NCBI RefSeq assembly: GCF_039539965.1
Contig: NZ_BAABED010000001.1
Coordinates: 372,001 to 436,000 of the forward strand
DNA from: Arthrobacter methylotrophus
GTDB lineage: Bacteria > Actinomycetota > Actinomycetes > Actinomycetales > Micrococcaceae
Reading direction: 5' to 3'
Length of the DNA stretch: 64,000 nucleotides
Numbering within the stretch: position 1 is the first letter of the stretch; each line of letters starts with the position of its first letter. Made by a program: the position numbers and the translations under genes. The notes below the pieces were generated by a model that was not told where the DNA came from, ran no database searches, and worked only from the letters and a program-made list of their open reading frames with translations. Below are positions 1 through 64,000 of the stretch, piece after piece.

Positions 1-1
1 G

Positions 2-124
2 CGTGGCTCGGATTTCCGGATGGTCAATGGACTGGGCGGTTTGTCCGGCGTGGTCATCGATGATTACCAGCTCAGCCTGATGGCCCCGCTTTTGGCCGGT
101 CATCTGGGTATTCGGGTGATCTGA
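2..124 (+). CDS. C-terminal 40 codons of an upstream gene, family not recognised
   Basis: An open frame runs in from the left edge and stops at TGA 122-124. The last residues read ...GVVIDDYQLSLMAPLLAGHLGIRVI. The fragment is too short to place in a family. It lies on the same strand as the paa thiolase, about 150 bp upstream of its start, but a paa operator sits between them, so it is probably a separate transcription unit. Confidence 0.45.
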   Translation, partial: RGSDFRMVNGLGGLSGVVIDDYQLSLMAPLLAGHLGIRVI

Positions 125-215
125 GTGAGGCGACGGTACCGCCACGTGGCAGTCCACCGTGTGCCAGTTGGCGGCTGGGTGGTTGACCCCATGGCGGCGC
201 CGTGTAATCTTTATA

Positions 216-235
216 GAACGAACGGTCGGTAAATT
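216..235. promoter_or_regulatory. Predicted PaaR operator upstream of the paa thiolase operon
   Basis: GAACGAACGGTCGGTAAATT lies 38-57 bp before the thiolase start. The right half (CG-N2-CGGT-N-GGTAAAT) is almost the same as the sites before paaZ and paaA. It resembles the PaaR consensus known from Corynebacterium (ACCG-N2-CG-N2-CGGT-N-AGT). The left half is poorly conserved. Binding by the TetR protein at 9970-10572 is inference. Confidence 0.7.
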
Positions 236-272
236 ATTCACCGGCCCCGCTCCCTTCGCGAAGGATGTTCTC

Positions 273-1502
273 ATGGTCGAGGCTTTTCTTGTTGGCGGTG
301 CCCGCACCCCTGTAGGCCGGTACGGCGGCGCACTCTCCGCTGTCCGGCCCGATGACCTGGCAGCCCTCGTGATCCGCGAGGCCGTGGCCCGCGCCGGCGT
401 CGATCCCGACGCCATCGACGAAGTCATCCTGGGCAACGCCAACGGCGCTGGCGAGGAAAACCGCAACGTCGCCCGCATGGCCACCCTTCTCGCGGGACTG
501 CCCCTCCACATCCCCGGCATCACGGTCAACCGCCTCTGCGCCTCAGGAATGAGCGCCATCACCATGGCCAGCCATATGATCAAGGCGGGCGCTGCGGACA
601 TCGTGGTGGCGGGCGGCGTCGAATCGATGAGCCGGGCCCCATGGGTGCAGGAGAAGCCCTCCGCAGCCTTCGCCAAGCCGGGCCAAATCTTCGACACCTC
701 CATCGGCTGGCGCTTCGCGAACCCGCTTTTCACCAAGGGCGAGCTCTCCCGGGGCGGAAAGATGACCTACTCCATGCCGGAAACGGCTGAGGAAGTCGCC
801 CGCGTGGATGGCATCTCCCGCGAAGAGGCCGACGCGTTCGCGGTCCGCTCGCACCAACGCGCGCTGGCGGCCATCGCCGGTGGCCGCTTCAAGGACGAAA
901 TCGTTCCGGTCACAGTGAAGACCCGCAAGGGCGAAACTGTCGTGGACACCGATGAGGGCCCCCGCGAAGGGACTACTGCGGAAGTCCTCGCCGGCCTCCG
1001 TCCCGTGGTTGCCGGGGGCTCCGTTGTCACGGCCGGCAACTCCTCCTCGCTCAACGACGGCGCCTCCGCCATCATCGTCGCTTCGGAGGCCGCCATCGAG
1101 AAGTTCGGACTCACCCCGAGGGCACGCATCATCGACGGCGGTTCGGCCGGTTGCGAGCCGGAAATCATGGGCATCGGCCCGGTTCCGGCCACCCAGAAAA
1201 TCCTGGGCCGTTCGGGGCTCACCGTCGGTGACCTCGGCACCGTCGAACTCAACGAAGCTTTCGCGACGCAATCGCTCGCGAGCATGCGGCGTTTGGGCTT
1301 GGATCCGGACATTGTGAACAACGACGGCGGCGCGATCTCCCTGGGGCACCCGCTGGGTTCCAGCGGCTCGCGTATCGTCATTACCTTGCTGGGGCGCATG
1401 GAACGCGAGCTCGCCGGTAGCGCGCAGGCTCGGAAGATAGGCCTCGCAACGATGTGCATCGGCGTCGGACAAGGTGCTGCCATCCTCTTGGAAGGCATGT
1501 AA
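273..1502 (+). CDS. paaJ: Acetyl-CoA acyltransferase, probable 3-oxoadipyl-CoA / 3-oxo-5,6-dehydrosuberyl-CoA thiolase
   Basis: A 409-aa thiolase of normal family length. It should carry out the thiolytic steps at the end of phenylacetate degradation, releasing acetyl-CoA and finally succinyl-CoA. The nucleophile Cys is in NRLCASGMSA, the His in GHPLGSSGSRI and the second catalytic Cys in TMCIGVGQGAA near the C-terminus. I chose ATG 273 because it is preceded by AAGGA and starts with the family's usual MVEAFLVGGARTPVGR; a longer frame to 159 would run through the operator at 216-235. The stop overlaps the next start (TAATG), so it is co-translated with the enoyl-CoA hydratase. The paa operator and neighbours favour PaaJ over the homologous PcaF of the beta-ketoadipate pathway, but the sequence alone cannot separate them. 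Confidence 0.88.
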   Translation: MVEAFLVGGARTPVGRYGGALSAVRPDDLAALVIREAVARAGVDPDAIDEVILGNANGAGEENRNVARMATLLAGLPLHIPGITVNRLCASGMSAITMASHMIKAGAADIVVAGGVESMSRAPWVQEKPSAAFAKPGQIFDTSIGWRFANPLFTKGELSRGGKMTYSMPETAEEVARVDGISREEADAFAVRSHQRALAAIAGGRFKDEIVPVTVKTRKGETVVDTDEGPREGTTAEVLAGLRPVVAGGSVVTAGNSSSLNDGASAIIVASEAAIEKFGLTPRARIIDGGSAGCEPEIMGIGPVPATQKILGRSGLTVGDLGTVELNEAFATQSLASMRRLGLDPDIVNNDGGAISLGHPLGSSGSRIVITLLGRMERELAGSAQARKIGLATMCIGVGQGAAILLEGM

Positions 1503-2293
1503 TGGCACTGAACTCCGAAGGATTCGGAACCCTGCTCATCGAGGAACGCGAAGACCGGGTCACGGTGCTCCTTAACCGGCCCGAGGTCCGCAATGCGATC
1601 GACCAACAGATGGTGGACGAGCTCCATCTGGTGTGTGATTACCTTGAACGCGAGCCGAAGATCCTGATTATCGCCGGCGTCGATGGTGTCTTTGCCTCCG
1701 GCGCGGACATCGGCCAGCTGAGGGAACGCCGCCGTGACGATGCCCTGCGCGGGATCAATTCGACCATCTTCGTCCGAATCGCGAAGCTGCCGATGCCCGT
1801 CATCGCGGCCTTGGACGGTTATTGCCTCGGAGGCGGTGCCGAACTCGCCTACGCCGCGGACTTTCGCATTGGCACCCCTAGCGTGCGGATCGGCAACCCG
1901 GAAACCGGGCTGGGCATCATGGCCGCGGCCGGAGCCACTTGGCGACTCAAGGAACTCGTGGGAGAACCGATCGCCAAGGAAATCCTCTTGGCCGGGGCTG
2001 TCCTCCGGGCTGAGGAAGCCCTCCGCATCAACCTCATCACCCAGATCCACGAAGCTCCACTGTTGATGGAAGCTGCCCACAGCCTTGCGGATAGGATCGG
2101 ACGGCAGGATCCCCTTGCCGTGAGGATCACCAAGTCGGTGTTTCACGCACCGGCCGGGGCACATCCCGTGATCGACACCTTGGCACAGGGCATGCTCTTC
2201 GAATCGCAAGCCAAGTTCGACCGCATGCAGGCGTTCCTGGACAAGAAAAACGACAAGCAGAGCAGCGACAACCCAGACAGGACCCGGAAATGA
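1502..2293 (+). CDS. paaF: Enoyl-CoA hydratase, PaaF-type
   Basis: A 263-aa crotonase-fold protein. In the pathway it would hydrate 2,3-dehydroadipyl-CoA to 3-hydroxyadipyl-CoA. Visible features are the oxyanion-hole region FASGADIGQL and the DGYCLGGGAELAYAADFRIG segment, with Glu in the GNPETGLGIM catalytic region. The ATG at 1502 overlaps the thiolase stop codon. The 3' end overlaps the hydroxyacyl-CoA dehydrogenase by ATGA at 2290, so three genes form a tight operon. A second crotonase at 54258 looks more like PaaG, which supports calling this one PaaF; the substrate is inferred from context. Confidence 0.82.
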   Translation: MALNSEGFGTLLIEEREDRVTVLLNRPEVRNAIDQQMVDELHLVCDYLEREPKILIIAGVDGVFASGADIGQLRERRRDDALRGINSTIFVRIAKLPMPVIAALDGYCLGGGAELAYAADFRIGTPSVRIGNPETGLGIMAAAGATWRLKELVGEPIAKEILLAGAVLRAEEALRINLITQIHEAPLLMEAAHSLADRIGRQDPLAVRITKSVFHAPAGAHPVIDTLAQGMLFESQAKFDRMQAFLDKKNDKQSSDNPDRTRK

Positions 2294-3153
2294 CAGCAGC
2301 TCCCTCCATCCCACATGTCGTTGGTGTCCTCGGCGGTGGCCGCATGGGTGCCGGGATCGCCCACGCGTTCCTGATCAAGGGCGCCACGGTAGTGGTCGTC
2401 GAGCGAGACCACGAATCCGCCGCCGGTGCGCAAGATCGGGTCGCTGACGCCGTGGCCAAGTCCGCTGCCCGCGGTGCGCTAAGCGAACCGGCAGAGGAAG
2501 TGCTGTCCCGGTTCAGCACGTCCACCGACTACGGTTCCTTCGTCCATTGCGGGCTGGTGGTGGAAGCCGTACCTGAGGACTACAAGCTCAAGGTTGCAGC
2601 CCTCAAAGCCGTGGAGGAGCATCTCTCCGCCGATGCCTTCCTGGCTTCCAACACCTCGTCCCTTTCCGTGACAGGCTTGGCTTCGCAGCTCAGGAGGCCT
2701 GCCAACTTCGTGGGCCTGCACTTCTTCAACCCGGTTCCGGCTTCCACGCTCATCGAGGTTGTCCTCGCCAAGGAGACCTCGGCCGAGCTCGCTGCCACGG
2801 CGAAAAGGTGGACCGAGGCACTCGGCAAGACCGCCGTCGTCGTCCATGACGCCCCTGGCTTTGCGTCCTCGCGGCTGGGCGTCGCGATCGCTCTGGAGGC
2901 GATGCGTATGGTCGAAGAGGGGGTTGCTTCGGCTGAGGACATCGACGCCGCCATGGTGCTCGGTTACAAGCACCCCACCGGACCGCTCAAGACCACGGAC
3001 ATCGTGGGCTTGGACGTGCGGCTCGGCATTGCCGAATACTTGCAGTCGACGCTGGGGGAGCGCTTTGCACCTCCGCAGATTCTCCGCGACAAGGTTGCCC
3101 GCGGCGAACTGGGACGCAAGACCGGCAAGGGATTCTTCGACTGGACTGAGTGA
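2290..3153 (+). CDS. paaH: 3-hydroxyacyl-CoA dehydrogenase (3-hydroxyadipyl-CoA dehydrogenase)
   Basis: A 287-aa NAD-dependent dehydrogenase of the 3-hydroxybutyryl-CoA dehydrogenase family. It should oxidise 3-hydroxyadipyl-CoA to 3-oxoadipyl-CoA, the substrate of the adjacent thiolase. The Rossmann motif GVLGGGRMGAGIAHAF is at residues 12-27, the catalytic His is in GLHFFNPVPAS, and the C-terminal dimerisation domain holds the usual GYKHPTGPLKTTDIVGLD stretch. It overlaps paaF by four bases (ATGA) and is the last gene of the operon. Downstream lie a GC-rich stretch and a family-A palindrome shared with the convergent DUF559 gene. Confidence 0.88.
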   Translation: MTAAPSIPHVVGVLGGGRMGAGIAHAFLIKGATVVVVERDHESAAGAQDRVADAVAKSAARGALSEPAEEVLSRFSTSTDYGSFVHCGLVVEAVPEDYKLKVAALKAVEEHLSADAFLASNTSSLSVTGLASQLRRPANFVGLHFFNPVPASTLIEVVLAKETSAELAATAKRWTEALGKTAVVVHDAPGFASSRLGVAIALEAMRMVEEGVASAEDIDAAMVLGYKHPTGPLKTTDIVGLDVRLGIAEYLQSTLGERFAPPQILRDKVARGELGRKTGKGFFDWTE

Positions 3154-3178
3154 GTTCTTACGCCCCCCGGGCCCCGGG

Positions 3179-3244
3179 CCCAACTAGCTCGCATTTGTTG
3201 TCGTTCTCAGGCCTCATAACGACATTAAATGCCAGCTACTTGGG
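3179..3244. repeat. Family-A palindromic repeat, copy 1
   Basis: An imperfect inverted repeat of about 66 bp. It begins CCCAACTAGCTCGCATTTG and ends with a diverged complement, GCTACTTGGG, around a centre containing GTCGTT...AACGAC. The stop codon of the minus-strand DUF559 gene lies inside the right arm, read as CCC AAG TAG. Other copies are at 4253, 4927 and 14411. Confidence 0.85.
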
Positions 3245-4189
3245 GTTCCAACCGCGGTCCAGGAGCGCCGCGCGGACTTTTGCGACGGCGGATCGTGCGT
3301 CGTTCGCCATATGGCGTTTGGAGATTCTCACCAGTTGCCAGCCCGCGCGACTGAAATCCTCTTCGCGGGCGATATCCCGGACGATCTGGGCGGGCTCGGA
3401 ATGCGTTGCGCCGTCGTATTCGACTGCCACACGGTGTTCGGGATAGCCCAGATCCGGTTGACGCACGACGCCGGCGCTTAGTTCGGTGACCGCGTTTAGT
3501 TGGGGTTCGGGCAAGCCGCCCCGTTCAAGCGCCAGCCGGAGCCGCGTTTCGGGGGCGGAGTCTGAGCCGATCCGTGCCTGTTCGAGAGCCAGGCGCGCTT
3601 TCCGGATGCCTGGCGTACCCTTGTGCCGATCCAGCATCTCGGCCAGTTGTTCACGTGTCCCGTGTGATTCTGTGCGCCCTTCGAGCTCGGGCCGTGGGAA
3701 CCGCAGCAAATGGTCCGCCACAACAGTCAGCTCATCGATACTCATTTTCCTGGAAACATCCAGCCAGGTCCGGGCGCGGGTGGTGATCAGAAGCCCGTCA
3801 ACGCTCGTGATTTCGTCGTCGAAGAACTGTCCCACATGTCCCACCACTCCGGTTCGGCGAGGAATGGCCATGGTGTCCGGGCGTGACAGGTGGATGCGTG
3901 GATCGTCGCCACCCGGAAGGAACCCAGGGAACCGCCATAGCGAGAAGGCCGTGGCGTGGGATGCTGCGGAAAATTCGGTCACCACGGTGAAGGGCCGGAT
4001 GACCAGCGGCAAACTGACGTCCTTTGCCTGCCCTTCGACCAGGGCGGCCTCCGGAATCCTGATGCCGCGGCTTGGCGAGTGCAGCGATGGGTGCCTCAAC
4101 CGCCGGTGGCTTACACCGGCGTCGGCCGCTTCTTGACAGGTGAACGGGGCAACCGCCAGCGGCGCTGGCAGGGATTGCGGGGTCCTCAT
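3236..4189 (-). CDS. DUF559 (VSR-like endonuclease fold) domain protein
   Basis: Starting at ATG 4189 this is 317 aa; an alternative ATG at 4240 would add 17 residues. The first ~150 residues resemble the helix-turn-helix/AbiEi-like N-terminal part common in actinobacterial DUF559 proteins. The last ~90 residues carry the DUF559 core: LGYPEHRVAVEYDGATH, then REEDFSRAGWQLVRISK. That fold is related to very-short-patch-repair endonucleases, but the cellular role of these proteins is unknown. The gene is convergent with paaH, is flanked on both sides by family-A palindromes, and takes its stop codon from one of them. The flanking repeats hint at a mobile or exchangeable cassette. Confidence 0.72.
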   Translation of the reverse strand: MRTPQSLPAPLAVAPFTCQEAADAGVSHRRLRHPSLHSPSRGIRIPEAALVEGQAKDVSLPLVIRPFTVVTEFSAASHATAFSLWRFPGFLPGGDDPRIHLSRPDTMAIPRRTGVVGHVGQFFDDEITSVDGLLITTRARTWLDVSRKMSIDELTVVADHLLRFPRPELEGRTESHGTREQLAEMLDRHKGTPGIRKARLALEQARIGSDSAPETRLRLALERGGLPEPQLNAVTELSAGVVRQPDLGYPEHRVAVEYDGATHSEPAQIVRDIAREEDFSRAGWQLVRISKRHMANDARSAVAKVRAALLDRGWNPK

Positions 4190-4252
4190 CGCCCCATCGT
4201 TGCAAATCGAGTCAGGCCATTTTGAGTTATCCACAGGCATACCCCCCGGACC

Positions 4253-4318
4253 CCCAACTAACTCGCATTTGTTGTCGTTTTGACGCCTCAAAGCGACAAC
4301 AAATGCGAGTTAGTTGGG
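4253..4318. repeat. Family-A palindromic repeat, copy 2 (perfect 25-bp arms)
   Basis: The best-preserved copy. The left arm (4253-4277, starting CCCAACTAACTCGCATTTG) and right arm (4294-4318, ending AAATGCGAGTTAGTTGGG) are exact complements over 25 bp, with a 16-bp centre. It lies between the divergent DUF559 and GNAT genes, 17 bp before the GNAT start, so it may overlap that gene's promoter or form a hairpin in its 5' leader. Confidence 0.92.
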
Positions 4319-4335
4319 TCAGCTAGGCTAACCGG

Positions 4336-4935
4336 GTGACTCTCATTGCCCCCGTGACCCTGGACGGTCGCTTCGTAACCCTGGAGCCATTGAGCCCTGA
4401 ACACCACGACGGCTTGGTGGATGCCGCCAAAGACGGCGAGCTGTGGAAGCTCTGGTATACCTCGGTCCCGACGCCCGAAGGCATGGCCGCTGAGATCAAA
4501 CGACGCCTCGCGCTGCAGGTCCAGGGATCCATGGTCCCGTTCGCCACCCGGTTGAAGGCGAACGGCAAGCTCATCGGTATGACCACGTACATGAACATCG
4601 ACCCCGCTACCCCGCGCGTCGAGATCGGCTCCACTTGGAATGCCGCCTCCGCACACGGCAGCGGCAGCAATGCCGATTCCAAGCTGCTGCTCCTCCGCCA
4701 TGCTTTCGAAACCCTCGGCTGCCCCGCCGTCGAATTCCGTACGCACTGGCTCAACCACCAGTCGCGCCATGCCATCGCCCGGCTGGGCGCCAAGCAAGAC
4801 GGTGTGCTCCGGAACCACTCCCGGACTGCGGACGGAGTGCTGCGCGACACCGTGGTGTTCTCCATCCTCGAACACGAATGGCCCGCAGTACGTACCGGCC
4901 TCGAGTTCCGGCTGGCGTCCCGCCTCCCCAACTAG
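4336..4935 (+). CDS. GNAT-family N-acetyltransferase (RimJ/RimL type)
   Basis: A 199-aa protein from GTG 4336. It has the opening typical of RimJ/RimL-like acetyltransferases (VTLDGRFVTLEPLSPEHHDGL), a central beta-strand region with RVEIGSTWN, and a late HWLNHQSRHAIARLGAKQDGVLRNH segment that is the usual acetyl-CoA-binding and C-terminal signature. The acceptor is not predictable; family members acetylate protein N-termini, antibiotics or small amines. The last codons and TAG stop (LPN-stop) lie inside the family-A repeat that starts at 4927. Confidence 0.82.
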   Translation: MTLIAPVTLDGRFVTLEPLSPEHHDGLVDAAKDGELWKLWYTSVPTPEGMAAEIKRRLALQVQGSMVPFATRLKANGKLIGMTTYMNIDPATPRVEIGSTWNAASAHGSGSNADSKLLLLRHAFETLGCPAVEFRTHWLNHQSRHAIARLGAKQDGVLRNHSRTADGVLRDTVVFSILEHEWPAVRTGLEFRLASRLPN

Positions 4936-4992
4936 CTGGCAGTTGTTGTCGTTATGAGGGCCCAGAACGACAACAACTGCTAGTCAGTTGGG
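4927..4992. repeat. Family-A palindromic repeat, copy 3
   Basis: CCCAACTAGCTGGCAGTTG at the left, with the diverged complement CTGCTAGTCAGTTGGG at the right, around GTTGTCGTT...AACGACAAC. It supplies the GNAT stop codon (CCC AAC TAG). Base changes in one arm are partly matched in the other (CAGTTG/CAACTG here, against CATTTG/CAAATG in copy 2), which suggests the pairing is maintained. Confidence 0.88.
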
Positions 4993-5096
4993 TTGGCCGG
5001 AGGGAAGTGGAGGCGTCCCCTCGTGCGGCTACACTTTTGAAGGCGGCCGGTGAAAGTCGGCCTGAGCCACATCCATTCTTCGGAAGCAGCCCCCTT

Positions 5097-5732
5097 ATGG
5101 TCGAACAACTGATGGCTTTTGTGCTGACCTGCGTCGTCGTGGTCCTCGTCCCGGGTCCTGATTTTGCCCTTGTACTGAAGAACGCACCCCGCGGGCCCGG
5201 AGCAGCGGCGAGGACTGCACTCGGAATCATGGTCGGCAACACGATCCTTGCCCTTCTCGCCGTGCTGGGCGTCACGGCTCTCTTGGGAGCGTCGGAAGTA
5301 ATCGGAAACGTCATCAGGATCTCCGGCGCTGCGTATTTGCTCTATCTGGGGACCCGCGCATTGCTGGAGGCGTTCGGCCGTTCCCACAGTAAACCCACGG
5401 CTTCGGCGCCCAGGTTTGGATTCCAAGGGCACTCACCATTTCTGCAAGGAATGGTGAGCAACCTGCTCAACCCCAAGGTCGCGGTGTTCTATCTGTCCCT
5501 TTTCCCTCAGTTCAATCTTGCACCGCTTCCCCCACTAGGGCAGCACGCGTTGATGGCGGGCATCTTCCTCCTCACCGCGTTGGCTTGGTACTTCGTGCTG
5601 GTCCATGCGCTCAGGAAGATCTCCACGGCACTGGCCCGTCCCCGCGTGAATCGGATCATCACCGGTGGATCCGGGACAGTCCTGATCGGTGTCGGCGGGA
5701 CCATCCTGAGCAAATCCCTGGCCTCCGCCTAA
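5097..5732 (+). CDS. LysE/RhtB-family amino-acid exporter
   Basis: A 211-aa integral membrane protein with about six hydrophobic segments. It starts MVEQLMAFVLTCVVVVLVPGPDF, and the PGPDF motif is diagnostic for the LysE/RhtB translocator family. The central NPKVAVFYLSLFPQF motif is also characteristic. Members export amino acids or homoserine lactones by proton antiport; the substrate here is unknown. ATG 5097 was chosen because the protein then begins exactly at the family's first transmembrane helix, with GGAAG about 11 bp upstream. It follows repeat copy 3 and is probably monocistronic. Confidence 0.88.
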   Translation: MVEQLMAFVLTCVVVVLVPGPDFALVLKNAPRGPGAAARTALGIMVGNTILALLAVLGVTALLGASEVIGNVIRISGAAYLLYLGTRALLEAFGRSHSKPTASAPRFGFQGHSPFLQGMVSNLLNPKVAVFYLSLFPQFNLAPLPPLGQHALMAGIFLLTALAWYFVLVHALRKISTALARPRVNRIITGGSGTVLIGVGGTILSKSLASA

Positions 5733-5802
5733 CGGTCGGGTAGGCGGGAGCACGGCTTACTTCGCCTTCACTCACACCTGCTCGTGTGGTTAGCTGTCCG
5801 GT

Positions 5803-6528
5803 ATGGATGGGACCTCGACCGACCCCCAGCAGCTGGGCATCCATTGGGACGGCGCAGTGAACGCCTGGCACATCGCTGGGTGCCTGTACCGGATGGGCCG
5901 GCGGGAATGGCTCACCGATGCAGGATGGCAGCAAATGTACGACGCCGGCATCCGCACTGTGATCGACTTGCGCACCGTGAGTGAGGGGCAGCCAAGGGAA
6001 GCCGATCCCGTGGTTTCCGCGGAGGTAACCTCGCGTATCCAGATCGTCCATTGCCCCACCGAGGACCCGTCGAACGAAGAGTTCACTGCCCTCTTCGGCC
6101 CTTACCTGAGAGATCCTGCGCACTACGCCGACTATGTCCGGCTCTTCGCGGTTAAGCTCGCGACGGTCTTCAGAGCCATCGCCGCGGCACCCGGCGGAGT
6201 GGTGGTCCATTGCGCGGCGGGACGGGATCGGAGTGGAATCATCGCAGTCATCCTGCAGAATCTCGCCGGCGCCAGTGACGAGGAGATCATACGCGGCTAC
6301 CAGCAGGGGATGCGGGGAATCAACGAGCGCCACCGCCACCATCGGGCGCCGCATGCCCACGATGCCTACTTGGAAGAAGATGCGCTGGAAGCCGTGTTGG
6401 CCTCGCGCAGCGCAAGCCTGCTGGAATTCGCGCACTCGCTGGATGCCGGCGCCTTCCTGACCGCGCATGGCGTCACCGAGGCCGAAGTCGCCGCCATTTG
6501 TACCAAACTCGGAAGCCGAACGGACTAG
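5803..6528 (+). CDS. Tyrosine-protein phosphatase (SIW14/Tyr_phosphatase3-like)
   Basis: A 241-aa cytoplasmic protein. The phosphatase signature HCAAGRDRSG (Cys at residue 137, Arg six positions on) forms the CX5R active-site loop. Upstream, TVIDLRTVSEGQ matches the family's conserved IDLR strand. Actinobacterial relatives dephosphorylate phosphotyrosine or phosphoinositides; the substrate here is unknown. The gene stands alone, with no clear operon partner and 194 bp before paaZ. Confidence 0.85.
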   Translation: MDGTSTDPQQLGIHWDGAVNAWHIAGCLYRMGRREWLTDAGWQQMYDAGIRTVIDLRTVSEGQPREADPVVSAEVTSRIQIVHCPTEDPSNEEFTALFGPYLRDPAHYADYVRLFAVKLATVFRAIAAAPGGVVVHCAAGRDRSGIIAVILQNLAGASDEEIIRGYQQGMRGINERHRHHRAPHAHDAYLEEDALEAVLASRSASLLEFAHSLDAGAFLTAHGVTEAEVAAICTKLGSRTD

Positions 6529-6647
6529 CGTGCGGCACGGTGAGTCGCGGAATTCCGGCGCGAAAGTGCGGCAAACAGGGTCAGGAAGGGCGCGGTCCGA
6601 GGAGGCGTCTAGTGTGCAGATCCGAGCTCTCATGTATTCTGGGGATA

Positions 6648-6672
6648 TTACCGAACGGCCGGTCAGTAAATT
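6648..6672. promoter_or_regulatory. Predicted PaaR operator upstream of paaZ
   Basis: TTACCGAACGGCCGGTCAGT at 6648-6667 is the best match in the window to the reported PaaR consensus, fitting ACCG-N2-CG-N2-CGGT-N-AGT at every fixed position. It lies 51-75 bp before the paaZ ATG, in the expected promoter region. Confidence 0.78.
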
Positions 6673-6722
6673 GTGGCCGTTCAGTCCATTTCGTGCCCGT
6701 GCCTTGGAAGGACCCGTCGACG

Positions 6723-8825
6723 ATGACCAGTACCGCAGTCGCTCCGGAAGCCACAACTGTTGAAACCGTGCCCAGTTTCGTCCAGGGCCAGTGGTGGACC
6801 CCCAGCGCCGACGCCTCAGCCGGGGTGCCGGTCCGTGACGCCAGCACAGGAGAAGTCCTGGCCAACGTGAGCACCGACGGACTGGACCTTGCCGCCGTCG
6901 TCGATTACGGCCGCACGGTGGGCCAGCGAGAACTGGGGAAGCTCACCTTCCACCAGCGCGCCCTCAAGCTCAAGGAGCTTGCGCAGTACCTCAACGGCCG
7001 GCGGGAAGAGCTGTATGCGTCCTCCTCGCAGACCGGCGCCACCAAGATCGACAACATGATCGACATCGATGGCGGCATCGGCGTGCTCTTCACCTTCGGA
7101 TCCAAGGGCCGCCGTGAACTGCCCAACTCGCAGGTTGTAGTGGACGGTCCCATGGAGGTTCTTTCCAAGGATGGTTCGTTCGCCGGCGAACACATTTATA
7201 CCCGCATTCCCGGCGTCGCCGTCCAGATCAACGCCTTCAACTTCCCGGTATGGGGCATGCTCGAGAAGTTCGCGCCCGCCTTCCTGGCCGGCGTGCCCAC
7301 CATCGCCAAACCGGCGACTCCAACGGGTTACGTTGCTGCGGCCGCGGTCAAGGCCATCGTGGAGTCCGGGATCCTGCCGGACGGCTCGTTGCAGCTCATT
7401 TCGGGGTCCGCGCGCACCTTGTTGGACCACCTCGACTACCGCGACATTCTCGCCTTCACCGGTTCCGCTTCCACCGCCAACTCGCTGAAGTCCCACGTCA
7501 ACGTGGTCCAGGGCGGCGTCCGATTCACCTCGGAAACCGACTCCCTCAACGCCGCCATCCTGGGGCCCGACGCCGTGCCCGGAACCCCCGAGTTCGACGC
7601 CTTCATCAAGTCGGTCGTCACCGAAATGACGGTCAAGGCCGGGCAGAAGTGCACCTCGATTCGCCGCACCATCGTGCCGCAGGACTTGGTGTCCGACGTC
7701 GTCTCCGCCATCGGCGCGCGGGTTGACGAGCGCGTCGTGCTGGGTGACCCCCGCGCGGAGGGCGTCACGATGGGTGCCCTCGCGTCCCTTGAACAGCTGG
7801 CCGACGTTCGCGCCGCGGTGCAATCCATGCTCGACGCCGGTGGCGAACTTGCGTACGGGACGCTCGATTCGCCGTCGGTCACCTCGCTGGACGGAACCGT
7901 GGGGGTCGTGGAGGGTGGAGCGTTCATGTCGCCGGTCGTGCTGAGCTGGGCTGACGTGGACTCGGACGCTGTCCACTCGCTGGAGGCCTTTGGTCCGGTA
8001 TCGTCCGTGATCGGGTACTCGGACCTCGACGACGCCGTCCGCCTCGCCGCCCGCGGTGGCGGATCCCTGGTGGCTTCCGTATGCACTAATGACCCCGCTG
8101 TTGCACGCGAATTGGTGACCGGAATCGCGGCGCACCACGGACGCGTCCTCATGCTCAACCGCGAGGACGCCCGATCGTCAACCGGGCATGGTTCGCCCGT
8201 GCCGCATCTGGTTCACGGCGGTCCAGGCCGCGCCGGTGGTGGCGAGGAACTCGGTGGTATCCGCTCCGTCATGCACCACATGCAGCGCACCGCCATCCAG
8301 GGTTCGCCGAACATGCTCACTGCGGTGACCGGCGTCTGGCACACCGGCGCGGACCGCAACTTCACCGTGGAGACGGAAGGAACGCACCCGTTCCGCAAGT
8401 CGCTTGCTACTTTGCGTATCGGTGACGCAGTGCGGTCCGAACTCCGACAGGTCACGCTGGACGACATCACTGCCTTCGCCAACTCCACCGGGGACACCTT
8501 CTACGCCCACACCAACCAAGAAGCGGCCGAAGCCAACCCGTTCTTCCCCGGAATCGTCGCGCACGGGTACCTCCTGCTGAGCTGGGCGGCCGGACTCTTC
8601 GTGGAACCCGCTCCGGGCCCCGTCCTGGCCAACTACGGCCTGGAAAACCTGCGCTTCATCACTCCGGTGGCCGCAGGGGATTCGATCCGCGTCACGCTCA
8701 CGGCCAAGAAGATCACCCCGCGCGAAACCGACGAATACGGCGAAGTAGCCTGGGATGCCGTCCTCACTAACCAGAACGACGAGATCGTAGCCACCTACGA
8801 CGTCCTGACCCTCGTGGAGAAGTAA
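6723..8825 (+). CDS. paaZ: Bifunctional oxepin-CoA hydrolase / 3-oxo-5,6-dehydrosuberyl-CoA semialdehyde dehydrogenase
   Basis: A 700-aa fusion enzyme that opens the oxepin-CoA ring and oxidises the resulting semialdehyde with NADP. Residues ~15-530 are an aldehyde dehydrogenase domain, with the catalytic Cys in KAGQKCTSIRR. Residues ~555-695 are a MaoC-type hot-dog hydratase, with the Asp/His pair in NSTGDTFYAHTN and the FPGIVAHGYLLLSW strand. ATG 6723 has GGAAGGACC upstream and gives the usual family length; a longer in-frame start at 6498 would read through the operator. It is monocistronic here, followed by a family-B palindrome that may act as a terminator. Confidence 0.93.
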   Translation: MTSTAVAPEATTVETVPSFVQGQWWTPSADASAGVPVRDASTGEVLANVSTDGLDLAAVVDYGRTVGQRELGKLTFHQRALKLKELAQYLNGRREELYASSSQTGATKIDNMIDIDGGIGVLFTFGSKGRRELPNSQVVVDGPMEVLSKDGSFAGEHIYTRIPGVAVQINAFNFPVWGMLEKFAPAFLAGVPTIAKPATPTGYVAAAAVKAIVESGILPDGSLQLISGSARTLLDHLDYRDILAFTGSASTANSLKSHVNVVQGGVRFTSETDSLNAAILGPDAVPGTPEFDAFIKSVVTEMTVKAGQKCTSIRRTIVPQDLVSDVVSAIGARVDERVVLGDPRAEGVTMGALASLEQLADVRAAVQSMLDAGGELAYGTLDSPSVTSLDGTVGVVEGGAFMSPVVLSWADVDSDAVHSLEAFGPVSSVIGYSDLDDAVRLAARGGGSLVASVCTNDPAVARELVTGIAAHHGRVLMLNREDARSSTGHGSPVPHLVHGGPGRAGGGEELGGIRSVMHHMQRTAIQGSPNMLTAVTGVWHTGADRNFTVETEGTHPFRKSLATLRIGDAVRSELRQVTLDDITAFANSTGDTFYAHTNQEAAEANPFFPGIVAHGYLLLSWAAGLFVEPAPGPVLANYGLENLRFITPVAAGDSIRVTLTAKKITPRETDEYGEVAWDAVLTNQNDEIVATYDVLTLVEK

Positions 8826-8826
8826 C

Positions 8827-8901
8827 GCTCGTTCACGTTTGTGGTGTCCTGACCGGACGCTCCCTCACTTTTGAACTGGTTCATTTGTGAGGGAGCGTCC
8901 C
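8827..8901. repeat. Family-B palindromic repeat, copy 1 (possible bidirectional terminator)
   Basis: A GTGAGnGAGCGTC-type element. Perfect 14-bp arms, GGACGCTCCCTCAC (8855-8868) and GTGAGGGAGCGTCC (8887-8900), enclose an 18-bp loop. It sits between the convergent 3' ends of paaZ and the GYD-domain gene, which fits a shared terminator. Related copies are at 9881, 37672, 38202, 38364, 49729 and 49956. Confidence 0.85.
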
Positions 8902-8914
8902 GTGCTGGGAGGTT

Positions 8915-9235
8915 CTATTGCCCCGGGGCGCGGTATGCCGGGGTCTTCTTGGCAGCTTCGTCGAGATCCTCAACCGTCATGAGCGGCTTCAAATGCAGGC
9001 GCACTGCGCCCGTCGCATTGATCATGAGTGAGAGGGCGGCGGCGCTAGCCGCGTCCGGGATTTCGAAGACCCCGACGACGTCGGTCTCCCCGAAAGCGTA
9101 GTAGAAACATTCGAGCGATCCGTCTACGGATTTGAGTGCATCGACCACAGCATCGCGACGCTTGGTGCCGCCCTCGCGCAACAGCCCCGTGATTCCGTCG
9201 CCTACGTAGTTTGCTTCGAATAGATATTTGGTCAT
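8915..9235 (-). CDS. GYD-domain protein
   Basis: A 106-aa small cytoplasmic protein. It opens MTKYLFEANYVGDGITGLLREGGTKRR, and the internal YYAFGETDVVGVFEIPD is the family's conserved strand. The GYD domain is a ferredoxin-like fold of unknown function, often found near metabolic genes. It is convergent with paaZ. About 200 bp separate it from the next gene, with no further feature seen there. Confidence 0.8.
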   Translation of the reverse strand: MTKYLFEANYVGDGITGLLREGGTKRRDAVVDALKSVDGSLECFYYAFGETDVVGVFEIPDAASAAALSLMINATGAVRLHLKPLMTVEDLDEAAKKTPAYRAPGQ

Positions 9236-9442
9236 TGTCTTCCCGTCCCGTGATGTCCAGGACTCGGGCCTCCTAAGGTGCTCCCATCACCCATTGAGGG
9301 AAGGTCCCGGAGTTGTTCCCCTGCGAGGGGGCTGTGCACATAGTAGGCCGAGGTCCTCGCCCTGACAACGGTCTAGGCTAGGGATCTGTAAGTTCCTTCA
9401 GGCCCCTCCCGGCGTAAGATTCTTAGCGTAGGAGGTGGCGAA

Positions 9443-9850
9443 GTGAACATAGCACTCAGAACAGCCACAACCGTCTTGCCAGTCGATGACGTCGCTCGAG
9501 CTCGCAGCTTTTACGCTGAGAAACTCGGTCTCCCGCACCGCGGCATGACTTGGGATGGAAATGATTTGTTCGGCATCGACGGCGGTCCCATGCTGCAGTT
9601 GATGCCCATCAAGGACGGGATGCACTCGTCGCACACTGCCCTTTCCTTTGAAGTAAGTGACATCGAGCGGACAGTCGAGGAAATGGAGGCGAGCGGCGTC
9701 GAATTCCGGGACTACGACCTTCCGGACCTCAAGACCGAACACCACATTTGTACAACCGACGCGGAAAAGTGCGCTTGGTTCATGGACACGGAGAACAATG
9801 TTCTGTGCGTCCATGAAAACCTGGGCACCCAGGCCGAATATCAGCTCTGA
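9443..9850 (+). CDS. VOC-family (glyoxalase/dioxygenase fold) protein
   Basis: A 135-aa protein from GTG 9443, with a strong AGGAGG 7 bp upstream. It shows the paired beta-alpha-beta-beta-beta modules of the vicinal-oxygen-chelate fold: TVLPVDDVARARSFYAEKLGLPHRG near the N-terminus, and SFEVSDIERTVEEMEASGVEFRDYD in the middle. Family functions range from glyoxalase to antibiotic-binding proteins, so no substrate is proposed. It is followed by a family-B repeat at the convergent junction with paaR. Confidence 0.78.
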   Translation: MNIALRTATTVLPVDDVARARSFYAEKLGLPHRGMTWDGNDLFGIDGGPMLQLMPIKDGMHSSHTALSFEVSDIERTVEEMEASGVEFRDYDLPDLKTEHHICTTDAEKCAWFMDTENNVLCVHENLGTQAEYQL

Positions 9851-9880
9851 TCGGCTGAAAGAACACGCACCAACCACGCA

Positions 9881-9944
9881 GACCCCCCTTCACTTTTAGT
9901 GAGGGAGGGTTCTGTCATCTGGCCATAAAGGTGAGCGAGCGTCG
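9881..9944. repeat. Family-B palindromic repeat, copy 2
   Basis: A diverged copy: CTTCACTTTTAGTGAGGGAGG, then a spacer (TTCTGTCATCTGGCCATAAAG), then GTGAGCGAGCGTCG. As with copy 1 it lies where two genes converge (VOC gene and paaR). Confidence 0.7.
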
Positions 9945-9969
9945 GGACAGGAGGGCAGGCTGGAGAGGG

Positions 9970-10572
9970 CTACGCCGAGGCGTGCAGGCCGTCGAACGCC
10001 ATGGTGATGACGTCGTCGGCGAGGCGCTCCGGGGAGAGCGAGCCGCCCGGTTTGTACCATTCCACGATCGAGTTGATCGTACCGAACAGGAGCCGGGTCA
10101 CGGTGCGGGGATCGATGTCCTGGCGGAGGGAGCCTTCTTCGCGGGCAGCCGAAATCAGCGCAGCCACCTTGTGGTCGAAGGTGCGACGCCGTTCCAAGGC
10201 ATCCCGCTCGATGTCCGTGTTGCCGCGGAGTCGCAGGAGCAGCGTGACGAACGGGAGCCGCTCCACCAACACGGCGATGGTCTGCCGCAGCACGAATTCC
10301 AGGCGTGCGTCGGCTGCCCCGGTAACAGCCTCGGGCTGCTCCAGGATGCCCTCGAGCCCACCCAAGGCGTGCTCGAGGGCGAGCTTCAGGAGATCGCCCT
10401 TGGACGGCACGTGGTGGTAGATGGCCGACTTCGAGATCCCGAGGTTTTCGGCCAGGATGCCCATGGAAGTGGCGTCGTAACCGTGGCGGTTGAAAACGTC
10501 GACGGCGATGAGCAGCACAGATTGCTGGTCGTATCCGGGGCGTCCCCGCTTGGTTGCTGTTTCACTAGGCAT
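9970..10572 (-). CDS. paaR: TetR-family repressor of phenylacetate genes
   Basis: A 200-aa regulator. The helix-turn-helix is near residues 30-55 (TSMGILAENLGISKSAIYHHVPSKGDLL), and the C-terminal ligand domain is all-helical. Actinobacterial PaaR represses paa genes and releases DNA when it binds phenylacetyl-CoA; that mode of action is assumed here from family and context. ATG 10572 was chosen because GGGA lies about 11 bp upstream; ATG 10581 has almost no spacing. It is the last gene of a paaI-paaK-paaR operon, and an operator copy directly precedes it, which suggests autoregulation. Confidence 0.85.
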   Translation of the reverse strand: MPSETATKRGRPGYDQQSVLLIAVDVFNRHGYDATSMGILAENLGISKSAIYHHVPSKGDLLKLALEHALGGLEGILEQPEAVTGAADARLEFVLRQTIAVLVERLPFVTLLLRLRGNTDIERDALERRRTFDHKVAALISAAREEGSLRQDIDPRTVTRLLFGTINSIVEWYKPGGSLSPERLADDVITMAFDGLHASA

Positions 10573-10587
10573 GCTGGCCATTTTCCC

Positions 10588-10604
10588 ATGAACGGTCGGT
10601 TGAA
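10588..10604. promoter_or_regulatory. Predicted PaaR operator upstream of paaR
   Basis: TGAACGGTCGGTTGAAC lies in the 53-bp gap between paaK and paaR, sharing the CGGTCGGT core with the sites at 216 and 50134. It could give paaR its own autoregulated promoter. Confidence 0.55.
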
Positions 10605-10625
10605 CAGTGCACCCGCCTTGGCAGG

Positions 10626-11978
10626 TTACCTCTTGGGTCGCATGTCGTAGACCCGGCGCAGCTTGCCGTTGGAGCGCTCGAGCGATCCGGGGTTGACGAC
10701 CTCCACCACGCACGAAGAACCCACGTGGATCTTGATCTGCTCGCGCAAGGCGTGTGCCGCCGTCGTGCCAGCCTCCGATGAGACGTTCTCGCGGCGCTCG
10801 ATCTTGACGGTCAGGGAATCCATGCGCTTGCCCTCGGGCCGGGTGAGTTCGAGCTGGAAGTGTGGGCTGAGCTCGGGGATGCGCAGAGCGATTTCCTCGA
10901 TTTGCGAGGGGAAGAGGTTCACGCCGCGCAGGATGATCATGTCGTCACTGCGGCCGGTGATGCGACCCATGCGTCGGTGCGCCGGGCGGGCGGTGCCGGG
11001 CAGGAGGCGCGTGAGGTCCTTGGTGCGGTACCTGATGATCGGCAAGGCTTCCTTCGTCAGCGAGGTGAAGACGAGTTCGCCAGGCTCGCCGTCGGGCAGC
11101 ACGGCACTTACCCCGCGGGAGGGATCGAAGGGGTCGATGATCTCCGGCCGGAAGTGGTCCTCCCAGATGTGGCAGCCGTCCTGTGTCTCCACGGCCTCGC
11201 CTGCGACGCCCGGGCCCATGACCTCTGACAGCCCGTAAATGTCGCAGGCCTTGATGTTCATGGTGGTTTCGAGCTCGTGCCGCATTTCCTCGGTCCACGG
11301 TTCGGCGCCGAGCACAGCGTATTTGAGCGACGTCGACGCCGGGTCGACACCCATCTGGGCCATCGCATCGGCGATGGTCAGCAGGTAGGTGGGGGTTGCG
11401 AGGATGGCGTCCGGCTTGAAGTCCTGTATCAGCTGGATCTGGCGTTCGGTCTGGCCGCCGGACATCGGAATGACGGTGCAGCCGAGGGCTTCGGCTCCAG
11501 CATGGGCACCCAGGCCGCCGGTGAACAGGCCGTATCCGTAGGCGTTGTGGACTTTCATGCCCGGGCGGACTCCCGAGGCGCGGAGCGAGCGGGCCACGAG
11601 GGAAGCCCAGTTGGCGAGGTCGTTCTTGGTGTACCCGACGACGGTTGGCCGGCCGGTGGTGCCGGAGCTGGCGTGGATGCGGGCCACTTCGTTCTGCGGC
11701 ACCGCGAACATGCCGAAGGGGTATTCCTCGCGGAGGTCGTCCTTGGTGGTGTACGGGAACTTGCCGAGGTCGGAAAGTTCCTGGAGGTCGGACGGGTGGA
11801 CGCCGGCGTCGTCGAACTTGCGCTTGTAGAGCGGCACGCGCTCGTAGGCGTAGGCCACGGTGTGCTGGAGTCGGCTGAGCTGCAGGGCCTCGAGCTCGTC
11901 GCGGGAGATGGTTTCTTCGCGATCTAGCTGTGCGGTGTTAAGCGGTGCGTCGGGAGCGGCGACGGTGTTCTGTGTCAT
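10626..11978 (-). CDS. paaK: Phenylacetate-CoA ligase
   Basis: A 450-aa AMP-forming ligase that activates phenylacetate to phenylacetyl-CoA, the first pathway step and the source of the inducer. The nucleotide-binding loop is SSGTTGRPTVVGYTKND, the adenylate-forming core includes AVLGAEPWTEEMRHE and DIYGLSEVMGPGV, and the C-terminal lid begins GRSDDMIILRGVNLFPSQIEE, which is typical of PaaK. ATG 11978 gives the usual ~440-aa length and starts 7 bp after the paaI stop, so the two are co-transcribed. It is fully consistent with the family. Confidence 0.94.
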   Translation of the reverse strand: MTQNTVAAPDAPLNTAQLDREETISRDELEALQLSRLQHTVAYAYERVPLYKRKFDDAGVHPSDLQELSDLGKFPYTTKDDLREEYPFGMFAVPQNEVARIHASSGTTGRPTVVGYTKNDLANWASLVARSLRASGVRPGMKVHNAYGYGLFTGGLGAHAGAEALGCTVIPMSGGQTERQIQLIQDFKPDAILATPTYLLTIADAMAQMGVDPASTSLKYAVLGAEPWTEEMRHELETTMNIKACDIYGLSEVMGPGVAGEAVETQDGCHIWEDHFRPEIIDPFDPSRGVSAVLPDGEPGELVFTSLTKEALPIIRYRTKDLTRLLPGTARPAHRRMGRITGRSDDMIILRGVNLFPSQIEEIALRIPELSPHFQLELTRPEGKRMDSLTVKIERRENVSSEAGTTAAHALREQIKIHVGSSCVVEVVNPGSLERSNGKLRRVYDMRPKR

Positions 11979-11985
11979 GGTCTTC

Positions 11986-12504
11986 CTACTTCTTGGAGAT
12001 GGTGCGGCTGCGGCCACGGAACTCGGCGATGAGCTCGCCATAGCGGCCCGGATCCTTGGGCACGTGGGTGCCCGCACCGGCGTCGGGGGCGGCACCCGAG
12101 CCGGTGCTGGCAAGATCGCCCGGGTCCGCAGCGAAGATCTGGATGTCGTACAGGCCGCTGCGTCCGTTGTTGGCGCGGCGGTTTGCGACGGCGGTGATCA
12201 CTTGACCTTGATAGGCCGGCTTGAGGAAGTTGATGTCGACGCCGGCGGCGACGGTGATGGAGTCGGCTTCCGACGGCGAGGGGTTGGCCGGGTTGCAGGC
12301 GAGGGCGAATGCCGAATCCGCGAAGGCGAAGATCATTCCGCCGTGGGCCATTCCGAAGCCGTTGAGCATCTCTTGGCGGAGGGTCATGCGGACTGTGGCG
12401 TGGCCGTCGTCGATCTTGAGGACCTCGAGGCCCATCCACTCGGAGGCGGGGTCGTTCTTGAGGATCTGGTGCTGCGTTGCGCCAGAAAGGGTGGTCTCAA
12501 CCAT
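11986..12504 (-). CDS. paaI: Phenylacetyl-CoA thioesterase, hot-dog fold
   Basis: A 172-aa thioesterase. The conserved hot-dog helix with its catalytic Asp is NGFGMAHGGMIFAFADSAFALACN, and the strand VAAGVDINFLKPAYQGQV is also typical. PaaI rescues CoA by hydrolysing dead-end ring-hydroxylated CoA thioesters. An insertion rich in Ala/Gly/Asp (about residues 128-150, GDLASTGSGAAPDAGAGTH) is longer than in classical PaaI. It is the first gene of the minus-strand operon, with a predicted operator 23 bp upstream of its start. Confidence 0.88.
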   Translation of the reverse strand: MVETTLSGATQHQILKNDPASEWMGLEVLKIDDGHATVRMTLRQEMLNGFGMAHGGMIFAFADSAFALACNPANPSPSEADSITVAAGVDINFLKPAYQGQVITAVANRRANNGRSGLYDIQIFAADPGDLASTGSGAAPDAGAGTHVPKDPGRYGELIAEFRGRSRTISKK

Positions 12505-12526
12505 GCGTCAATGCCTCCAGCTTTAT

Positions 12527-12548
12527 TTACCGAATGTTCATTAGGTAA
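12527..12548. promoter_or_regulatory. Predicted PaaR operator upstream of paaI-paaK-paaR
   Basis: A 22-bp site running from TTACC (12527-12531) to GGTAA (12544-12548), with ACCGAATG inside. It follows the PaaR layout (ACCG-N2-yG-N2-CrkT-N-GGT), but with two mismatches in the centre. It is 23 bp before the paaI ATG. Confidence 0.6.
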
Positions 12549-12643
12549 TCCCAGTTTCCTTGAACTGTCAAGGGGCGGCCGCTCGGCGGAACCGATTTGT
12601 TGCTCCCGCCGGCCTCCAATCCGCGACGTAGTAGCCTCAAGGC

Positions 12644-13219
12644 ATGCCCCGTATTGAACTTCCCCTCCGGACGCCGAGACTCGTGCTTCGCCGGTTCGAG
12701 GCCACTGACCTGGAGCGATTCCATGCCTACCAGTCACTTCCGGAAACGGCGCGATTTCTCCTCCGGCATGAATTGACCCTCACGCAGTCCATGGAAGCGC
12801 TGGGACGCTACGCCAATTTCACCTTCGAGCAGGAGGGCGACTGGGCGTGCCTGGCCATAGAGCGCGCGGACTCAGCGGGGCTGCTGGGCGAAGTGGTGCT
12901 CAAATGGCTGCCGGGCACGGGGCAGGCCGAGATCGGTTGGATCCTCGCACCGGAAAGCCGGGGCCATGGCTACGCGGCAGAGGCAGCCGAGGCAGTCCTC
13001 CGGCTGGGTTTTGAGACCCTCATGTTCCACAGGATCGACGCCAAGCTCGATGCCCTGAACACCTCGTCGTCGAGCTTGTGCGAGCGGCTTGGCATGCGTC
13101 GGGAGGCGGTCCTTGTGGACAACTGGCACTACAAAGGCCAGTGGTCCACCCAGGTGATCTTTGCCATACTCGACTCCGAATGGCGCGCACGGAAGCGGCG
13201 AAAGAGCATCGATGCGTGA
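12644..13219 (+). CDS. GNAT-family N-acetyltransferase (RimJ/RimL type)
   Basis: A 191-aa acetyltransferase. The N-terminus, LRTPRLVLRRFEATDLERFHAY, is the standard Acetyltransf_3 opening. The acetyl-CoA loop lies in IGWILAPESRGHGYAAEAAEAVLRLGFE, followed by HRIDAKLDALNTSSSSLCERLGMRREA. The substrate is unknown. It is transcribed divergently from paaI. It shares no strong similarity by eye with the GNAT protein at 4336 beyond the fold. Confidence 0.85.
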   Translation: MPRIELPLRTPRLVLRRFEATDLERFHAYQSLPETARFLLRHELTLTQSMEALGRYANFTFEQEGDWACLAIERADSAGLLGEVVLKWLPGTGQAEIGWILAPESRGHGYAAEAAEAVLRLGFETLMFHRIDAKLDALNTSSSSLCERLGMRREAVLVDNWHYKGQWSTQVIFAILDSEWRARKRRKSIDA

Positions 13220-13298
13220 CTTACCCTGAAATGCGCAAGAATAGCAGGCGCCGACGGCGGTAAAGTGGGCTGAGCAGGGGAGATCGGGGGGTCGGCAA

Positions 13299-14150
13299 GT
13301 GAGCGCATCTGGCGTAGCCGTAGTAATCGAGGATGACGATGACATTCGTGAGGTGGTTCATGCTGTCCTGGAAGCCTCGGGCTTGGAGGTCTATGCGGCC
13401 GGGAACGGTGTGGATGGCGTGGCTGCGGTCCGCCTCCATAATCCGGACGTCATAACCCTGGACCTGGGCCTGCCGGACATTGACGGGATCGAGGTGACCC
13501 GCCGCGTCCGTGAGTTCAGCGACGCCTACATCGTCATGCTGACCGCCCGTGCGCGCGAGGTGGACACGCTGCAAGGTCTGGCCGTTGGCGCGGACGACTT
13601 TATCACCAAGCCCTTCCGGGCCCGCGAACTCCTGGCCCGGGTCGAGACGCTCCTGCGCCGGCCGCGCGGCAGCAAGCTATTGAGCGGAGTTTCCGGGGGG
13701 AGCGCGACGTCGGAGCTGCCGCGAGCGGAGGGGGCCATGGCGCTGAGCGCTCCGGTCCCTTCCCCGCCCCCAACAAGTGGGCAACCGGCAAACGGGCAAC
13801 CGGCCGAGGAACACACGGGCCTGGAACACAACGGCCTCTACCTGGACGTGGCCACGCGGACTACGCGGGTGGGTGCCGAAGAGGTGCAATTGACCCGTAC
13901 CGAGTTCGATCTCCTCCAAGCGCTCATGGAGGCCGGGCGTGTTGTCCGGAGCACCACGGGTTTGGCCCGCTGGCTCCATGCGAGGGAGTACGAAACCGGT
14001 GGCTATGTCAGTGAGTCCGAAGAACGCGCTATCCAGGTTCACATCGCTAATCTGAGGCGGAAGCTCGGCGATTCGGCGCAGTCGCCCCGTTGGGTGGAGA
14101 CTGTTCGTGGCGTGGGGTACCGTCTGGCCGCAAAGACTTCGGAAAACTGA
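13299..14150 (+). CDS. OmpR/PhoB-type response regulator (RR1)
   Basis: A 283-aa regulator from GTG 13299. The receiver occupies residues ~1-120, with the acidic pair in VIEDDDDI, the phospho-accepting Asp in VITLDLGLPDIDG and the Lys in FITKPF. A long linker of ~55 residues, rich in Pro, Ser and Gly (VPSPPPTSGQPANGQPAEE), leads to a winged-helix DNA-binding domain (VQLTRTEFDLLQALMEAGRVV ... HIANLRRKLGDS ... VRGVGYRLA). It is close in layout and wording to RR2 at 46341. An 11-bp-spaced direct repeat starts 7 bp after its stop. The likely partner is the convergent kinase at 14534. Confidence 0.88.
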   Translation: MSASGVAVVIEDDDDIREVVHAVLEASGLEVYAAGNGVDGVAAVRLHNPDVITLDLGLPDIDGIEVTRRVREFSDAYIVMLTARAREVDTLQGLAVGADDFITKPFRARELLARVETLLRRPRGSKLLSGVSGGSATSELPRAEGAMALSAPVPSPPPTSGQPANGQPAEEHTGLEHNGLYLDVATRTTRVGAEEVQLTRTEFDLLQALMEAGRVVRSTTGLARWLHAREYETGGYVSESEERAIQVHIANLRRKLGDSAQSPRWVETVRGVGYRLAAKTSEN

Positions 14151-14156
14151 GCAGAT

Positions 14157-14173
14157 CTTAAGGGAACCTTTAA
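14157..14173 (+). promoter_or_regulatory. CTTAAG-N5-CTTTAA direct repeat, candidate response-regulator site
   Basis: CTTAAGGGAACCTTTAA places two similar hexamers exactly 11 bp apart, the spacing typical of OmpR/PhoB dimers. It lies 61 bp upstream of the small secreted peptide gene. Similar spacing occurs at 32243 and 45797. Confidence 0.5.
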
Positions 14174-14233
14174 CATGGCTCCGTAGCCTGTGAGCGTAAC
14201 CCTCCGGATTTTAACAGCTCAAAGGAGCACTGT

Positions 14234-14419
14234 ATGAAGAAATTCGCCGCCACCCTTCTCATGACCGGTCTGCTGGCTATTGGCGGATTTGTCACTCCTG
14301 CCAACGCTGCGCCGAAGACCCCCAACGTCACTACAACCACCACAACCACGACGGTTACCACCGTTCCTGTTGTGACTGACCCGGTGCACTACGCGTCGAT
14401 CGGCTGGTGGCCCAACTAA
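14234..14419 (+). CDS. Small secreted Thr/Val-rich peptide
   Basis: A 61-aa product with AAAGGAG upstream of its ATG. Residues 1-26 form a clear signal peptide (MKKFAATLLMTGLLAIGGF, then a PANA-A cleavage site). The mature ~35 residues hold a run of eight Thr, then VTTVPVVTDPVHYASIGWWPN. No family recognised. It sits between a response regulator and its probable kinase, behind a candidate regulator site, and ends in a strong terminator, so it looks like a regulated, exported effector or signal. The last codons and stop come from the family-A repeat at 14411. Confidence 0.72.
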   Translation: MKKFAATLLMTGLLAIGGFVTPANAAPKTPNVTTTTTTTTVTTVPVVTDPVHYASIGWWPN

Positions 14420-14476
14420 CTAGCACTTGATGTCGTTTAGACGCCTCATAACGACAATAACTGCTAGCTACTTGGG
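14411..14476. repeat. Family-A palindromic repeat, copy 4
   Basis: CCCAACTAACTAGCACTTG at the left and CTGCTAGCTACTTGGG at the right, with GTCGTT...AACGAC in the middle. It provides the stop of the secreted peptide gene (CCC AAC TAA), the same phase as in the GNAT gene at 4336. Confidence 0.85.
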
Positions 14477-14493
14477 TGGACGCACAATTCCTA

Positions 14494-14529
14494 CATCGCC
14501 CCGGGCCACCGCCCGGGGCGATGTTTTTT
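14494..14529 (+). terminator. Rho-independent terminator
   Basis: Perfect 13-bp arms, CATCGCCCCGGGC and GCCCGGGGCGATG, enclose a CACC loop and are followed by six T. It ends plus-strand transcription from the secreted peptide gene, just before the convergent kinase gene. Confidence 0.93.
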
Positions 14530-14533
14530 GCCC

Positions 14534-16201
14534 CTAGTTCCTGGTATTGAGGGGGAGCCGGACCGAGACGGTGGTTCCCACTCCGAGCCCGGACTCGATA
14601 TCCAGCGCGCCGGAATGGCGCTCCACAATGTCGTGGACTATCGCGAGGCCAAGGCCGCTCCCGGGGATAGCCGCCGTAGAGGCGTTCGAAGCGCGGAAGA
14701 ACCGCGTAAACACTTGGTCGATTTCCTTTTCGGGAATTCCGACGCCGGTGTCCTCCACACGCACCACCACGCTGGGAACCGGGTCCGGGGTGATCTCGCT
14801 GCTGACGGCGACATGGCCGCCGTCAGGGGTGAATTTGATGGCGTTGCTGATGATGTTGGAAAAGACCTGCTCCAGCTTGGCCTCATCGGCCTGTACCGTC
14901 ACGGTTCCTGGCGCGTGCGCCACGGTGAGCGACAGCGAACGGGACTCGGCGAGGGGCTGCAAGGCCGAGACAACGAGCCGGAGCATGGTGCCCACATTCA
15001 CGGGGCTCAAGTGGAGTTCACCGGAGCTGTTCTGGTGCGAGACGGTGAGCATGTCCTCGATGAGCCGGCGGAGGCGCTCGGCGTTTCGTGAAATGACGTC
15101 GACCATCCGCTCCACGCCCGCGGGAATCGCTCCACCGGCGCCGCTGCGGATCATGTCCAGATAAGCCGTGATTGAGGTCAGAGGCGTTCGGAGTTCGTGG
15201 TTCACCGTGGTCAGGAAGTCGGTCTTTGCCTGGTCCAGTTCCTGGAGTTTGTACATGACCTCCTGTTGTGCGCCTATCAGGTGGCTTTGCATCAGGCCAT
15301 AAGCCAGGTTCCCCGATACGTGCTGGATCAGGCCAATTTCGGCCCGCGTCCATTCCTGTGCCGTGTCCGGGCGGGCGATCCAGATGACCCCCAGAACAAG
15401 ATCTCCCTCGCCTACCGGCACAACAACAGAGGCCGACGGCGCATGGGCGCCACCCGGCGCACGCGCACCATCGGGCTGCCCCGGCAGAGCCCGCCGAGGC
15501 AGCGGCTGAACCTCCGCTTCGGCCCACAGGTGCTCCGCCACTTCGAACCTGGTCACCTCGTCGGTGAGCTCGACAGGCAGGACTCCGTGGGCCAGGCCAG
15601 GAGCGTTCCATTCGGCACTGACCTGCGGTACGCGGGCGTCCGGGAACGTGGTGAACCAGACGTGTTCCGCGCCCAGGGCGTCGCCGATTCCATCCACCAG
15701 ATGCCGGGCGATCTGCGCTGGATCGATGGTTGACCGGATCGCCGAGGACACCTTCCGCAGGCTTTCCCTCAGTGATTCGGTTTCCGCGCGGCGGCGCATC
15801 CTTTCGCTGGCCCGGGCAATCAGTACCAGTGCCCTGCTTGCCCGAACGGCCGGGGGCTGGCCACTGTACACAAAATCCGCGATGGTCCATGCTTCCAGCG
15901 CGGAAACATCAAGCTCGTCGTCCGGGTCCAGCATGAGCAGAACAGGGGCAACATTCCGGGGAAGCAGATCCCGGAGCCCGTTGTCCACCACCAGCACGTC
16001 ACTCGGCTCGCTCTCCAGCGCGGCTGCAAGCGAGCCGGCGTCGGACGCTGAACGAACCACGAACCCCGCGGAGGTGAGCGCCGCGTTGGTCTCCGCGCGA
16101 CGGATCGGATCGGGGTCGGCCACCAAGGCACTCTTCGGCACCGAGGCGTCGATAGTCAAGCGACTCTCCACTACGCTCCTACTGTTCGATTCGGCTCCCA
16201 T
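14534..16201 (-). CDS. Soluble sensor histidine kinase with pseudo-receiver and GAF domains
   Basis: A 555-aa kinase from ATG 16201. Residues ~20-135 look like a receiver (ALVADPDPIRRAETNAAL, DVLVVDNGLRDLLP), but the phosphorylation site reads VVDN and the end is atypical, so it may not be phosphorylated. Residues ~170-320 are GAF-like (GDALGAEHVWFTT ... LVLGVIWIARPD). Then come the HisKA motif VNHELRTPLTS and a complete HATPase (EQVFSNIISNAIKFT, DTGVGIPEKE, GSGLGLAI). There is no transmembrane segment, so it should sense a cytoplasmic signal. It is convergent with RR1, its likely partner. The start is not supported by a clear ribosome site. Confidence 0.85.
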   Translation of the reverse strand: MGAESNSRSVVESRLTIDASVPKSALVADPDPIRRAETNAALTSAGFVVRSASDAGSLAAALESEPSDVLVVDNGLRDLLPRNVAPVLLMLDPDDELDVSALEAWTIADFVYSGQPPAVRASRALVLIARASERMRRRAETESLRESLRKVSSAIRSTIDPAQIARHLVDGIGDALGAEHVWFTTFPDARVPQVSAEWNAPGLAHGVLPVELTDEVTRFEVAEHLWAEAEVQPLPRRALPGQPDGARAPGGAHAPSASVVVPVGEGDLVLGVIWIARPDTAQEWTRAEIGLIQHVSGNLAYGLMQSHLIGAQQEVMYKLQELDQAKTDFLTTVNHELRTPLTSITAYLDMIRSGAGGAIPAGVERMVDVISRNAERLRRLIEDMLTVSHQNSSGELHLSPVNVGTMLRLVVSALQPLAESRSLSLTVAHAPGTVTVQADEAKLEQVFSNIISNAIKFTPDGGHVAVSSEITPDPVPSVVVRVEDTGVGIPEKEIDQVFTRFFRASNASTAAIPGSGLGLAIVHDIVERHSGALDIESGLGVGTTVSVRLPLNTRN

Positions 16202-16224
16202 GGGAGAGCTTACTATCGAGAACG

Positions 16225-18459
16225 CTACTTGAGCCCCGCACCGGGCAGCAGTTCGACGGCGCCGAGTGCATCCGCGACGAAGGCGTAGTCCCAAGCACGC
16301 TCGCGCCACTGAACGTAGCGCCCCGAAGCTCCGCCGTGTCCACCGTCCATTTCGATCTTCATCACGATCGGCGCTGTCCCTGTGGTCTCCGAACGGAGCA
16401 CCTGGACCCACTTGGCGGGCTCCACGTAGAGCACGCGTGTGTCGTTGAAGGACGTGACAGCGGCGATCCGGGGGTAGGCGGCGGCGCGGATGTTCTCGTA
16501 AGGGGTGTAGGACTTCATGTAGTGGTACACCTCGGGATCGGTGATGGGGTTTCCCCATTCCTCCCATTCAAGAGCCGAGAGCGGCAGATCCGGGTCCAGG
16601 ATGGTGTTCAGCGCGTCGACGAACGGCACGGCGGCCACGATCGCCGCGTATTTCTCCGGTGCGAGGTTCGCCACGGCACCCATCAGCAGGCCGCCTGCGG
16701 AGCCGCCCATAGCGGCAATCCGATCCGGCGCCGCCCAGCCGGAGGACGCCAGCCAGTCCGTTGCCGCGATGAAGTCCGTGAAGGTGTTTTTCTTGTTGAG
16801 CTTCTTCCCGTCGTCATACCAGCGCCGGCCGAGCTCGCCGCCGCCGCGGATGTGGGCGATCACCATGACGATTCCGCGGTCCAAGAGGGACAGGCGCGCC
16901 ACGCCGAAACCCGGATCCATGCTGACCTCGTAGGAGCCATAGCCATACACCAGGCCCGCAGCGCTTGAATCCTGCTTCACGTAAACGTGCCGGAGCACGG
17001 ACAAGGGCACCCGGGTGCCGTCGGCCGCCGTCGCCCATTCCCGGGTGGCCACGTAGTCCGAGGCGGTGTACCCGCCCAGTACCGGGCTTTCTTTCCGCAG
17101 CAGCAGTTCGCCTTGCGGCAGTGCGGCGGTGGGCAGCACAAAGTCGTACACCCGCGACGGCGTGAAGAAGGACGTGTAGCCGATCCGGATCACCGGGGCC
17201 TCATAGTCGGAACCCGCCACCCCTGCCGTGTACAGCTCCTCGTCGAAGGCAGGCTCAACAGCCGGGCCCTGCGCCGCGGTTCCCAATCCAGCGAGCGGCA
17301 GCACCTGCACGCGCTCGATCGTGTCCTGCCGTACCGCCACCACCAGATGCGTCGAGGTAACGCCGGCACCGTTGACGCGAACGGCGTCGGAATGCTCGAC
17401 GACGGTGCGCCAGCGCTGCTCGGCCAGCGGCTTGGCGAATTCGGCCGGGTCCGCGATGGAAACCATCGAGTTGATGGCGTCCTTGTTGTGCGTCAGGAGG
17501 ATGGTCTCGGTCTTTTGTCCATCGGCGCCGTCCATGAGGAACGGCTCGGCCTCGTAGAGAATGTGTTCGTCGCGGGAAATCACGGTGGACAGACCGGCAT
17601 CGACCTCGTCGAAGCGCAGCAGGCGCGTCTCGCTGAACTCCGAGCAGCCGATGCTTAGCACGAGGTACCGCCGGTCGGAGGAGAGCTCGAACCCGAGCCA
17701 CATGGCGACGTCGTCCTCCTGGTAGATCACCTGGTCCTCGCTGACGGGCGTTCCCAGGACGTGCGACTTCACCTGGTAAGGCCGCCAGGCGTCGTCCACC
17801 ACGGTGTAGAAGATCCGGGTGCCGTCGGGGGAGAAGGCCACGCCGTAGAAGATGTTCTCGATGACGTCGGGCAGCAGTTCGCCTGTCCGCAGGTCCTTGA
17901 TGCGGAGGGTGAAGCGTTCCTCGCCGGAGTTGTCCACAGCGTAGGCATAGAGGTTGCCGTCGACCGTCACGGCAGTGCCGCCAATGGAGAAGAACGGCTT
18001 GCCTTCCGCCTCGGTATTGCCGTCCAGCAGGACTTCTTCGCCGGGGAGTTCGACGCCGGCTTCCACCACGGGCGGGGTCCAGTCCGCCACCGCATCGCCC
18101 GAGTTTGCAGCCCGGACACGGCAATGGATCCCGTACTCCTTGCCCTCGACGGTGCGGGTGTAGTACCACCAGTGGTCCTTGCGGCTGGGGACCGAGAGGT
18201 CCGTCTCCTGGGTACGGCCCTTGATTTCCTGGAAGATGGCCTCGCGCAGCGGTTCCTGGTGCGCGGTAACGGCCTCTTGGTAGGCGTTTTCGGCCTTCAA
18301 ATGCTTGATGACCTCGGAGGACTCCTTGTCCCGTAGCCATTCGTAATTGTCCACGAAAACATCGCCGTGGTGCTCACGGGTGCTGGGCACCTTTTTGGCG
18401 ACGGGGGCAGTGGGGCCCTTCGCGTGGGACGGCTGGGCGGAACCGGGAGTATGGGTCAT
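16225..18459 (-). CDS. ptrB: S9 prolyl oligopeptidase family protease (oligopeptidase B)
   Basis: A 744-aa cytoplasmic serine peptidase that should cleave short peptides after Arg/Lys. The N-terminal part includes VFVDNYEWLRDKES, the family's usual opening, followed by a beta-propeller of ~350 residues. The C-terminal alpha/beta-hydrolase domain carries the nucleophile in AAMGGSAGGLLMGAV and the catalytic His near GHGGASGR. ATG 18459 gives the standard oligopeptidase B length. It ends 23 bp before the kinase gene's start on the same strand, so co-transcription is possible. Confidence 0.9.
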   Translation of the reverse strand: MTHTPGSAQPSHAKGPTAPVAKKVPSTREHHGDVFVDNYEWLRDKESSEVIKHLKAENAYQEAVTAHQEPLREAIFQEIKGRTQETDLSVPSRKDHWWYYTRTVEGKEYGIHCRVRAANSGDAVADWTPPVVEAGVELPGEEVLLDGNTEAEGKPFFSIGGTAVTVDGNLYAYAVDNSGEERFTLRIKDLRTGELLPDVIENIFYGVAFSPDGTRIFYTVVDDAWRPYQVKSHVLGTPVSEDQVIYQEDDVAMWLGFELSSDRRYLVLSIGCSEFSETRLLRFDEVDAGLSTVISRDEHILYEAEPFLMDGADGQKTETILLTHNKDAINSMVSIADPAEFAKPLAEQRWRTVVEHSDAVRVNGAGVTSTHLVVAVRQDTIERVQVLPLAGLGTAAQGPAVEPAFDEELYTAGVAGSDYEAPVIRIGYTSFFTPSRVYDFVLPTAALPQGELLLRKESPVLGGYTASDYVATREWATAADGTRVPLSVLRHVYVKQDSSAAGLVYGYGSYEVSMDPGFGVARLSLLDRGIVMVIAHIRGGGELGRRWYDDGKKLNKKNTFTDFIAATDWLASSGWAAPDRIAAMGGSAGGLLMGAVANLAPEKYAAIVAAVPFVDALNTILDPDLPLSALEWEEWGNPITDPEVYHYMKSYTPYENIRAAAYPRIAAVTSFNDTRVLYVEPAKWVQVLRSETTGTAPIVMKIEMDGGHGGASGRYVQWRERAWDYAFVADALGAVELLPGAGLK

Positions 18460-18529
18460 GTTCTCAATATATAGAGCCTGCCCGACGCCGGTGCCCGCGT
18501 TCGCTGCGGGGGTAGCCGTGCGCCTTTGT

Positions 18530-19558
18530 TTAGTATCCGTGCGCTGCCGCATATTGCGGCAGGGTGCCGTCCCGCAGCGCTGCGGCCACTTGCCCGATGC
18601 CGGCGTAATCCGGCACCACGATCGATTGCCCGTCCGGGGAAGTGCCGGTCCCTGCGGTCGGGAGGGTGAAGAAGACGGAGGCGCCGGGATCCACGGTGCG
18701 GAGTGCGTAGGCCAGCATGGCGACGCTGGCCGGATCGAATCCTTGGTCCACAATGAGGTCATTGACCGCGAAGTTGACCAGGCTGAGGACACCAGCGGGA
18801 GTCTGGAGGGCGCCAGAGAGCTTGACCAGCAGGGCGCGGAGGAACGTTTGCTGGTTGCGGACGCGTTGGAAGTCGCCATCCACGAACGAGTAGCGCTCGC
18901 GGACGAACTCGAGGGCCGCTTGGCCGTCCAAATGGTTCACTCCGGCGACGAAGACGTGATGGGTTTCAAAGCTGGCAGTGAAGGGCAGTGTGACATTGAC
19001 GTCGATTCCGCCGAGGCCATCCGTGAGGGTCTTGAAGCCGTTGAAGTCGAGCATGACCGTATGGTCCACGTGCGTGCCGAGCAGCGATTCAACGGTTTTG
19101 ACCACCAAGGGAATGCCGCCCAGGCCGAGGGCAGCGTTGACTTTTGATGCGCCGAAGCCGGGGATGTTGACCCAATTGTCGCGCATGATGGAGATGCCGT
19201 AGATCTTTTTCCTGTCTGCGGGAACGTGGATCAGCATCAGGCAATCAGAGCGTTGGTCCTTCGGCTGTCCGCTTGTCACGGTCTGGTTGTTCTGTTCCTT
19301 CGCGTTTCCGCGGCTGTCGCTGCCGATCACCAGGATGTTCATGTCGCTTGCGGGAAGCTCCGGGATGGTGGGCGGGGCCGGCGCCGCCGCAGGTGGCGGG
19401 GTGTGGGTCGGGGTGGAGGACTTGCTGCCCGCGGAGGCGCTCGCGGGGTTGCTGGAGGGCGAGGGCCCGGACCCGGCGACGATCGCAGCAAGGACTACAA
19501 CGACCGCAAGCAGAACTGCGAGCCCTGCCGCTAGCCACAGCCGCCGTCGTCGGTCCAT
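18530..19558 (-). CDS. LytR-CpsA-Psr (LCP) family protein
   Basis: A 342-aa membrane-anchored enzyme. A single transmembrane helix lies at residues ~7-29 (WLAAGLAVLLAVVVVLAAIVAG), then a Ser/Pro/Ala-rich linker, then the extracellular LCP domain starting NILVIGSDSRG. Further LCP signatures are RSDCLMLIHVPADRKKIYGISIMRDNWV and KVNAALGLGG. LCP proteins transfer lipid-linked glycopolymers to peptidoglycan. It lies upstream of ptrB on the same strand with a 70-bp gap. Confidence 0.9.
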   Translation of the reverse strand: MDRRRRLWLAAGLAVLLAVVVVLAAIVAGSGPSPSSNPASASAGSKSSTPTHTPPPAAAPAPPTIPELPASDMNILVIGSDSRGNAKEQNNQTVTSGQPKDQRSDCLMLIHVPADRKKIYGISIMRDNWVNIPGFGASKVNAALGLGGIPLVVKTVESLLGTHVDHTVMLDFNGFKTLTDGLGGIDVNVTLPFTASFETHHVFVAGVNHLDGQAALEFVRERYSFVDGDFQRVRNQQTFLRALLVKLSGALQTPAGVLSLVNFAVNDLIVDQGFDPASVAMLAYALRTVDPGASVFFTLPTAGTGTSPDGQSIVVPDYAGIGQVAAALRDGTLPQYAAAHGY

Positions 19559-19767
19559 GATCGGAAGTTACCACTCAGCTGGGTTAAATACCCCTTCCTG
19601 GTCGGCCTCATTTTGGCCACAAAAGTCGGTAATACTGGAAAGGGTCTTGAGCCGGCGCGACCCGCTTGAAAACTGACGTCGCTGCCGGTGCTGTCTTCCC
19701 TGTGATCTGTCCGCCGGCTCGAGGTCCGTCAAAGGGGTGTTGAGCCAGGCGGACATGACTTCATAGC
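19559..19767. other. Intergenic stretch between LCP gene and insertion element
   Basis: About 210 bp with no supported gene. It must hold the LCP promoter (minus strand). Because it abuts the 3' end of the IS110-family transposase, part of it could also be a non-coding end of that element, the place where IS1111-type relatives encode bridge RNA. I see no clear stem-loop series by eye. Confidence 0.35.
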
Positions 19768-20893
19768 GCCTCTGTGTGTCAAGCAGCCGGCTTTTGGGCT
19801 TGGTGGTGGTCGTGCAGGATCCGCCGGTAGAGGACATTGGAGAGGCGTCGCTTGAGTGCCCTACGTGCTTCGCGGGGTGTCTTTCCTTCGGCGGTTTTCT
19901 TCAGGTAGTACTCCCGGCCTGGTCCCGGGTCACGGCTTTGGCACACGGCCATGGTGTGCAGCACGGAGTTGAGCTGCCGGTTGCCTCCGGTGTTGAGTCT
20001 GTGACGGTTTTGTTGACCGCTGGAGGCGTCCAAGGGTGCTGTTCCGGTGTAGCTGGCGAAGTGTGAGGCGCTGGGGAATCTGGTGATGTCGCCGCCGTGG
20101 CCGAGTAGTTTTGCCGCCAGGACGACACCGACTCCTGGGATCTCCTGCAGGGTGGTGGCCGACGCGACCAGAGCGTCGCGAGTTTGTGCCTCGTTGTTCT
20201 TGATACCGGCATCGATACGCCGTAGATCGGCCAGCAGTTCCCGGGCGAGCTCGCGTCTGAGTGCATCGGTGGCTGTTGCGGGCCGGATGGTACGCAACGC
20301 GGCGGCGGCCTTGTCGGCACTGAGGCCGGGCTCAACACATCCAGGGATAAGCTCGCGCAGAAGCCGGTGCAGCCGGTTGAGCAGCCGGGCCCGTTCGTGG
20401 CCCAGGTCTTCGCGGCGTTCGGCCAGCAGGCGCAGAATCGTACTCTGGTCTTCTGCATTTACCGCGGGCAGATTCTCCTGTCGGAGTGCAGTGACGGCAA
20501 CGGCGAACGCATCGGCCGGGTCACCCTTGCGGCCACCGCCGGTGGAAAGGACTCGGACCTTCATGGCCAGTGTCGAGGGAACATCCACAACGGACTCTCC
20601 GCCGGCCACAAGGATCTGGGCAATTTGTCGACCGAGGCCGTTGGCACCCTCGATAGCGAATCTGCGTTCGGGCCATTGCGCCGCCCAGCCCAGCAGTTGC
20701 TTGGCAGTGCCTGCGTTGACCACGAAACGCCGCACCGCGAGCTGACAGCCCGAGGAGTCGATGGCTGAGGCGGTGATGGAGGATTTATGCGGGTCGATGC
20801 CGATAACGATCACTTCCGGGGTTCCTTTCGCCGATGTCGGTGATGAATCCCCCGTGGCGGGCACCCTGACTTGAAGTGTTTGCATGCCTCTGT
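19768..20893 (-). mobile_element. IS110-family insertion element, ~1.1 kb
   Basis: An intact-looking IS110-type transposase fills this stretch. The octamer GCCTCTGT occurs at both edges (19768-19775 and 20886-20893), each preceded by TGACTT. These could be core or target-site copies, since IS110 elements lack long inverted repeats. The right edge directly joins a second, decayed transposase gene. The exact ends are a guess from this repeated octamer. Confidence 0.6.
19779..20813 (-). CDS. IS110-family transposase (DEDD/Tnp20)
   Basis: 344 aa from GTG 20813, which has AAGGAA upstream; an ATG at 20885 in the same frame would add 24 residues. The N-terminal RuvC-like DEDD domain starts VIVIGIDPHKSS, with AIEGANGLG and KGDPADAFAVAVTAL holding further acidic residues. 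The C-terminal Transposase_20 domain has LQEIPGVGVVLAAKLLGHGGDI, and the conserved Ser region is ASYTGTAPLDASSGQ. The frame is intact, so the element may be active. Family members are guided by a bridge RNA from a non-coding end. Confidence 0.9.
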   Translation of the reverse strand: MIVIGIDPHKSSITASAIDSSGCQLAVRRFVVNAGTAKQLLGWAAQWPERRFAIEGANGLGRQIAQILVAGGESVVDVPSTLAMKVRVLSTGGGRKGDPADAFAVAVTALRQENLPAVNAEDQSTILRLLAERREDLGHERARLLNRLHRLLRELIPGCVEPGLSADKAAAALRTIRPATATDALRRELARELLADLRRIDAGIKNNEAQTRDALVASATTLQEIPGVGVVLAAKLLGHGGDITRFPSASHFASYTGTAPLDASSGQQNRHRLNTGGNRQLNSVLHTMAVCQSRDPGPGREYYLKKTAEGKTPREARRALKRRLSNVLYRRILHDHHQAQKPAA

Positions 20894-20907
20894 CGAGCCA
20901 CGCCCCG

Positions 20908-21413
20908 GGCGGGTGTCAGCGGCGCGGCACGCTATTACGGCAAACCCCTCGCGGACAAAGAGTTCCTGGCGGTGGGCTCCGGATACCGGAAGATCCTGGA
21001 GTTCATCACCAGCCACGGGACGGTGACCGCCTTAGGGGTCGAAGGAACAGGATCCTACGGGCCGAAATCGCCAGAACCCTGCGCGGTGAGGGTCTTTGTG
21101 TGCTGGAGGTGAACCGCCCAAACCGGGCCGCGCGCCGGCTGAAGGACAAATCCGATCCGCTGGATGCCTACCAAGCCGCCCAATCGGTACTTGACGGCCG
21201 GACCAAATCGATCCCCAAGGCCAAAGACGGGCCAGTTGAATGCCTGCAAATCATGCGGGCCGGGCGGACCTCTGCAGTTAAAGCCCGCACCGCAGCCATC
21301 AATCAGATCAAGGGACTTCTCGTTTCATCCCCGGACAACCTCCGGGCAAAATACCGAGGGCTGGGAACCTCGGCGATGATCACGGCCCTCCGGCGCACCC
21401 GACCTTCGGGCCA
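20908..21413 (+). pseudogene. Decayed second IS110-family transposase (N-terminal half, frameshifted)
   Basis: The frame starting AGVSGAARYYGKPLADKEFLAV runs to VEGTGSYG near 21060, then continues in another frame as AEIARTLRGEGLCVLEVNRP ... KDKSDPLDAYQAAQSVLDG ... NQIKGLLVSSPDNLRAKY ... ITALRRTRP. The joined product is the DEDD half of an IS110 transposase; the Transposase_20 half is missing. Adding one G to the GGG at 21059-21061 restores the frame, but the gene would still lack both ends. It is not close to the intact transposase next door. Confidence 0.8.
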
Positions 21414-21418
21414 GCAAC

Positions 21419-21562
21419 GACGGACGCAGGGCTCTTCCTCCCGATGCTCAAGCCAAAACGAGGTGGCCCTATACGCTGATCTACGTTCTCGGATACGCCT
21501 TCATGGCCATCTACATCGCAACCATCAACGGAACCGTCCCCTTGGAACCAACTCTTCCCTAG
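21419..21562 (+). pseudogene. C-terminal remnant of an unidentified membrane protein
   Basis: An open frame of about 47 codons ends at TAG 21560-21562. It contains a hydrophobic stretch, YTLIYVLGYAFMAIYIATI, then NGTVPLEPTLP. There is no start or upstream part; it abuts the truncated transposase. It looks like the surviving tail of a gene interrupted by insertion. Family not identified. Confidence 0.35.
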
Positions 21563-21646
21563 CTAGCCACCGGCGGGCGCCGTCAGTGCGCACCGCGCAT
21601 CCAGGACGCCCGCAATTGCACGTACGGTGACCGAAGTTAGCATCGC

Positions 21647-21671
21647 CTTATTGCGATCTGCTCATAATAAG
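21647..21671. promoter_or_regulatory. AT-rich inverted repeat, candidate Fur/PerR box
   Basis: CTTATT (21647-21652) and AATAAG (21666-21671) form a 6-bp inverted repeat around 13 bp, in otherwise GC-rich DNA. It lies 16 bp before the Fur-type gene's ATG. Position and composition fit an autoregulatory box for a Fur-family protein. Confidence 0.5.
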
Positions 21672-21686
21672 CGGTTCACTGAATGC

Positions 21687-22178
21687 ATGACAGATCACAC
21701 GGCAGAGCAGGAAGCGTGGGCCGCGGCCCTGCATTCCCATGGCCGCCGCGTGACCAAGCAGCGGCTGGCAGTCCTCGCCGCCGTCGAACATCACCCGCAT
21801 TCCCCGGCGGAAGGCATCCTTGCCGCCGCCCGCGTGGAACTCCCTGAACTGACGGCGCAGTCTGTTTATGTGGTGCTCAGCGACCTGACGGACCTGCAGA
21901 TGCTGCGCCGCTTCGAACCCCCACACTCCCCCGCCCTGTACGAAACCCGCGTGGGCGACAACCACCACCACGCCGTGTGCATCAGCTGCGGCCGGGTCGA
22001 AGATGTGGACTGCGCCGTGGGCCACGCCCCCTGCCTCACCCCGCATTGGGACGAACATTCCAAGCCCATGACAATCCAGATCGCAGACGTCCTGTACCAG
22101 GGCATCTGCCAGGACTGCCAGGCCAAAGAACTTCAGCCGGAGCAACTGCCCGCGGCTGGATTCCCTGTAAACCCATAA
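21687..22178 (+). CDS. furA: Fur-family regulator (FurA/PerR-like) of katG
   Basis: A 163-aa metalloregulator from ATG 21687. The winged helix spans residues ~15-85 (GRRVTKQRLAVLAAVEHHPHSPAEGI ... TAQSVYVVLSDLTDL). The metal-binding part shows NHHHAVCISCGRVEDVDC and a later CQDC, giving two Cys-x2-Cys pairs for structural zinc. It is directly followed by katG (15 bp), the classic actinobacterial furA-katG pair in which the regulator represses katG until peroxide oxidises it. This role is inferred from that arrangement. Confidence 0.87.
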   Translation: MTDHTAEQEAWAAALHSHGRRVTKQRLAVLAAVEHHPHSPAEGILAAARVELPELTAQSVYVVLSDLTDLQMLRRFEPPHSPALYETRVGDNHHHAVCISCGRVEDVDCAVGHAPCLTPHWDEHSKPMTIQIADVLYQGICQDCQAKELQPEQLPAAGFPVNP

Positions 22179-22193
22179 CCCGGAAGGAAAACT

Positions 22194-24371
22194 GTGTCTG
22201 AGAGCACCATTGCCACGTGCCCCGTAGCGCACGGCGGCCGCGCACACCCCACCAAGGGCGCCCCGAACAACGAGTGGTGGCCCAACAAGCTAAACCTGAA
22301 GATCCTGGCGAAGAACCCGGCGGTAGCGAACCCGCTCGGCTCCGGCTTCGACTACACCCAGGCCTTCAACGAGCTGGACCTGGACGCCGTGAAGGCGGAC
22401 CTGGCCGAGACCATGACCAAGTCATACGACTGGTGGCCAGCCGACTTTGGCCACTACGGTCCGTTCCTCGTGCGCATGGCCTGGCATTCCGCCGGCACCT
22501 ACCGCTCCCACGACGGCCGCGGCGGCGCCGGCGCCGGTCAGCAGCGCTTCGCACCACTGAACTCCTGGCCGGATAACGTCAGCCTGGACAAGGCCCGCCG
22601 CCTGCTGTGGCCGATCAAGAAGAAGTACGGCCAGTCCATCTCCTGGGCCGACCTGATGATCCTGGCAGGAAACGTTGCCATGGAGACCATGGGCTTCAAG
22701 ACCTTCGGCTTCGCCGGCGGCCGCCCGGACGTCTGGGAAGCAGACGACGACGTCTACTGGGGCCCGGAGAAGGTCTGGCTCGACGACGAGCGCTACACCG
22801 GCGACCGCGAGCTCCAGGCGCCGCTGGCCGCAGTCCAGATGGGCCTGATCTACGTCAACCCGGAAGGCCCCAACGGCAACCCGGACCCGCTGGCCTCCGC
22901 CCGCGACATCCGCGAAACGTTTATGCGCATGGGCATGAACGACGAAGAGACCGTGGCGCTGATCGCCGGCGGCCACACCTTCGGCAAGACCCACGGCGCC
23001 CACTCGGATGACAAGATCGGTCCGGATCCCGAGGCCGCTCCCCTGGAGTTGCAGGGTCTGGGCTGGAAGAACGGCTACGGCACCGGCCACGGCGCTGACA
23101 CCGTCAGCTCGGGCCTGGAGGTCACCTGGACCTACCACCCGACCCGCTGGGACAACGAATTCTTCCACATCCTCTTTGCCTACGAGTGGGAACTCATGGA
23201 GTCCCCTGCCGGCGCCAAGCAGTGGCGTCCGAAGGACAATGGCGGCGCGGGCCTGGTTCAGGAAGCACACGCCGGCTCCGGCACCCGCGAACCCCGCATG
23301 CTCACCAGCGACCTGGCCCTGCGGGCCGACCCGGCCTACGAGGCTATCTCCCGCCGCTTCAAGGACGACCTTGGCGCCCTGGAAGACGCCTTCGGCCGCG
23401 CCTGGTTCAAGCTGACCCACCGTGACATGGGCCCGAAGGCTCGCTACCTCGGCAAGGAGGTTCCGGTCGAGGACCTGGTCTGGCAGGATCCACTGCCCGC
23501 GGCACCTGTGCAGACCATCGGTGAGGCCGGGATCGCCGTCCTCAAGGAGAAGATCGCCGCTTCCGGCCTGTCCGTCGAGGACCTGGTCTCCACAGCCTGG
23601 AAGGCAGCTGCTTCATTCCGCGGATCCGACAAGCGCGGCGGCGCCAACGGTGGCCGGATCCGCCTGGAACCCCAGGTGAACTGGTCCGTGAACCAGCCGG
23701 AGAAACTGAAGCCGGTCATCGCCAGGCTCGAGGACATCGCCGCCGATTTCAACGCTTCCTCCGAGATCAAAGTCTCGTTCGCCGACGTCGTCGTCCTCGC
23801 CGGTGGCGTGGGTGTGGAGCAGGCAGCCCTGGCTGCCGGCCACGACATCACGGTTCCGTTCACCCCCGGCCGGGTTGACGCCACCCAGGAGCAGACCAGC
23901 CCGGAGCAGTTCGCCTGGCTGGAGCCCGTTGCCGACGGTTTCCGCAACTACGACAGCGGCTTCCTGAAGCTTCCCAGCGAGTACCTGCTGATCGACCGCG
24001 CGAACCTGCTGAACGTTTCCGCCCCGGAAATGACCGTCCTCATCGGCGGACTGCGCGTCCTGGGCAACAACTGGGACGGCTCCAACCAGGGCGTCTTCAC
24101 CGAACGCCCGGGCACGCTGAGCAACGACTTCTTCGTCAACCTCCTGGAGCTTGGCCTCGAGTGGACCCCGGACGCAGAAGAGAAGACCTACACCACCACC
24201 GACGGCCGCTGGATCGGCAGCCGCGCGGACCTGGTGTTCGGCTCCAACTCCGAGCTCCGCGCCCTCGCCGAGGTCTACGCCTCGGACGACGCGCAGGAGA
24301 CGTTCGCCGCGGACTTCGCCAAAGCGTGGGCCAAGGTCATGGACAACGACCGCTTCGACCTGAAGAAGTAG
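22194..24371 (+). CDS. katG: Catalase-peroxidase
   Basis: A 725-aa haem enzyme of normal length that breaks down hydrogen peroxide. The distal site [11 protein letters not shown] carries Arg, Trp and His. The proximal haem His is in [16 protein letters not shown]. The Trp-Tyr-Met crosslink region includes [15 protein letters not shown]. The duplicated C-terminal peroxidase-like domain follows from about residue 430. GTG 22194 is preceded by GGAAGGAAA. It is co-transcribed with the Fur-type gene and ends at a strong terminator. Confidence 0.95.
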
Positions 24372-24402
24372 TCCGGCGCCGGGGAACCCCGGACGCTGAA
24401 CC

Positions 24403-24438
24403 GGCGCCCCGCCACGGTTTGAACCGTGGCGGGGCGCC
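24403..24438 (+). terminator. Rho-independent terminator after katG
   Basis: GGCGCCCCGCCACGGTT and its exact complement AACCGTGGCGGGGCGCC form a very stable hairpin, followed by TTCTTTG. It starts 31 bp after the katG stop. Confidence 0.92.
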
Positions 24439-24441
24439 TTC

Positions 24442-24815
24442 TTTGTCCACATAGCGTGCCAAGCCCTGTTCCTGCCCCAGCCGTGGCCCTTACGATCCAT
24501 CCATGGACATATTTCAGGGGATTCCTAGGGCGGACCAGCTCCACACCCCGATTGATCCACGTCGCAGGTAGCAACCCAACAAGACGGCGAGAAAGAACCT
24601 TCGGCTCCGGTCAGCCACATAGCGGGGCCGTTTACAGCCGTCCAGCCGGGCCAGAAATAGTTGACAGAATCACCCAACCCCGCTCGAAGTCCGGTTTGAC
24701 GACTACAGGAGCATCGTCGTAGACAAAAACCGTCGTAGACAAAGTCACAGACAAACAGGGCCAGGGCAGGCAGAGCTCTGCGACGGCGCCCACCGGACCC
24801 GCAGCATTCGCGTTC
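24442..24815. other. Intergenic stretch with no recognised gene
   Basis: About 370 bp. Short open frames are present but have no ribosome site or recognisable motif. A near-duplicate phrase (CGTCGTAGACAAA) occurs twice around 24714-24741. Nothing else is evident. Confidence 0.4.
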
Positions 24816-24819
24816 GATG

Positions 24820-25736
24820 TCAGTTCAGGCGTTCAAGGGCTCGGCGGTTCCAGTGTGCGCAGCTTGCGGCGGCCTCGTAGGTGCTCTGCAGGAACTCCAG
24901 GAGCACCGAGTCGGGATCCGCTGCGGTCCGCACCAGCGGGTAAGGCAGCACGAATTCGCCCAGTTCCGCGCTGAAATAGGCGCCGGCGGGCCTGATCGGA
25001 AACTCCCGGTATCCTTCCGGCTCGGGGTAGACGTACGAGTAAAAGATGCCCTCGGGATCGCCTCCGGGCCAGTAGCCGGCGCTGCACACCTCATGGGAGT
25101 ACGCCTCGAGCATCACGCGGGGTCCGCAGTTCGGCGCACCACCGGGGTGCGGCGGAGCGGGGCGGCCGGAGAAGCGGCTCACCGCCAGATCCAGCGCTCC
25201 CCAGAACAGGTGGACCGGGCTGGCCTTGCCCAGGAAACGTCCTCGGAACATCGTGAAAACACGGTCGGCCTCGATCAGGGTGAGCCAGAAACGGCGGACC
25301 TCCCCGGCGTTATAGCTGGCATGCGTCCGGTCTTCGGCGAAGGGAACCGCACCGGCGATCTCCACTGGAACGGGCCAGAATTCCGTGGCCAGTCCCAGTT
25401 CGTCCAAGCAGCGCAGCAGGCTGGTATAGAAATCCGCAACGGAGAGAGCGATCAGCCCGAATGACCGCACTGTGCCGGACGTGGTCACAATCTCAAGGCG
25501 GTGCGCTTGAAAGTCGAAGTCGATCTGGAACCTTTGACCCCCGGGTGCGGCATCAGCGTGGTGGAGAGTCCACGGGCTGTCACACGGAGTGCACAGTTCC
25601 ACCAATGGTTGACCAGCGGTGCGTTGGTCAGGCTCACTTTTCCGACAATCTGGGTGAATAATTGTAGGGTGTCGCGCGTGTCCTGCCACTGGGCGATGGG
25701 CAGATACGGCCATGCCCCTGAACCTGCCGTGTTCAT
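24820..25736 (-). pseudogene. DUF5996 family protein, single frameshift
   Basis: The N-terminal part, from ATG 25736, reads MNTAGSGAWPYLPIAQWQDT, then LQLFTQIVGKVSLTN and NHWWNCALRVTARGLSTTLMP. The continuation, GGQRFQIDFDFQAHRLEIVTTSG to the stop at 24820, is in another frame. Both halves match one DUF5996 protein of ~300 aa, whose function is unknown. The frames join at the C run 25538-25542 (five G on the coding strand); one extra G restores HPGGQRFQIDFD. All else looks intact, so this may be a sequencing error. Confidence 0.82.
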
Positions 25737-25895
25737 GTCTCCTCCGCCGGGTCGCTGGGAACCCCGACGGTCAGTTTCCCATCGGGGCCGGGGATCTTCA
25801 AGACGTCCGCGGGGCCTCAACTTGGATCACCTGTTCATCTATCATGCGAAGGGCGCGTCCTCACCGGGGGACGTTCGCGAAGAGGAGGCACTCAG

Positions 25896-26243
25896 ATGAG
25901 TTATCCGTCAGGGATCGATCTTTCCGTGGTGCCGAGCGGCACGGGCTGCACCGACTGTGAGGAGCAGGGCGGGTGGTGGTTCCACCTGCGCCGTTGCGCC
26001 CAGTGCGGACACATCGGCTGCTGTGACTCCTCGCCCTCCCAACATGCCAGCGCGCACGCTTCCGCCACCGGCCACCCGTTTGTCCAGTCCTTCGAACCGG
26101 GCGAAGAGTGGTTTTGGAACTATGCCACCGAAGAATACTACGAAGGCCCGATGCTGGCCCCGCCCAACCACCACCCGCTCAGCCAGCCCGTCCCTGGGCC
26201 GGCCGGGCGGGTGCCGGCCGGCTGGGAGCGCCGTCTGCACTGA
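25896..26243 (+). CDS. UBP-type zinc-finger domain protein
   Basis: A 115-aa protein with a zinc-finger UBP domain across residues ~15-75. The Cys/His ligands appear in GCTDCEEQGGWWFHLRRC, AQCGHIGCCDSS, then HASAHASATGHPFVQSF and GEEWFWNY. In eukaryotes this domain binds the free C-terminus of ubiquitin; in actinobacteria its ligand is unknown. A proline-rich tail follows. It is not overlapped by other genes. Confidence 0.85.
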   Translation: MSYPSGIDLSVVPSGTGCTDCEEQGGWWFHLRRCAQCGHIGCCDSSPSQHASAHASATGHPFVQSFEPGEEWFWNYATEEYYEGPMLAPPNHHPLSQPVPGPAGRVPAGWERRLH

Positions 26244-26375
26244 CTGGCGCTCGTCTGCGGCCGTGGCCCAACGGCCATTCGCGGTCGCGCTCCTTCCGGC
26301 GACGCGGCCAAGGGCCGATTCTCAATCTACGGGAATACAATTCTCACTATTCTTCTTTTTGTTCATTCTGAATTC

Positions 26376-27734
26376 ATGAATGAATCACGTATCGACTTGG
26401 TCCTCACTGGGCGGGTGCAGGAGGGGCAGGGCTGGGTCCGGAAAGACGTCCATGTCCTCAATGGACGTATCCACGCCATCGTTGACACCGGAACTCAGGT
26501 GGAGGCGTCCCGGTGGATCGACGCCAAGGAAGGCTATGTCCTCCCCGGCATGGTGGATGCCCACGTCCATTCGCTGTCACACCCGGGCGAGGGAATCGCT
26601 GCCTCCACCCGCTCGGCCGCAGCCGGTGGAGTCACGACGATCGTTGAAATGCCTTTCGACCTCAAAGGTCCAATCAACTCCACGGACCGCCTCAACGCAA
26701 AGCGTGAGTTGGCCGAGAGCGAAGCATTCGTGGACGTCGCCCTCATGGGGACGCTGGCACCTGACGGCGGCTGGCGTTCCGCTGAAGCCTTGGCCGAAGC
26801 AGGGGCGGTCGGCTTCAAGGTCTCGCTCTTTGACACCGACAAAGACCGCTTTCCGCGCATCTCGGATGCCGAATTGCGTAACGTCATGGCCGCAACCGCT
26901 GGGGCAGAGCGTACCGTTGCCGTGCACGCCGAGAACAACGAAATTGTCCAGGCGATGCTGGCCGCGGAGCGGGAGCTGAACCCCTTCGATCCGAAGGCCC
27001 ACGTTCGGAGCCGGCCCCCGGTCAGTGAAACCCTTGGCGTCCTCACGGCACTCGAGGTGGCTCATGAACAGAACGCGCGCCTGCACCTGTGCCACCTGAG
27101 TTTGCCCCGCTCTGTGGACTTGGTCGAGTGGTACAAGAACCAGGGGCTGGATGTCACCCTCGAGACGTGTCCCCATTACTTGACCTTCACTGAAAACGAC
27201 CATGATGCACAGCGTGGCCGTCTTAAGATCAACCCCCCGCTGCGCAAGGAATCGGACCGCAACGGCATGTGGGAGCGCATCGCGTCAGGATCGATCGACG
27301 TCGTCTCCTCGGACCATGCACCGTGGCCCGCGAAGTACAAGGACCATGAGGGAATATTCGCCAATCACTCGGGCGCACCGGGTGTTCAGACCTCAATGGC
27401 TGTCACTCTCTCCGGTGCCCTGGGCCGCGGCCAGGACGACTTCAACGCGGCCGTCCGCAGCCTTACCGAGGCACCCGCTCTACGCTTCGGCGTCGGCGCG
27501 AGCAAGGGACGCGTCGCCGTCGGCTATGACGCTGACTTTGCCGTCTTCGATCCCGCATCCGGATGGGACATCGATGCAGCTGACATGTACTCGAACGCGG
27601 GCTGGACCCCGTACCAGGGCATGAAGACCAGCGGGAGGGTGACGATGACCATCTCTCGAGGTACCGTCGTTTGGGATGGCAATGAACTGCTCGGAGAGGC
27701 AGGACGGGGCCAGGTTGTCGGCACTCCGTCCTGA
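26376..27734 (+). CDS. Cyclic amidohydrolase, allantoinase/dihydropyrimidinase-like
   Basis: A 452-aa metal-dependent hydrolase for a cyclic amide or ureide ring. The metal motif is GMVDAHVHSLSHPGEG (HxH), the likely carboxylated Lys is in VGFKVSLFD, further metal His are in AVHAENNE and LHLCHLS, and the catalytic Asp is in VVSSDHAPWP. AAAGGVTTIVEMPF matches the allantoinase side of the family. It leads an operon with an IclR regulator, an M20 amidohydrolase and an MFS transporter. Allantoin or a hydantoin is the best guess for the substrate. The upstream 26320-26375 stretch is AT-rich and likely holds the promoter. Confidence 0.85.
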   Translation: MNESRIDLVLTGRVQEGQGWVRKDVHVLNGRIHAIVDTGTQVEASRWIDAKEGYVLPGMVDAHVHSLSHPGEGIAASTRSAAAGGVTTIVEMPFDLKGPINSTDRLNAKRELAESEAFVDVALMGTLAPDGGWRSAEALAEAGAVGFKVSLFDTDKDRFPRISDAELRNVMAATAGAERTVAVHAENNEIVQAMLAAERELNPFDPKAHVRSRPPVSETLGVLTALEVAHEQNARLHLCHLSLPRSVDLVEWYKNQGLDVTLETCPHYLTFTENDHDAQRGRLKINPPLRKESDRNGMWERIASGSIDVVSSDHAPWPAKYKDHEGIFANHSGAPGVQTSMAVTLSGALGRGQDDFNAAVRSLTEAPALRFGVGASKGRVAVGYDADFAVFDPASGWDIDAADMYSNAGWTPYQGMKTSGRVTMTISRGTVVWDGNELLGEAGRGQVVGTPS

Positions 27735-27767
27735 CTGGTCCGGCAGCAGTGACCGGAAGGTGAGTCA

Positions 27768-28535
27768 ATGAGTCTCAGCTCCCTGCAGCGTGGCTTGGAA
27801 ATACTCTCCGAAGTGACCCGGTCGGGCCCCATGCGTGTGGACGACATCGCTTCCGCTTTGGACATACCTGTGTCGACGGCCTACCGCTACGTGAAGCTGC
27901 TCAAGGAATCCGATTTTCTCTACGATATTGACGGCGTTTACTCTGCCGGCCTGAGGATTTCCAGCCGGGATGAACAAACCCAAAAGCAGCACATCGTGGA
28001 GATGGCAGCATCGACCATGACGAGATTGCGGCAGCTTACGAACGAGACAGTCATCCTCACCGTCCGGGTGCAGGCGGCCGCCCTGTGTCTGGAACGGCTG
28101 CCAGCAGGCCGAACCAGCATGCTGTCCTTCTACCGGGGATCGGTCCGTCCGCTGTATGCAGGGGCAAGTGCCACCGCACTGCTTGCGTATGCCCCTCCGG
28201 ACGTCATTGCATCCGTGCGTACGGGCTCCATGCGCAGATTCACCGCCCTGACGCCTTCGTCGGAGCGTCTGGGGCAGATCCTGCCGACTATCCGGTCCAA
28301 CGGCTATGCGGTCAGCGAAGGGGAAGTTGATCCCTTCATGGTGGGGGTGGCTGCTCCGGTGTTTCGCCACGGACACTGCATTTGCGCCCTGTCAGTGGCC
28401 GGTCGCCAGAGCTCCATCCAGGGACAAAGGCTCGATGACGTCGTGGAGCAGGTGCGCTCAGCCGCGGCCGAGTTGGGCCCAAGGCTGGAATCCGATGCCG
28501 GCAGCGGTGCCTGGATGACCGAAGAAGGCTGGTAA
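27768..28535 (+). CDS. IclR-family transcriptional regulator
   Basis: A 255-aa regulator. The helix-turn-helix lies at residues ~5-60 (SLQRGLEILSEV ... MRVDDIASALDIPVSTAYRYVKLLKES). The ligand-binding IclR domain follows, including YRGSVRPLYAGASATALLAY and VSEGEVDPFMVGVAAPVF. It lies within the ureide operon, 33 bp after the amidohydrolase, so it likely controls this operon in response to a pathway intermediate. AllR, the allantoin repressor, is a member of the same family. Confidence 0.88.
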   Translation: MSLSSLQRGLEILSEVTRSGPMRVDDIASALDIPVSTAYRYVKLLKESDFLYDIDGVYSAGLRISSRDEQTQKQHIVEMAASTMTRLRQLTNETVILTVRVQAAALCLERLPAGRTSMLSFYRGSVRPLYAGASATALLAYAPPDVIASVRTGSMRRFTALTPSSERLGQILPTIRSNGYAVSEGEVDPFMVGVAAPVFRHGHCICALSVAGRQSSIQGQRLDDVVEQVRSAAAELGPRLESDAGSGAWMTEEGW

Positions 28536-28589
28536 CCCGGTCGATCGCCCAACCGGCCCTGCAACTTACTGAACAGAATTGGAAGAGAA

Positions 28590-29846
28590 ATGACACAACC
28601 CAAGATCGACGTTTTGGTGCCGGACAGTGACCGGATGTGGGCCGATATCATGGAGCTCTCCTCCATCGTCGATGACCGAAGCCCGGGCTGGTCCCGAGAG
28701 GTTTTTTCCGAGCCTTACAAGGCCTCCCGTGACTGGACGCTGCAGCGGATGCGCGACGCCGGGCTGGAGGCCTCCATCGATGCCGCAGGCAACATAGTCG
28801 GCCGCCTCGCAGGGAAGAACCCGAATGCCCCGGCGATCATGACCGGTTCACACACCGACACCGTCCATTCCGGTGGCCGCTTCGACGGCATTGTCGGAGT
28901 CATGGGCGCCATTGAGGCTGCCCGCATGCTTCAAGAGTCGGGTACCCGGCTCACCAGCGACCTTATCGTCGTGGACTTCCTGGGCGAGGAAGCCAATCCC
29001 TTTGGTGTCAGCTGCATCGGATCCAGGGCGATCGCGGGTGTGTTGGACCCGACGCATCTCGAACGGCAAGATGCCGACGGTGTTTCCATGGCGGCGGCAA
29101 TGGCCAAATTCGGGCTCGACCCGGCTGCCGCCGTCGCCATGGCCTGGAAACCGAGCGACGTGAAGTCCTACATAGAACTCCACGTCGAACAGGGGCCCAT
29201 GCTTGAGAACGCCGGGACCGAGATCGGCGTCGTTACGTCGATCGCCGGCATCGAGCGGCTCATGGCCGTGTTTACCGGCCGGGCAGACCACGCGGGTACC
29301 ACTCCCATGGACCAGCGCGCAGACGCCCTCATCGCCGCTGCCGAAGCGATCCTCACGGTCGAACGTGTCGGCTGCGGAGCGCCGATCCACGGCGTCACCA
29401 CCACGGGCAAAATTGCCACGGGCCAAGGCGCCTTCAACGTCGTTCCCGATTCGTCCACGATCTGGGCTGAAATCCGGAGCATCGATCCAAGCTGGCTGAG
29501 CGGCGCACGACGCCGGATCGCCGACCAAATTGCCGAAGACGCGGCCAAACGCGGCGTGGAAGTGGCCATAGACCTGCTCAACGACCAAGACCCTGTCCCC
29601 GCATCCCAGTCGATGCAGGACACCGTTGCCCGGGCCGCCGATTCACTGGGGCTCAGCTGGGCGGCGGTGCCCAGCGGCGCCGGCCACGACGCTGCCCACA
29701 TGGCTCATCTTGGCTCCATGGGCATGATCTTCATCCCCTCCAGGGGCGGCCGAAGCCACTGCCCGGACGAATGGACAGACAAGGAGCACCTTGGCTCAGG
29801 CGTACAGGTTCTCACCTCGACTTTGATCAATCTCGACCAGGCGTAG
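28590..29846 (+). CDS. M20-family amidohydrolase (allantoate / N-carbamoyl-amino-acid hydrolase type)
   Basis: A 418-aa zinc enzyme. Metal ligands appear in MTGSHTDTVHSGGRFDGIVGV (HxD), then FLGEEANPFGVSCIGSRA (Glu pair), ELHVEQGPMLE and the C-terminal GAGHDAAHMA. The lid domain segment DHAGTTPMDQRADAL is typical of allantoate amidohydrolases and L-N-carbamoylases. With the upstream cyclic amidohydrolase it gives a two-step pathway: ring opening, then removal of the carbamoyl or ureido group. A clear GGAAGAGAA lies upstream of its ATG. Confidence 0.87.
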   Translation: MTQPKIDVLVPDSDRMWADIMELSSIVDDRSPGWSREVFSEPYKASRDWTLQRMRDAGLEASIDAAGNIVGRLAGKNPNAPAIMTGSHTDTVHSGGRFDGIVGVMGAIEAARMLQESGTRLTSDLIVVDFLGEEANPFGVSCIGSRAIAGVLDPTHLERQDADGVSMAAAMAKFGLDPAAAVAMAWKPSDVKSYIELHVEQGPMLENAGTEIGVVTSIAGIERLMAVFTGRADHAGTTPMDQRADALIAAAEAILTVERVGCGAPIHGVTTTGKIATGQGAFNVVPDSSTIWAEIRSIDPSWLSGARRRIADQIAEDAAKRGVEVAIDLLNDQDPVPASQSMQDTVARAADSLGLSWAAVPSGAGHDAAHMAHLGSMGMIFIPSRGGRSHCPDEWTDKEHLGSGVQVLTSTLINLDQA

Positions 29847-29924
29847 CCAAGACCGGCGCACTTGCGGGCGCCATTGGCGAGTCTCCCACATCCCGCCAGC
29901 GGCCTATCCAAGAAAGTAACCCCC

Positions 29925-31271
29925 ATGACAACAATTCCATCTGCGACGATGAAGTCGAAGGATCAAGAACAAGCTAGCAAGCGCCGCGGCGCACTCCGCG
30001 GAGGCATTTTCGGCTACTACGTCGACCAGTTCGATATCTTCCTGCCGATCATTACGCTGGCACCCGCGATGAGCTACTTCAATGGAGCCGGCACATCTGC
30101 GGAGAACGTTGCGCTTTTCAGCTCGCTGATCTTCATCTCGACCCTCGTTGCCCGCCCCCTGGGCGCTGCAATTTTCGGGCACTTCGCCGATAAGACGGGC
30201 CGTCGGCTGACCACGCTGATCGCCATTGGCGGATTCGGTGTGGCCACCCTGCTGATGGCGCTGCTCCCTGGCTTCCAGACGATGGGCCACTTTGGTTTGT
30301 GGGCACTGATCGTCCTTCGCTTCATCGGAGGCTTCTTCCTGGGCGGTGAGTATTCCGTAGCGATACCGCTGGCTATGGAATGGGCCGCGAAGGAGCGTCG
30401 CGGCCCCCTCAGCGGCATGATCACGTCCATGGCATCAATCGCCAACGTGACCCTCGCGCTGCTCACCTTCGGCCTCCTGTCGTTCATCCCGGCAGCTGGT
30501 CCCGATTCCCCGTACGCGGTGTGGGGCTGGCGCATCCCGTTCATCGGCGGAGCAATCCTTGCCTTCGCCTTGTTCCTGTACTACCGGAACAACGTCCACG
30601 ACACCCCCGGCTTCGAAACCGCGGAAAAGGCCGAGAACCCCTTCAAGGTGCTCTTCAAGGGTGTTCACCGCCGAAGCCTCATCCAGATCTTCATCCTGAT
30701 GACAGGGATGTGGATCCTAAGCAATTTGAGCAACGCGGTGCTGACAGGCAGACTCAAATCCGACGCGCATATTCCTGACCAGACCGTCAGCCTCATCATG
30801 TCCATCGCACCACTGATCACGGCCGGCTGTTTCATCGCTTCCGGTTTCATCTCGCAGAAGATCGGCCGACGCACGTTCTACCGCTGGTACGCCCTGTTGA
30901 TCACCCTCGTTGCCCCGGCGATGTATGTCCTTGCCATGACAGTGGGCAACAGCAACATCATGCTGACCGCAGTGCTGGCGGTCCTGGTGCAGGTGACCAG
31001 TCTGTGTGTCTTCGCCCCGGTGGGTGCCTACCTGAGCGAACGGTTCCCATCCAGCATCCGGGCTAGCGGCTACGGTGTCGGCTACAGCCTGGCAGTCATC
31101 CTGCCGGCGTTCTACGAGTTCTACATCAAAGGCCTGGGGAACATCATGCCGGACAGGTTCGCCGTGGCCTCCCTGATCTGCCTCGCGGGCGTGCTCGTAT
31201 GGATCGGTGCCACGATGGGGCCGGAAACCAAGGACGTCAACCTGGCAGATGACGCAAGCTTCACTGTCTGA
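29925..31271 (+). CDS. MFS transporter (metabolite:H+ symporter type)
   Basis: A 448-aa transporter with about twelve hydrophobic segments, starting at ATG 29925 after an AAGAAAG site. The loop 2-3 motif is GHFADKTGRRLTTLIA, and LRFIGGFFLGGEYSVAIPLAMEWAAKERRG fits the metabolite:H+ symporter and sugar-phosphate permease branch. As the last gene of the operon it probably imports the cyclic ureide or hydantoin substrate. It is followed by a perfect 17-bp hairpin. Confidence 0.85.
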   Translation: MTTIPSATMKSKDQEQASKRRGALRGGIFGYYVDQFDIFLPIITLAPAMSYFNGAGTSAENVALFSSLIFISTLVARPLGAAIFGHFADKTGRRLTTLIAIGGFGVATLLMALLPGFQTMGHFGLWALIVLRFIGGFFLGGEYSVAIPLAMEWAAKERRGPLSGMITSMASIANVTLALLTFGLLSFIPAAGPDSPYAVWGWRIPFIGGAILAFALFLYYRNNVHDTPGFETAEKAENPFKVLFKGVHRRSLIQIFILMTGMWILSNLSNAVLTGRLKSDAHIPDQTVSLIMSIAPLITAGCFIASGFISQKIGRRTFYRWYALLITLVAPAMYVLAMTVGNSNIMLTAVLAVLVQVTSLCVFAPVGAYLSERFPSSIRASGYGVGYSLAVILPAFYEFYIKGLGNIMPDRFAVASLICLAGVLVWIGATMGPETKDVNLADDASFTV

Positions 31272-31290
31272 CTTCACCACTCCATTGCCG

Positions 31291-31328
31291 CTGAGGACGG
31301 GCTGCGGGTTTCCGCAGCCCGTCCTCAG
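31291..31328 (+). terminator. Hairpin terminator after the ureide operon
   Basis: CTGAGGACGGGCTGCGG and its exact complement enclose a GTTT loop (17-bp stem), 19 bp after the transporter stop. No T run follows, so it may act with Rho or mainly protect the RNA end. Confidence 0.8.
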
Positions 31329-31329
31329 C

Positions 31330-31780
31330 CGTCGCTTCTGCATGACATCGTGGACCGCCGCCTGACCTGGGGAGGGACTACGAGGAGCGTCGCCTGTGGC
31401 CGGATTCGATGTCTCGACAAAAGAACGTTGTGGGAGCACGCTGGGACATAGATCACTCGCCTTCACATGGAGCGGCTTTGCCGTGTCCTTTCGGTTCCGT
31501 TATGGGGGGCGCTTTGCCCGCGGAACCGGACGCTATCCCTGCGAGCAAGGGAGATTCTGCATGGCCCCAATGTCGCGGCGCCGCACCATATGCGGGGGAT
31601 GGGCAGCAGCTGCGAGCTGAGGTTCATAGGGAAGTTCAAGGAAACCGAGTCATCGTCAAACGACGCCATGGTCTCCGGCGCCTCAAAATTTCCAGGCTGG
31701 ATTACAGCCGGTCAGCACAGATTTCCCAAGGAATGAGTCGGTTCCGAGTCGTCGGACCAGGCCAGCCAGGGAATGTCCTT
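31330..31780. other. 450 bp without a recognised gene
   Basis: Several short plus-strand open frames overlap here, none with a clear ribosome site, signal peptide or family motif. The stretch directly precedes a broken cupredoxin and may include its lost 5' end. I found no repeats or RNA gene. Confidence 0.35.
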
Positions 31781-31800
31781 CCTGCCGAAGAACCCGGGAC

Positions 31801-32138
31801 CAGTCCGATGACCACACTGTCATTGCCGGGACCGATGACGGCGTAGCCATGGTCATGCGCTTCATCGAGCCGAAAGTCGTTATCCACGTGGGCGAAAGCG
31901 TGAGCTTCGTAAACAATGGCATGGCCGCTCCGCAGACAGTGACCTTCGGCGACGAACCCGCCAACTTCTTCCCGCCGCTCGGTGATCCACAGAACTACAC
32001 GGGCGGGCAGCTCAATTCCGGCTTCATGACCCCGAACACCACCTTCACCGTGACATTTACGAAGGCAGGGTCTACGACTACATCTGCGCCCTGCACGATT
32101 ACATGGGAATGATCGGCAAGGTCGTCGTAAAGGACTAA
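31801..32138 (+). pseudogene. Cupredoxin (plastocyanin-like copper protein), broken
   Basis: The frame starting QSDDHTVIAGTDDGVAMVMRF runs through VVIHVGESVSFVNNGMAAPQTVTFGDEPANFF to TFTVTFTKAG. It then needs a shift to read VYDYICALHDYMGMIGKVVVKD and stop at 32138. The shifted end holds the type-1 copper ligands Cys, His and Met (CALHDYMGM). One extra G in the GGG at 32068-32070 restores GVYDYICALH. No signal peptide or start is visible upstream, so the 5' end is also damaged or lies beyond an additional frameshift. Confidence 0.75.
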
Positions 32139-32242
32139 AGCCCTGTTTTGGCGGCCAACCAACGCGTGCCAGCTTTAGCTTTGGATTTCCCAAAGTTTTG
32201 CTCAAGATTCGGCTAAATCCGGAAGAAAATTCCTCGGCAAAC

Positions 32243-32270
32243 ATTAGTTGTATCTTTAAGTTTTCTTAAT
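32243..32270 (+). promoter_or_regulatory. 11-bp-spaced repeats upstream of the SipW/TasA-like operon
   Basis: ATTAGT (32243), CTTTAA (32254) and CTTAAT (32265) are exactly 11 bp apart. The last two match the pair at 14157-14173 closely. They end 63 bp before the signal peptidase start, a sensible place for activation by an OmpR-type regulator. Confidence 0.5.
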
Positions 32271-32332
32271 GCCGGGCCAGCAAAGTAGATCTTGTTCCGC
32301 TACACGGTCTCAAACGAAACGGAAACGTCCCC

Positions 32333-32953
32333 ATGGACAGCTCTCTTAGCTCTGGCACGGGTCCCCGCCTGGGGGCGAGGACCCGCCAACGTATCTCCGC
32401 ACGCCGGGTGCTCCGCATGATCGCGACGACGGCCGCGACGCTCGCGGCAATGGCCTTCCTTGCGGTCGGTGTCGTAGCCCCGCTGCTGCACATCGGATTC
32501 TCCCCGGTCCTGACTGGCAGCATGCGCCCGGCCTACGCTCCCGGGGACCTGCTCATTACGGCACCGGCCGACGTGAGCAGCCTCCGTCCGGGCCAGATCG
32601 CCGTCTTTACGCCTCCGGGTGAAAGCGTCCCGTTCGCCCACCGCATCACCGCTATTGCCGGCACCTCGTCTAAACCGATCCTCACCACCAAGGGCGATGC
32701 CAACCCGGCCCCTGACCACTGGCAGGCTGTCCTGGACCAGACTCAGGTGCCGGTGGTCGTCGCCGTCGTTCCCTCGGTAGGAAGCGCCCTGCTGTGGATC
32801 GAAAGTCCGCTCCAACGGGCCCTCCTAACGGCCTTGTTCGGCCTGACGGTCACCGGATCCGCTGTCTGGTGGATCCTCCGAAGCAGCCCTGCCTCATCGG
32901 AACGCCACACATCGGGCCACTCCGGCCGCCGTCGTGCCGTCCACGCTCTTTAA
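32333..32953 (+). CDS. sipW: SipW-like signal peptidase I (ER/archaeal type)
   Basis: A 206-aa membrane protease. Transmembrane helices are near residues 30-55 and 145-175. The catalytic Ser is in PVLTGSMRPAYAPGD. The general-base position carries His, not Lys, in PFAHRITAIAG, which marks the SipW/ER-type subgroup. It should process the specialised signal peptides of the two secreted proteins encoded directly downstream. The Arg-rich N-terminus (RTRQRISARRVLR) orients it with the active site outside. Confidence 0.87.
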   Translation: MDSSLSSGTGPRLGARTRQRISARRVLRMIATTAATLAAMAFLAVGVVAPLLHIGFSPVLTGSMRPAYAPGDLLITAPADVSSLRPGQIAVFTPPGESVPFAHRITAIAGTSSKPILTTKGDANPAPDHWQAVLDQTQVPVVVAVVPSVGSALLWIESPLQRALLTALFGLTVTGSAVWWILRSSPASSERHTSGHSGRRRAVHAL

Positions 32954-32990
32954 AAACCCATCCCGCACCACCTCTCATAAAGGATCTGCC

Positions 32991-33665
32991 ATGTCTGAAA
33001 TCAAAGCCCACCGCGCCGCCCGCTCCACCCGCCGCCCCACCCCGGCCGTGTTCGCCGCCTGCGCCGTGGCAGCTGCCGGCCTGGCAATCACCGGCGGCGG
33101 CGTGTTCGCAGCCCTGAACGCCACCGCCTCCAACACCACCGCCCAGAACGCTACTTCCGGCACCCTGAGCCTGACCATGGCAAACAACGGAGCCGGGTTC
33201 GGCCAGTCGGTCTCCAACCTGGCTCCCGGCGACATCGTGAACCGCTACGTCAACCTCACGCAGGGCGACACCATGGACGCCAAGGCCCTGACCCTGGCGG
33301 TCGCAGACGGCACCCCGAGCAAGCTCACCACCGACGCCACCAAGGGACTCCACGTCACCGTCACCCAGTGCTCCGGCACCTGGACCACCACCGGTGCCGG
33401 CGCCTGCACCGGAACCGGTGCCACCACCACCGTGCTGGCGACGGGCGTGCCCCTCAGCTCCCTCACAGCGACGCCCTCCACGCTGATCGCCGGCACGGTC
33501 GCAGCAAGTTCCACCCTGAACCTCCAGATCTCCCTGGCCCTGCCGGACCAGAACGAAACCACGGTCAACGGAGTCCTTCCCGCCAGCCCCATCCAGGGCC
33601 TGGCCTCGGCGCTGACCTGGACCTTCGGCGAAACCCAGCGCACCTCCACGGTCGTCGGAAGCTAA
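32991..33665 (+). CDS. TasA/camelysin-like secreted protein with SipW-dependent-type signal
   Basis: A 224-aa protein from ATG 32991 (AAAGGA upstream). The long Arg-rich N-terminus and hydrophobic stretch (VFAACAVAAAGLAITGGGVFAAL) followed by NATASNTTAQN is typical of SipW substrates. The mature part is Thr/Ala-rich, with SGTLSLTMANNGAGFGQSVSNLAPGDIVNRYVNL, the recurrent TasA/CalY beta-strand pattern. Relatives form biofilm fibres in Bacillus; whether this one polymerises is unknown. It lies between its predicted peptidase and another secreted protein. Confidence 0.8.
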   Translation: MSEIKAHRAARSTRRPTPAVFAACAVAAAGLAITGGGVFAALNATASNTTAQNATSGTLSLTMANNGAGFGQSVSNLAPGDIVNRYVNLTQGDTMDAKALTLAVADGTPSKLTTDATKGLHVTVTQCSGTWTTTGAGACTGTGATTTVLATGVPLSSLTATPSTLIAGTVAASSTLNLQISLALPDQNETTVNGVLPASPIQGLASALTWTFGETQRTSTVVGS

Positions 33666-33671
33666 GAACGA

Positions 33672-34280
33672 GTGAACGTGCACCACTACACCAGCAGGGC
33701 TGCTGCCGCCATCGCGGCCGCGGTCCTGCTGGCGTGCACGTCTACACCAGCCCAGGGCGCCACCATAGCCACCACCTCCACCGGGTCGCAGCAGGCCGTG
33801 GGCAGCGGTAAGTGGGGAGCCGTCGTAACGCCGGACTCTGCCGCTACCTACGCCCCCAGCCCCGTCCCACTGAAACTTACATTCCGGAACTACGGCCACC
33901 CCTCGAGCCCTTCGTTCACACCCCAGTTCTTCACGGTCGGGAACACGGGAAACCTGCCCATCACGGCGGCAAGCTACGTCACCAGTACGGTGGCCCAGGC
34001 CAGCGTGAGATTCATTGTTGAATCCTGCAGCATCGGATGGGACGAACCCAGCGGAACGTGCCCGGGAGGAACAGTGGAGCAGGTCCTGGCAACAAAATTC
34101 GGCCCCGACTCCGAAACCACCCCCGGCCCCGCCCCGGCAACCCCCGGAACAGGCCTCAGACTTCGAGCCAGGGTCGAAACCAACGGAAATGTGACCCCCA
34201 ACAACTACGATCCGGCCCTCACCATCAGCACCAACGTCGACCGCACCCAGGTCCGGACCGCGACAAACAACGGGAGCTGA
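33672..34280 (+). CDS. Secreted protein of the SipW locus, function unknown
   Basis: A 202-aa product from GTG 33672, 6 bp after the TasA-like stop. A signal sequence (SRAAAAIAAAVLLACTSTPAQGA) is followed by a Thr/Ser/Pro-rich mature chain with LKLTFRNYGHPSSPSFTPQFFTVGNTGN, a beta-sandwich-like pattern. Two Cys (VESCSIGWDEPSGTC) may form a disulfide. No family recognised with certainty. By position it is a partner or minor component of the TasA-like structure. Confidence 0.72.
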   Translation: MNVHHYTSRAAAAIAAAVLLACTSTPAQGATIATTSTGSQQAVGSGKWGAVVTPDSAATYAPSPVPLKLTFRNYGHPSSPSFTPQFFTVGNTGNLPITAASYVTSTVAQASVRFIVESCSIGWDEPSGTCPGGTVEQVLATKFGPDSETTPGPAPATPGTGLRLRARVETNGNVTPNNYDPALTISTNVDRTQVRTATNNGS

Positions 34281-34338
34281 CGCTTACAAGCACCCACCAC
34301 CACGTCAACTGGACACGAACTTCGAACTGGAACAGACC

Positions 34339-34743
34339 ATGGCAGCCACACCACGGCGGGAAGACTTCCAGCCCGACGCCCTGCTCGACCTCGCAGACCA
34401 GCTGCAATGCACCACCATTCCCAGGCGATACGCACTGACCTTCCTGGACATGCTCCAGATGCGGGTAGAACGCATCCTCTCCGCCACCGTCAGCAATGAC
34501 ACCGAGGACGCCATGGACGCCGTCCTCAGCCTCAAAGTCAACGCCCACATGGTCGGTGCACGCTCGATAGCGGAAACCTGCAACGGCCTTGAACAAAACA
34601 TCCTTGACGGCGACATGCCAGTGGCAGCACGTAATGCGCGGACCCTTCGCGGCAACATCGGCACCCTCAAAACCGCCATGCACGATTTTCTCTCGTATGC
34701 GCTGAAGGAATCCGCGAGCAAGGTTAGTGCACCAGGCTGCTGA
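34339..34743 (+). CDS. Hpt-like four-helix protein lacking the phosphotransfer His
   Basis: 134 aa, helical, cytoplasmic. The pattern FLDMLQMRVERILSAT ... AMDAVLSLKVNAHMVGARSIAETCNGLEQNI matches the Hpt domain, but where Hpt proteins have His three residues before the conserved Lys (AHxLKG), this one has Leu (VLSLK). It therefore should not carry phosphate. A similar protein with the same change is at 45862. It follows the SipW locus by 58 bp and may be its last gene. A role as an adaptor or decoy for a response regulator is inference. Confidence 0.72.
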   Translation: MAATPRREDFQPDALLDLADQLQCTTIPRRYALTFLDMLQMRVERILSATVSNDTEDAMDAVLSLKVNAHMVGARSIAETCNGLEQNILDGDMPVAARNARTLRGNIGTLKTAMHDFLSYALKESASKVSAPGC

Positions 34744-34947
34744 GGAGTCCGAATTCTTTACGTGTGCGCTGCGCCGGGAAACCGATGGACGAGTTCATCC
34801 GCATCCTCCAAGCCTGCGAACAGGCCGCCGTCGAACGCACGCTGGATGCGAAGTAGGCAGCCATCGCCTCCCGAGGAGAGGCGTGACAGTATGTTGTGAA
34901 ACGGCCTCGATGAAGGCACCGCATCTCCACAGCGAGGAGCGTCGGTC

Positions 34948-37659
34948 ATGAGCTACGTCTACAACTTCGGCGACGTGCAACCGGGCGACATCGCCGTAGC
35001 CGGCGGCAAAGGCGCTGGACTGGGCAACCTTGTCCGGGCCGGGCTGCCTGTGCCACCGGGATTTGTACTGACCACTGCCGCCTATGGGGCTTTCGTGGAT
35101 GCCAACGGGATCCAGCCGCGGATCCAGGAGCTGGCGACCCTCTCGCCGCAGGCGGCACCGCAGGACTACGAGGACGCCTCGAACGCAATCCGGGCACTGT
35201 TCACCGCCGGCACCATGCCGCCAGACGTCGCGGCCGAGCTCGGCGCCGCCTACGGTCGCCTAGGCGACACCGCCGTCGCGGTCCGTTCCTCCGCGACGGC
35301 CGAGGACCTCGCCTCGGCCAGCTTCGCCGGGCAACAGGAGAGCTACCTTAATGTCCGCGGGGCGGAAGCGCTGGCTGCGGCCGTCATCGATTGCTGGTCT
35401 TCCTTGTGGACGGGGCGCGCCTTGGCCTACCGGGCGCGTGAAGGCATCGCGCCGGATTCGGTGCGTCTCGCCGTCGTGATCCAACAGATGGTCGAGGCCG
35501 AAGCCGCCGGGGTCATGTTCACCGCCAATCCGGCCAACGGGCGCCGCGACCAGACGGTGATCAGTGCGGCATGGGGCCTCGGGGAGTCGGTGGTCAGCGG
35601 AACCGTCACCACGGATGATCTGGTTGTCGAAGCAGGAACCGGCCGTGTGCTCTCGCGTCGCACCGCGGACAAGGCGGTCATGACCGTCTACGCGAGCCAG
35701 GGGACTGCGAGCCAAAGGACCGCGATCGAGGGTACCGCGCTCGGGGGAACCGTGGAGCAGCCGGTGCCCGCGGCCCTTCGTCACCAGCCGGTGCTGGACG
35801 ATGCTGCTGCCGCCGAACTTGCCAGTTACGGAACACGTATTTCGCAGTACTTCAAGGCGCCGCAGGACATCGAGTGGGCGCGGTCCGGCCGCGAATTTTT
35901 CATGCTCCAATCCCGGCCCATCACCGCACTGCCCGAACCCTCGGCTGACCCACCGGAGACGTGGCCGGTGCCTTACCCGAAGGGAATGTACTTCCGCGCG
36001 AGCATCGTGGAACAGTTGCCGGACCCGCTCTCCCCGCTGTTCGCCGATCTCATTGACGGCTCGGTGACGAGGTCGCTGAAGGCCCTGATGGCAGAAGCCG
36101 TCGGCAGCAAAGTCATCCGGGAGAGCGACGTCGGACTTCCCACCATCAACGGCTATGCCTACTACTATTACCGAACCTCGGGAATGTGGCGGGTGATGGG
36201 CAAATTGCCAACTGCCCTTAACGCGCTGGCCCGAGGCAAGGCGCACATGGGCCTGAGTGGTTGGCGGGAATTCTCCCACCCCCGCTATGCGCGGATTGTC
36301 CAGGGCTGGTCGGCGAGGTCCGTTTCGCGGCTCTCCGGCCAGGAATTGTTGGAGGGCGTCCGGACGTTGTTGGACGCCGGCACCGTGTACTACACGGCGG
36401 TGCAGTCGGTCATTCCGATCGCGGCCACCAGCGAAATCTCTTTCCGTGCCTATTACGACAAACTCATCCGACGCGCGGGCGATCCTCCGGCCGAAACGTT
36501 CCTCCTCGGCTTCGACAGCGAACCCATCCGGGCGGAAAAGTCCTTGTACGACCTCGCAGCCTGGGTCCGCGCATTACCGGAGTTAGCTGCTGCGATCCTC
36601 AATGAGCCGACGCCGGCGCTCGCCGAGTCCCAGCGCAACGGGTCCACGCCTGGCTTCGTGGACCCGGCGCTTTGGCAGCAATGGCATTCCCGGTTCCAGG
36701 ACCACCTCGACCGTTTCGGCCACGCGGTCTATAACCTGGATTTCGTCTGCCCTGTGCCGGCCGACGATCCATCGGCGCAGCTGGAACAGGTGAAGTTCTA
36801 CCTGCGAGGACAGGGCAATGATCCGTACGAGCGACAGCGGCTCGCGGCCGCTCGGCGGAAGGAGCAAACAGATCGAGTGGCCACCCGTCTCGGGCGGAGG
36901 CGCAAGGCGGTGTTCCTCCGGCTGCTCCGGTGGGCGCAGAACGCGGCGCCTGTTCGCGAAGACGCCCTGTCCGACGTCGGACTGGCCTGGCCGCTGATAC
37001 GGCGGATGCTGCTGGAACTCGGGCAGCGGCTGGTGCACTCGGGGGTGATCGCCGCGCCCGCCGACGTATTCTGGTTGCGCCATCAGGAGCTGCAGAGCGC
37101 CGTCGAGTTCGGTCTCGCCGAGCCAGACGCTCCCGAAGCGCCGGGCGCCCCTGCGCCGGTGGCAATCACCGGGACCGAGCGTCCTGTCCGCGCCGACGTC
37201 GTCAACGAGCGCAAGATGCTGTGGCGAGGCCAGGCCAAAGCCGCGGCTCCTCAAATGTTGCCCGAAAGCCGGTGGATGAAGCGAACCTTCGAATCGATGA
37301 TGCCAGCGGGTTCCCCGGACCAGCAGGGCGACGTCATCAAGGGAGTCGGCGCCAGCGCGGGCCGCGCCAGCGCTCCTGCCCGTGTCCTGAGCGGGCCGCA
37401 GGACTTCGCGCAGATGGCGCCCGGAGAGGTGCTGGTGGCCCGGATCACCACTCCGGCGTGGACTTCGCTGTTCGCGATGGCGTCCGCCGTGGTCACCGAC
37501 GTCGGCGGTCCGTTGAGCCACAGCTCCATCGTGGCCCGCGAATACGGAATTCCCGCCGTGCTCGGCACCGGGGTTGCCACCCAGCGGCTCAAGAGCGGCC
37601 AACTGATCACGGTCGACGGCGACGCCGGCACGGTGACCCCCGACCACTCGGCCGGCTAA
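34948..37659 (+). CDS. Rifampicin-phosphotransferase-like PEP-synthase-family enzyme
   Basis: 903 aa. The N-terminal ATP-grasp domain (residues ~1-330) has GGKGAGLGNLVRAGLPVPPGF, AVRSSATAEDLASASFAGQQE and AGVMFTANPANG. A ~430-residue middle domain follows. The C-terminal swivelling phospho-His domain has VTDVGGPLSHSSIVAREYGIP, with His at residue 858. There is no PEP-binding TIM barrel, so the layout is ATP-domain, substrate-domain, His-domain, as in rifampicin phosphotransferases, not PEP synthase. Substrate not proven; many environmental relatives are uncharacterised. GAGGAGCG lies just before the ATG. Confidence 0.78.
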   Translation: MSYVYNFGDVQPGDIAVAGGKGAGLGNLVRAGLPVPPGFVLTTAAYGAFVDANGIQPRIQELATLSPQAAPQDYEDASNAIRALFTAGTMPPDVAAELGAAYGRLGDTAVAVRSSATAEDLASASFAGQQESYLNVRGAEALAAAVIDCWSSLWTGRALAYRAREGIAPDSVRLAVVIQQMVEAEAAGVMFTANPANGRRDQTVISAAWGLGESVVSGTVTTDDLVVEAGTGRVLSRRTADKAVMTVYASQGTASQRTAIEGTALGGTVEQPVPAALRHQPVLDDAAAAELASYGTRISQYFKAPQDIEWARSGREFFMLQSRPITALPEPSADPPETWPVPYPKGMYFRASIVEQLPDPLSPLFADLIDGSVTRSLKALMAEAVGSKVIRESDVGLPTINGYAYYYYRTSGMWRVMGKLPTALNALARGKAHMGLSGWREFSHPRYARIVQGWSARSVSRLSGQELLEGVRTLLDAGTVYYTAVQSVIPIAATSEISFRAYYDKLIRRAGDPPAETFLLGFDSEPIRAEKSLYDLAAWVRALPELAAAILNEPTPALAESQRNGSTPGFVDPALWQQWHSRFQDHLDRFGHAVYNLDFVCPVPADDPSAQLEQVKFYLRGQGNDPYERQRLAAARRKEQTDRVATRLGRRRKAVFLRLLRWAQNAAPVREDALSDVGLAWPLIRRMLLELGQRLVHSGVIAAPADVFWLRHQELQSAVEFGLAEPDAPEAPGAPAPVAITGTERPVRADVVNERKMLWRGQAKAAAPQMLPESRWMKRTFESMMPAGSPDQQGDVIKGVGASAGRASAPARVLSGPQDFAQMAPGEVLVARITTPAWTSLFAMASAVVTDVGGPLSHSSIVAREYGIPAVLGTGVATQRLKSGQLITVDGDAGTVTPDHSAG

Positions 37660-37671
37660 CCTCCCGCCCCC

Positions 37672-37731
37672 GACGCTCGCTCACCTTTGGGGCGTTTCCC
37701 GAGGACGCTCGATCACTTGAGGTGAGCGAGG
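37672..37731. repeat. Family-B palindromic repeat, copy 3
   Basis: GACGCTCGCTCACCTTTGGGG, then GGACGCTCGATCACTTGAGGTGAGCGAG. It lies where the phosphotransferase-like gene and the small membrane gene converge, again at a possible shared terminator. Confidence 0.85.
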
Positions 37732-37811
37732 GGTGAAATGTCAATCTCATTTGAGCCCGCCTTCAAGCGAGTCGACGGATGGATCGCGGCTTGATTTGAG
37801 TCGTCTGTCCT

Positions 37812-38027
37812 CTAGTTCTTATGCCGATTTCTCCGGCCGGGGAACCAGGGTTTCGGTGGCAGGAAGAACCAGAACACTGAAATCACCGCGAGCATCACTA
37901 GCCCGAAGAGTGAAGGCTTTGGCGTTGCATCGTTAGTGGCCCAGAACAGGAGCCATTGAGCGGACCACAAGCCACCCGTGAACGCGAGGTAAAGGTAGGC
38001 CCTGCCTGCAGATGTGCTTGGTGTCAT
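37812..38027 (-). CDS. Small membrane protein, function unknown
   Basis: 71 aa with two hydrophobic segments: AYLYLAFTGGLWSAQWLLFWA and FGLVMLAVISVFWFFL, ending in a basic tail (PGRRNRHKN). An AGGAGGAAAC-like site lies about 30 bp upstream of the chosen ATG, so the start is uncertain. No family recognised. Confidence 0.5.
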   Translation of the reverse strand: MTPSTSAGRAYLYLAFTGGLWSAQWLLFWATNDATPKPSLFGLVMLAVISVFWFFLPPKPWFPGRRNRHKN

Positions 38028-38201
38028 GAGACGTGATTTCTGTGGCGTTAGTTTCCTCCTTGTGCTGGTAGGTTACCGGCAAGCGTTTTCAGAGCGACGG
38101 ACGGGGGAAATCGGGGCTGGCCCCCAGAAGTGAGGTCTCGACTCTTTGGGCCTGCGAAAACGCCAGGATGTCACCTTTGAATCGCGTTCGGCGTGGCCCC
38201 C

Positions 38202-38267
38202 AGACGCTCGCTCACTAGAGGTGAGCGAGCGTTCCGTGTGTAGCCGCGAAAGCTGAGGGAGCGTCGC
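38202..38267. repeat. Family-B palindromic repeat, copy 4
   Basis: GACGCTCGCTCACTAGAGGTGAGCGAGCGTTCC forms a near-perfect hairpin with a 4-base loop, followed by a related half-copy ending GAGGGAGCGTCG. The flanking 38028-38201 and 38268-38363 stretches hold no recognised gene. Confidence 0.83.
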
Positions 38268-38363
38268 GTTCCGTTTGGAGCAGGGGTGGGGGGTTAGTTA
38301 GTGCCCGACGGCGGGAGGCTCGTTGCGCTGGAGTGTCCCCTCTGAATGAAGCTCGCCGCCGCC

Positions 38364-38459
38364 GACGCTCGCTCACCTTTGGGGCGTTTCCCGCGGACGC
38401 TCGATCACTTGAGGTGAGTGAACGTTCCGTGTTTTGCCGTCATAGGTGAGCGAGCGTCG
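38364..38459. repeat. Family-B palindromic repeat, copy 5
   Basis: A full-length unit: GACGCTCGCTCACCTTTGGGG, GGACGCTCGATCACTTGAGGTGAGTGAACG, and a final GTGAGCGAGCGTCG. It is nearly the same as copy 3 over its first half. Confidence 0.85.
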
Positions 38460-38490
38460 TTTTCGGTCGGGGGCAGGCGGGCTGGAACCG

Positions 38491-38557
38491 CAGGATTTCC
38501 CAAGCTTTGGCCTAAGAAATGCGCAGGATCGCGAGTCTTCCCACAGGATGTCCCAAG
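38491..38557 (+). promoter_or_regulatory. Repeated CAGGATnTCCCAAG motif upstream of flp
   Basis: CAGGATTTCCCAAG (38491-38504) and CAGGATGTCCCAAG (38544-38557) differ at one base and are 53 bp apart, about five helical turns. They lie 90-156 bp before the pilin ATG. They could be a regulator's paired sites controlling the Tad locus. Confidence 0.4.
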
Positions 38558-38646
38558 GATTGCGCCGTGGGGAGTTGGGCGTTGCTAGCTTGCTTGTGAG
38601 CTGGTGCTGGACCAGCCCACATCCTCAACTCGCTCAGGAGTTTCAC

Positions 38647-38874
38647 ATGTTTGCTTTCTTCTCCAACGCCGCATCGCGAATCCGTCGTGACGAAAAGGGC
38701 GCCACCGCCGTCGAATACGGCATCATGGTTGCCCTCATCGCCGTCGTCATCATCGTCGCCGTCACTGCCCTCGGTGGGACCGTCAAGGACACGTTCACCC
38801 AGGTCCAGTGTTCGGTGTCCGGCAAAACCACCTACGCCGCAGGAGCGACTGCCGGCACTGGCGCCTGCCCCTAG
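38647..38874 (+). CDS. flp: Flp-family type IVb pilin
   Basis: A 75-aa pilin from ATG 38647, with CAGGAG upstream. The short leader ends at the class-IVb processing region KGATAVEYGIMVALIAVVIIVAVTAL, with the conserved Glu-Tyr pair (GxxxxEYG) at the start of the mature hydrophobic helix. The C-terminal part has two Cys (QCSVSGK ... GACP) that may pair. It is the major subunit of the Flp pilus built by the Tad genes downstream. A hairpin follows before tadE. Confidence 0.9.
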   Translation: MFAFFSNAASRIRRDEKGATAVEYGIMVALIAVVIIVAVTALGGTVKDTFTQVQCSVSGKTTYAAGATAGTGACP

Positions 38875-38921
38875 CAGTCGCGCCCCACGGTGCCCCCAGG
38901 AAGGGGCACATCAAGCAAATT

Positions 38922-38957
38922 CGGAGTGGCGGCGGCAATTAGGCGGCCGCCACTCCG
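38922..38957 (+). terminator. Hairpin between flp and tadE (partial terminator/attenuator)
   Basis: CGGAGTGGCGGC and GCCGCCACTCCG form a 12-bp stem around a 12-base loop, followed by CTTGTTTC. Lying between the pilin and machinery genes, it could stop most transcripts so that pilin is made in excess. Confidence 0.7.
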
Positions 38958-38995
38958 CTTGTTTCGGACTATCCGTTCCTTGGAAAGGCAACTGT

Positions 38996-39370
38996 ATGCC
39001 GAGGGTATCTGAACGGGGCGCCGTGGCGGTCGAGTTCGCCATCCTGGCGCCGCTCCTGGTGATGCTGCTCCTGGGCATCATGGAGTTCGGCAGGGCTTAC
39101 AACGTTCAGGTGTCGCTCTCGAACGCAGCACGCGAAGGGGTCCGGGTGATGGCAATTTCGAATAACCAAACGGCGGCCAAAACAGCGGCAAAGAATGCCG
39201 CGGTTTCACTGAACCCAGGACTGGCCGACTCGAACTTCACTTTCAGCCCCGCCACATGTACCTCGGGGGCACAGATGACCGTCACTATCAAGTACACCCT
39301 CAGCACCCTCACGGGAATGGCCGGTCCATTCCCCATGCAAGGAGTCGGGGTGATGGTATGCAGCGGATGA
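38996..39370 (+). CDS. TadE-like minor pseudopilin
   Basis: 124 aa. ERGAVAVEFAILAPLLVMLLLGIMEFGRAY is the TadE-like motif with the processing site and single hydrophobic helix; the rest is exported. TadE-type proteins are minor pilins needed for Flp pilus assembly. ATG 38996 has GGAAAGG upstream and gives the normal length. It overlaps the next gene's start. Confidence 0.87.
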   Translation: MPRVSERGAVAVEFAILAPLLVMLLLGIMEFGRAYNVQVSLSNAAREGVRVMAISNNQTAAKTAAKNAAVSLNPGLADSNFTFSPATCTSGAQMTVTIKYTLSTLTGMAGPFPMQGVGVMVCSG

Positions 39371-40386
39371 TGGCCCGGGAGGACGGCGAACGCGGGGCCA
39401 TCGCTGTCCTGGTTGCGCTCTCGCTGGTCCTGTTGCTCGGCTTCGCCGCGCTCGCCGTGGACGTCGGAATGCTGTACTCGGAAAAAGCTCAAGTGCAGAA
39501 CGGGTCCGACGCCGCGGCCCTCGCTGTGGCGCAGAAGTGTGCCGCGAACACGAGTGACCCGAATTGCTCCACCACGTCCCAGATCGCCACCGACCTGGCC
39601 AACAAAAACTCGAACGACGGCGTGGGCAACATCAAGTCGATCAGCCTGGACCTTTCCAACCGGAAAGTGACCGTCACTGCCGGATCCCGGCAGGCGGGTG
39701 GCGCCCCCAACGCAGTTTCGCTCTTCTTCGCTCGCGTGCTGGGTGTTAGTACGGGAAACGCTGTGACCACATCGAGTGTCCAGTGGGGGAGCCCAACAGC
39801 CGGTACCGCTCCTTTCCCCCTGGCGTTCTCCATCTGCCAGGTGCGGGGGTACATTGGCGGCGCCGCGCAGCTCCTTCAGAATCACGGCTCCGGCGCCAAC
39901 CCCAGCTGCAATTACGGCCCCTCAGGTGCGGCCGTAGACGGAGGATTCGGCTGGATCACACAGGATGCCGGCGCCTGCGGTGGCACGATCAATCTCGCCG
40001 TCAGCGAAGGGGGGAGCACCCCAGGCAACAGCTCGCCGGGTAACTGCGCAACCACCCTTCAGAAGTGGGCCGACACCATAACCGCTGGGCGCGACGTCGT
40101 CGTCCTGCTTCCGGTCTTCGACGCCGTCACCGGCACGGGAAGCGGCGCTATTTACCACCTGGTGTCCTTCGCTGCATTCAAAGTGACGGGGTGGAAGTTC
40201 AGCGGCAACAACAGTCTTCCGGATAGCTTCCATAACACCAATTCCGATGTCTCCAAGGCTCTTGTCTGTACGGGAAACTGCCGCGGAATCATCGGGAGTT
40301 TCATCAAATACGTCTCGCTGGCGTCCGGCTACTCGCTGGGGCCGGTAGACGCCAATGGGACCACCATTGTTCGCTTCACCAACTAG
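39358..40386 (+). CDS. TadG-like pilus assembly protein
   Basis: 342 aa from ATG 39358; ATG 39367 or 39370 in the same frame are alternatives. The N-terminal segment ERGAIAVLVALSLVLLLGFAALAVDVGMLYSEKAQVQNGSDAAALA is the standard TadG/TadE-N motif (Pfam Tad) with one helix. The remaining ~290 residues are extracytoplasmic and Gly/Ser/Asn-rich, with several Cys. It lacks a clear von Willebrand domain seen in longer TadG proteins. It overlaps the TadE gene by 13 bp. Confidence 0.82.
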   Translation: MQRMMAREDGERGAIAVLVALSLVLLLGFAALAVDVGMLYSEKAQVQNGSDAAALAVAQKCAANTSDPNCSTTSQIATDLANKNSNDGVGNIKSISLDLSNRKVTVTAGSRQAGGAPNAVSLFFARVLGVSTGNAVTTSSVQWGSPTAGTAPFPLAFSICQVRGYIGGAAQLLQNHGSGANPSCNYGPSGAAVDGGFGWITQDAGACGGTINLAVSEGGSTPGNSSPGNCATTLQKWADTITAGRDVVVLLPVFDAVTGTGSGAIYHLVSFAAFKVTGWKFSGNNSLPDSFHNTNSDVSKALVCTGNCRGIIGSFIKYVSLASGYSLGPVDANGTTIVRFTN

Positions 40387-40404
40387 ATTCATCGGGAGCA
40401 CTAA

Positions 40405-41175
40405 GTGAAGTCACGCTTGTTGGCCGGATCGTTAGCAGCAGTGCTGGCGATCGTCGGGGTGATTCTCGTCTTCTCCTATGCCCAAGGCGCGGATCAACGG
40501 GCGGTTCAAAACCTGGCTCCGGTTGACGTTTTGGTCGTTAAAACGGCGATTCCTGCCGGTACTCCGGTGGAAGCCATGAAGGATTCCGTGGTCTCGCAGC
40601 AGCTGCCGGGAACGGCTGTCCCAAAAACCGCGCTGCACACGTTGGCGGACTCGCCAGGCAAGGTGGCCGCCGTCGACCTTGTCCCGGGCGAGACGCTGGT
40701 GGCCGAACGCTTAGTAGCCCCCGACGCCCTAAAGACTTCGGGCGACGTCAAGGTGCCCGCAGGGCTTCAGGAGGTCTCGTTTCAACTGGAACCGCAGCGG
40801 GTGGTCGGGGGACGGCTGGTTCCTGGTGACCACATTGGAATATTCATCTCGATGGGCACCGGTGGAATCGAGGCGAAACCGGACAAGCAAACTACCGAGT
40901 TGGCGATCCACAAGGTGCTTGTGACCGCGGTCCAGCGTGCGCCCCAAGCCGGTGCGAGCGCGCAGCCGACGCCGAATCCCAGTTCCGGTGCGGCGGCTGA
41001 TCCCAACGCCAGTGCACTTCCCACTGGATCCCTCCTGCTGACCGTTGCCGTCAACGATGTGGACGCCTCCAAGATCGTTTTCGCGTCGGAGTACGAGAAG
41101 ATCTGGCTCAGCAAAGAACCGTTGGATGCCAAAGACAGTGGCCCCACCGTCATGCAGCAGAGTGGGGTATACTGA
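40405..41175 (+). CDS. cpaB: CpaB/RcpC-type pilus assembly protein
   Basis: 256 aa from GTG 40405. One N-terminal membrane helix (LLAGSLAAVLAIVGVILVFSYAQ) is followed by a SAF domain with VLVVKTAIPAGTPVEAMKDSVV and PGETLVAERLV. The rest resembles the CpaB C-terminal beta domain (PQRVVGGRLVPGDHIGIFIS). It acts in the periplasm-equivalent space, guiding Flp pilus assembly. It overlaps cpaE by one base (TGATG). Confidence 0.88.
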   Translation: MKSRLLAGSLAAVLAIVGVILVFSYAQGADQRAVQNLAPVDVLVVKTAIPAGTPVEAMKDSVVSQQLPGTAVPKTALHTLADSPGKVAAVDLVPGETLVAERLVAPDALKTSGDVKVPAGLQEVSFQLEPQRVVGGRLVPGDHIGIFISMGTGGIEAKPDKQTTELAIHKVLVTAVQRAPQAGASAQPTPNPSSGAAADPNASALPTGSLLLTVAVNDVDASKIVFASEYEKIWLSKEPLDAKDSGPTVMQQSGVY

Positions 41176-42368
41176 TGAGCCGCTTTGTCTTGATCACCCC
41201 CAGTACCGACTTTGACTTACGGTTGCGTCAAGCCGTTGCCGGGGGCCTGCCCGGAAGCGTGCAGACCTTTTTCACGAGCATCTTGCCGGCTGATCCGGCC
41301 GAGCTGTTTGGCGCCCTTGACCAGGAACAACTCGAGGTCCTGATCCTGGGACCCGACGTGCCCGTTGATGACGCCCTGCGCCTCGCCAGGGTTTTCGATG
41401 TGCAGTTGCCGGAGCTGAGCGTCCTCCTTGTGAGTGAGCTGGACCCCGAATTCGTCCTCCAAGCCATGCGTTCCGGAATTCGAGACATCATGAGCCCGGC
41501 CGCGGACCTGGCCCAGATCCGGGTCATGCTTGAGCGCGCATGCCAGTCTTTCGCTAGCCGTCAGCGCACCATGGAATCTCAGCAACCAGACTCCCGGAAG
41601 GGCTTGGTGATCGGTGTCTTCTCTCCCAAAGGTGGGGTGGGCAAGACGACAATTGCCACGAACATTGCCGTGGGGCTGGGCAAGATCGCGCCGATGGGCG
41701 TCGTGATCGTCGATCTGGACTTACAGTTCGGCGACGTCGCGTCCGGGCTCTACCTCAATCCGGAACACACTGTTACTGACGCCGTCACGCCGTCGGCCAG
41801 CCAGGATTCCCTGGTGCTCAAGGCCTTTCTCACGGTTCACCCGGCAAGTATCTACGCTTTGTGCGCGCCGAATGACCCCGTAGAAGCTGACGAGATCTCG
41901 CCGGAACAGGTGCGCCGCTTGCTCGAACAGCTTGCCGAACAGTTCCAGTATGTGGTGGTGGACACCGCCCCCGGACTACCTGAAATCGGGCTCGCAGCCC
42001 TCGAACAATGCTCGGACGCTGTTTGGGTGACGGGCATGGACGTTCCCAGCGTCCGGGGCCTGCGCTCTGGACTGGACATCCTCCGCCGGCTGAACCTGTT
42101 GCCGGAAACCCGGCATGTGGTGCTCAACATGGCTGATTCAAAGTCCGGTTTGTCGGTCCAGGATGTCGAGTCGACTGTCGGCGCACCCGTGGATGTGAGC
42201 ATCCCCCGGTCTAAGGCCGTTGCGTTCTCCACCAACAGGGGAATTCCCGTGCTTCAGGAGGCTGTGAAGGATCCGGCTGTCAAGGGACTCAAGCAACTGG
42301 TGGAACGCTTCAACCCTGCGTGGCGTGCTACGGCCCAGCGCAAACTTCACAGGAGGGTGGTGGTGTAG
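41175..42368 (+). CDS. cpaE: CpaE/TadZ-like localisation ATPase
   Basis: 397 aa. Residues ~1-125 form an atypical receiver-like domain (FVLITPSTDFDLRLRQAV ... EVLILGPDVPVDDALRLAR ... SGIRDIMSPAADLAQ) without the usual acidic pocket. The MinD/ParA-type ATPase follows, with the deviant Walker A FSPKGGVGKTTIATN and VIVDLDLQFGDVASG. CpaE/TadZ proteins place the pilus machine at a cell site. It is in the same operon as cpaB and cpaF. Confidence 0.9.
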   Translation: MSRFVLITPSTDFDLRLRQAVAGGLPGSVQTFFTSILPADPAELFGALDQEQLEVLILGPDVPVDDALRLARVFDVQLPELSVLLVSELDPEFVLQAMRSGIRDIMSPAADLAQIRVMLERACQSFASRQRTMESQQPDSRKGLVIGVFSPKGGVGKTTIATNIAVGLGKIAPMGVVIVDLDLQFGDVASGLYLNPEHTVTDAVTPSASQDSLVLKAFLTVHPASIYALCAPNDPVEADEISPEQVRRLLEQLAEQFQYVVVDTAPGLPEIGLAALEQCSDAVWVTGMDVPSVRGLRSGLDILRRLNLLPETRHVVLNMADSKSGLSVQDVESTVGAPVDVSIPRSKAVAFSTNRGIPVLQEAVKDPAVKGLKQLVERFNPAWRATAQRKLHRRVVV

Positions 42369-43904
42369 ATGAAGCTGTCTGAACGCTTGCGCGCTGCCGA
42401 GGGTAAGATCCACGCATCCACCGGCACAAATGTCCATGCTTCGGTACAAAGCGAGCCGGAACCGGGCATGCCCCACGCATCGAAACCGACATTTGCCGAG
42501 TCCACGAAAGTGCCTGGGCCGAATCCCGCCGGGAAAGTCGCCGGGGCCGTACCCCATATCTCAGTCAAGCTGTCCGACCATCCGGACTCTCCCAAGGCGA
42601 AGGCGCCGCAACCGGTGGACGCCTTCGCTGCGCTCAAGGGTCGCGCCGCAACCGCATTGTTTGAACGCCTGGGAACCAGGTTCAACGACTCGAGCGTGAG
42701 CGAACACGAGTTGGGGACAACAGCGCGGGAGGAACTCACTCGGATCATCGACGCTGAGCAGGTCCCCCTATCCGCCGATGAGCGCAGCCGGCTCGTAGCG
42801 GACGTGGCAGACGACGTCCTTGGTTATGGTCCGCTCCAACGCCTGCTGGACGATCCGGACGTCACGGAAATCATGGTCAACAGGATGGACCAGATCTACG
42901 TCGAAAGGAAAGGCAAGCTGATCCTCACGGATTCCGGATTCAGTTCGGAGGACCATCTCCGGAGGGTCATTGAACGCATCGTTTCGAAGGTGGGACGCCG
43001 GATCGACGAATCGTCCCCGCTCGTTGACGCACGCCTTGAAGACGGTTCGCGAGTCAACGCCGTGATCCCGCCTCTTGCGGTTGGGGGATCATCGCTGACC
43101 ATCCGAAAATTCAGCAAAGTGCCATTGACCATTAGGAACCTGATCGATTTCGGCACGCTCACGCCCGAGATGGCCGAACTCCTCAATGCTTGCGTCAAGG
43201 CGAAACTGAACATCATTGTTTCCGGAGGTACCGGAACCGGCAAGACCACCCTGCTGAATGTTCTTTCGTCGTTCATCCCGGAGGACAACCGCATCGTCAC
43301 CATCGAGGACGCGGTCGAACTTCAGATCCAGCAACAACATGTGGTCAGGCTGGAGAGCAGGCCCCCGAACACAGAGGGGAAGGGCCAAGTGACCATCAGG
43401 GAGTTGCTCCGGAACTCCCTCCGTATGCGTCCGGACAGGATCGTCGTCGGCGAGGTCCGTGGCGGAGAGTCTCTCGACATGCTGCAGGCCATGAACACAG
43501 GCCACGACGGCTCCCTCTCAACGGTCCACTCAAATTCCCCTCGTGACGCCGTCGCCCGCTTGGAAACCCTGGTGCTCATGGCGGGCATGGACTTGCCGTT
43601 GCGCGCTATCCGGGAGCAAATTGCGTCCGCAGTGAATCTGATCATCCAAATTTCCCGTTTGCGGGACGGGACGCGCCGCATCACGCATGTGACTGAGGTC
43701 CAAGGCATGGAAGGCGATATTGTCACCCTCCAAGACGCCTTCGTTTTCGACTACTCGGCCGGCGTTGATAGTCATGGGAAGTTTCTTGGCAGGCCAGTGC
43801 CAACGGGTATCCGTCCGCGGTTCATCGACCGCTTCGACGATCTGGGCATTCGAGTCTCTCCCGAGGTCTTCGCCGCACCCCTGGCAATGACAGCAAAGGC
43901 GTGA
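42369..43904 (+). CDS. cpaF: CpaF/TadA secretion ATPase
   Basis: 511 aa. It starts directly after the cpaE stop codon. A non-conserved ~95-residue N-terminus, rich in Pro/Lys, precedes the secretion-ATPase core: GYGPLQRLLDDPDVTEIMVN, Walker A IIVSGGTGTGKTTLLN, Asp box, and Walker B RPDRIVVGEVRGGESLDMLQAMNTGHDGSLSTVHSNSP. It powers Flp pilus assembly as a cytoplasmic hexamer with TadB and TadC. Confidence 0.94.
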   Translation: MKLSERLRAAEGKIHASTGTNVHASVQSEPEPGMPHASKPTFAESTKVPGPNPAGKVAGAVPHISVKLSDHPDSPKAKAPQPVDAFAALKGRAATALFERLGTRFNDSSVSEHELGTTAREELTRIIDAEQVPLSADERSRLVADVADDVLGYGPLQRLLDDPDVTEIMVNRMDQIYVERKGKLILTDSGFSSEDHLRRVIERIVSKVGRRIDESSPLVDARLEDGSRVNAVIPPLAVGGSSLTIRKFSKVPLTIRNLIDFGTLTPEMAELLNACVKAKLNIIVSGGTGTGKTTLLNVLSSFIPEDNRIVTIEDAVELQIQQQHVVRLESRPPNTEGKGQVTIRELLRNSLRMRPDRIVVGEVRGGESLDMLQAMNTGHDGSLSTVHSNSPRDAVARLETLVLMAGMDLPLRAIREQIASAVNLIIQISRLRDGTRRITHVTEVQGMEGDIVTLQDAFVFDYSAGVDSHGKFLGRPVPTGIRPRFIDRFDDLGIRVSPEVFAAPLAMTAKA

Positions 43905-43911
43905 GCGAACC

Positions 43912-44844
43912 ATGATGCTGTTGACTGGAATGGGTTTGATGCTTTCAGCCATCCTGCTCCTTGGGATGGCCGTGATCTTGCCGAAAACCCCCGAGGTTCC
44001 GCTGGATCGCCGGCGGCCCTACCAGGTGAATTCGGGGTCCCAGCTGACCCGCTTTGCAGGTTCGGCCGCCGACGTCCTCCACAGGTTTCTGACGAGGCGC
44101 AACGTTCAGTTTTTCAACCGTGAAGAACTGGAAAACGCCGGTCTGCGCATGAGCCAAGCGGACTTCTTTATCCTCATGATCGCCGGCGCATTCGTGGGTG
44201 CGTTGATCGGACTCGTCGTCGGCGGGCCCGTCGTCGCCATCTTGTTCTTCATTCCGGCGCCCATCGTCGCGCGGCTGATCACCCGGTTCCTGTCCGGGAA
44301 ACGACGGGCGAAGTTTGACGATCAGCTCGGTGACACCCTCCAACTATTGTCCGGCGGCCTGCGTGCTGGCCACAGCATCCTTCGTGCCATCGACGCCGCA
44401 GCCACCGAGTCACCCAGCCCGACGTCCGAGGAAATGCGCAGGATCATCACAGAGACAAGCCTGGGCCGTGACCTGCAGGACTCGCTTAACGACGCCGCGG
44501 AACGGATGCGGAGCGAGGATTTTGTCTGGATAGCCCAAGCTATCCAAATCAACCGTGAGGTGGGCGGAAACCTTGCAGAGGTGCTGGACCAAGTGAACGA
44601 AACCATACGCGAACGCAGCGAGATCAAGGGACACATCAAGTCCCTTGCAGCCGAGGGAAAGTTCTCGGGATACATCCTGATGGCGCTTCCCTTCGGCATC
44701 GTGACCATGCTGATGCTTGTCAATCCGGGGTACATGAACGTGATGTTTACCCATCCCCTTGGTTGGGGAATGATCGTGGCGTCCGTCATCCTCATGACTA
44801 TTGGCGGTCTCTGGATGCGCAAGATCATCGACTTGAAGTTCTGA
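43912..44844 (+). CDS. tadB: TadB-like inner-membrane pilus protein
   Basis: 310 aa with membrane helices near residues 1-22, 90-125 and two at the C-terminus. The T2SSF domain spans roughly 145-270 (LGDTLQLLSGGLRAGHSILRAID ... EVGGNLAEVLDQVNETIRER). It forms the membrane platform with TadC. The gap to cpaF is only 7 bp. Confidence 0.9.
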   Translation: MMLLTGMGLMLSAILLLGMAVILPKTPEVPLDRRRPYQVNSGSQLTRFAGSAADVLHRFLTRRNVQFFNREELENAGLRMSQADFFILMIAGAFVGALIGLVVGGPVVAILFFIPAPIVARLITRFLSGKRRAKFDDQLGDTLQLLSGGLRAGHSILRAIDAAATESPSPTSEEMRRIITETSLGRDLQDSLNDAAERMRSEDFVWIAQAIQINREVGGNLAEVLDQVNETIRERSEIKGHIKSLAAEGKFSGYILMALPFGIVTMLMLVNPGYMNVMFTHPLGWGMIVASVILMTIGGLWMRKIIDLKF

Positions 44845-44850
44845 GGCGAC

Positions 44851-45735
44851 ATGAATCCCCTTTTCCTCCTTGCCCTGCTGCTGGTTCCTTTGCCTATCGC
44901 CTATCTCGCATGGTCCATTCTGTCGGTTGACCGCAAGGGGCAAAGCGTCGTGAGGGAGCTCTTGGCGCGAGGTGAAAGCGTTGCCGGGGAAGGGCCAAAG
45001 AAGCGGGGTGGCGCACTCGATGTCATCGGCTATCGACTCACCCCTGGAAGCTACGTGCAGAAGCTGGACAGGCTGATCTCCCTGGCGGGCCGTCCGCCGT
45101 CGCTCCCTTTGGGGCGCGTCCTCGCAGCCAAGCCGGCCCTGGGATTGTGCGGTGCGCTTTTTGGCTTTTTAATTAGTGCCAACAGTTCAAGCGGGATCAT
45201 CAAACTCGTCGGGATATTTGTTGTATTACTTGGCTATTTTATTCCGGATCTGCTGCTTTACAGCAAAGGGCAGGAGCGTCAAAAAGCCATGCAATTGGAA
45301 CTCGCAAACACCATGGACCAAATGCTGATATCTGTAGAAGCAGGGCTTGGTTTTGAAGGGGCAATGGCACGCGCCGGAGAAAACGGGAAAGGCCCTCTCG
45401 CCGAGGAGTTGGTGCGGACGCTGCAGGACATGCAGGTAGGACGTAGCCGGCGCGATTCCTACCTTGCACTGGCCGAACGCACCAACGTTCCTGAGCTCCG
45501 GAGCTTCGTCCAGGCTGTGATCCAAGCCGACGCGTACGGTATTGCCATCAGCCGGGTCCTCAGGGTCCAAGCGAAGGTGATGCGGGTGAAGCGCCGCCAA
45601 CGTGCCGAAGAGAAGGCTATGAAGCTTCCGGTGATGGTTCTCTTCCCGCTTCTGCTCTTCATCTTCCCAGTGCTGTTCATCGCCATTCTGGGTCCGGCCG
45701 TCATCAACACCATAGCCAGCTTCAGCGGAGGCTGA
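44851..45735 (+). CDS. tadC: TadC-like inner-membrane pilus protein
   Basis: 294 aa with an N-terminal helix, two central helices (ALGLCGALFGFLIS, IIKLVGIFVVLLGYFIP) and a C-terminal pair (MVLFPLLLFIFPVLFIAILGPAVINTI). The T2SSF domain includes LANTMDQMLISVEAGLGFEGAMARA and LPVMVLFP. It is the partner of TadB, starting 6 bp after it. A short AT-richer patch occurs at 45165-45250. Confidence 0.9.
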   Translation: MNPLFLLALLLVPLPIAYLAWSILSVDRKGQSVVRELLARGESVAGEGPKKRGGALDVIGYRLTPGSYVQKLDRLISLAGRPPSLPLGRVLAAKPALGLCGALFGFLISANSSSGIIKLVGIFVVLLGYFIPDLLLYSKGQERQKAMQLELANTMDQMLISVEAGLGFEGAMARAGENGKGPLAEELVRTLQDMQVGRSRRDSYLALAERTNVPELRSFVQAVIQADAYGIAISRVLRVQAKVMRVKRRQRAEEKAMKLPVMVLFPLLLFIFPVLFIAILGPAVINTIASFSGG

Positions 45736-45796
45736 GCGCAACATAGCATTCCTCAATTTAAGCGATCTGGGACAAAAGAAGATAAATCAAGAAATG

Positions 45797-45824
45797 CCTA
45801 AGATTTCCTTAAGATAAGCATAAG
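45797..45824 (+). promoter_or_regulatory. Three 11-bp-spaced CTTAAG-like repeats upstream of the second Hpt-like gene
   Basis: CCTAAG (45797), CTTAAG (45808) and CATAAG (45819) start exactly 11 bp apart; each keeps TAAG. This is the clearest case in the window of an OmpR/PhoB-type direct repeat. It ends 37 bp before the ATG at 45862. Confidence 0.6.
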
Positions 45825-45861
45825 TTCGGTCTTTCCGGAATTCAGAAAGTAGCATTGGGCT

Positions 45862-46317
45862 ATGTTCAGTTCAGGATCCAGCGAAGTCAACGAGGACGCA
45901 GGCCCCCATCATAGGGGTTCGGCCAGCGCCCCCGACGGGCTGTGTGCGGCCCGGCTTGCTGAGCAACCGATACTAGACCTCGCGGAATTCCAGCTTCTGG
46001 AAGATCAAGTGGACAATCCACAAATTGCACGAAGCTTTGCGGGCGATTTCGCAAAGCTATGGGGGACGCGGTACGAAATTCTGGCAGCCGCCGTCGGACG
46101 CGGTGATGTCTCCGGGGCATTGGATGCGATCCTCAGCCTGAGGACATCCTCTGCCATGGTGGGCGGTGTCCGCCTTGCGCTCCTCGCGGGTCAGCTGGAG
46201 GAACACATACGGAATGGTGGATTGCGCGAAGCCCAGCCCCTCCTCAGTGACGTGGCTGACTGCGGCTACGCCACGGTCCAAGAACTAAAGGACAGTTACG
46301 TACTCCGGAACGATTGA
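45862..46317 (+). CDS. Second Hpt-like protein lacking the phosphotransfer His
   Basis: 151 aa. After a ~30-residue variable N-terminus, the chain matches the protein at 34339: FAGDFAKLWGTRYEILAAA, then ALDAILSLRTSSAMVGGVRLALLAGQLEEHI. The site equivalent to AHxLKG reads ILSLRT, so Leu replaces the phospho-accepting His, as in the first copy. It lies between tadC and a convergent response regulator, behind its own candidate regulator site. A phosphate-independent regulatory role is inference. Confidence 0.75.
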   Translation: MFSSGSSEVNEDAGPHHRGSASAPDGLCAARLAEQPILDLAEFQLLEDQVDNPQIARSFAGDFAKLWGTRYEILAAAVGRGDVSGALDAILSLRTSSAMVGGVRLALLAGQLEEHIRNGGLREAQPLLSDVADCGYATVQELKDSYVLRND

Positions 46318-46340
46318 CGCTCCAGGCCGGGCTCGAACAC

Positions 46341-47159
46341 CTAAGCCAGTCTTTTCGGAGCCAGCCGGTAACCGACCCCTCGGACCGTCTGCAGGAAGCG
46401 CGGCGATTGTGGATCTTCACGGAGCTTTCGGCGAAGGTTGCCGATATGAGTCTCAACAGCCCGCTCGTCGGCTTCGCTGATGTACGCATTGTCGTCGTAG
46501 TAGTCGCCTCGGGCAGCCCGGACAAGGTCTGCCTTGCTCCGTACCTCCCCTTGAGAGCGGAGTATATCGAACAGCAAATCGAATTCGCTTCGGGTCAACG
46601 TCAGGGGCAAACCTTGAAGCGTGGCCATGCGTGATTTGTAGTTCAGGGCCAAGCCATTGTGCTTCATCACGGCTTGCTCGGATTCGTGCGGGCGGGCGGA
46701 ATCGCCCCGGCCAGAGCCAACGCCAAGCGAACCAACACCAACCGAACCAATCCCGAGACCCTCGGGGTGCGAAGCAAAGCCGTCGGTCGTGCGCGGCCTT
46801 CGCATCATCGCGGTGACCCGCGCCCTCAATTTACGCGGTAAGAACGGCTTTTTAATGTAGTCGTCCGCCCCGGTGAGGAAGGCCGTCAAAGTGTCCGGCT
46901 CATCGCGCCTGGCAGTCAGCATCACCACATAGGCGTCGCTGAATTGCCGAATTCGACGCAGGACCTCGTGGCCATCCATATCTGGAAGACCAACGTCCAG
47001 CGTTACCACTGCGGCGCGTTTATCCCGTACCACTTCCACGCCTTCACGTCCGGTTGCGGCGGAGTGCACCACAAATCCGGCTTCCTTGAGGATGGCGTCA
47101 ACCAAATTTCGTACGTCTTCGTCATCCTCAATGACTACAGCTACCCCAGGCTCGCCCAT
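46341..47159 (-). CDS. OmpR/PhoB-type response regulator (RR2)
   Basis: 272 aa from ATG 47159, 6 bp after AAGG; an ATG two codons earlier (47165) has no spacing. The receiver has VIEDDEDVRN, the phospho-Asp in VVTLDVGLPDMDG and the Lys in YIKKPF. The linker holds the repeat GIGSVGVGSLGVGSG. The winged helix (LPLTLTRSEFDLLFDIL ... HIGNLRRKLREDPQSP ... VRGVGYRLAPKR) follows. It resembles RR1 at 13299 throughout. It is divergent from the membrane kinase at 47378, its likely partner, and convergent with the Hpt-like gene. Confidence 0.88.
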   Translation of the reverse strand: MGEPGVAVVIEDDEDVRNLVDAILKEAGFVVHSAATGREGVEVVRDKRAAVVTLDVGLPDMDGHEVLRRIRQFSDAYVVMLTARRDEPDTLTAFLTGADDYIKKPFLPRKLRARVTAMMRRPRTTDGFASHPEGLGIGSVGVGSLGVGSGRGDSARPHESEQAVMKHNGLALNYKSRMATLQGLPLTLTRSEFDLLFDILRSQGEVRSKADLVRAARGDYYDDNAYISEADERAVETHIGNLRRKLREDPQSPRFLQTVRGVGYRLAPKRLA

Positions 47160-47377
47160 TGTCATCCTTGAGTCGGTACCCACCGCCGCACAGCCCAGCG
47201 CAATGCGGTAAATGTCACCGAAAGCTACGATACAAGCATTGAAGGCATCTGGCATCTAATATGTGGATTATGCGTCGCTCCGCACGTTCGTGTCGATCTG
47301 CGGAGTCGGCGTATTCGGTGATCTTGGGGGTATCGCTGCAATAATTTGTCCGCGAATCTCCAACGAAGGGTCTCGAC

Positions 47378-49063
47378 TTGAGTGAGCAGCCTTTATTTCG
47401 CAAGGCCGCCCGATTTTTCAGGAAACTTCAGCCGCGAGTCCGGTTGGCCATTTGTGAATTGCCGGTGACGCTCATCGTCGCGGTCGTGGTGATCGCAGCC
47501 CCTGCTTTTTGGCCAGGGTTAATCCAGAATTGGTTGTTTTTAACTGGAGTCTTCCTTCACGGAATCCTTTTCCTGGCTTGCCTGCTGATTCCGTGGGAGC
47601 GCCTGCCTCCGAGCCTCAGCCTGACGATCCCCATTCTGGATCTGGTTGCATTGTGCTTCACGCGAAACGGCGCTTTCAACGTCATGCCGGGCCTGAACAC
47701 CTTGGCCATCTTTCCCGTGATCTGGCTGTCGGCCTCGGGCATGCTCTCCAGGACAAGTCTGATCCTGAGTTTTGCGGGCCCTTTCTTTATCGCGCTTCCA
47801 CCCGTTCTTGCGCGTTTGCCGTATCCGCCCGCTTCGGATCTTTCCTCGCTGGTGCTTTTGCCAATGATGATGTTTGCGGTAGGGGTCTCAATCCGCATGG
47901 CAGGATCCAATGCCCAACTGCTGCAAGAGCGGGTAAAGCGCCGGGATTACGCATTGCGCCAATTGCTTGCCGCCAGCCGACAGAGGGAAACGCTGCTCAA
48001 GACCATCCTGGACACGATCGACGTCGGAATTGTCGCCGTCGATTCGAAGGGTGAAACCCTTCTGGTCAACAACCAACAAAGAGCATTCCTGCGCTTGGCC
48101 ACGCCGTCGGAAGGCTCTCCGGATCCAGCACACCATGAGCAGCTTGTTTTCGGACTGGACCGCCAGACGCCGCTTCCCCCGGAAAAGAGCCCTGTTCGAA
48201 GGGCGACTCGAGGGGAGACGTTCTCCGACTACCTCGTGTGGTTCGGTTCAGGCGCCGAGCAGCGGGCTATTTCTACTGCCGCCCGAGGGATGAAGAACAA
48301 CATCGACGACCGGTTTGGCGGCGCGGTGATCGTTTTCAGGGACGTAACTGACGTGGTTGAGGCGTTAGCGGCCAAGGATGAACTGGTGGCGAACGTTTCG
48401 CATGAGTTCGGGTCTCCGCTGACGTCGATCTTGGGCAATCTGGACCTCGTGCTTCGAAATGCCGAGGAGCTATCCCCGGGACCGAGGCGTTTCGTGGAAA
48501 TCGCTCAACGCAATGCCGGGCGGCTCCGCGCCCTGGTGGAAGACCTGCTGTTGTCCGCCGCCGCCGTCGAGGTTGTACATCTGCGGCGCACGGACTTGGC
48601 GGGATTGATCGAGAATAGCTTGGTGTCCGCCCAGGCGCAGGCCAACGCCGCCAATGTTGGCTTGGTGGCGGAGGTGGCGGCGCCGCTGTGGGCGGATGCT
48701 GATCCTTTGAGGCTGGGGCAGGCCCTGGACAATCTGGTGTCCAACGCCATTAAGTATTCGCCCGGTGGTGGCCTCGTGAGCGTTCGGGCGGCGCGCAATG
48801 ACAGCTGGGTCCGGCTTGAAGTGCAGGATACGGGCATGGGCATGACCGCGGACGAGGCGGCCAGGATCTTCACCCGCTTCTTCCGTACGGATGCTGCCCG
48901 GCAGGCCGCAATTCCAGGCGTCGGCCTCGGCCTGTCCATCACTAAGTCCATTGTGGAGCGCCATGGGGGGAGCATCACCTGTTTCAGCCGGCCAGGCGGC
49001 GGAAGCACCTTTGTGGTGGCGCTGCCCGCCGGGGCGCCCCCGGAGTACGCCACCGCAGGTTGA
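47378..49063 (+). CDS. Membrane sensor histidine kinase
   Basis: 561 aa from TTG 47378, supported by AAGGG 7 bp upstream. About five membrane helices fill residues ~25-180, with almost no large external loop, so the signal is probably sensed in or at the membrane. A PAS-like segment follows (ILDTIDVGIVAVDSKGETLLVNNQ), then HisKA with VANVSHEFGSPLTSILGN and HATPase (ALDNLVSNAIKYS, DTGMGMTADEA, GVGLGLSI). The HEFGSP variant of the usual HELRTP is unusual but keeps His-Glu. Likely partner: RR2. Confidence 0.88.
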   Translation: MSEQPLFRKAARFFRKLQPRVRLAICELPVTLIVAVVVIAAPAFWPGLIQNWLFLTGVFLHGILFLACLLIPWERLPPSLSLTIPILDLVALCFTRNGAFNVMPGLNTLAIFPVIWLSASGMLSRTSLILSFAGPFFIALPPVLARLPYPPASDLSSLVLLPMMMFAVGVSIRMAGSNAQLLQERVKRRDYALRQLLAASRQRETLLKTILDTIDVGIVAVDSKGETLLVNNQQRAFLRLATPSEGSPDPAHHEQLVFGLDRQTPLPPEKSPVRRATRGETFSDYLVWFGSGAEQRAISTAARGMKNNIDDRFGGAVIVFRDVTDVVEALAAKDELVANVSHEFGSPLTSILGNLDLVLRNAEELSPGPRRFVEIAQRNAGRLRALVEDLLLSAAAVEVVHLRRTDLAGLIENSLVSAQAQANAANVGLVAEVAAPLWADADPLRLGQALDNLVSNAIKYSPGGGLVSVRAARNDSWVRLEVQDTGMGMTADEAARIFTRFFRTDAARQAAIPGVGLGLSITKSIVERHGGSITCFSRPGGGSTFVVALPAGAPPEYATAG

Positions 49064-49305
49064 GCGGCTTTCTCCTGGGGACGGCACCTGAAGGGGCCGG
49101 TTAGCTGAGCACCGTCCAAGTAGCAAGTAGTCGGCCGCGGAAAATTCGAGTACCGACTACTCGTGACCCGTTCCGGAGGCAGCGGATTGAATGGGACTCA
49201 GCCGGTCTCACGGCGTCGTTTCTGGTCTCTGGGGGTTGTTCGTATGCGCGGTTTCTGCAATATCCTTACGCCCGTTCCGTCTCTTGCCTTGACGGAGGTT
49301 GTCCG

Positions 49306-49704
49306 TTGAGCGCGGGAATGGAGTCAGCTGCCTTTTTCGCAAGCTCGTTGCCCGGGCTGATCCTGATGGATCTGGGTCAGACAGTGGTGGTGGTATGCGT
49401 GTGTTTCGACATGGTCCGTGCGCTGTCCGTGCCGCGATCCCATCGGCGCTACGTGGCTAACAGCATCTTCAGGACCCTGGCGGTGCCGTCGATTCTCGTC
49501 ATGGGCGTCAGCGTGCTGGCTAAAGCGATCCTCTGGTCTTGGGCGGACGTGGCCATGGGTGTTTTCGTGATGGTGATGATCATCTTCCGCTGGCATCAGG
49601 ACAACGACGAGGACAGCTGGTGGAAGGGCAAGGGCAAGAAGCTGGCCCGCTGGGCGCGGAAGCAGCTTGCGCCCCGACCCGCCTTGGCGCCAGTGCTCGG
49701 CTAA
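49306..49704 (+). CDS. Membrane protein, function unknown
   Basis: 132 aa from TTG 49306, with GGAGG 7 bp upstream. Three hydrophobic segments are visible (LPGLILMDLGQTVVVVCVCF, LAVPSILVMGVSVLAKAIL, WADVAMGVFVMVMIIF), then a basic Lys/Trp-rich tail (WWKGKGKKLARWARKQL). No family recognised. It ends just before a large family-B repeat block. The 240 bp before it hold no recognised gene. Confidence 0.62.
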   Translation: MSAGMESAAFFASSLPGLILMDLGQTVVVVCVCFDMVRALSVPRSHRRYVANSIFRTLAVPSILVMGVSVLAKAILWSWADVAMGVFVMVMIIFRWHQDNDEDSWWKGKGKKLARWARKQLAPRPALAPVLG

Positions 49705-49728
49705 GCGAGCTGCCGCACGCTGTCCCAC

Positions 49729-49856
49729 GACGCTCGCTCACCTTTGGGGTGTTTCCCGCGGACGCTCGCTCACTTGAGGTGAGCGAGCGTTTCGTCTTTT
49801 GCCGCGATAGGTGAGCGAGCGTTTCGTCTTTTGCCGCGATAGGTGAGCGAGCGTCG
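49729..49856. repeat. Family-B repeat block, copy 6, with 32-bp tandem units
   Basis: A GACGCTCGCTCACCTTTGGGG unit and its partner GCTCACTTGAGGTGAGC are followed by two identical 32-bp tandem copies (49779-49810 and 49811-49842, each starting GTGAGCGAGCGTTTCGTC) and a third half-copy. It lies between the unknown membrane gene and copy 7. Confidence 0.9.
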
Positions 49857-49955
49857 CCATTGCGGGGCGGCCGTTCGGTAGTGCCCGACGGCGGGACGGC
49901 CGGTTGCGCTGTCGTCCCCCCGGACGCGGGCCGCCACCGGACGCGCGCCGCCCAC

Positions 49956-50083
49956 GACGCTCGCTCACCTATGGGGTGTTTCCCACGGACGCTCGCTCAC
50001 TTGAGGTGAGCGAGCGTCTCGTCTTTTGTCCCCATAGGTGAGCGAGCGTCCCGTATTTTGCCCCGATAGGTGAGCGAGCGTCG
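49956..50083. repeat. Family-B repeat block, copy 7
   Basis: The same layout as copy 6, including three GTGAGCGAGCGTC(T/C) half-units separated by ~20 bp (TCGTCTTTTGTCCCCATAG, then CCGTATTTTGCCCCGATAG). It ends 51 bp before the paaA operator. The 49857-49955 spacer has no gene. Confidence 0.9.
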
Positions 50084-50133
50084 CGTCGCGCGGACGCCTG
50101 AACGCTTGACGCATCTCGGGCCTTGCCCATATC

Positions 50134-50155
50134 CTGAACGAACGGTCGGTAAATA
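50134..50155. promoter_or_regulatory. Predicted PaaR operator upstream of paaABCDE
   Basis: CTGAACGAACGGTCGGTAAA at 50134-50153 shares 18 consecutive bases (GAACGAACGGTCGGTAAA) with the site before the thiolase operon at 216, although they are 50 kb apart. It ends 13 bp before the paaA ATG. Confidence 0.75.
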
Positions 50156-50168
50156 TTTAGGAGCAACC

Positions 50169-51173
50169 ATGGCATCGCAGAATCTGCAGTCTGTGCCCGC
50201 TGAGCTGTCCCCGGAAGAGCAAGAGCGGGAGACTGCCGGTAAGGCGTACTTTGACCGCGTCATCTCCGAGGACTCGCGCATCGAACCCCGCGACTGGATG
50301 CCGGAGGCCTACCGCAAGACACTCCTGCGCCAGATCTCGCAGCACGCGCACTCGGAAATCATCGGCATGCAGCCGGAAGCCAACTGGATCACCAGGGCTC
50401 CGAGCCTCAAGCGCAAGGCTATCCTCATGGCTAAGGTACAGGACGAGGCAGGCCACGGCCTGTACCTGTACTCGGCAGCTGAGACCCTCGGCCAGCCGCG
50501 TGACCAGATGATGCAGGACCTCATGGACGGCAAAGCCAAGTACTCCTCGATCTTCAACTACCCGGCCCGGACCTGGGCGGACATGGGCGCCATCGGCTGG
50601 ATGGTGGACGGAGCCGCGATCGCAAACCAGGTACCGCTGTGCCGTGCCTCCTTTGGCCCCTACGGCCGTGCCATGGTTCGCGTGTGCAAGGAAGAGTCCT
50701 TCCACCAGCGCCAGGGTTTCGAGATCCTGCTGGAACTGTCCAACGGCACGCCTGAGCAGAAGCAGATGGCACAGGAAGCCGTGAACCGTTGGTACGCCCC
50801 GGCGCTGATGATGTTCGGGCCGCCGGATGATGATTCGCCCAACTCCAAGCAGTCGATGGCCTGGAACATCAAGCGGTTCAGCAACGACGAGCTCCGCAAC
50901 CGCTTCGTCGGAATGATGATGGAGCAGGTCAAGGTCCTGGGGCTGACGCTGCCGGACAAGGACATTCGCTTCAACGAGGAAACGAAGAAGTGGGAGCACG
51001 GCCCGCTGGACTGGGACGAGTTCCACGAAGTGCTTGCCGGCCGTGGCCCGTGCAACGCCCAGCGCCTGGAACGGCGCCGCGAAGCACATCAGAACGGCGC
51101 CTGGGTGCGCGAAGCCGCCGCCGCCTACGCGGAAAAGCAGGCAACGAAGCAAGCAGAAAAGGTATCCGCATGA
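50169..51173 (+). CDS. paaA: Phenylacetyl-CoA 1,2-epoxidase, catalytic subunit
   Basis: 334 aa, normal PaaA length. It is the di-iron subunit that epoxidises the aromatic ring of phenylacetyl-CoA, using oxygen. The helical ferritin-like fold includes the Glu/ExxH ligands in [33 protein letters not shown] and [14 protein letters not shown] 50169 is preceded by TAGGAGC; upstream in-frame codons run into the operator. It overlaps paaB by ATGA. First gene of paaABCDE. Confidence 0.95.
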
Positions 51174-51475
51174 CCACCCCCGAACCCCACGCAGGCAACG
51201 TCTGGCCCATCTGGGAAGTTTTCGTCCGTTCCAGCCGCGGATTGTCGCACGTCCACGCAGGCTCGTTGCACGCTCCTGACGCTGCGATGGCGTTGCGTAA
51301 TGCCCGCGACCTCTACACCCGCCGCAACGAGGGCGTGTCCATCTGGGTTGTCCCGGCGGACGCGATCGCCTCGAGCGATCCGGACTCGAAGGGCTCGTTC
51401 TTTGAGTCCCCCCAGGGCAAGGATTACCGCCACGCGACGTACTACACCAAGAGTGAGGGTGTGAAGCACCTGTGA
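51170..51475 (+). CDS. paaB: Phenylacetyl-CoA epoxidase subunit PaaB
   Basis: 101 aa, the usual size. [28 protein letters not shown] and [16 protein letters not shown] are the family's conserved stretches. PaaB is a structural subunit that bridges the PaaAC heterodimers of the epoxidase complex. Start and stop overlap paaA (ATGA) and paaC (GTGA). Confidence 0.94.
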
Positions 51476-52446
51476 GCAGCCCCGAAACAGCCGCCCCCAT
51501 CGACGCCGCCCCCACGGACGCGGCCCCCACTGAAACCCCGGCAAACGACGTGAACGACGGCGGCCACGGGGACATCTCCGTCGGCGTGTCCGGTGCTGGT
51601 GCCAGCGGCGACGGTGCCGCCAGTGCCACCCGCATTACCCCGGGCAACGCGTTGCGCCCGGAGGACATTGCCCTCTCGGTCAGCCATGGCACGGCCAAGC
51701 CGAGCGAGGACGTTGCCGAGTTCGCCCTGCGTTTGGGCGATGACGCCCTGATCCTCGCGCAGCGGCTCGGCCACTGGATTTCCCGCGCGCCGGAGCTTGA
51801 AGAGGACATCGCGTTGGGCAACATCGCGCTGGACCAGTTGGGCCACGCGCGGTCCTTCCTCAGCTACGCCGGCGGTCTTGACGGCAGGAGCGAGGATGAT
51901 CTGGCCTACTTCCGCCGCGAGCCTGATTTCCGTTCGGTCCAGATCTTCGAGCAGCCCAACGGCGACTTCGCGCACACGATCGCCCGGCAGTTCGTGGTGA
52001 GCTTTTACCAGTTCGAGCTGTACCGGCGGCTGGCCCAGTCCACGGATGCCACGATGGCAGGGATTGCGGCGAAGGCCGTCAAGGAAGTGGACTACCACCG
52101 CGATCACAGCACCCAGTGGGTCTTGCGCCTTGCCCTCGGCACGGACGAGTCCCGCAGGCGGATGATCCACGCGTTCAAGACCATCTGGCCGTACGTGGAC
52201 GAGCTCTTCCGCGACGACGAGCTCACGGGTCGCCTCAGCGCGTCCGGTGCCGGCGTGCAACCTTCCAGCTTGCGGGCGGACTTTGACCGCCTGACCGGCG
52301 AGGTCCTGGCCGAAGCGGACCTTCAGGTCCCGCAGGTGCAGCCGGCCCCCGGTGGCGGCCGCCAGGGCAAGCATTCCGAGCACTTGGGCTACATCCTGGC
52401 CGAGATGCAAGTGCTGGCCCGCGAACATCCCGGGGCAAGCTGGTGA
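51472..52446 (+). CDS. paaC: Phenylacetyl-CoA epoxidase structural subunit PaaC
   Basis: 324 aa from GTG 51472. The PaaC core starts near residue 75 (PSEDVAEFALRLGDDALILAQRLGHWISRAPELEEDIALGN) and includes FLSYAGG and VKEVDYHRDHS. PaaC pairs with PaaA as its non-catalytic partner. The first ~65 residues are an added low-complexity tail rich in Ala, Pro, Thr and Gly; classical PaaC is about 250 aa, so this tail is unusual. It overlaps paaD by GTGA. Confidence 0.92.
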   Translation: MSSPETAAPIDAAPTDAAPTETPANDVNDGGHGDISVGVSGAGASGDGAASATRITPGNALRPEDIALSVSHGTAKPSEDVAEFALRLGDDALILAQRLGHWISRAPELEEDIALGNIALDQLGHARSFLSYAGGLDGRSEDDLAYFRREPDFRSVQIFEQPNGDFAHTIARQFVVSFYQFELYRRLAQSTDATMAGIAAKAVKEVDYHRDHSTQWVLRLALGTDESRRRMIHAFKTIWPYVDELFRDDELTGRLSASGAGVQPSSLRADFDRLTGEVLAEADLQVPQVQPAPGGGRQGKHSEHLGYILAEMQVLAREHPGASW

Positions 52447-53000
52447 CGGTGGTGGACATGTTCATTCAAGACACAACAGCCAAGAGTAATGCGACAACGG
52501 CTGAGGAGAAGGCCTGGGCCATTGCGGCCACGGTCTGCGATCCGGAGATTCCCGTTCTCACCATTGAGGATCTGGGGATCCTCCGCAACGTGGCACTGTT
52601 CGACGACGGCGGGTTGGTCCCCGCTGTCCAGGTCACCATCACGCCGACGTACTCGGGCTGCCCTGCGATGGATGCCATCCGCGACGACCTCAAGACCGTC
52701 TTCCACAAAGAGGGCTACCCGAGTGTCTATGTGGAACTGGTCTTGTCTCCGGCCTGGACCACGGATTGGATGACCGAGCACGGAAAGGCCAAGCTGCAGG
52801 AGTACGGTATCGCGCCCCCCAGCGGCCACTCAAAGGCCGGCGGCCACGCGGGCAAAGTCCGCCTGAGCCTCGCCGTGAAATGCCCCCAGTGTTCTTCGCT
52901 GAACACCAAGGAACTCACCCGCTTTGGTTCCACGTCCTGCAAGGCGCTCTTTGTCTGCCAGGACTGCAAGGAACCGTTCGACTACTTCAAAGTCCTGTAA
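52443..53000 (+). CDS. paaD: PaaD, epoxidase Fe-S/iron-assembly factor
   Basis: 185 aa from GTG 52443 (ATG 52458 is an alternative). The DUF59/MIP18-like domain reads ATVCDPEIPVLTIEDLGILRNV and ITPTYSGCPAMDAI. The C-terminal zinc ribbon has CPQCSSLN and VCQDCKEPFDYF. PaaD is needed for a working epoxidase, probably for cluster maturation. Confidence 0.92.
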   Translation: MTVVDMFIQDTTAKSNATTAEEKAWAIAATVCDPEIPVLTIEDLGILRNVALFDDGGLVPAVQVTITPTYSGCPAMDAIRDDLKTVFHKEGYPSVYVELVLSPAWTTDWMTEHGKAKLQEYGIAPPSGHSKAGGHAGKVRLSLAVKCPQCSSLNTKELTRFGSTSCKALFVCQDCKEPFDYFKVL

Positions 53001-53010
53001 GGAATCTGAC

Positions 53011-54246
53011 ATGCCCGTTGTCCGCCAGACTGCCGCCGAACAAGCGCAGGCCACCGGCCGCCGTCGTGCGTCCTTCCGTTCCCTCAGCGTTTCGGAAGTC
53101 CGCCGCCTGACTGAAGACGCCATTGAGGTCACGTTCGATGTTCCGGCGGAGCTCGCCGGCCAGTATGACTACCTTCCCGGCCAGTACGTGGCGCTGCGGA
53201 CCACGCTTCCGGATGAGGGCGGGGAGCCGCACGAGGTCCGCCGCAGCTACTCCATCTGTGCCGAGCCGCGCAGCTTCGCGGACGGCAGCAGCGAGATCCG
53301 CGTTGCCATCAAGAAGGATTTGGGCGGTATCTTCTCCACGTGGGCCAACGCGGAGCTCAAGGTCGGCGACACTCTGGACGTCATGAGCCCCATGGGCGCG
53401 TTCATTTCCAAGCACGGCAAGGACGGCAAGACCGTCCAGCAGAACGTCATGAACTCCATGAACAATCCGCAGGACATGGCAGGGGAGCTCGGCGACGCCG
53501 GCTCCTTCGTGGCCATCGCCGCCGGTTCGGGCATCACCCCGGTGATCGCGATCGCCCGCACGCTGCTGGCCGCCAACCCGGAGACGCGCTTCGACCTGAT
53601 CTACGCCAACAAGGCCGCCATGGACGTGATGTTCCTGGAGGAATTGGCGGACCTGAAGGATAAGTATCCGGCGCGCTTGGCGTTGCACCATGTGTTGTCT
53701 CGCGAGCAGCGCATTGCGCCGCTCATGACGGGACGGATCGACGCCGAGAAGCTGCAGCAGCTGCTGGGGACCGCGATCCATGCGCAGGACGTGGACGAAT
53801 GGTTCCTCTGCGGGCCGTTCGAGTTGGTCCAGCTGTGCCGGGACACCCTGGCTGCCCGCGGCGTGGATCCTGAGCACGTGCGTTTCGAGCTGTTCACCAC
53901 CGGCCGCCCGGACCGCCCCGAGGGCAATGCCGGCCGGCCCGTCGTGGTGGACGAGTCGCAGGAGACGTTCAAGATCACCTTCAAGCTCGACGGTCTCCAG
54001 GGTGAGGTGGCCAGCCCCACGCACGCCCGGGAATCGATTCTCAACGCTGCTTTGCGTGTCCGCCCGGATGTGCCGTTCGCGTGCGCCGGTGGCGTGTGTG
54101 GCACGTGCCGCGCGAAACTCGTCAGCGGGACGGTCAGCATGGACGAGAACTACGCCTTGGAGCAGGATGAGTTGGACAAGGGCTACGTTCTTACTTGCCA
54201 GTCCCACCCCACGAGTGAATCCGTCACGGTCGATTTCGACGTCTAA
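53011..54246 (+). CDS. paaE: Phenylacetyl-CoA epoxidase reductase PaaE
   Basis: 411 aa. It passes electrons from NADPH through FAD and a plant-type 2Fe-2S cluster to PaaA. FAD binding: VRRSYSICAEP. NAD(P) binding: FVAIAAGSGITPVIAIAR. C-terminal cluster ligands: FACAGGVCGTCRAKL, with the fourth Cys in VLTCQSHP. A longer ~40-residue insertion (residues ~130-160, HGKDGKTVQQNVMNSMNNPQ) lies between the FAD and NADP domains. ATG 53011 follows AAGGAATC and lies 10 bp after paaD. Confidence 0.94.
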   Translation: MPVVRQTAAEQAQATGRRRASFRSLSVSEVRRLTEDAIEVTFDVPAELAGQYDYLPGQYVALRTTLPDEGGEPHEVRRSYSICAEPRSFADGSSEIRVAIKKDLGGIFSTWANAELKVGDTLDVMSPMGAFISKHGKDGKTVQQNVMNSMNNPQDMAGELGDAGSFVAIAAGSGITPVIAIARTLLAANPETRFDLIYANKAAMDVMFLEELADLKDKYPARLALHHVLSREQRIAPLMTGRIDAEKLQQLLGTAIHAQDVDEWFLCGPFELVQLCRDTLAARGVDPEHVRFELFTTGRPDRPEGNAGRPVVVDESQETFKITFKLDGLQGEVASPTHARESILNAALRVRPDVPFACAGGVCGTCRAKLVSGTVSMDENYALEQDELDKGYVLTCQSHPTSESVTVDFDV

Positions 54247-54257
54247 GGAATAAACGA

Positions 54258-55037
54258 ATGATCGAGCTCTCCATCGCCAACGGCATTGCCGAAGTTGTCC
54301 TCAACGCCCCGGAGAAACTGAATTCGCTGGACGAGGCCGCGCTGGCGGACCTGGGTAAGGCGTACGACGACGCCGCTGCCGCCGCCTCTCGCGGCATGGT
54401 GCGGGCGCTGCTCTTGCGCGGAGAGGGCCGCGCCTTTTGCGCGGGACGCGACATTGCGGGCGTGACGCCGGAGAGCGACGACGCGAAGGCTTACCTCAGC
54501 GGGCTGGTGGAGCCGCTGTTGAAGAAGATGGCTGCCTTCCCGGCTCCGACGTTCGCGGCGGCGCATGGTGCGTGCCTTGGCGTCGGGCTGGGGCTGTTGC
54601 TTGCCACGGACGTGGTGTACGTGGCGGAGAACGCCAGGTTCGGTTCGCCGTTCGCCAAGCTGGGGGCAACCTTGGATTCGGGCGGGCACTGGTACTTCAC
54701 GGAGCGCTTGGGCATGCACCGGACGCTGGACCTCATTTACACGGCCGACCTGATCAGCGGCGCCGAGGCCGTGGCGCAGGGAATGTTCAGCCGGGTCATG
54801 CCTGATGATGCCTTGTTGGAGGCTACGCGGATCATCGTGGACCGGGTAGCGGCGGGTGCCACGAGCGCGTTCAATGCCAGCAAGGGGCTCGTAGCGGACA
54901 TCCGTGACCGGCGCCTTGGCTTGTGGGACGCGATGACTGAAGAGAACAACGAACAGGCACGGCTCTGCAAGACCGAGGATTACGCCGAGGGGTTCCGGGC
55001 GTTCCAGGAGAAGCGGGCGCCGGTCTTCAAGGGCTAG
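54258..55037 (+). CDS. paaG: Crotonase-family isomerase/hydratase, PaaG-type
   Basis: 259 aa. The crotonase motif is GRAFCAGRDIAGV and AAHGACLGVGLGLLLATDVVYVAE, with the acid residue region GSPFAKLGATLDSGGHWYF. The end, EEQNEQARL-like (TEENNEQARLCKTEDYAEGFRAFQEKRAPVFKG), resembles PaaG, the 1,2-epoxyphenylacetyl-CoA isomerase that forms oxepin-CoA. It lies 11 bp after paaE as the last gene of the operon. PaaF and PaaG are close relatives, so the symbol is less sure than the fold. Confidence 0.82.
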   Translation: MIELSIANGIAEVVLNAPEKLNSLDEAALADLGKAYDDAAAAASRGMVRALLLRGEGRAFCAGRDIAGVTPESDDAKAYLSGLVEPLLKKMAAFPAPTFAAAHGACLGVGLGLLLATDVVYVAENARFGSPFAKLGATLDSGGHWYFTERLGMHRTLDLIYTADLISGAEAVAQGMFSRVMPDDALLEATRIIVDRVAAGATSAFNASKGLVADIRDRRLGLWDAMTEENNEQARLCKTEDYAEGFRAFQEKRAPVFKG

Positions 55038-55106
55038 GGACCAGCCGCCGAGGTGCCGCCAGCCGTCAGTTCATGCATTCTTGCCTGCATTTGAGGACCG
55101 CAAACC

Positions 55107-55427
55107 TCAGGTTCCTTGGAGCGAACCCGCACCGTACGGATCGTTGTTGATCAGGGCAGGATCGTCGACAACGGCGGAGTTCACTTCCGTGATCTCGCCC
55201 GTCACCGGGGAGTACAGGTCCGAAACGGACTTCGTGGACTCAACCTCGCCGCAGGTCTCACCAGAGGTCACAGCCGAGCCGACCTCGGGCAAGTCAACGT
55301 AGACGATGTCGCCGAGGGCATCGGTGGCCACGGCGGAGATACCGACAGACGCAATGTTCGAGCCGGCGTCGCGGGCAGCCCACTCGTGCTCATCGGAGTA
55401 TTGCAGTTCAGCAACTACATTGCGCAT
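55107..55427 (-). CDS. gcvH: Glycine cleavage H protein, C-terminally shortened
   Basis: 106 aa from ATG 55427 (AGGA upstream). [41 protein letters not shown] is the GcvH start. The lipoyl-Lys loop [17 protein letters not shown] keeps the Lys. After [13 protein letters not shown] it stops, where normal GcvH goes on for ~20 residues (GWL...), so the C-terminal helix is missing. It lies downstream of a gcvT remnant and likely is a decayed second copy, not the working gene. Confidence 0.75.
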
Positions 55428-55586
55428 TTCCAATTCCTAACTTTTCGTCTGTCTGAAAACTGTTGTTTCGTACATCGTGGCCCGGCTGAGTAGCGGGGAC
55501 CCGAAGGACTCCGCGCGCTCGGCGCCAGGACGTCCACTGAGCGAACGTGCGGCCTGCTGGCCCCTTGCGCGCACCGGGCCGATGGG

Positions 55587-55885
55587 TTATTTCTGGCGCT
55601 TGTAGAACGGCCGTGCTTCAACCTCGAACGGTTCGGCTTTCCAGCGCAGTTCGACGTCAACAATTGCGCTTGGTTCGGCGTGCTCGACGTCCACATACGC
55701 CAGGGCAACCGGGTAGCCGATTGTCGGGCTCGGCTGGCCTGATGTGACTTCGCCGATCAGCGTCCCGTTCTTGAGCACGGAAATAGTGGGCTCGGGCGGC
55801 GCGGCGCCCCAGTCGTTTGAGGCCCACGAGGTTTTGGCCGAGGGGTGCGCCGGCAAGCCTTCCCTTACCGGGAAGCATGCCATCG
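55587..55885 (-). pseudogene. gcvT: gcvT remnant (C-terminal part of aminomethyltransferase), frameshifted
   Basis: One frame reads GQNLVGLKRLGRRAARAHY, and a second continues VLKNGTLIGEVTSGQPSPTIGYPVALAYVDVEH ... LRWKAEPFEVEARPFYKRQK-stop. Both are typical of the last ~90 residues of GcvT. The frames join near the AAA at 55781-55783 (an extra A/T). The N-terminal two thirds are absent, apart from a possible scrap (GAGIFDK) near 56030. It precedes gcvH on the same strand, as in working gcv operons. Confidence 0.75.
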
Positions 55886-55999
55886 GAGTCCTCAAGCGTG
55901 GCTGGCTAGGTGACGAAAACGGCACAACGCAGCTGGTTACACGAACTTCAGGACTCGTTAGAGGCCACCTCGGCGAGGATGGAACGCCATATGCCACCG

Positions 56000-56402
56000 G
56001 GCGGTGCGCTTACTTGTCGAAGATGCCGGCACCGGAGCTCCACGAAGCGGCTTCGCCTGCACAAAAACGGCCATTTGTGCCGATCATGAGTGAAGCTATC
56101 GGTTCAGCGGAGGGCCAGTTGACTCTCCTCCGCCGCTGGAGGGGGCTTCCTCATTCGGACGAATGTGCACAATTTTCGAAGAACCGGAGTCCTATTTCCC
56201 AAAATATTGCTTGATTTAGATACGTTTACGGTCGACGGCACGCACATCTGTTCAGAGTTCAGCGCAGATGTCATCGTTGGCATCCTATCGTTGGACAATG
56301 CAGCGCTGGCAAGGGTTTTCGACGAGCTGCCGACAAAGGAGTCAACAACCTGGCTGCCGAGTGAGTTTGCACGATGACCCAGCTCGGACGAAGGTTCACA
56401 GA
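56000..56402. other. Junction stretch with no recognised gene
   Basis: About 400 bp between the gcvT remnant and the ABC locus. Base composition shifts from GC-rich to more AT-rich here. A 70-codon open frame on the plus strand (56165-56377, containing ICSEFSADVIVGILSLDNAAL) has no visible ribosome site and no recognised family; it may be a remnant. Confidence 0.35.
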
Positions 56403-56444
56403 ATGAGGAGAAACATGAGTCCCAGATCTGCAGGAGATTTCCCT

Positions 56445-58094
56445 ATGAGAATCCATCGCTCTAGCCCCGCGTTCGCACGCATATTCTTGGGCGTCACGCT
56501 ATCCGCAAGTCTGGGTCTCATGGTCTCAGGTTGCACAACACAGGGCGTCGTAGGGGATCAAGGCGTCTCCTCTTCACCGGCAGCCCCACCGAAGGCGAAG
56601 GGCTCTCTCGAGAAGGTCGTATGGGATCTGCCGGCGGGAGAACCCACATCATTGGATTGGGGTCGTGCGTTCGACTATTCATCGCATGCAGTATTGTCCA
56701 ACTTGTGCGAGGGACTGGTGCGGCAGAATCCGGACAACTCGATCAAACCCCTCCTGGCGGAGTCGGTGGACCATCCGAACAGCCTGACATATGTATTCAA
56801 TATTCGAAAAGGTGTGCACTTTTGGGACGGCAAGGAACTGACCGCGAAAGATGTCTCCTACAGTCTTGGACGTGAATTAGACCCTAAATCCGGAGCTTTT
56901 TGGGGCGTCTATTTTGTTAATGTCAAAGACATCCGCGAAACGGGTCTGTCACAAGTCACGATCGACATGAAGAGCCCTGACGAAGTCTTTCCCAGCCTGC
57001 TGGCCACGTATGGCGGAACCATCGGCGAGGCATCGTATGTCGAGTCCCATGGAACCAGTTATGGGACTGCGTCGGGGGGTGTGATGTGCACGGGGCCCTA
57101 CAAACTGCAGAGCTGGCAGCCCGGGCAACAGATAGCGATGGTTCGAAACGATGACTATTGGGACTCGGCGGTTAAGCCGAAAGTGGGTGAGGTCGACTTT
57201 AAATTCCTGACGGACCCCTCTACGCTGGCAAACGCGCTGCAGAGCAACCAGATCGACGGAGCATACGAGGTTCCGGTCGGAGCTGTCACTCAACTTCAGT
57301 CCTCCACCACTGGCAAGCTTTACACTGGTCCTAGTACACAGTGGACGGGCATGCTTTACACGGGCAGCCCTGGGGCCTTTGCCAACAGCAGCGTCAGGGA
57401 AGCCTTGTGGCTGTCGATTGACAAGTCCGCACTGGCGAAATCCGTCTATCAGGGAACGGCGACACCCATTAGGTCCGCGAATTTTCCAGCAGTCTGGGGG
57501 TTTGGCACAAAGATCTTCCAAGCTGGATACGACGGGCGACCGTCGCCGGATGTCAACCTCGCCGAAGCTCAAAAGCTTGTTCAACAGGCTGGCGCAACCA
57601 ACGGAACTGTCACGCTTGCGGCCCAGTCCGATGACGCCACCGCCGTGCAGACAGCCGAAATTGTCCAGTCTGCAGGTAAGCAAATAGGGCTGGATGTCCA
57701 GCTGAAGCTGATGGCAGGACCGCAGATTTCAGCGCTTCAAGTCGATCCGGCCGCGCGTAAGGGAATAGACATTTTCCTTTCTGCTCGGTTTATCGATATC
57801 GCGGATCCGATGCAGCTGCTTAATGAATTTTTGCCGGACGGTCAATACAACTACGCAAACTACAACAGTCCCGAGTTTGCTCAAAATGTTAATGACGCAT
57901 ATGCGACCGGGGACAGCGATCAGCGCGCGGCGTCTGAAGCGAAGGCAACAACTCTTCTCGACAATTCATGGTCAATCCTTCCACTCCTTAATACATCCGA
58001 ACGCCTCTACCTGAATTCTCGCGTCGCGGGGGCTCCTTCATCGTTCGGATATCTCTACTATCCCTGGGCCCAAGATCTCGGCTCCTCGAAGTAG
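56445..58094 (+). CDS. ABC transporter substrate-binding lipoprotein (SBP family 5)
   Basis: 549 aa from ATG 56445, 9 bp after AGGAG. The signal peptide ends in the lipobox LMVSGC, so the protein is lipid-anchored outside. The family-5 pattern follows: VVWDLPAGEPTSLDWGRAFDYSSHAVLSNLCEGLVRQNPDNSIKPLLAES, then YVFNIRKGVHFWDGKELTAKDV. Family members bind peptides, nickel, opines or other polar compounds. It begins the transport operon. The context with OHCU decarboxylase suggests a purine-derived or ureide substrate, as inference. Confidence 0.88.
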   Translation: MRIHRSSPAFARIFLGVTLSASLGLMVSGCTTQGVVGDQGVSSSPAAPPKAKGSLEKVVWDLPAGEPTSLDWGRAFDYSSHAVLSNLCEGLVRQNPDNSIKPLLAESVDHPNSLTYVFNIRKGVHFWDGKELTAKDVSYSLGRELDPKSGAFWGVYFVNVKDIRETGLSQVTIDMKSPDEVFPSLLATYGGTIGEASYVESHGTSYGTASGGVMCTGPYKLQSWQPGQQIAMVRNDDYWDSAVKPKVGEVDFKFLTDPSTLANALQSNQIDGAYEVPVGAVTQLQSSTTGKLYTGPSTQWTGMLYTGSPGAFANSSVREALWLSIDKSALAKSVYQGTATPIRSANFPAVWGFGTKIFQAGYDGRPSPDVNLAEAQKLVQQAGATNGTVTLAAQSDDATAVQTAEIVQSAGKQIGLDVQLKLMAGPQISALQVDPAARKGIDIFLSARFIDIADPMQLLNEFLPDGQYNYANYNSPEFAQNVNDAYATGDSDQRAASEAKATTLLDNSWSILPLLNTSERLYLNSRVAGAPSSFGYLYYPWAQDLGSSK

Positions 58095-58111
58095 AAACGG
58101 CGAATCACAGG

Positions 58112-59055
58112 ATGCTGAAAATTGCAGCCCAGCGGATCGTGGGGATGATTGGTTCGTCCCTGGTAGCCAGTTTTGCGGTTTTCGGGGCCGTATACCTGGC
58201 TCCCGGTGATCCGATCACATTCCTTACCGGCGGGCACCCGGTCGCTCCTGAAACGCTGGCGTCCATACGCGATCAGTATCACTTGAACGATCCTTTTCTG
58301 GTCAGATACTGGGATTGGCTGGTTGGAATCATGCATGGGAATCTGGGAATTTCAATCTCATCCCAGGAGAACGTTTCAACGCTGCTGGCAAGTCGGATTC
58401 CGAATTCCCTGTTTTTGATTGGATATGCATCCATCCTGATCCTGGTTTTCGGAATCTGTAGTGGTGTCGTGGCCGGTATCTCCAGACGCTCGGTTGACAA
58501 CCTGATCACATATGCAGGCACGATTGGATTGGCGATCCCGGGGTTTGTTGCCGCAATAGTATTGATCATGATATTCGCGGTTCAGCTACATTGGTTCCCT
58601 GTGTTTGGCGCGGGCACCGGAATAGGCGACCAACTTTGGCACATGACTCTTCCCGCGACGGCGCTTGCGCTCTCGTCGAGCGCCTATCTTTCACGGGTTA
58701 CCCGTGTGGCAACCCGGGAGCAGCTCGGGCTTGAGCACGTCGAAACCGCGCGGTCCCGGGCCTCAGCCCATGGAACGTTGTCAGCCGCCATGTTGTGCGG
58801 AATGCACTCATTCCCATAACCACGGCCGCTGGACTGGTCGTCGCCGGGTTGATAGCAGTTAGTGCCGTAATTGAGAAAGTGTTCGGCATTGACGGGGTTG
58901 GCGGGCTGCTGGTTTCATCCGCGGAGAATAAGGACTTTCCGGTCGTTCAGGCGGCCACGCTCTTGTTGGTCGCCTTCTTCCTCCTCGTGAACATGATCGT
59001 TGACATCCTCTACACCCTGGTGGACCCACGGCTTCGACTGACAAAGGTGGTCTGA
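58112..59055 (+). pseudogene. ABC transporter permease 1 (DppB-type), single frameshift
   Basis: The first frame (58112-58819) gives MLKIAAQRIVGMIGSSLVASFAVFG to ARSRASAHG, with DppB landmarks (YLAPGDPI, VTRVATREQLGLEHVETAR). The second frame continues RNALIPITTAAGLVVAGLIAVSAVIEKVFGIDGVGGLL to 59055. One extra G in the GGG at 58758-58760 joins them as ARSRGLSPWNVVSRHVVRNALIP, a normal DppB-type EAA loop. All other genes of the transporter match a working set except dppF, which has the same kind of break. Confidence 0.87.
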
Positions 59056-59058
59056 GAC

Positions 59059-59931
59059 ATGACTTTGCTTACATCACCCCAGACGGTCGGTTCGCCAGAT
59101 CCTCGTTGGCACGCGAAACTCCTGCCCAAGAGTCCACTTGCCGTGGTACTGAGCGCGATAGTGATCGTGATTGTTGGCGTGGCGATTTTCGGCCCGGCCA
59201 TAGCTCCGCAGGATCCTGTTGCCATTGACTTAGGGTCTGCACACCAAGGGCCGTCATTAGCTCACTGGCTGGGGACGGACGGGAACGGCAGGGACCTTTT
59301 GTCCCGCCTGATTGTCGGCTCGCGGACGAGCATCCTGGCTCCCCTGCTGGTCATCTTGATTGCGTCTTTGTTTGGGTGCACGGTTGGGATAGTTGCCGCG
59401 TGGTACGGGGGCGCCGTCGATGCCGTCATCTCCCGCTTCCTTGACGCAGTGTTCGCTATCCCGGGATTGTTGCTTGCGATCTTGGCGGCGGCAGTTTTTG
59501 GAAATGGCCTACTTGCCCCGATCACTGCCCTTGCGGTTGCTTACATGCCATACTTCGCTCGCCTGATCCGAGGTGCAGGCATCCGGGAAGTCAGTATGCC
59601 TTACATAGCGGCCTTCAAAATATCAGGCATGTCCAGCTGGAGGATCTGCGTGAAGCATTTACTTCCCAACTTAAGTGGCTACGTAATATCCCAGGCGACC
59701 GTGTCATTCGGTTACGCCATGGTGGACCTGGCTATGGTTTCATTTCTCGGACTAGGAGTGCAGCCCCCCTCGCCTGATTGGGGATTGATGGTCAGTAGCG
59801 GGGAGGCCTCAATGCTCCGCGGTTATCCCGACGAGGCAATATTTTCCGGATTGCTCATCATTATCACTGTGGTAGTTTTCAACGTTCTCGGTGAAAAGGT
59901 AGACGAGATGACGAAAGCCAAAAGATCATGA
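59059..59931 (+). CDS. ABC transporter permease 2 (DppC-type)
   Basis: 290 aa with about six helices. The DppC pattern is clear: SPLAVVLSAIVIVIVGVAIFGPAIAP, LGTDGNGRDLLSRLIVGSRTS, and the EAA loop RGAGIREVSMPYIAAFKISGMSSWRICVKHLLPN. It pairs with the DppB-type permease, starting 3 bp after it, and overlaps the ATPase gene by ATGA. Confidence 0.9.
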   Translation: MTLLTSPQTVGSPDPRWHAKLLPKSPLAVVLSAIVIVIVGVAIFGPAIAPQDPVAIDLGSAHQGPSLAHWLGTDGNGRDLLSRLIVGSRTSILAPLLVILIASLFGCTVGIVAAWYGGAVDAVISRFLDAVFAIPGLLLAILAAAVFGNGLLAPITALAVAYMPYFARLIRGAGIREVSMPYIAAFKISGMSSWRICVKHLLPNLSGYVISQATVSFGYAMVDLAMVSFLGLGVQPPSPDWGLMVSSGEASMLRGYPDEAIFSGLLIIITVVVFNVLGEKVDEMTKAKRS

Positions 59932-60932
59932 CGGACCTAATTCGCCTAGAGCATTTAGGCATTCACTTGAAGAGCCGCCAGGGGTCGAAGACTCTTGTGC
60001 ATGATGTCACATTCTCGATTAAAGCAGGGGAATCCTTGGGGCTCGTGGGGGAGTCCGGTTCCGGGAAGTCTCTCACCGCGCGCGCAATCATGGGCCTGCA
60101 CCCGGCATCGGCGCAATTGACGGGGATATGCCAATTCAGAAATAAAGACATTTCCAGCATGTCGAGCCGCGAACTGCGTGAGTATCGTACTCGTGGCGTT
60201 GCGATGATCTTTCAAGATCCTCACGCACATATCAACCCCGTGCGAAAGATCGGTGATTTTCTGACTGAGGCGCTCGTGTCCAATTTGAAGATGCCCAAGG
60301 CTGAAGCGGTCTCCAGGGTTAGCCGCACCTTGGAAGAGGTCGGGCTCTCTGACCCCCACAGGAGACTGAACCAGTATCCCCACGAACTGTCGGGGGGCAT
60401 GCTTCAGCGGGTGATGATAGCCGCCGCTCTGGCCGCCGATCCTGCAGTTCTCGTCGCGGACGAACCAACGACGGCGCTCGATGTCACGACCCAGGCCGAG
60501 GTGATGGCGCTTCTGGATAAGTTGCGCCGTGAACGCAATATGGCGATGCTCTTCATTACACATGACCTGGATCTTGCTGCAGCGGTCTGTGACCGGACGG
60601 CTGTTATGTATGCGGGAAAAATCGTCGAGATGCAGGCGTCGGACATGCTTCATTGGCATCCGCACCATCCATACACCGCTGCGTTGGCTAAATCCCGGCC
60701 TGCAATCGATGCCAGACTTGCCAGACTCTTGGTAATACCGGGTAGTCCCCCCTCCGGAGGTGCCGCGACCGGCGGGTGCCCATTCGCACCACGATGCGCC
60801 TACGCCACAACTCTGTGTCAGGAACAGGAACCGGCTCTTCGGCACCTTGGGGGTGGCCTGGGAGCTTGTCACCACTCAGAACGTATCGAGAGCCAGCTTC
60901 GTGTTGAAGGTGAGGGGAGTGTCCGTGTCTGA
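59928..60932 (+). CDS. ABC transporter ATP-binding protein 1 (DppD-type)
   Basis: 334 aa. Walker A GLVGESGSGKSLTARAIMG, signature LSGGMLQRVMIAAAL, Walker B AVLVADEPTTALD, then the oligopeptide-transporter C-terminal region with the cluster-type Cys motif CPFAPRCAYATTLC. It overlaps the previous gene by 4 bp and the next by 8 bp. Confidence 0.92.
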   Translation: MTDLIRLEHLGIHLKSRQGSKTLVHDVTFSIKAGESLGLVGESGSGKSLTARAIMGLHPASAQLTGICQFRNKDISSMSSRELREYRTRGVAMIFQDPHAHINPVRKIGDFLTEALVSNLKMPKAEAVSRVSRTLEEVGLSDPHRRLNQYPHELSGGMLQRVMIAAALAADPAVLVADEPTTALDVTTQAEVMALLDKLRRERNMAMLFITHDLDLAAAVCDRTAVMYAGKIVEMQASDMLHWHPHHPYTAALAKSRPAIDARLARLLVIPGSPPSGGAATGGCPFAPRCAYATTLCQEQEPALRHLGGGLGACHHSERIESQLRVEGEGSVRV

Positions 60933-61763
60933 TCTCACCGATCTCGTTCTGAAAGTGGACCATCTGACCAAGACGTTCCATGCCAAAACCAAATTGTCCA
61001 AGAAGGGAGAAATTACGGCCGTCAACAACGTCAGTTTTACGTTGTCTCGCGGCCAGTCGATTGGAATCGTAGGGGAATCGGGCTCCGGGAAGTCCACGAC
61101 CGCCCGAATTATTGTCGGGCTTGAGCAACCCACCGCGGGAAGTGTCAGCGTCTGCGGTCGGGAGAGAACCTGGTCCAGCGTTTCCTCGGCAGAACGCCGG
61201 CGCCGGGGACGAGAAGTACAGATGGTGTTTCAAGACCCATATTCGTCTCTCGATCCACGCCAGTCTGCCGAAGATGCCGTTGCTGAGATGGTAATGCTCC
61301 ATTTCGACCTGACTCGTGATGAGTGTCGCACACGTACAAATCAGCTGCTCGAGCAAGTCGGACTGAGCGAGATCCAAGGACGTCTGCTTCCCCGGCCTTG
61401 TCCGGTGGGCAAAGACAGCGGGTGGCAATCGCGCGGGCGTTGGCCGCACGACCCAAAGTGTTGGTGCTCGATGAAGCACTCGCGGCACTCGACGTTTCGG
61501 TCCAGGCACAGGTCCTCAATCTTCTGAATGACATCCGCGAAAACTCAGATATTGCCTACGTCCTGATCACCCATAATCTTGCGGTTGCGCGGCAGGTTGC
61601 CGACGACCTGTTGGTCATGTATCACGGAGAAATCATTGAAAGCGGCCCGACACCCCGCATTCTGGATCATCCTGAGCATCCATACACGCAGCGCCTTCGA
61701 GCAGCGGTGCCCGGAACAGGTTGGGACCCGGGCAAGCTGGGACTGGCCCCATCGGAGTCCTGA
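60925..61763 (+). pseudogene. ABC transporter ATP-binding protein 2 (DppF-type), single frameshift
   Basis: From GTG 60925 the first frame gives LVLKVDHLTKTFHAKTK, Walker A GIVGESGSGKSTTARI, and Q-loop VQMVFQDPYSSLDPRQ up to LSEIQGRLLPRP. The rest (ALSGGQRQRVAIARALAARPKVLVLDEALAALDVSVQ ... HTQRL-type end to 61763) is in another frame. One extra G at 61394-61395 joins them as LPRALSGGQ. Apart from this it looks like a full-length OppF/DppF protein. Confidence 0.87.
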
Positions 61764-61864
61764 CCTCCAGCACGATGAGAACGAGCGGACCCCGTTTTTC
61801 TCTGCTCGGCCTCAAATCCTTTTCAACACCCAATGTAATTCCAATATAACAATGGAGAAATATC

Positions 61865-62296
61865 ATGCCCGAGAAGACGACCACGGTTCGACCGCCCCTG
61901 ACTGGATTGCACAATGCCCGCATCCCGGTCTCCGATCTGGATCGCAGCCTGGCCTGGTATCAGGATGTGTTCGGCTTTGAAGTTGAGTCGGAATTCATTG
62001 AACACGGAGTACGCACCGGATTTAGCATCATGCATCCATCCGGGGCGCGCATCATTTTGCGCACCGATCCGGCAATGGCGGCCGCGACCAAGGGATTCGA
62101 CCCGGTGGCTCTGGCTGTGAAGGACAGGGCAGCGTTGGCCTTGTGGGCCAAGCATTTGACAAACTTGAACATTGAGCATCCCGAGGTCTATCAGGGCCAT
62201 TTGGGCTGGGTAATTCCGCACATCAAGGACCCCGATGGAATCGAGATCAGGCTGTACACGGAAGAGCGTCCGGACACCCTTCCCGATTACCGCTGA
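61865..62296 (+). CDS. VOC-family protein (glyoxalase/dioxygenase fold)
   Basis: 143 aa. TGLHNARIPVSDLDRSLAWYQDVFGFEVESEF opens the first beta-alpha-beta-beta-beta module. The second ends IPHIKDPDGIEIRLYTEE, with a Glu that often binds metal. It lies between the transporter and the OHCU decarboxylase, so it could act on the same compound, but no reaction can be assigned. Confidence 0.82.
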   Translation: MPEKTTTVRPPLTGLHNARIPVSDLDRSLAWYQDVFGFEVESEFIEHGVRTGFSIMHPSGARIILRTDPAMAAATKGFDPVALAVKDRAALALWAKHLTNLNIEHPEVYQGHLGWVIPHIKDPDGIEIRLYTEERPDTLPDYR

Positions 62297-62306
62297 GACC
62301 GCTTCG

Positions 62307-63248
62307 ATGCTGACGGAGGACATGGCGGGGGAGACGGAGCTAACCAGAGAACCATCGTCGCTCAACACGACGGAAGCATCGCTCGCCGCCTCGGAATCCG
62401 GCGGAAACTGGCGACTGGTCGAACTTGAACGCCCAGGATGGGTGCTGAGGGTTTCAGCGGCCGGAGCCGCAGGCCTGAACGGGGTCCAAATTGAGGGATA
62501 TTGCGGGGACGGACCACCGACGCTCTCAGGCGATGGTTGGGCGTGGCCCAGGATTGGTGTGTTCAACGAGTCCGGTACCTGGGCCGCAGGGGAGGACGGG
62601 ACTGCTCAGGCCAGGTGGGCTACCCACCTTAGGTGGCGGGCACCGACCGGATCAGTTCCGGGTCCCATACCCCCAAGAGTTCTTGGGGTGGCATTTCCCG
62701 ACCCGCGAAGCGCGGACTGGGAAAAGACCAATCAGATCGAGGCCGGGGAACGGGCCCGTATGTGCCTGAAGTGGCTCAACAATGTCCCCGCCGAAATCGC
62801 CGAGAAAGCACTCCTGTCATGTTGCTCCAGCACCAAGTGGGCCCGTACGGTTCTTAGACACGGGCCTTACGACAGTTTGGATTCCGTCCTCAGGGCCGCC
62901 TCGGATGCAGCCGGCGGACTCGGCGACGATGATTGGCTTGAAGCGTTCGCAAGTCACGCAAGACTCGGCCGGCAGGAAGGTCTGTCGCGCTGGGATCAGC
63001 AGGAACAGCGGGCGATCGCAGCAGGGCTCGATGAAACTCTGACAGCACTGGAGGAAGAAAGCCGAAGGTACGAAAAGACCTTTGGCCGCCTCTTTGTGGT
63101 ATGCGCAACGGGCCGACCGGCTTCAGCGATCTTGGACGAGTTACGAACCCGCCAGGGCAACGATACCGAGAAAGAGTTGCAAGCCACGGTGGCGGAAGAA
63201 CGGAAGATTATGGCCCTTCGACTTACCAAATTGCTCGGCAGCCGATAG
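62307..63248 (+). CDS. uraD: OHCU decarboxylase with a long N-terminal extension
   Basis: 313 aa from ATG 62307 (start uncertain; ATG 62322 is close). Residues ~150-313 are the OHCU decarboxylase domain: KWLNNVPAEIAEKALLSCCSSTKWA, the His of WLEAFASHARLGRQEG, the Glu of RWDQQEQRAI, FGRLFVVCATGRPASAILDELRTRQGNDTEKEL and RKIMALRLTKLL. It decarboxylates the OHCU intermediate of uric acid breakdown to S-allantoin. The first ~145 residues (with GWVLRVSAAGAAGLNGVQIEG and GVFNESGTWAAGEDG) match no domain I know; the usual protein is ~165-175 aa. Confidence 0.8.
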   Translation: MLTEDMAGETELTREPSSLNTTEASLAASESGGNWRLVELERPGWVLRVSAAGAAGLNGVQIEGYCGDGPPTLSGDGWAWPRIGVFNESGTWAAGEDGTAQARWATHLRWRAPTGSVPGPIPPRVLGVAFPDPRSADWEKTNQIEAGERARMCLKWLNNVPAEIAEKALLSCCSSTKWARTVLRHGPYDSLDSVLRAASDAAGGLGDDDWLEAFASHARLGRQEGLSRWDQQEQRAIAAGLDETLTALEEESRRYEKTFGRLFVVCATGRPASAILDELRTRQGNDTEKELQATVAEERKIMALRLTKLLGSR

Positions 63249-63299
63249 CCGCTGTCAGTAATCAAAGGAACGAGCATGGGAGATTAGAACAAAGAAGCT

Positions 63300-63349
63300 C
63301 TCCGGACGAGGCAGGAACCTGATTCTAGCGGCCTGGTCCTCGTCCGGAG
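63300..63349. repeat. 12-bp inverted repeat between uraD and the SorC-type gene
   Basis: CTCCGGACGAGG (63300-63311) and CCTCGTCCGGAG (63338-63349) are exact complements 26 bp apart, lying 51 bp after the uraD stop. It could be a terminator without a T run, or an operator. The remaining stretch to 63523 holds no supported gene; a short plus-strand frame (GGYASFLAPAIDGNWTSHHANIDAG) may be a remnant. Confidence 0.6.
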
Positions 63350-63523
63350 GTCTTCTCGTCTACAAAACAATGTGTCCGGCCACACCCTGGGCCGATGGGA
63401 CCACAACTGACGGCCTTCGCTGAGCGAAATGGCGGCTACGCGAGTTTCTTGGCCCCGGCCATCGACGGAAATTGGACCAGCCACCATGCCAATATTGATG
63501 CCGGTCAGAATGTTTGATTCGCC

Positions 63524-64000
63524 TCAGCGATGGCTTTTTCCCGATCTTACCGGGAGATAAGCCAACTCTTGGGCAGCTTCAGAGTCCAAGATCAGGCTGT
63601 TGACCAGGTTCCCCCCCAGCGCGGCTGCGATGGCAGCGGCCTTTTCGGCACCCGAGCAAATCGCTATCACATGTGGAATGTGCCGAAGTCGTTCCATCGA
63701 CAGACCAACCACAAGATCTTTGTGTGGGCTATCGACGACGTGACCATCCGCGTTGATGAATTGGCCCAGGATGTGCCCGACTGCCCCGTGATTCTGCAGA
63801 GCCCGGATATGATCCGGAGTCAGAGAGCCATTGAATACCCCGGAGGGGCGGCGGAAACTTGCGCCGATACCCACGACTGCGAGGTCCGCCGCTGCTGCGA
63901 GATCCAGGGTTGCCGAAATCGTTGGCTCGGACAGCAGAGCCGCGGCGATCCTAGCGTTCGGCGCAAACAGCGGAGCGTTGAGGACCCGGTAAGAAGAACT
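63524..64000 (-). CDS. SorC/DeoR-type sugar-binding transcriptional regulator (C-terminal part)
   Basis: 158 residues of the ligand-binding domain, open to the window's right edge: YRVLNAPLFAPNARIAAALLSEPTISATLDLAAAADLAVVGIGA, then HILGQFINADGHVV and LRHIPHVIAICSGAEKAAAIAAALGGNLVNSLILDSEAAQEL. These match the SorC C-terminal domain, which binds phosphorylated sugars or related effectors. The DNA-binding N-terminus lies outside the window. It is convergent with uraD and may regulate this accessory locus. Confidence 0.85.
   Translation of the reverse strand, partial: SSSYRVLNAPLFAPNARIAAALLSEPTISATLDLAAAADLAVVGIGASFRRPSGVFNGSLTPDHIRALQNHGAVGHILGQFINADGHVVDSPHKDLVVGLSMERLRHIPHVIAICSGAEKAAAIAAALGGNLVNSLILDSEAAQELAYLPVRSGKSHR

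Follow-up and report, generated by a model that had tools for sequence, protein, structure and literature searches.

Tandem repeats of an 11-bp unit stand before the genes for a small secreted peptide, a SipW-like signal peptidase, a Tad pilin and an Hpt-like protein in a 64,000-nucleotide stretch of the Arthrobacter methylotrophus genome (here called the window), and we propose that they are probably shared operators of a subfamily of OmpR/PhoB-type response regulators (RRs) that includes RR1 and RR2, both encoded in the window, and two paralogues. The common motif, its phase, its conservation and its tie to RR genes were computed directly. The features concerned are as follows.

13299..14150, plus strand: RR1, OmpR-type response regulator with receiver and winged helix (Pfam PF00072, PF00486)
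14141..14173, minus strand: array 1, predicted operator, TTAAAGGTTCC CTTAAGATCTG CTCAGTTTTCC; holds the hexamers annotated at 14157 and 14168
14234..14419, plus strand: 61-aa secreted peptide with C-terminal GWWPN (from the translation)
14534..16567, minus strand: HK1, sensor kinase with GAF, HisKA and HATPase_c domains (Pfam); its real start is probably further in
32168..32211, plus strand: array 2, predicted operator before sipW, GCCAGCTTTAG CTTTGGATTTC CCAAAGTTTTG CTCAAGATTCG
32243..32275, minus strand: hexamers originally annotated before sipW, weak in the window
32333..34280, plus strand: sipW-like signal peptidase (PF10502), camelysin/TasA-type secreted protein (PF12389) and a third secreted protein with no Pfam match
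34339..34743, plus strand: Hpt-like protein 1 (PF01627, E 7e-7), phospho-acceptor His missing in the alignment
38489..38532, plus strand: array 4, predicted operator, CGCAGGATTTC CCAAGCTTTGG CCTAAGAAATG CGCAGGATCGC; best four-unit match in the window (29.1)
38542..38563, plus strand: second part of array 4, CACAGGATGTC CCAAGGATTGC; second best two-unit match (17.5), inside the hpt-only matrix match at 38531
38586..38591, plus strand: putative -10 element of the flp promoter, TAGCTT; relatives have similar sequence of the TGCTA(A/G)CTT type
38647..38874, plus strand: Flp/Tad pilin (MFAFFSNAASRIRRDEKGATAVEYG...)
40405..45735, plus strand: Tad pilus assembly proteins, CpaB-, TadZ-, TadA-, TadB- and TadC-like (PF16976, PF13614, PF00437, PF00482, PF00482), the Z/A/B/C labels following from domains and gene order
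45786..45829, plus strand: array 3, predicted operator, ATCAAGAAATG CCTAAGATTTC CTTAAGATAAG CATAAGTTCGG
45850..45855, plus strand: putative -10 element TAGCAT of a presumed leaderless promoter, 6 bases before the ATG; 45847-45855 is conserved
45862..46317, plus strand: Hpt-like protein 2 (hpt2), phospho-acceptor His missing in the alignment; PF01627 E 2.3e-4, its 21.8 bits falling short of the curated cut-off of 24.6
46341..47255, minus strand: RR2, OmpR-type response regulator (Pfam), convergent with hpt2
47378..49063, plus strand: HK2, sensor kinase (HisKA, HATPase_c; Pfam)

The repeat unit and its arrays in the window

A first-pass annotation had described CTTAAG-like hexamers at 11-bp spacing before three loci, and all eight are found at the positions it gave: CTTAAG at 14157 and CTTTAA at 14168 before the peptide gene (site 1); ATTAGT (3 of 6 letters) at 32243, CTTTAA at 32254 and CTTAAT at 32265 before sipW (site 2); and CCTAAG at 45797, CTTAAG at 45808 and CATAAG at 45819 before hpt2 (site 3), where a fourth unit, ATCAAG, lies at 45786. 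The letters are thus present at all three sites, but their likeness to CTTAAG is uneven, and only site 3 is clearly above chance as hexamers. We compared the 64 kb, read on one strand because CTTAAG is its own complement, with 60 first-order Markov sequences. The pair CTTAAG-N5-CTTAAG occurs twice with at most one mismatch (0.05 expected), both times at site 3; three times with at most two mismatches (0.35 expected), site 1 being added; and ten times with at most three (6.5 expected), site 2 among them. In this comparison with randomised DNA, on which the annotation had staked its claim, site 3 is far above chance and site 1 moderately so, but site 2 taken alone does not exceed it. Three CTTAAG units with at most six mismatches are found eight times versus 2.9 expected, all eight in or overlapping the three named regions; at the other periods from 6 to 20 the count is 2-9.

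Genome-wide (5.08 Mb), the strict pair with at most two mismatches occurs at 21 places versus 135 for the reversed pattern. It is not enriched; the hexamer by itself is therefore too little to build on, and a hexamer-only genome search was rejected as proof. The weight of the case lies instead with conservation and with a broader motif. The unit is approximately CNYARGRTTNC, 11 bp long and repeated head to tail; the 11-bp direct repeat proposed for all three loci is therefore retained, with this consensus rather than CTTAAG, which is a local form of a generic CTCAAG/CACAGG unit. Upstream DNA of many species carries CTCAAGGTTTC CACAGGATC-type repeats before hpt, flp upstream DNA in relatives has CRCAGGAT units, and sipW upstream DNA in several relatives has CTTGAT units. 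The third unit of the hpt2 array itself reads CTCAGG in G136 and G105 in place of the CTTAAG of the other aligned genomes, which suggests that the wider unit can take several forms, the hexamer being one of them.

A matrix built from 20 hpt promoter sequences of other species (hpt-only matrix) was used to scan both strands of the window. Its six best matches all fall within four promoters: sipW (32179), peptide (14141, minus strand), hpt-like (45786 and 45797) and flp (38489 and 38531). The two highest, sipW (20.8) and peptide (20.3), belong to promoter kinds absent from the training sequences, and the seventh match, outside the four promoters, scores 7.6. A second matrix, built from 20 hpt and 14 flp sequences of species other than the close relatives of the window used in that test, gives as its top seven three-unit matches on both strands sipW, hpt2 (two registers), peptide (19.1) and flp (three registers). 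The hpt-only test weighs more because the hpt+flp training includes flp promoters from a few relatives that bear RR1.

These scans also revise two of the annotated sites. The peptide repeat is present but reads on the minus strand, with its third copy in the 3' end of the RR1 coding sequence (14141-14173); array 1 is weak when scored on a 90-bp region, and this third unit, in coding DNA, is required. An 11-bp array does precede sipW, but the stronger one is array 2 (32168-32211), above the annotated hexamers, and both matrices find their top three-unit match of the window in its last three units (32179-32211). The flp pilin promoter (38489-38563), absent from the annotation, is a fourth member of the array set.

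With the hpt+flp matrix, five three-unit positions in four places of the window score at least 17, and none does so at periods 9, 10, 12 or 13; with four units and a score of at least 20, there are three period-11 positions versus one at period 10. In a 1.2-Mb sample of the same genome outside the window, three positions in two places score at least 17, versus four at period 12. Period 11 being no commoner than period 12 in that sample, arrays are uncommon in the genome at large. A 33-column motif model (R1), trained on 22 of 32 distinct arrays, yields three weak matches in the genome (E 0.3-3.3), one of which is the sipW array, and was rejected as too weak a genome-wide detector.

Conservation of the arrays in the genus

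Homologues of the hpt-like gene were matched in 27 of 39 genomes (own genome included), of Flp pilin in 187 of 198 genus genomes, and of sipW in 143 of 198, of which 12 have E below 1e-50 (close sipW); RR1, with 12 candidates scored per genome, has matches with E below 1e-140 in 16 of 198 (close RR1). A motif-free test of period covered lags 5-23 in three sets, hpt (n=23), flp (n=18) and sipW (n=12); in each of them lag 11 ranks top, whether measured by mean self-identity or by the best 28-bp match. Lag 22 comes second, lag 10 ties for mean identity in flp, and a control region 300 bp farther upstream shows no lag-11 peak in these three sets. For the peptide set, the best local match peaks at lag 11 (mean 11.3 of 20), and lags 13 and 15 are ahead of it for mean identity. 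Direct repeats of about 11 bp, as in OmpR/PhoB-type operators, are therefore found, weakly in the peptide set alone.

The hpt set excludes homologues L027, L038-L042 and L045; scanned separately, L040-L042 have arrays (p 0.005), L027 has a weak one (p 0.035), and L038, L039 and L045 have none. Eight of 26 loci, second copies or partial matches judged by eye, are excluded from the flp set (L107, L112, L113, L117, L120, L121, L124 and L130), and all 18 that it retains encode a Flp pilin. L090, where no peptide gene was seen, is not part of the peptide set for the lag and hpt+flp matrix tests and is counted in the 16-locus test below. On 30 flp loci, the hpt-only matrix finds 18 at p ≤0.01 and 27 at p ≤0.05; the remaining three lack the usual leader and score like shuffles, and 6 of the 27 score higher at a period other than 11.

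Conservation before the target genes is clear at hpt2 and the peptide. Among 11 aligned genomes, 30 of 44 columns of the hpt2 array are invariant versus 5 of 49 directly upstream; the annotation's expectation that sites would be conserved in relatives is borne out here, where the array is kept while upstream DNA drifts. The GTAGCAT region that follows (45847-45855) is invariant in 9 of 9 columns in the same genomes, many other species have GTAGCCT at the putative hpt -10, and the hpt2 start looks leaderless. A minus-strand peptide array (p ≤0.01) is present in 15 of 16 RR1 orthologue loci, and the GWWPN ending is readable 3' of the RR1 orthologue in 15 of 16; the exception among these loci, in G136, has no peptide gene within 300 bp downstream.

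At sipW, counterparts of the arrays exist. On the better strand, the hpt+flp matrix finds an array at p ≤0.04 in 12 of 12 loci and at p ≤0.01 in 11 of them; more distant species have minus-strand arrays, and the three-gene order is kept in all seven loci examined. The annotated site (32243..32275) has CTTGAT/TTTGAG-type letters in close relatives. Among five close relatives, the forward array is invariant in 22 of 44 columns, the annotated site in 17 of 33 and the stretch between them in 14 of 31, with 3 of 25 in the distal flank and 46 of 57 nearer the start. The sipW arrays are thus conserved no better than the DNA between them in these five genomes, and letters alone fail to single out the array.

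The Hpt-like proteins have their own conserved peculiarity. At the phospho-acceptor position, which we placed by the HxLKGSS motif, none of the 31 aligned rows has His (Leu or Ile in 29, Val in one, Gly in one), so that by this test they are not working phosphotransfer proteins.

Candidate regulators and alternative binders

Two nearly identical paralogues within the RR1/RR2 subfamily, RR3 and RR4, lie elsewhere in the genome, with arrays 200-240 bp above their starts (scores 17.6 and 16.4). Among 14 homologous RR genes of other species, 11 are preceded by a plus-strand array between -190 and -272 (p ≤0.01), these 11 loci representing few lineages of related, non-independent genomes; of the other three, one gives a weak match on the minus strand and the remaining two lack an array. 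The 300-bp downstream control gives 2 of 14 at p 0.01. Because arrays precede RR3, RR4 and 11 of the 14 homologues, the motif is tied to this OmpR-type family. An RR2-like reading frame also stands beside hpt in all 23 hpt-set loci.

RR1 is unlikely to be the sole regulator of the three annotated loci. Close RR1 (16 genomes) and close sipW (12 genomes) overlap in five, and 7 of the 12 close-sipW genomes lack a close RR1 and nonetheless have arrays before sipW, which weakens the idea that RR1 is needed there. With all candidates scored, the best RR1 matches in those seven have E 3e-43 to 8e-71 and at most 54% full-length identity; RR2-like proteins occur in all seven, with 55-68% identity.

The same observation leaves some room for a different OmpR-type winged-helix protein, outside RR1-RR4, as the binder of the arrays. 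Twenty such proteins exceed the cut-off in the genome, RR1-RR4 included, so there are sixteen further candidates. We nevertheless give this possibility a small share, as the arrays precede RR-family genes and occur in the RR1 and RR2 loci, and all seven close-sipW genomes without close RR1 have RR2-like proteins. Less probable again is a SARP or another protein of a different class whose DNA-binding domain is OmpR-like. SARPs recognise repeats 11 or 22 bp apart, according to PMC10936776, and the best array beyond the window, which has no clear target, is about 2 kb away from the only SARP gene found in the genome. That SARP is matched in only 9 of 198 genus genomes, though, and was rejected as a general binder; G012 and G022, which have hpt2 and sipW arrays, and the genomes of the 20 hpt training sequences are outside the nine (one SARP searched).

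That the hexamers are no specific operator but helix-phased, AT-rich sequences serving a promoter or DNA curvature is very improbable. The three named regions are indeed AT-rich (38-48% G+C versus 62% for the window), but the unit has a G+C-rich core, CACAGG or CGCAGG, in flp and many hpt promoters, lag 11 is prominent, and the putative -10 elements of hpt2 and flp lie outside the arrays. Chance similarity, which the weak hexamer counts at sites 1 and 2 and the lack of genome-wide enrichment might suggest, is scarcely credible when a matrix from other species finds the four promoters, lag 11 peaks in the hpt, flp and sipW sets, and the hpt2 and peptide arrays recur as described above.

We therefore return to RR2- and RR1-type regulators, which, judging from these sequence comparisons, probably bind the arrays. 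The RR2 recognition helix has Thr in the 13 CTTAAG-clade genomes examined and Val in 20 others (Thr in 0 of 20), at a position that we presume to be that of PhoB Val197. PMC3973317 describes Val197 as a thymine-contacting residue. The Val-to-Thr change may be a single evolutionary event.

Proposed mechanism and comparison with known systems

Once activated, OmpR/PhoB regulators line up as dimers along one DNA face, on half-sites that follow each other about every 11 bp. The OmpR/PhoB-type operator is an already known kind, and we infer binding, the direction of control and the assignment of regulators to promoters as follows. The tandem 11-bp half-sites (approximately CNYARGRTTNC), which come in runs of two to four or more and in either orientation, would be occupied by phosphorylated RR dimers sitting side by side on one DNA face. 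RR2-type regulators would most likely act at the Tad pilin, hpt-like and sipW promoters, RR1 at the peptide promoter, and the RR paralogues at their own promoters. Because the recognition helices are alike, cross-regulation between RRs is likely. Pili, the fibre-like secreted proteins and the peptide may therefore be under common control. The last unit starts 31 bp above TAGCAT at hpt2 and 33 bp above TAGCTT at flp, both -10 elements having the form TAnnnT, and this spacing would fit activation from beside the polymerase. Array orientation differs between promoters.

A broader reading is possible, and we hold it to be rather doubtful: a genus-wide surface programme in which the RR subfamily and its 11-bp arrays would jointly control Tad pili, SipW-processed fibre-like proteins, the secreted peptide and the subfamily itself, tuned by His-less Hpt-like proteins that bind receivers without phosphotransfer. 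If the arrays are bound as predicted, they offer a testable operator code for coordinating pili and secreted matrix-like proteins in the genus and a concrete setting for the conserved His-less Hpt-like proteins. They may also illustrate how an operator and a recognition helix change in step (CTCAAG to CTTAAG, Val to Thr). Among the titles and abstract openings searched, we found no report of this operator in the genus, and none on a common code for Tad pilin, SipW-type secretion, peptide and RR genes.

The closest known systems share parts of this arrangement. MprA of C. glutamicum, presumably OmpR-type, is one of them. It is a two-component regulator whose motif, TKTTAAGAAM, includes TTAAG, but this is a single, loosely defined 10-bp motif whose targets concern stress and the envelope, and the passages on MprA contain no pilus or sipW link (PMC12113857). 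SARP operators, such as the afs box of AfsR, resemble the arrays in having 11-bp direct repeats near the promoter and a cognate OmpR-type DNA-binding domain, as the passage on them states (PMC10936776); they differ in that the one SARP searched, the only one found in this genome, does not accompany the arrays across the genus. In the part of PMC3973317 that describes PmrA boxes, the half-sites are CTTAAG or CTTAAT and CCTAAG, head to tail and 5 bp apart. Site 3, with CCTAAG-N5-CTTAAG, is the best hexamer match to a PmrA/BasR box among our sites. MtrA, RpaA, KdpE and PrrA all match RR1 with higher scores than BasR does, mainly across the receiver domain. Whereas the PmrA box is described there as two half-sites in enterobacteria (PMC3973317), the arrays described here have up to four, with CNYARGRTTNC as the consensus in the genus.

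Response regulator genes and the secreted peptide

Between RR1 (an OmpR-type response regulator, 13299-14150, plus strand) and the sensor kinase HK1 (14534-16567, minus strand), the window encodes a small secreted protein:
14234-14419, secreted Thr-rich peptide with a GWWPN end

A secreted peptide with this ending lies 3' of RR1 in 15 of the 16 RR1 loci, and the peptide of the window could be a signal sensed by HK1. For the second OmpR-type regulator, RR2 (46341-47255, minus strand), the true start probably lies near 47165, because its homologues mostly align only from about residue 31. Two further response regulator genes are nearly identical, and their upstream DNA and arrays of 11-bp units are alike:
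L132:3494-4324, response regulator gene
L133:3218-4048, response regulator gene

Arrays and hexamer pairs elsewhere in the genome

One further array was located in the A. methylotrophus genome itself:
C1:3834104-3834147 (L183:16104-16147), minus strand, four-unit array

A single SARP gene was found in this genome, some 2 kb away from the array, and no clear target gene was seen at the locus. Three further CTTAAG-N5-CTTAAG sites (C1:119844, 3534647 and 3574784) have other OmpR-type genes within about 2 kb.

Hpt-like proteins and the pilin upstream region

Across the Hpt-like proteins aligned (34339-34743 and 45862-46317 of the window, and those of loci L017-L045), the position of the phospho-acceptor His is occupied by Leu or Ile, once by Val and once by Gly (31/31 rows); a DA-x-x-S-L-K-like motif is common to these rows.

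An IS110-type transposase and an adjoining second, partial one occupy 19779-21630. The DNA 5' of the Flp pilin gene carries a GACGCTCGCTCAC-type repeat in several copies (37675-38450). Between a putative -10 and the pilin start is a hairpin-like leader, GCTGGTGCTGGACCAGC (38600-38616), and letters resembling it are found in many of the flp loci.
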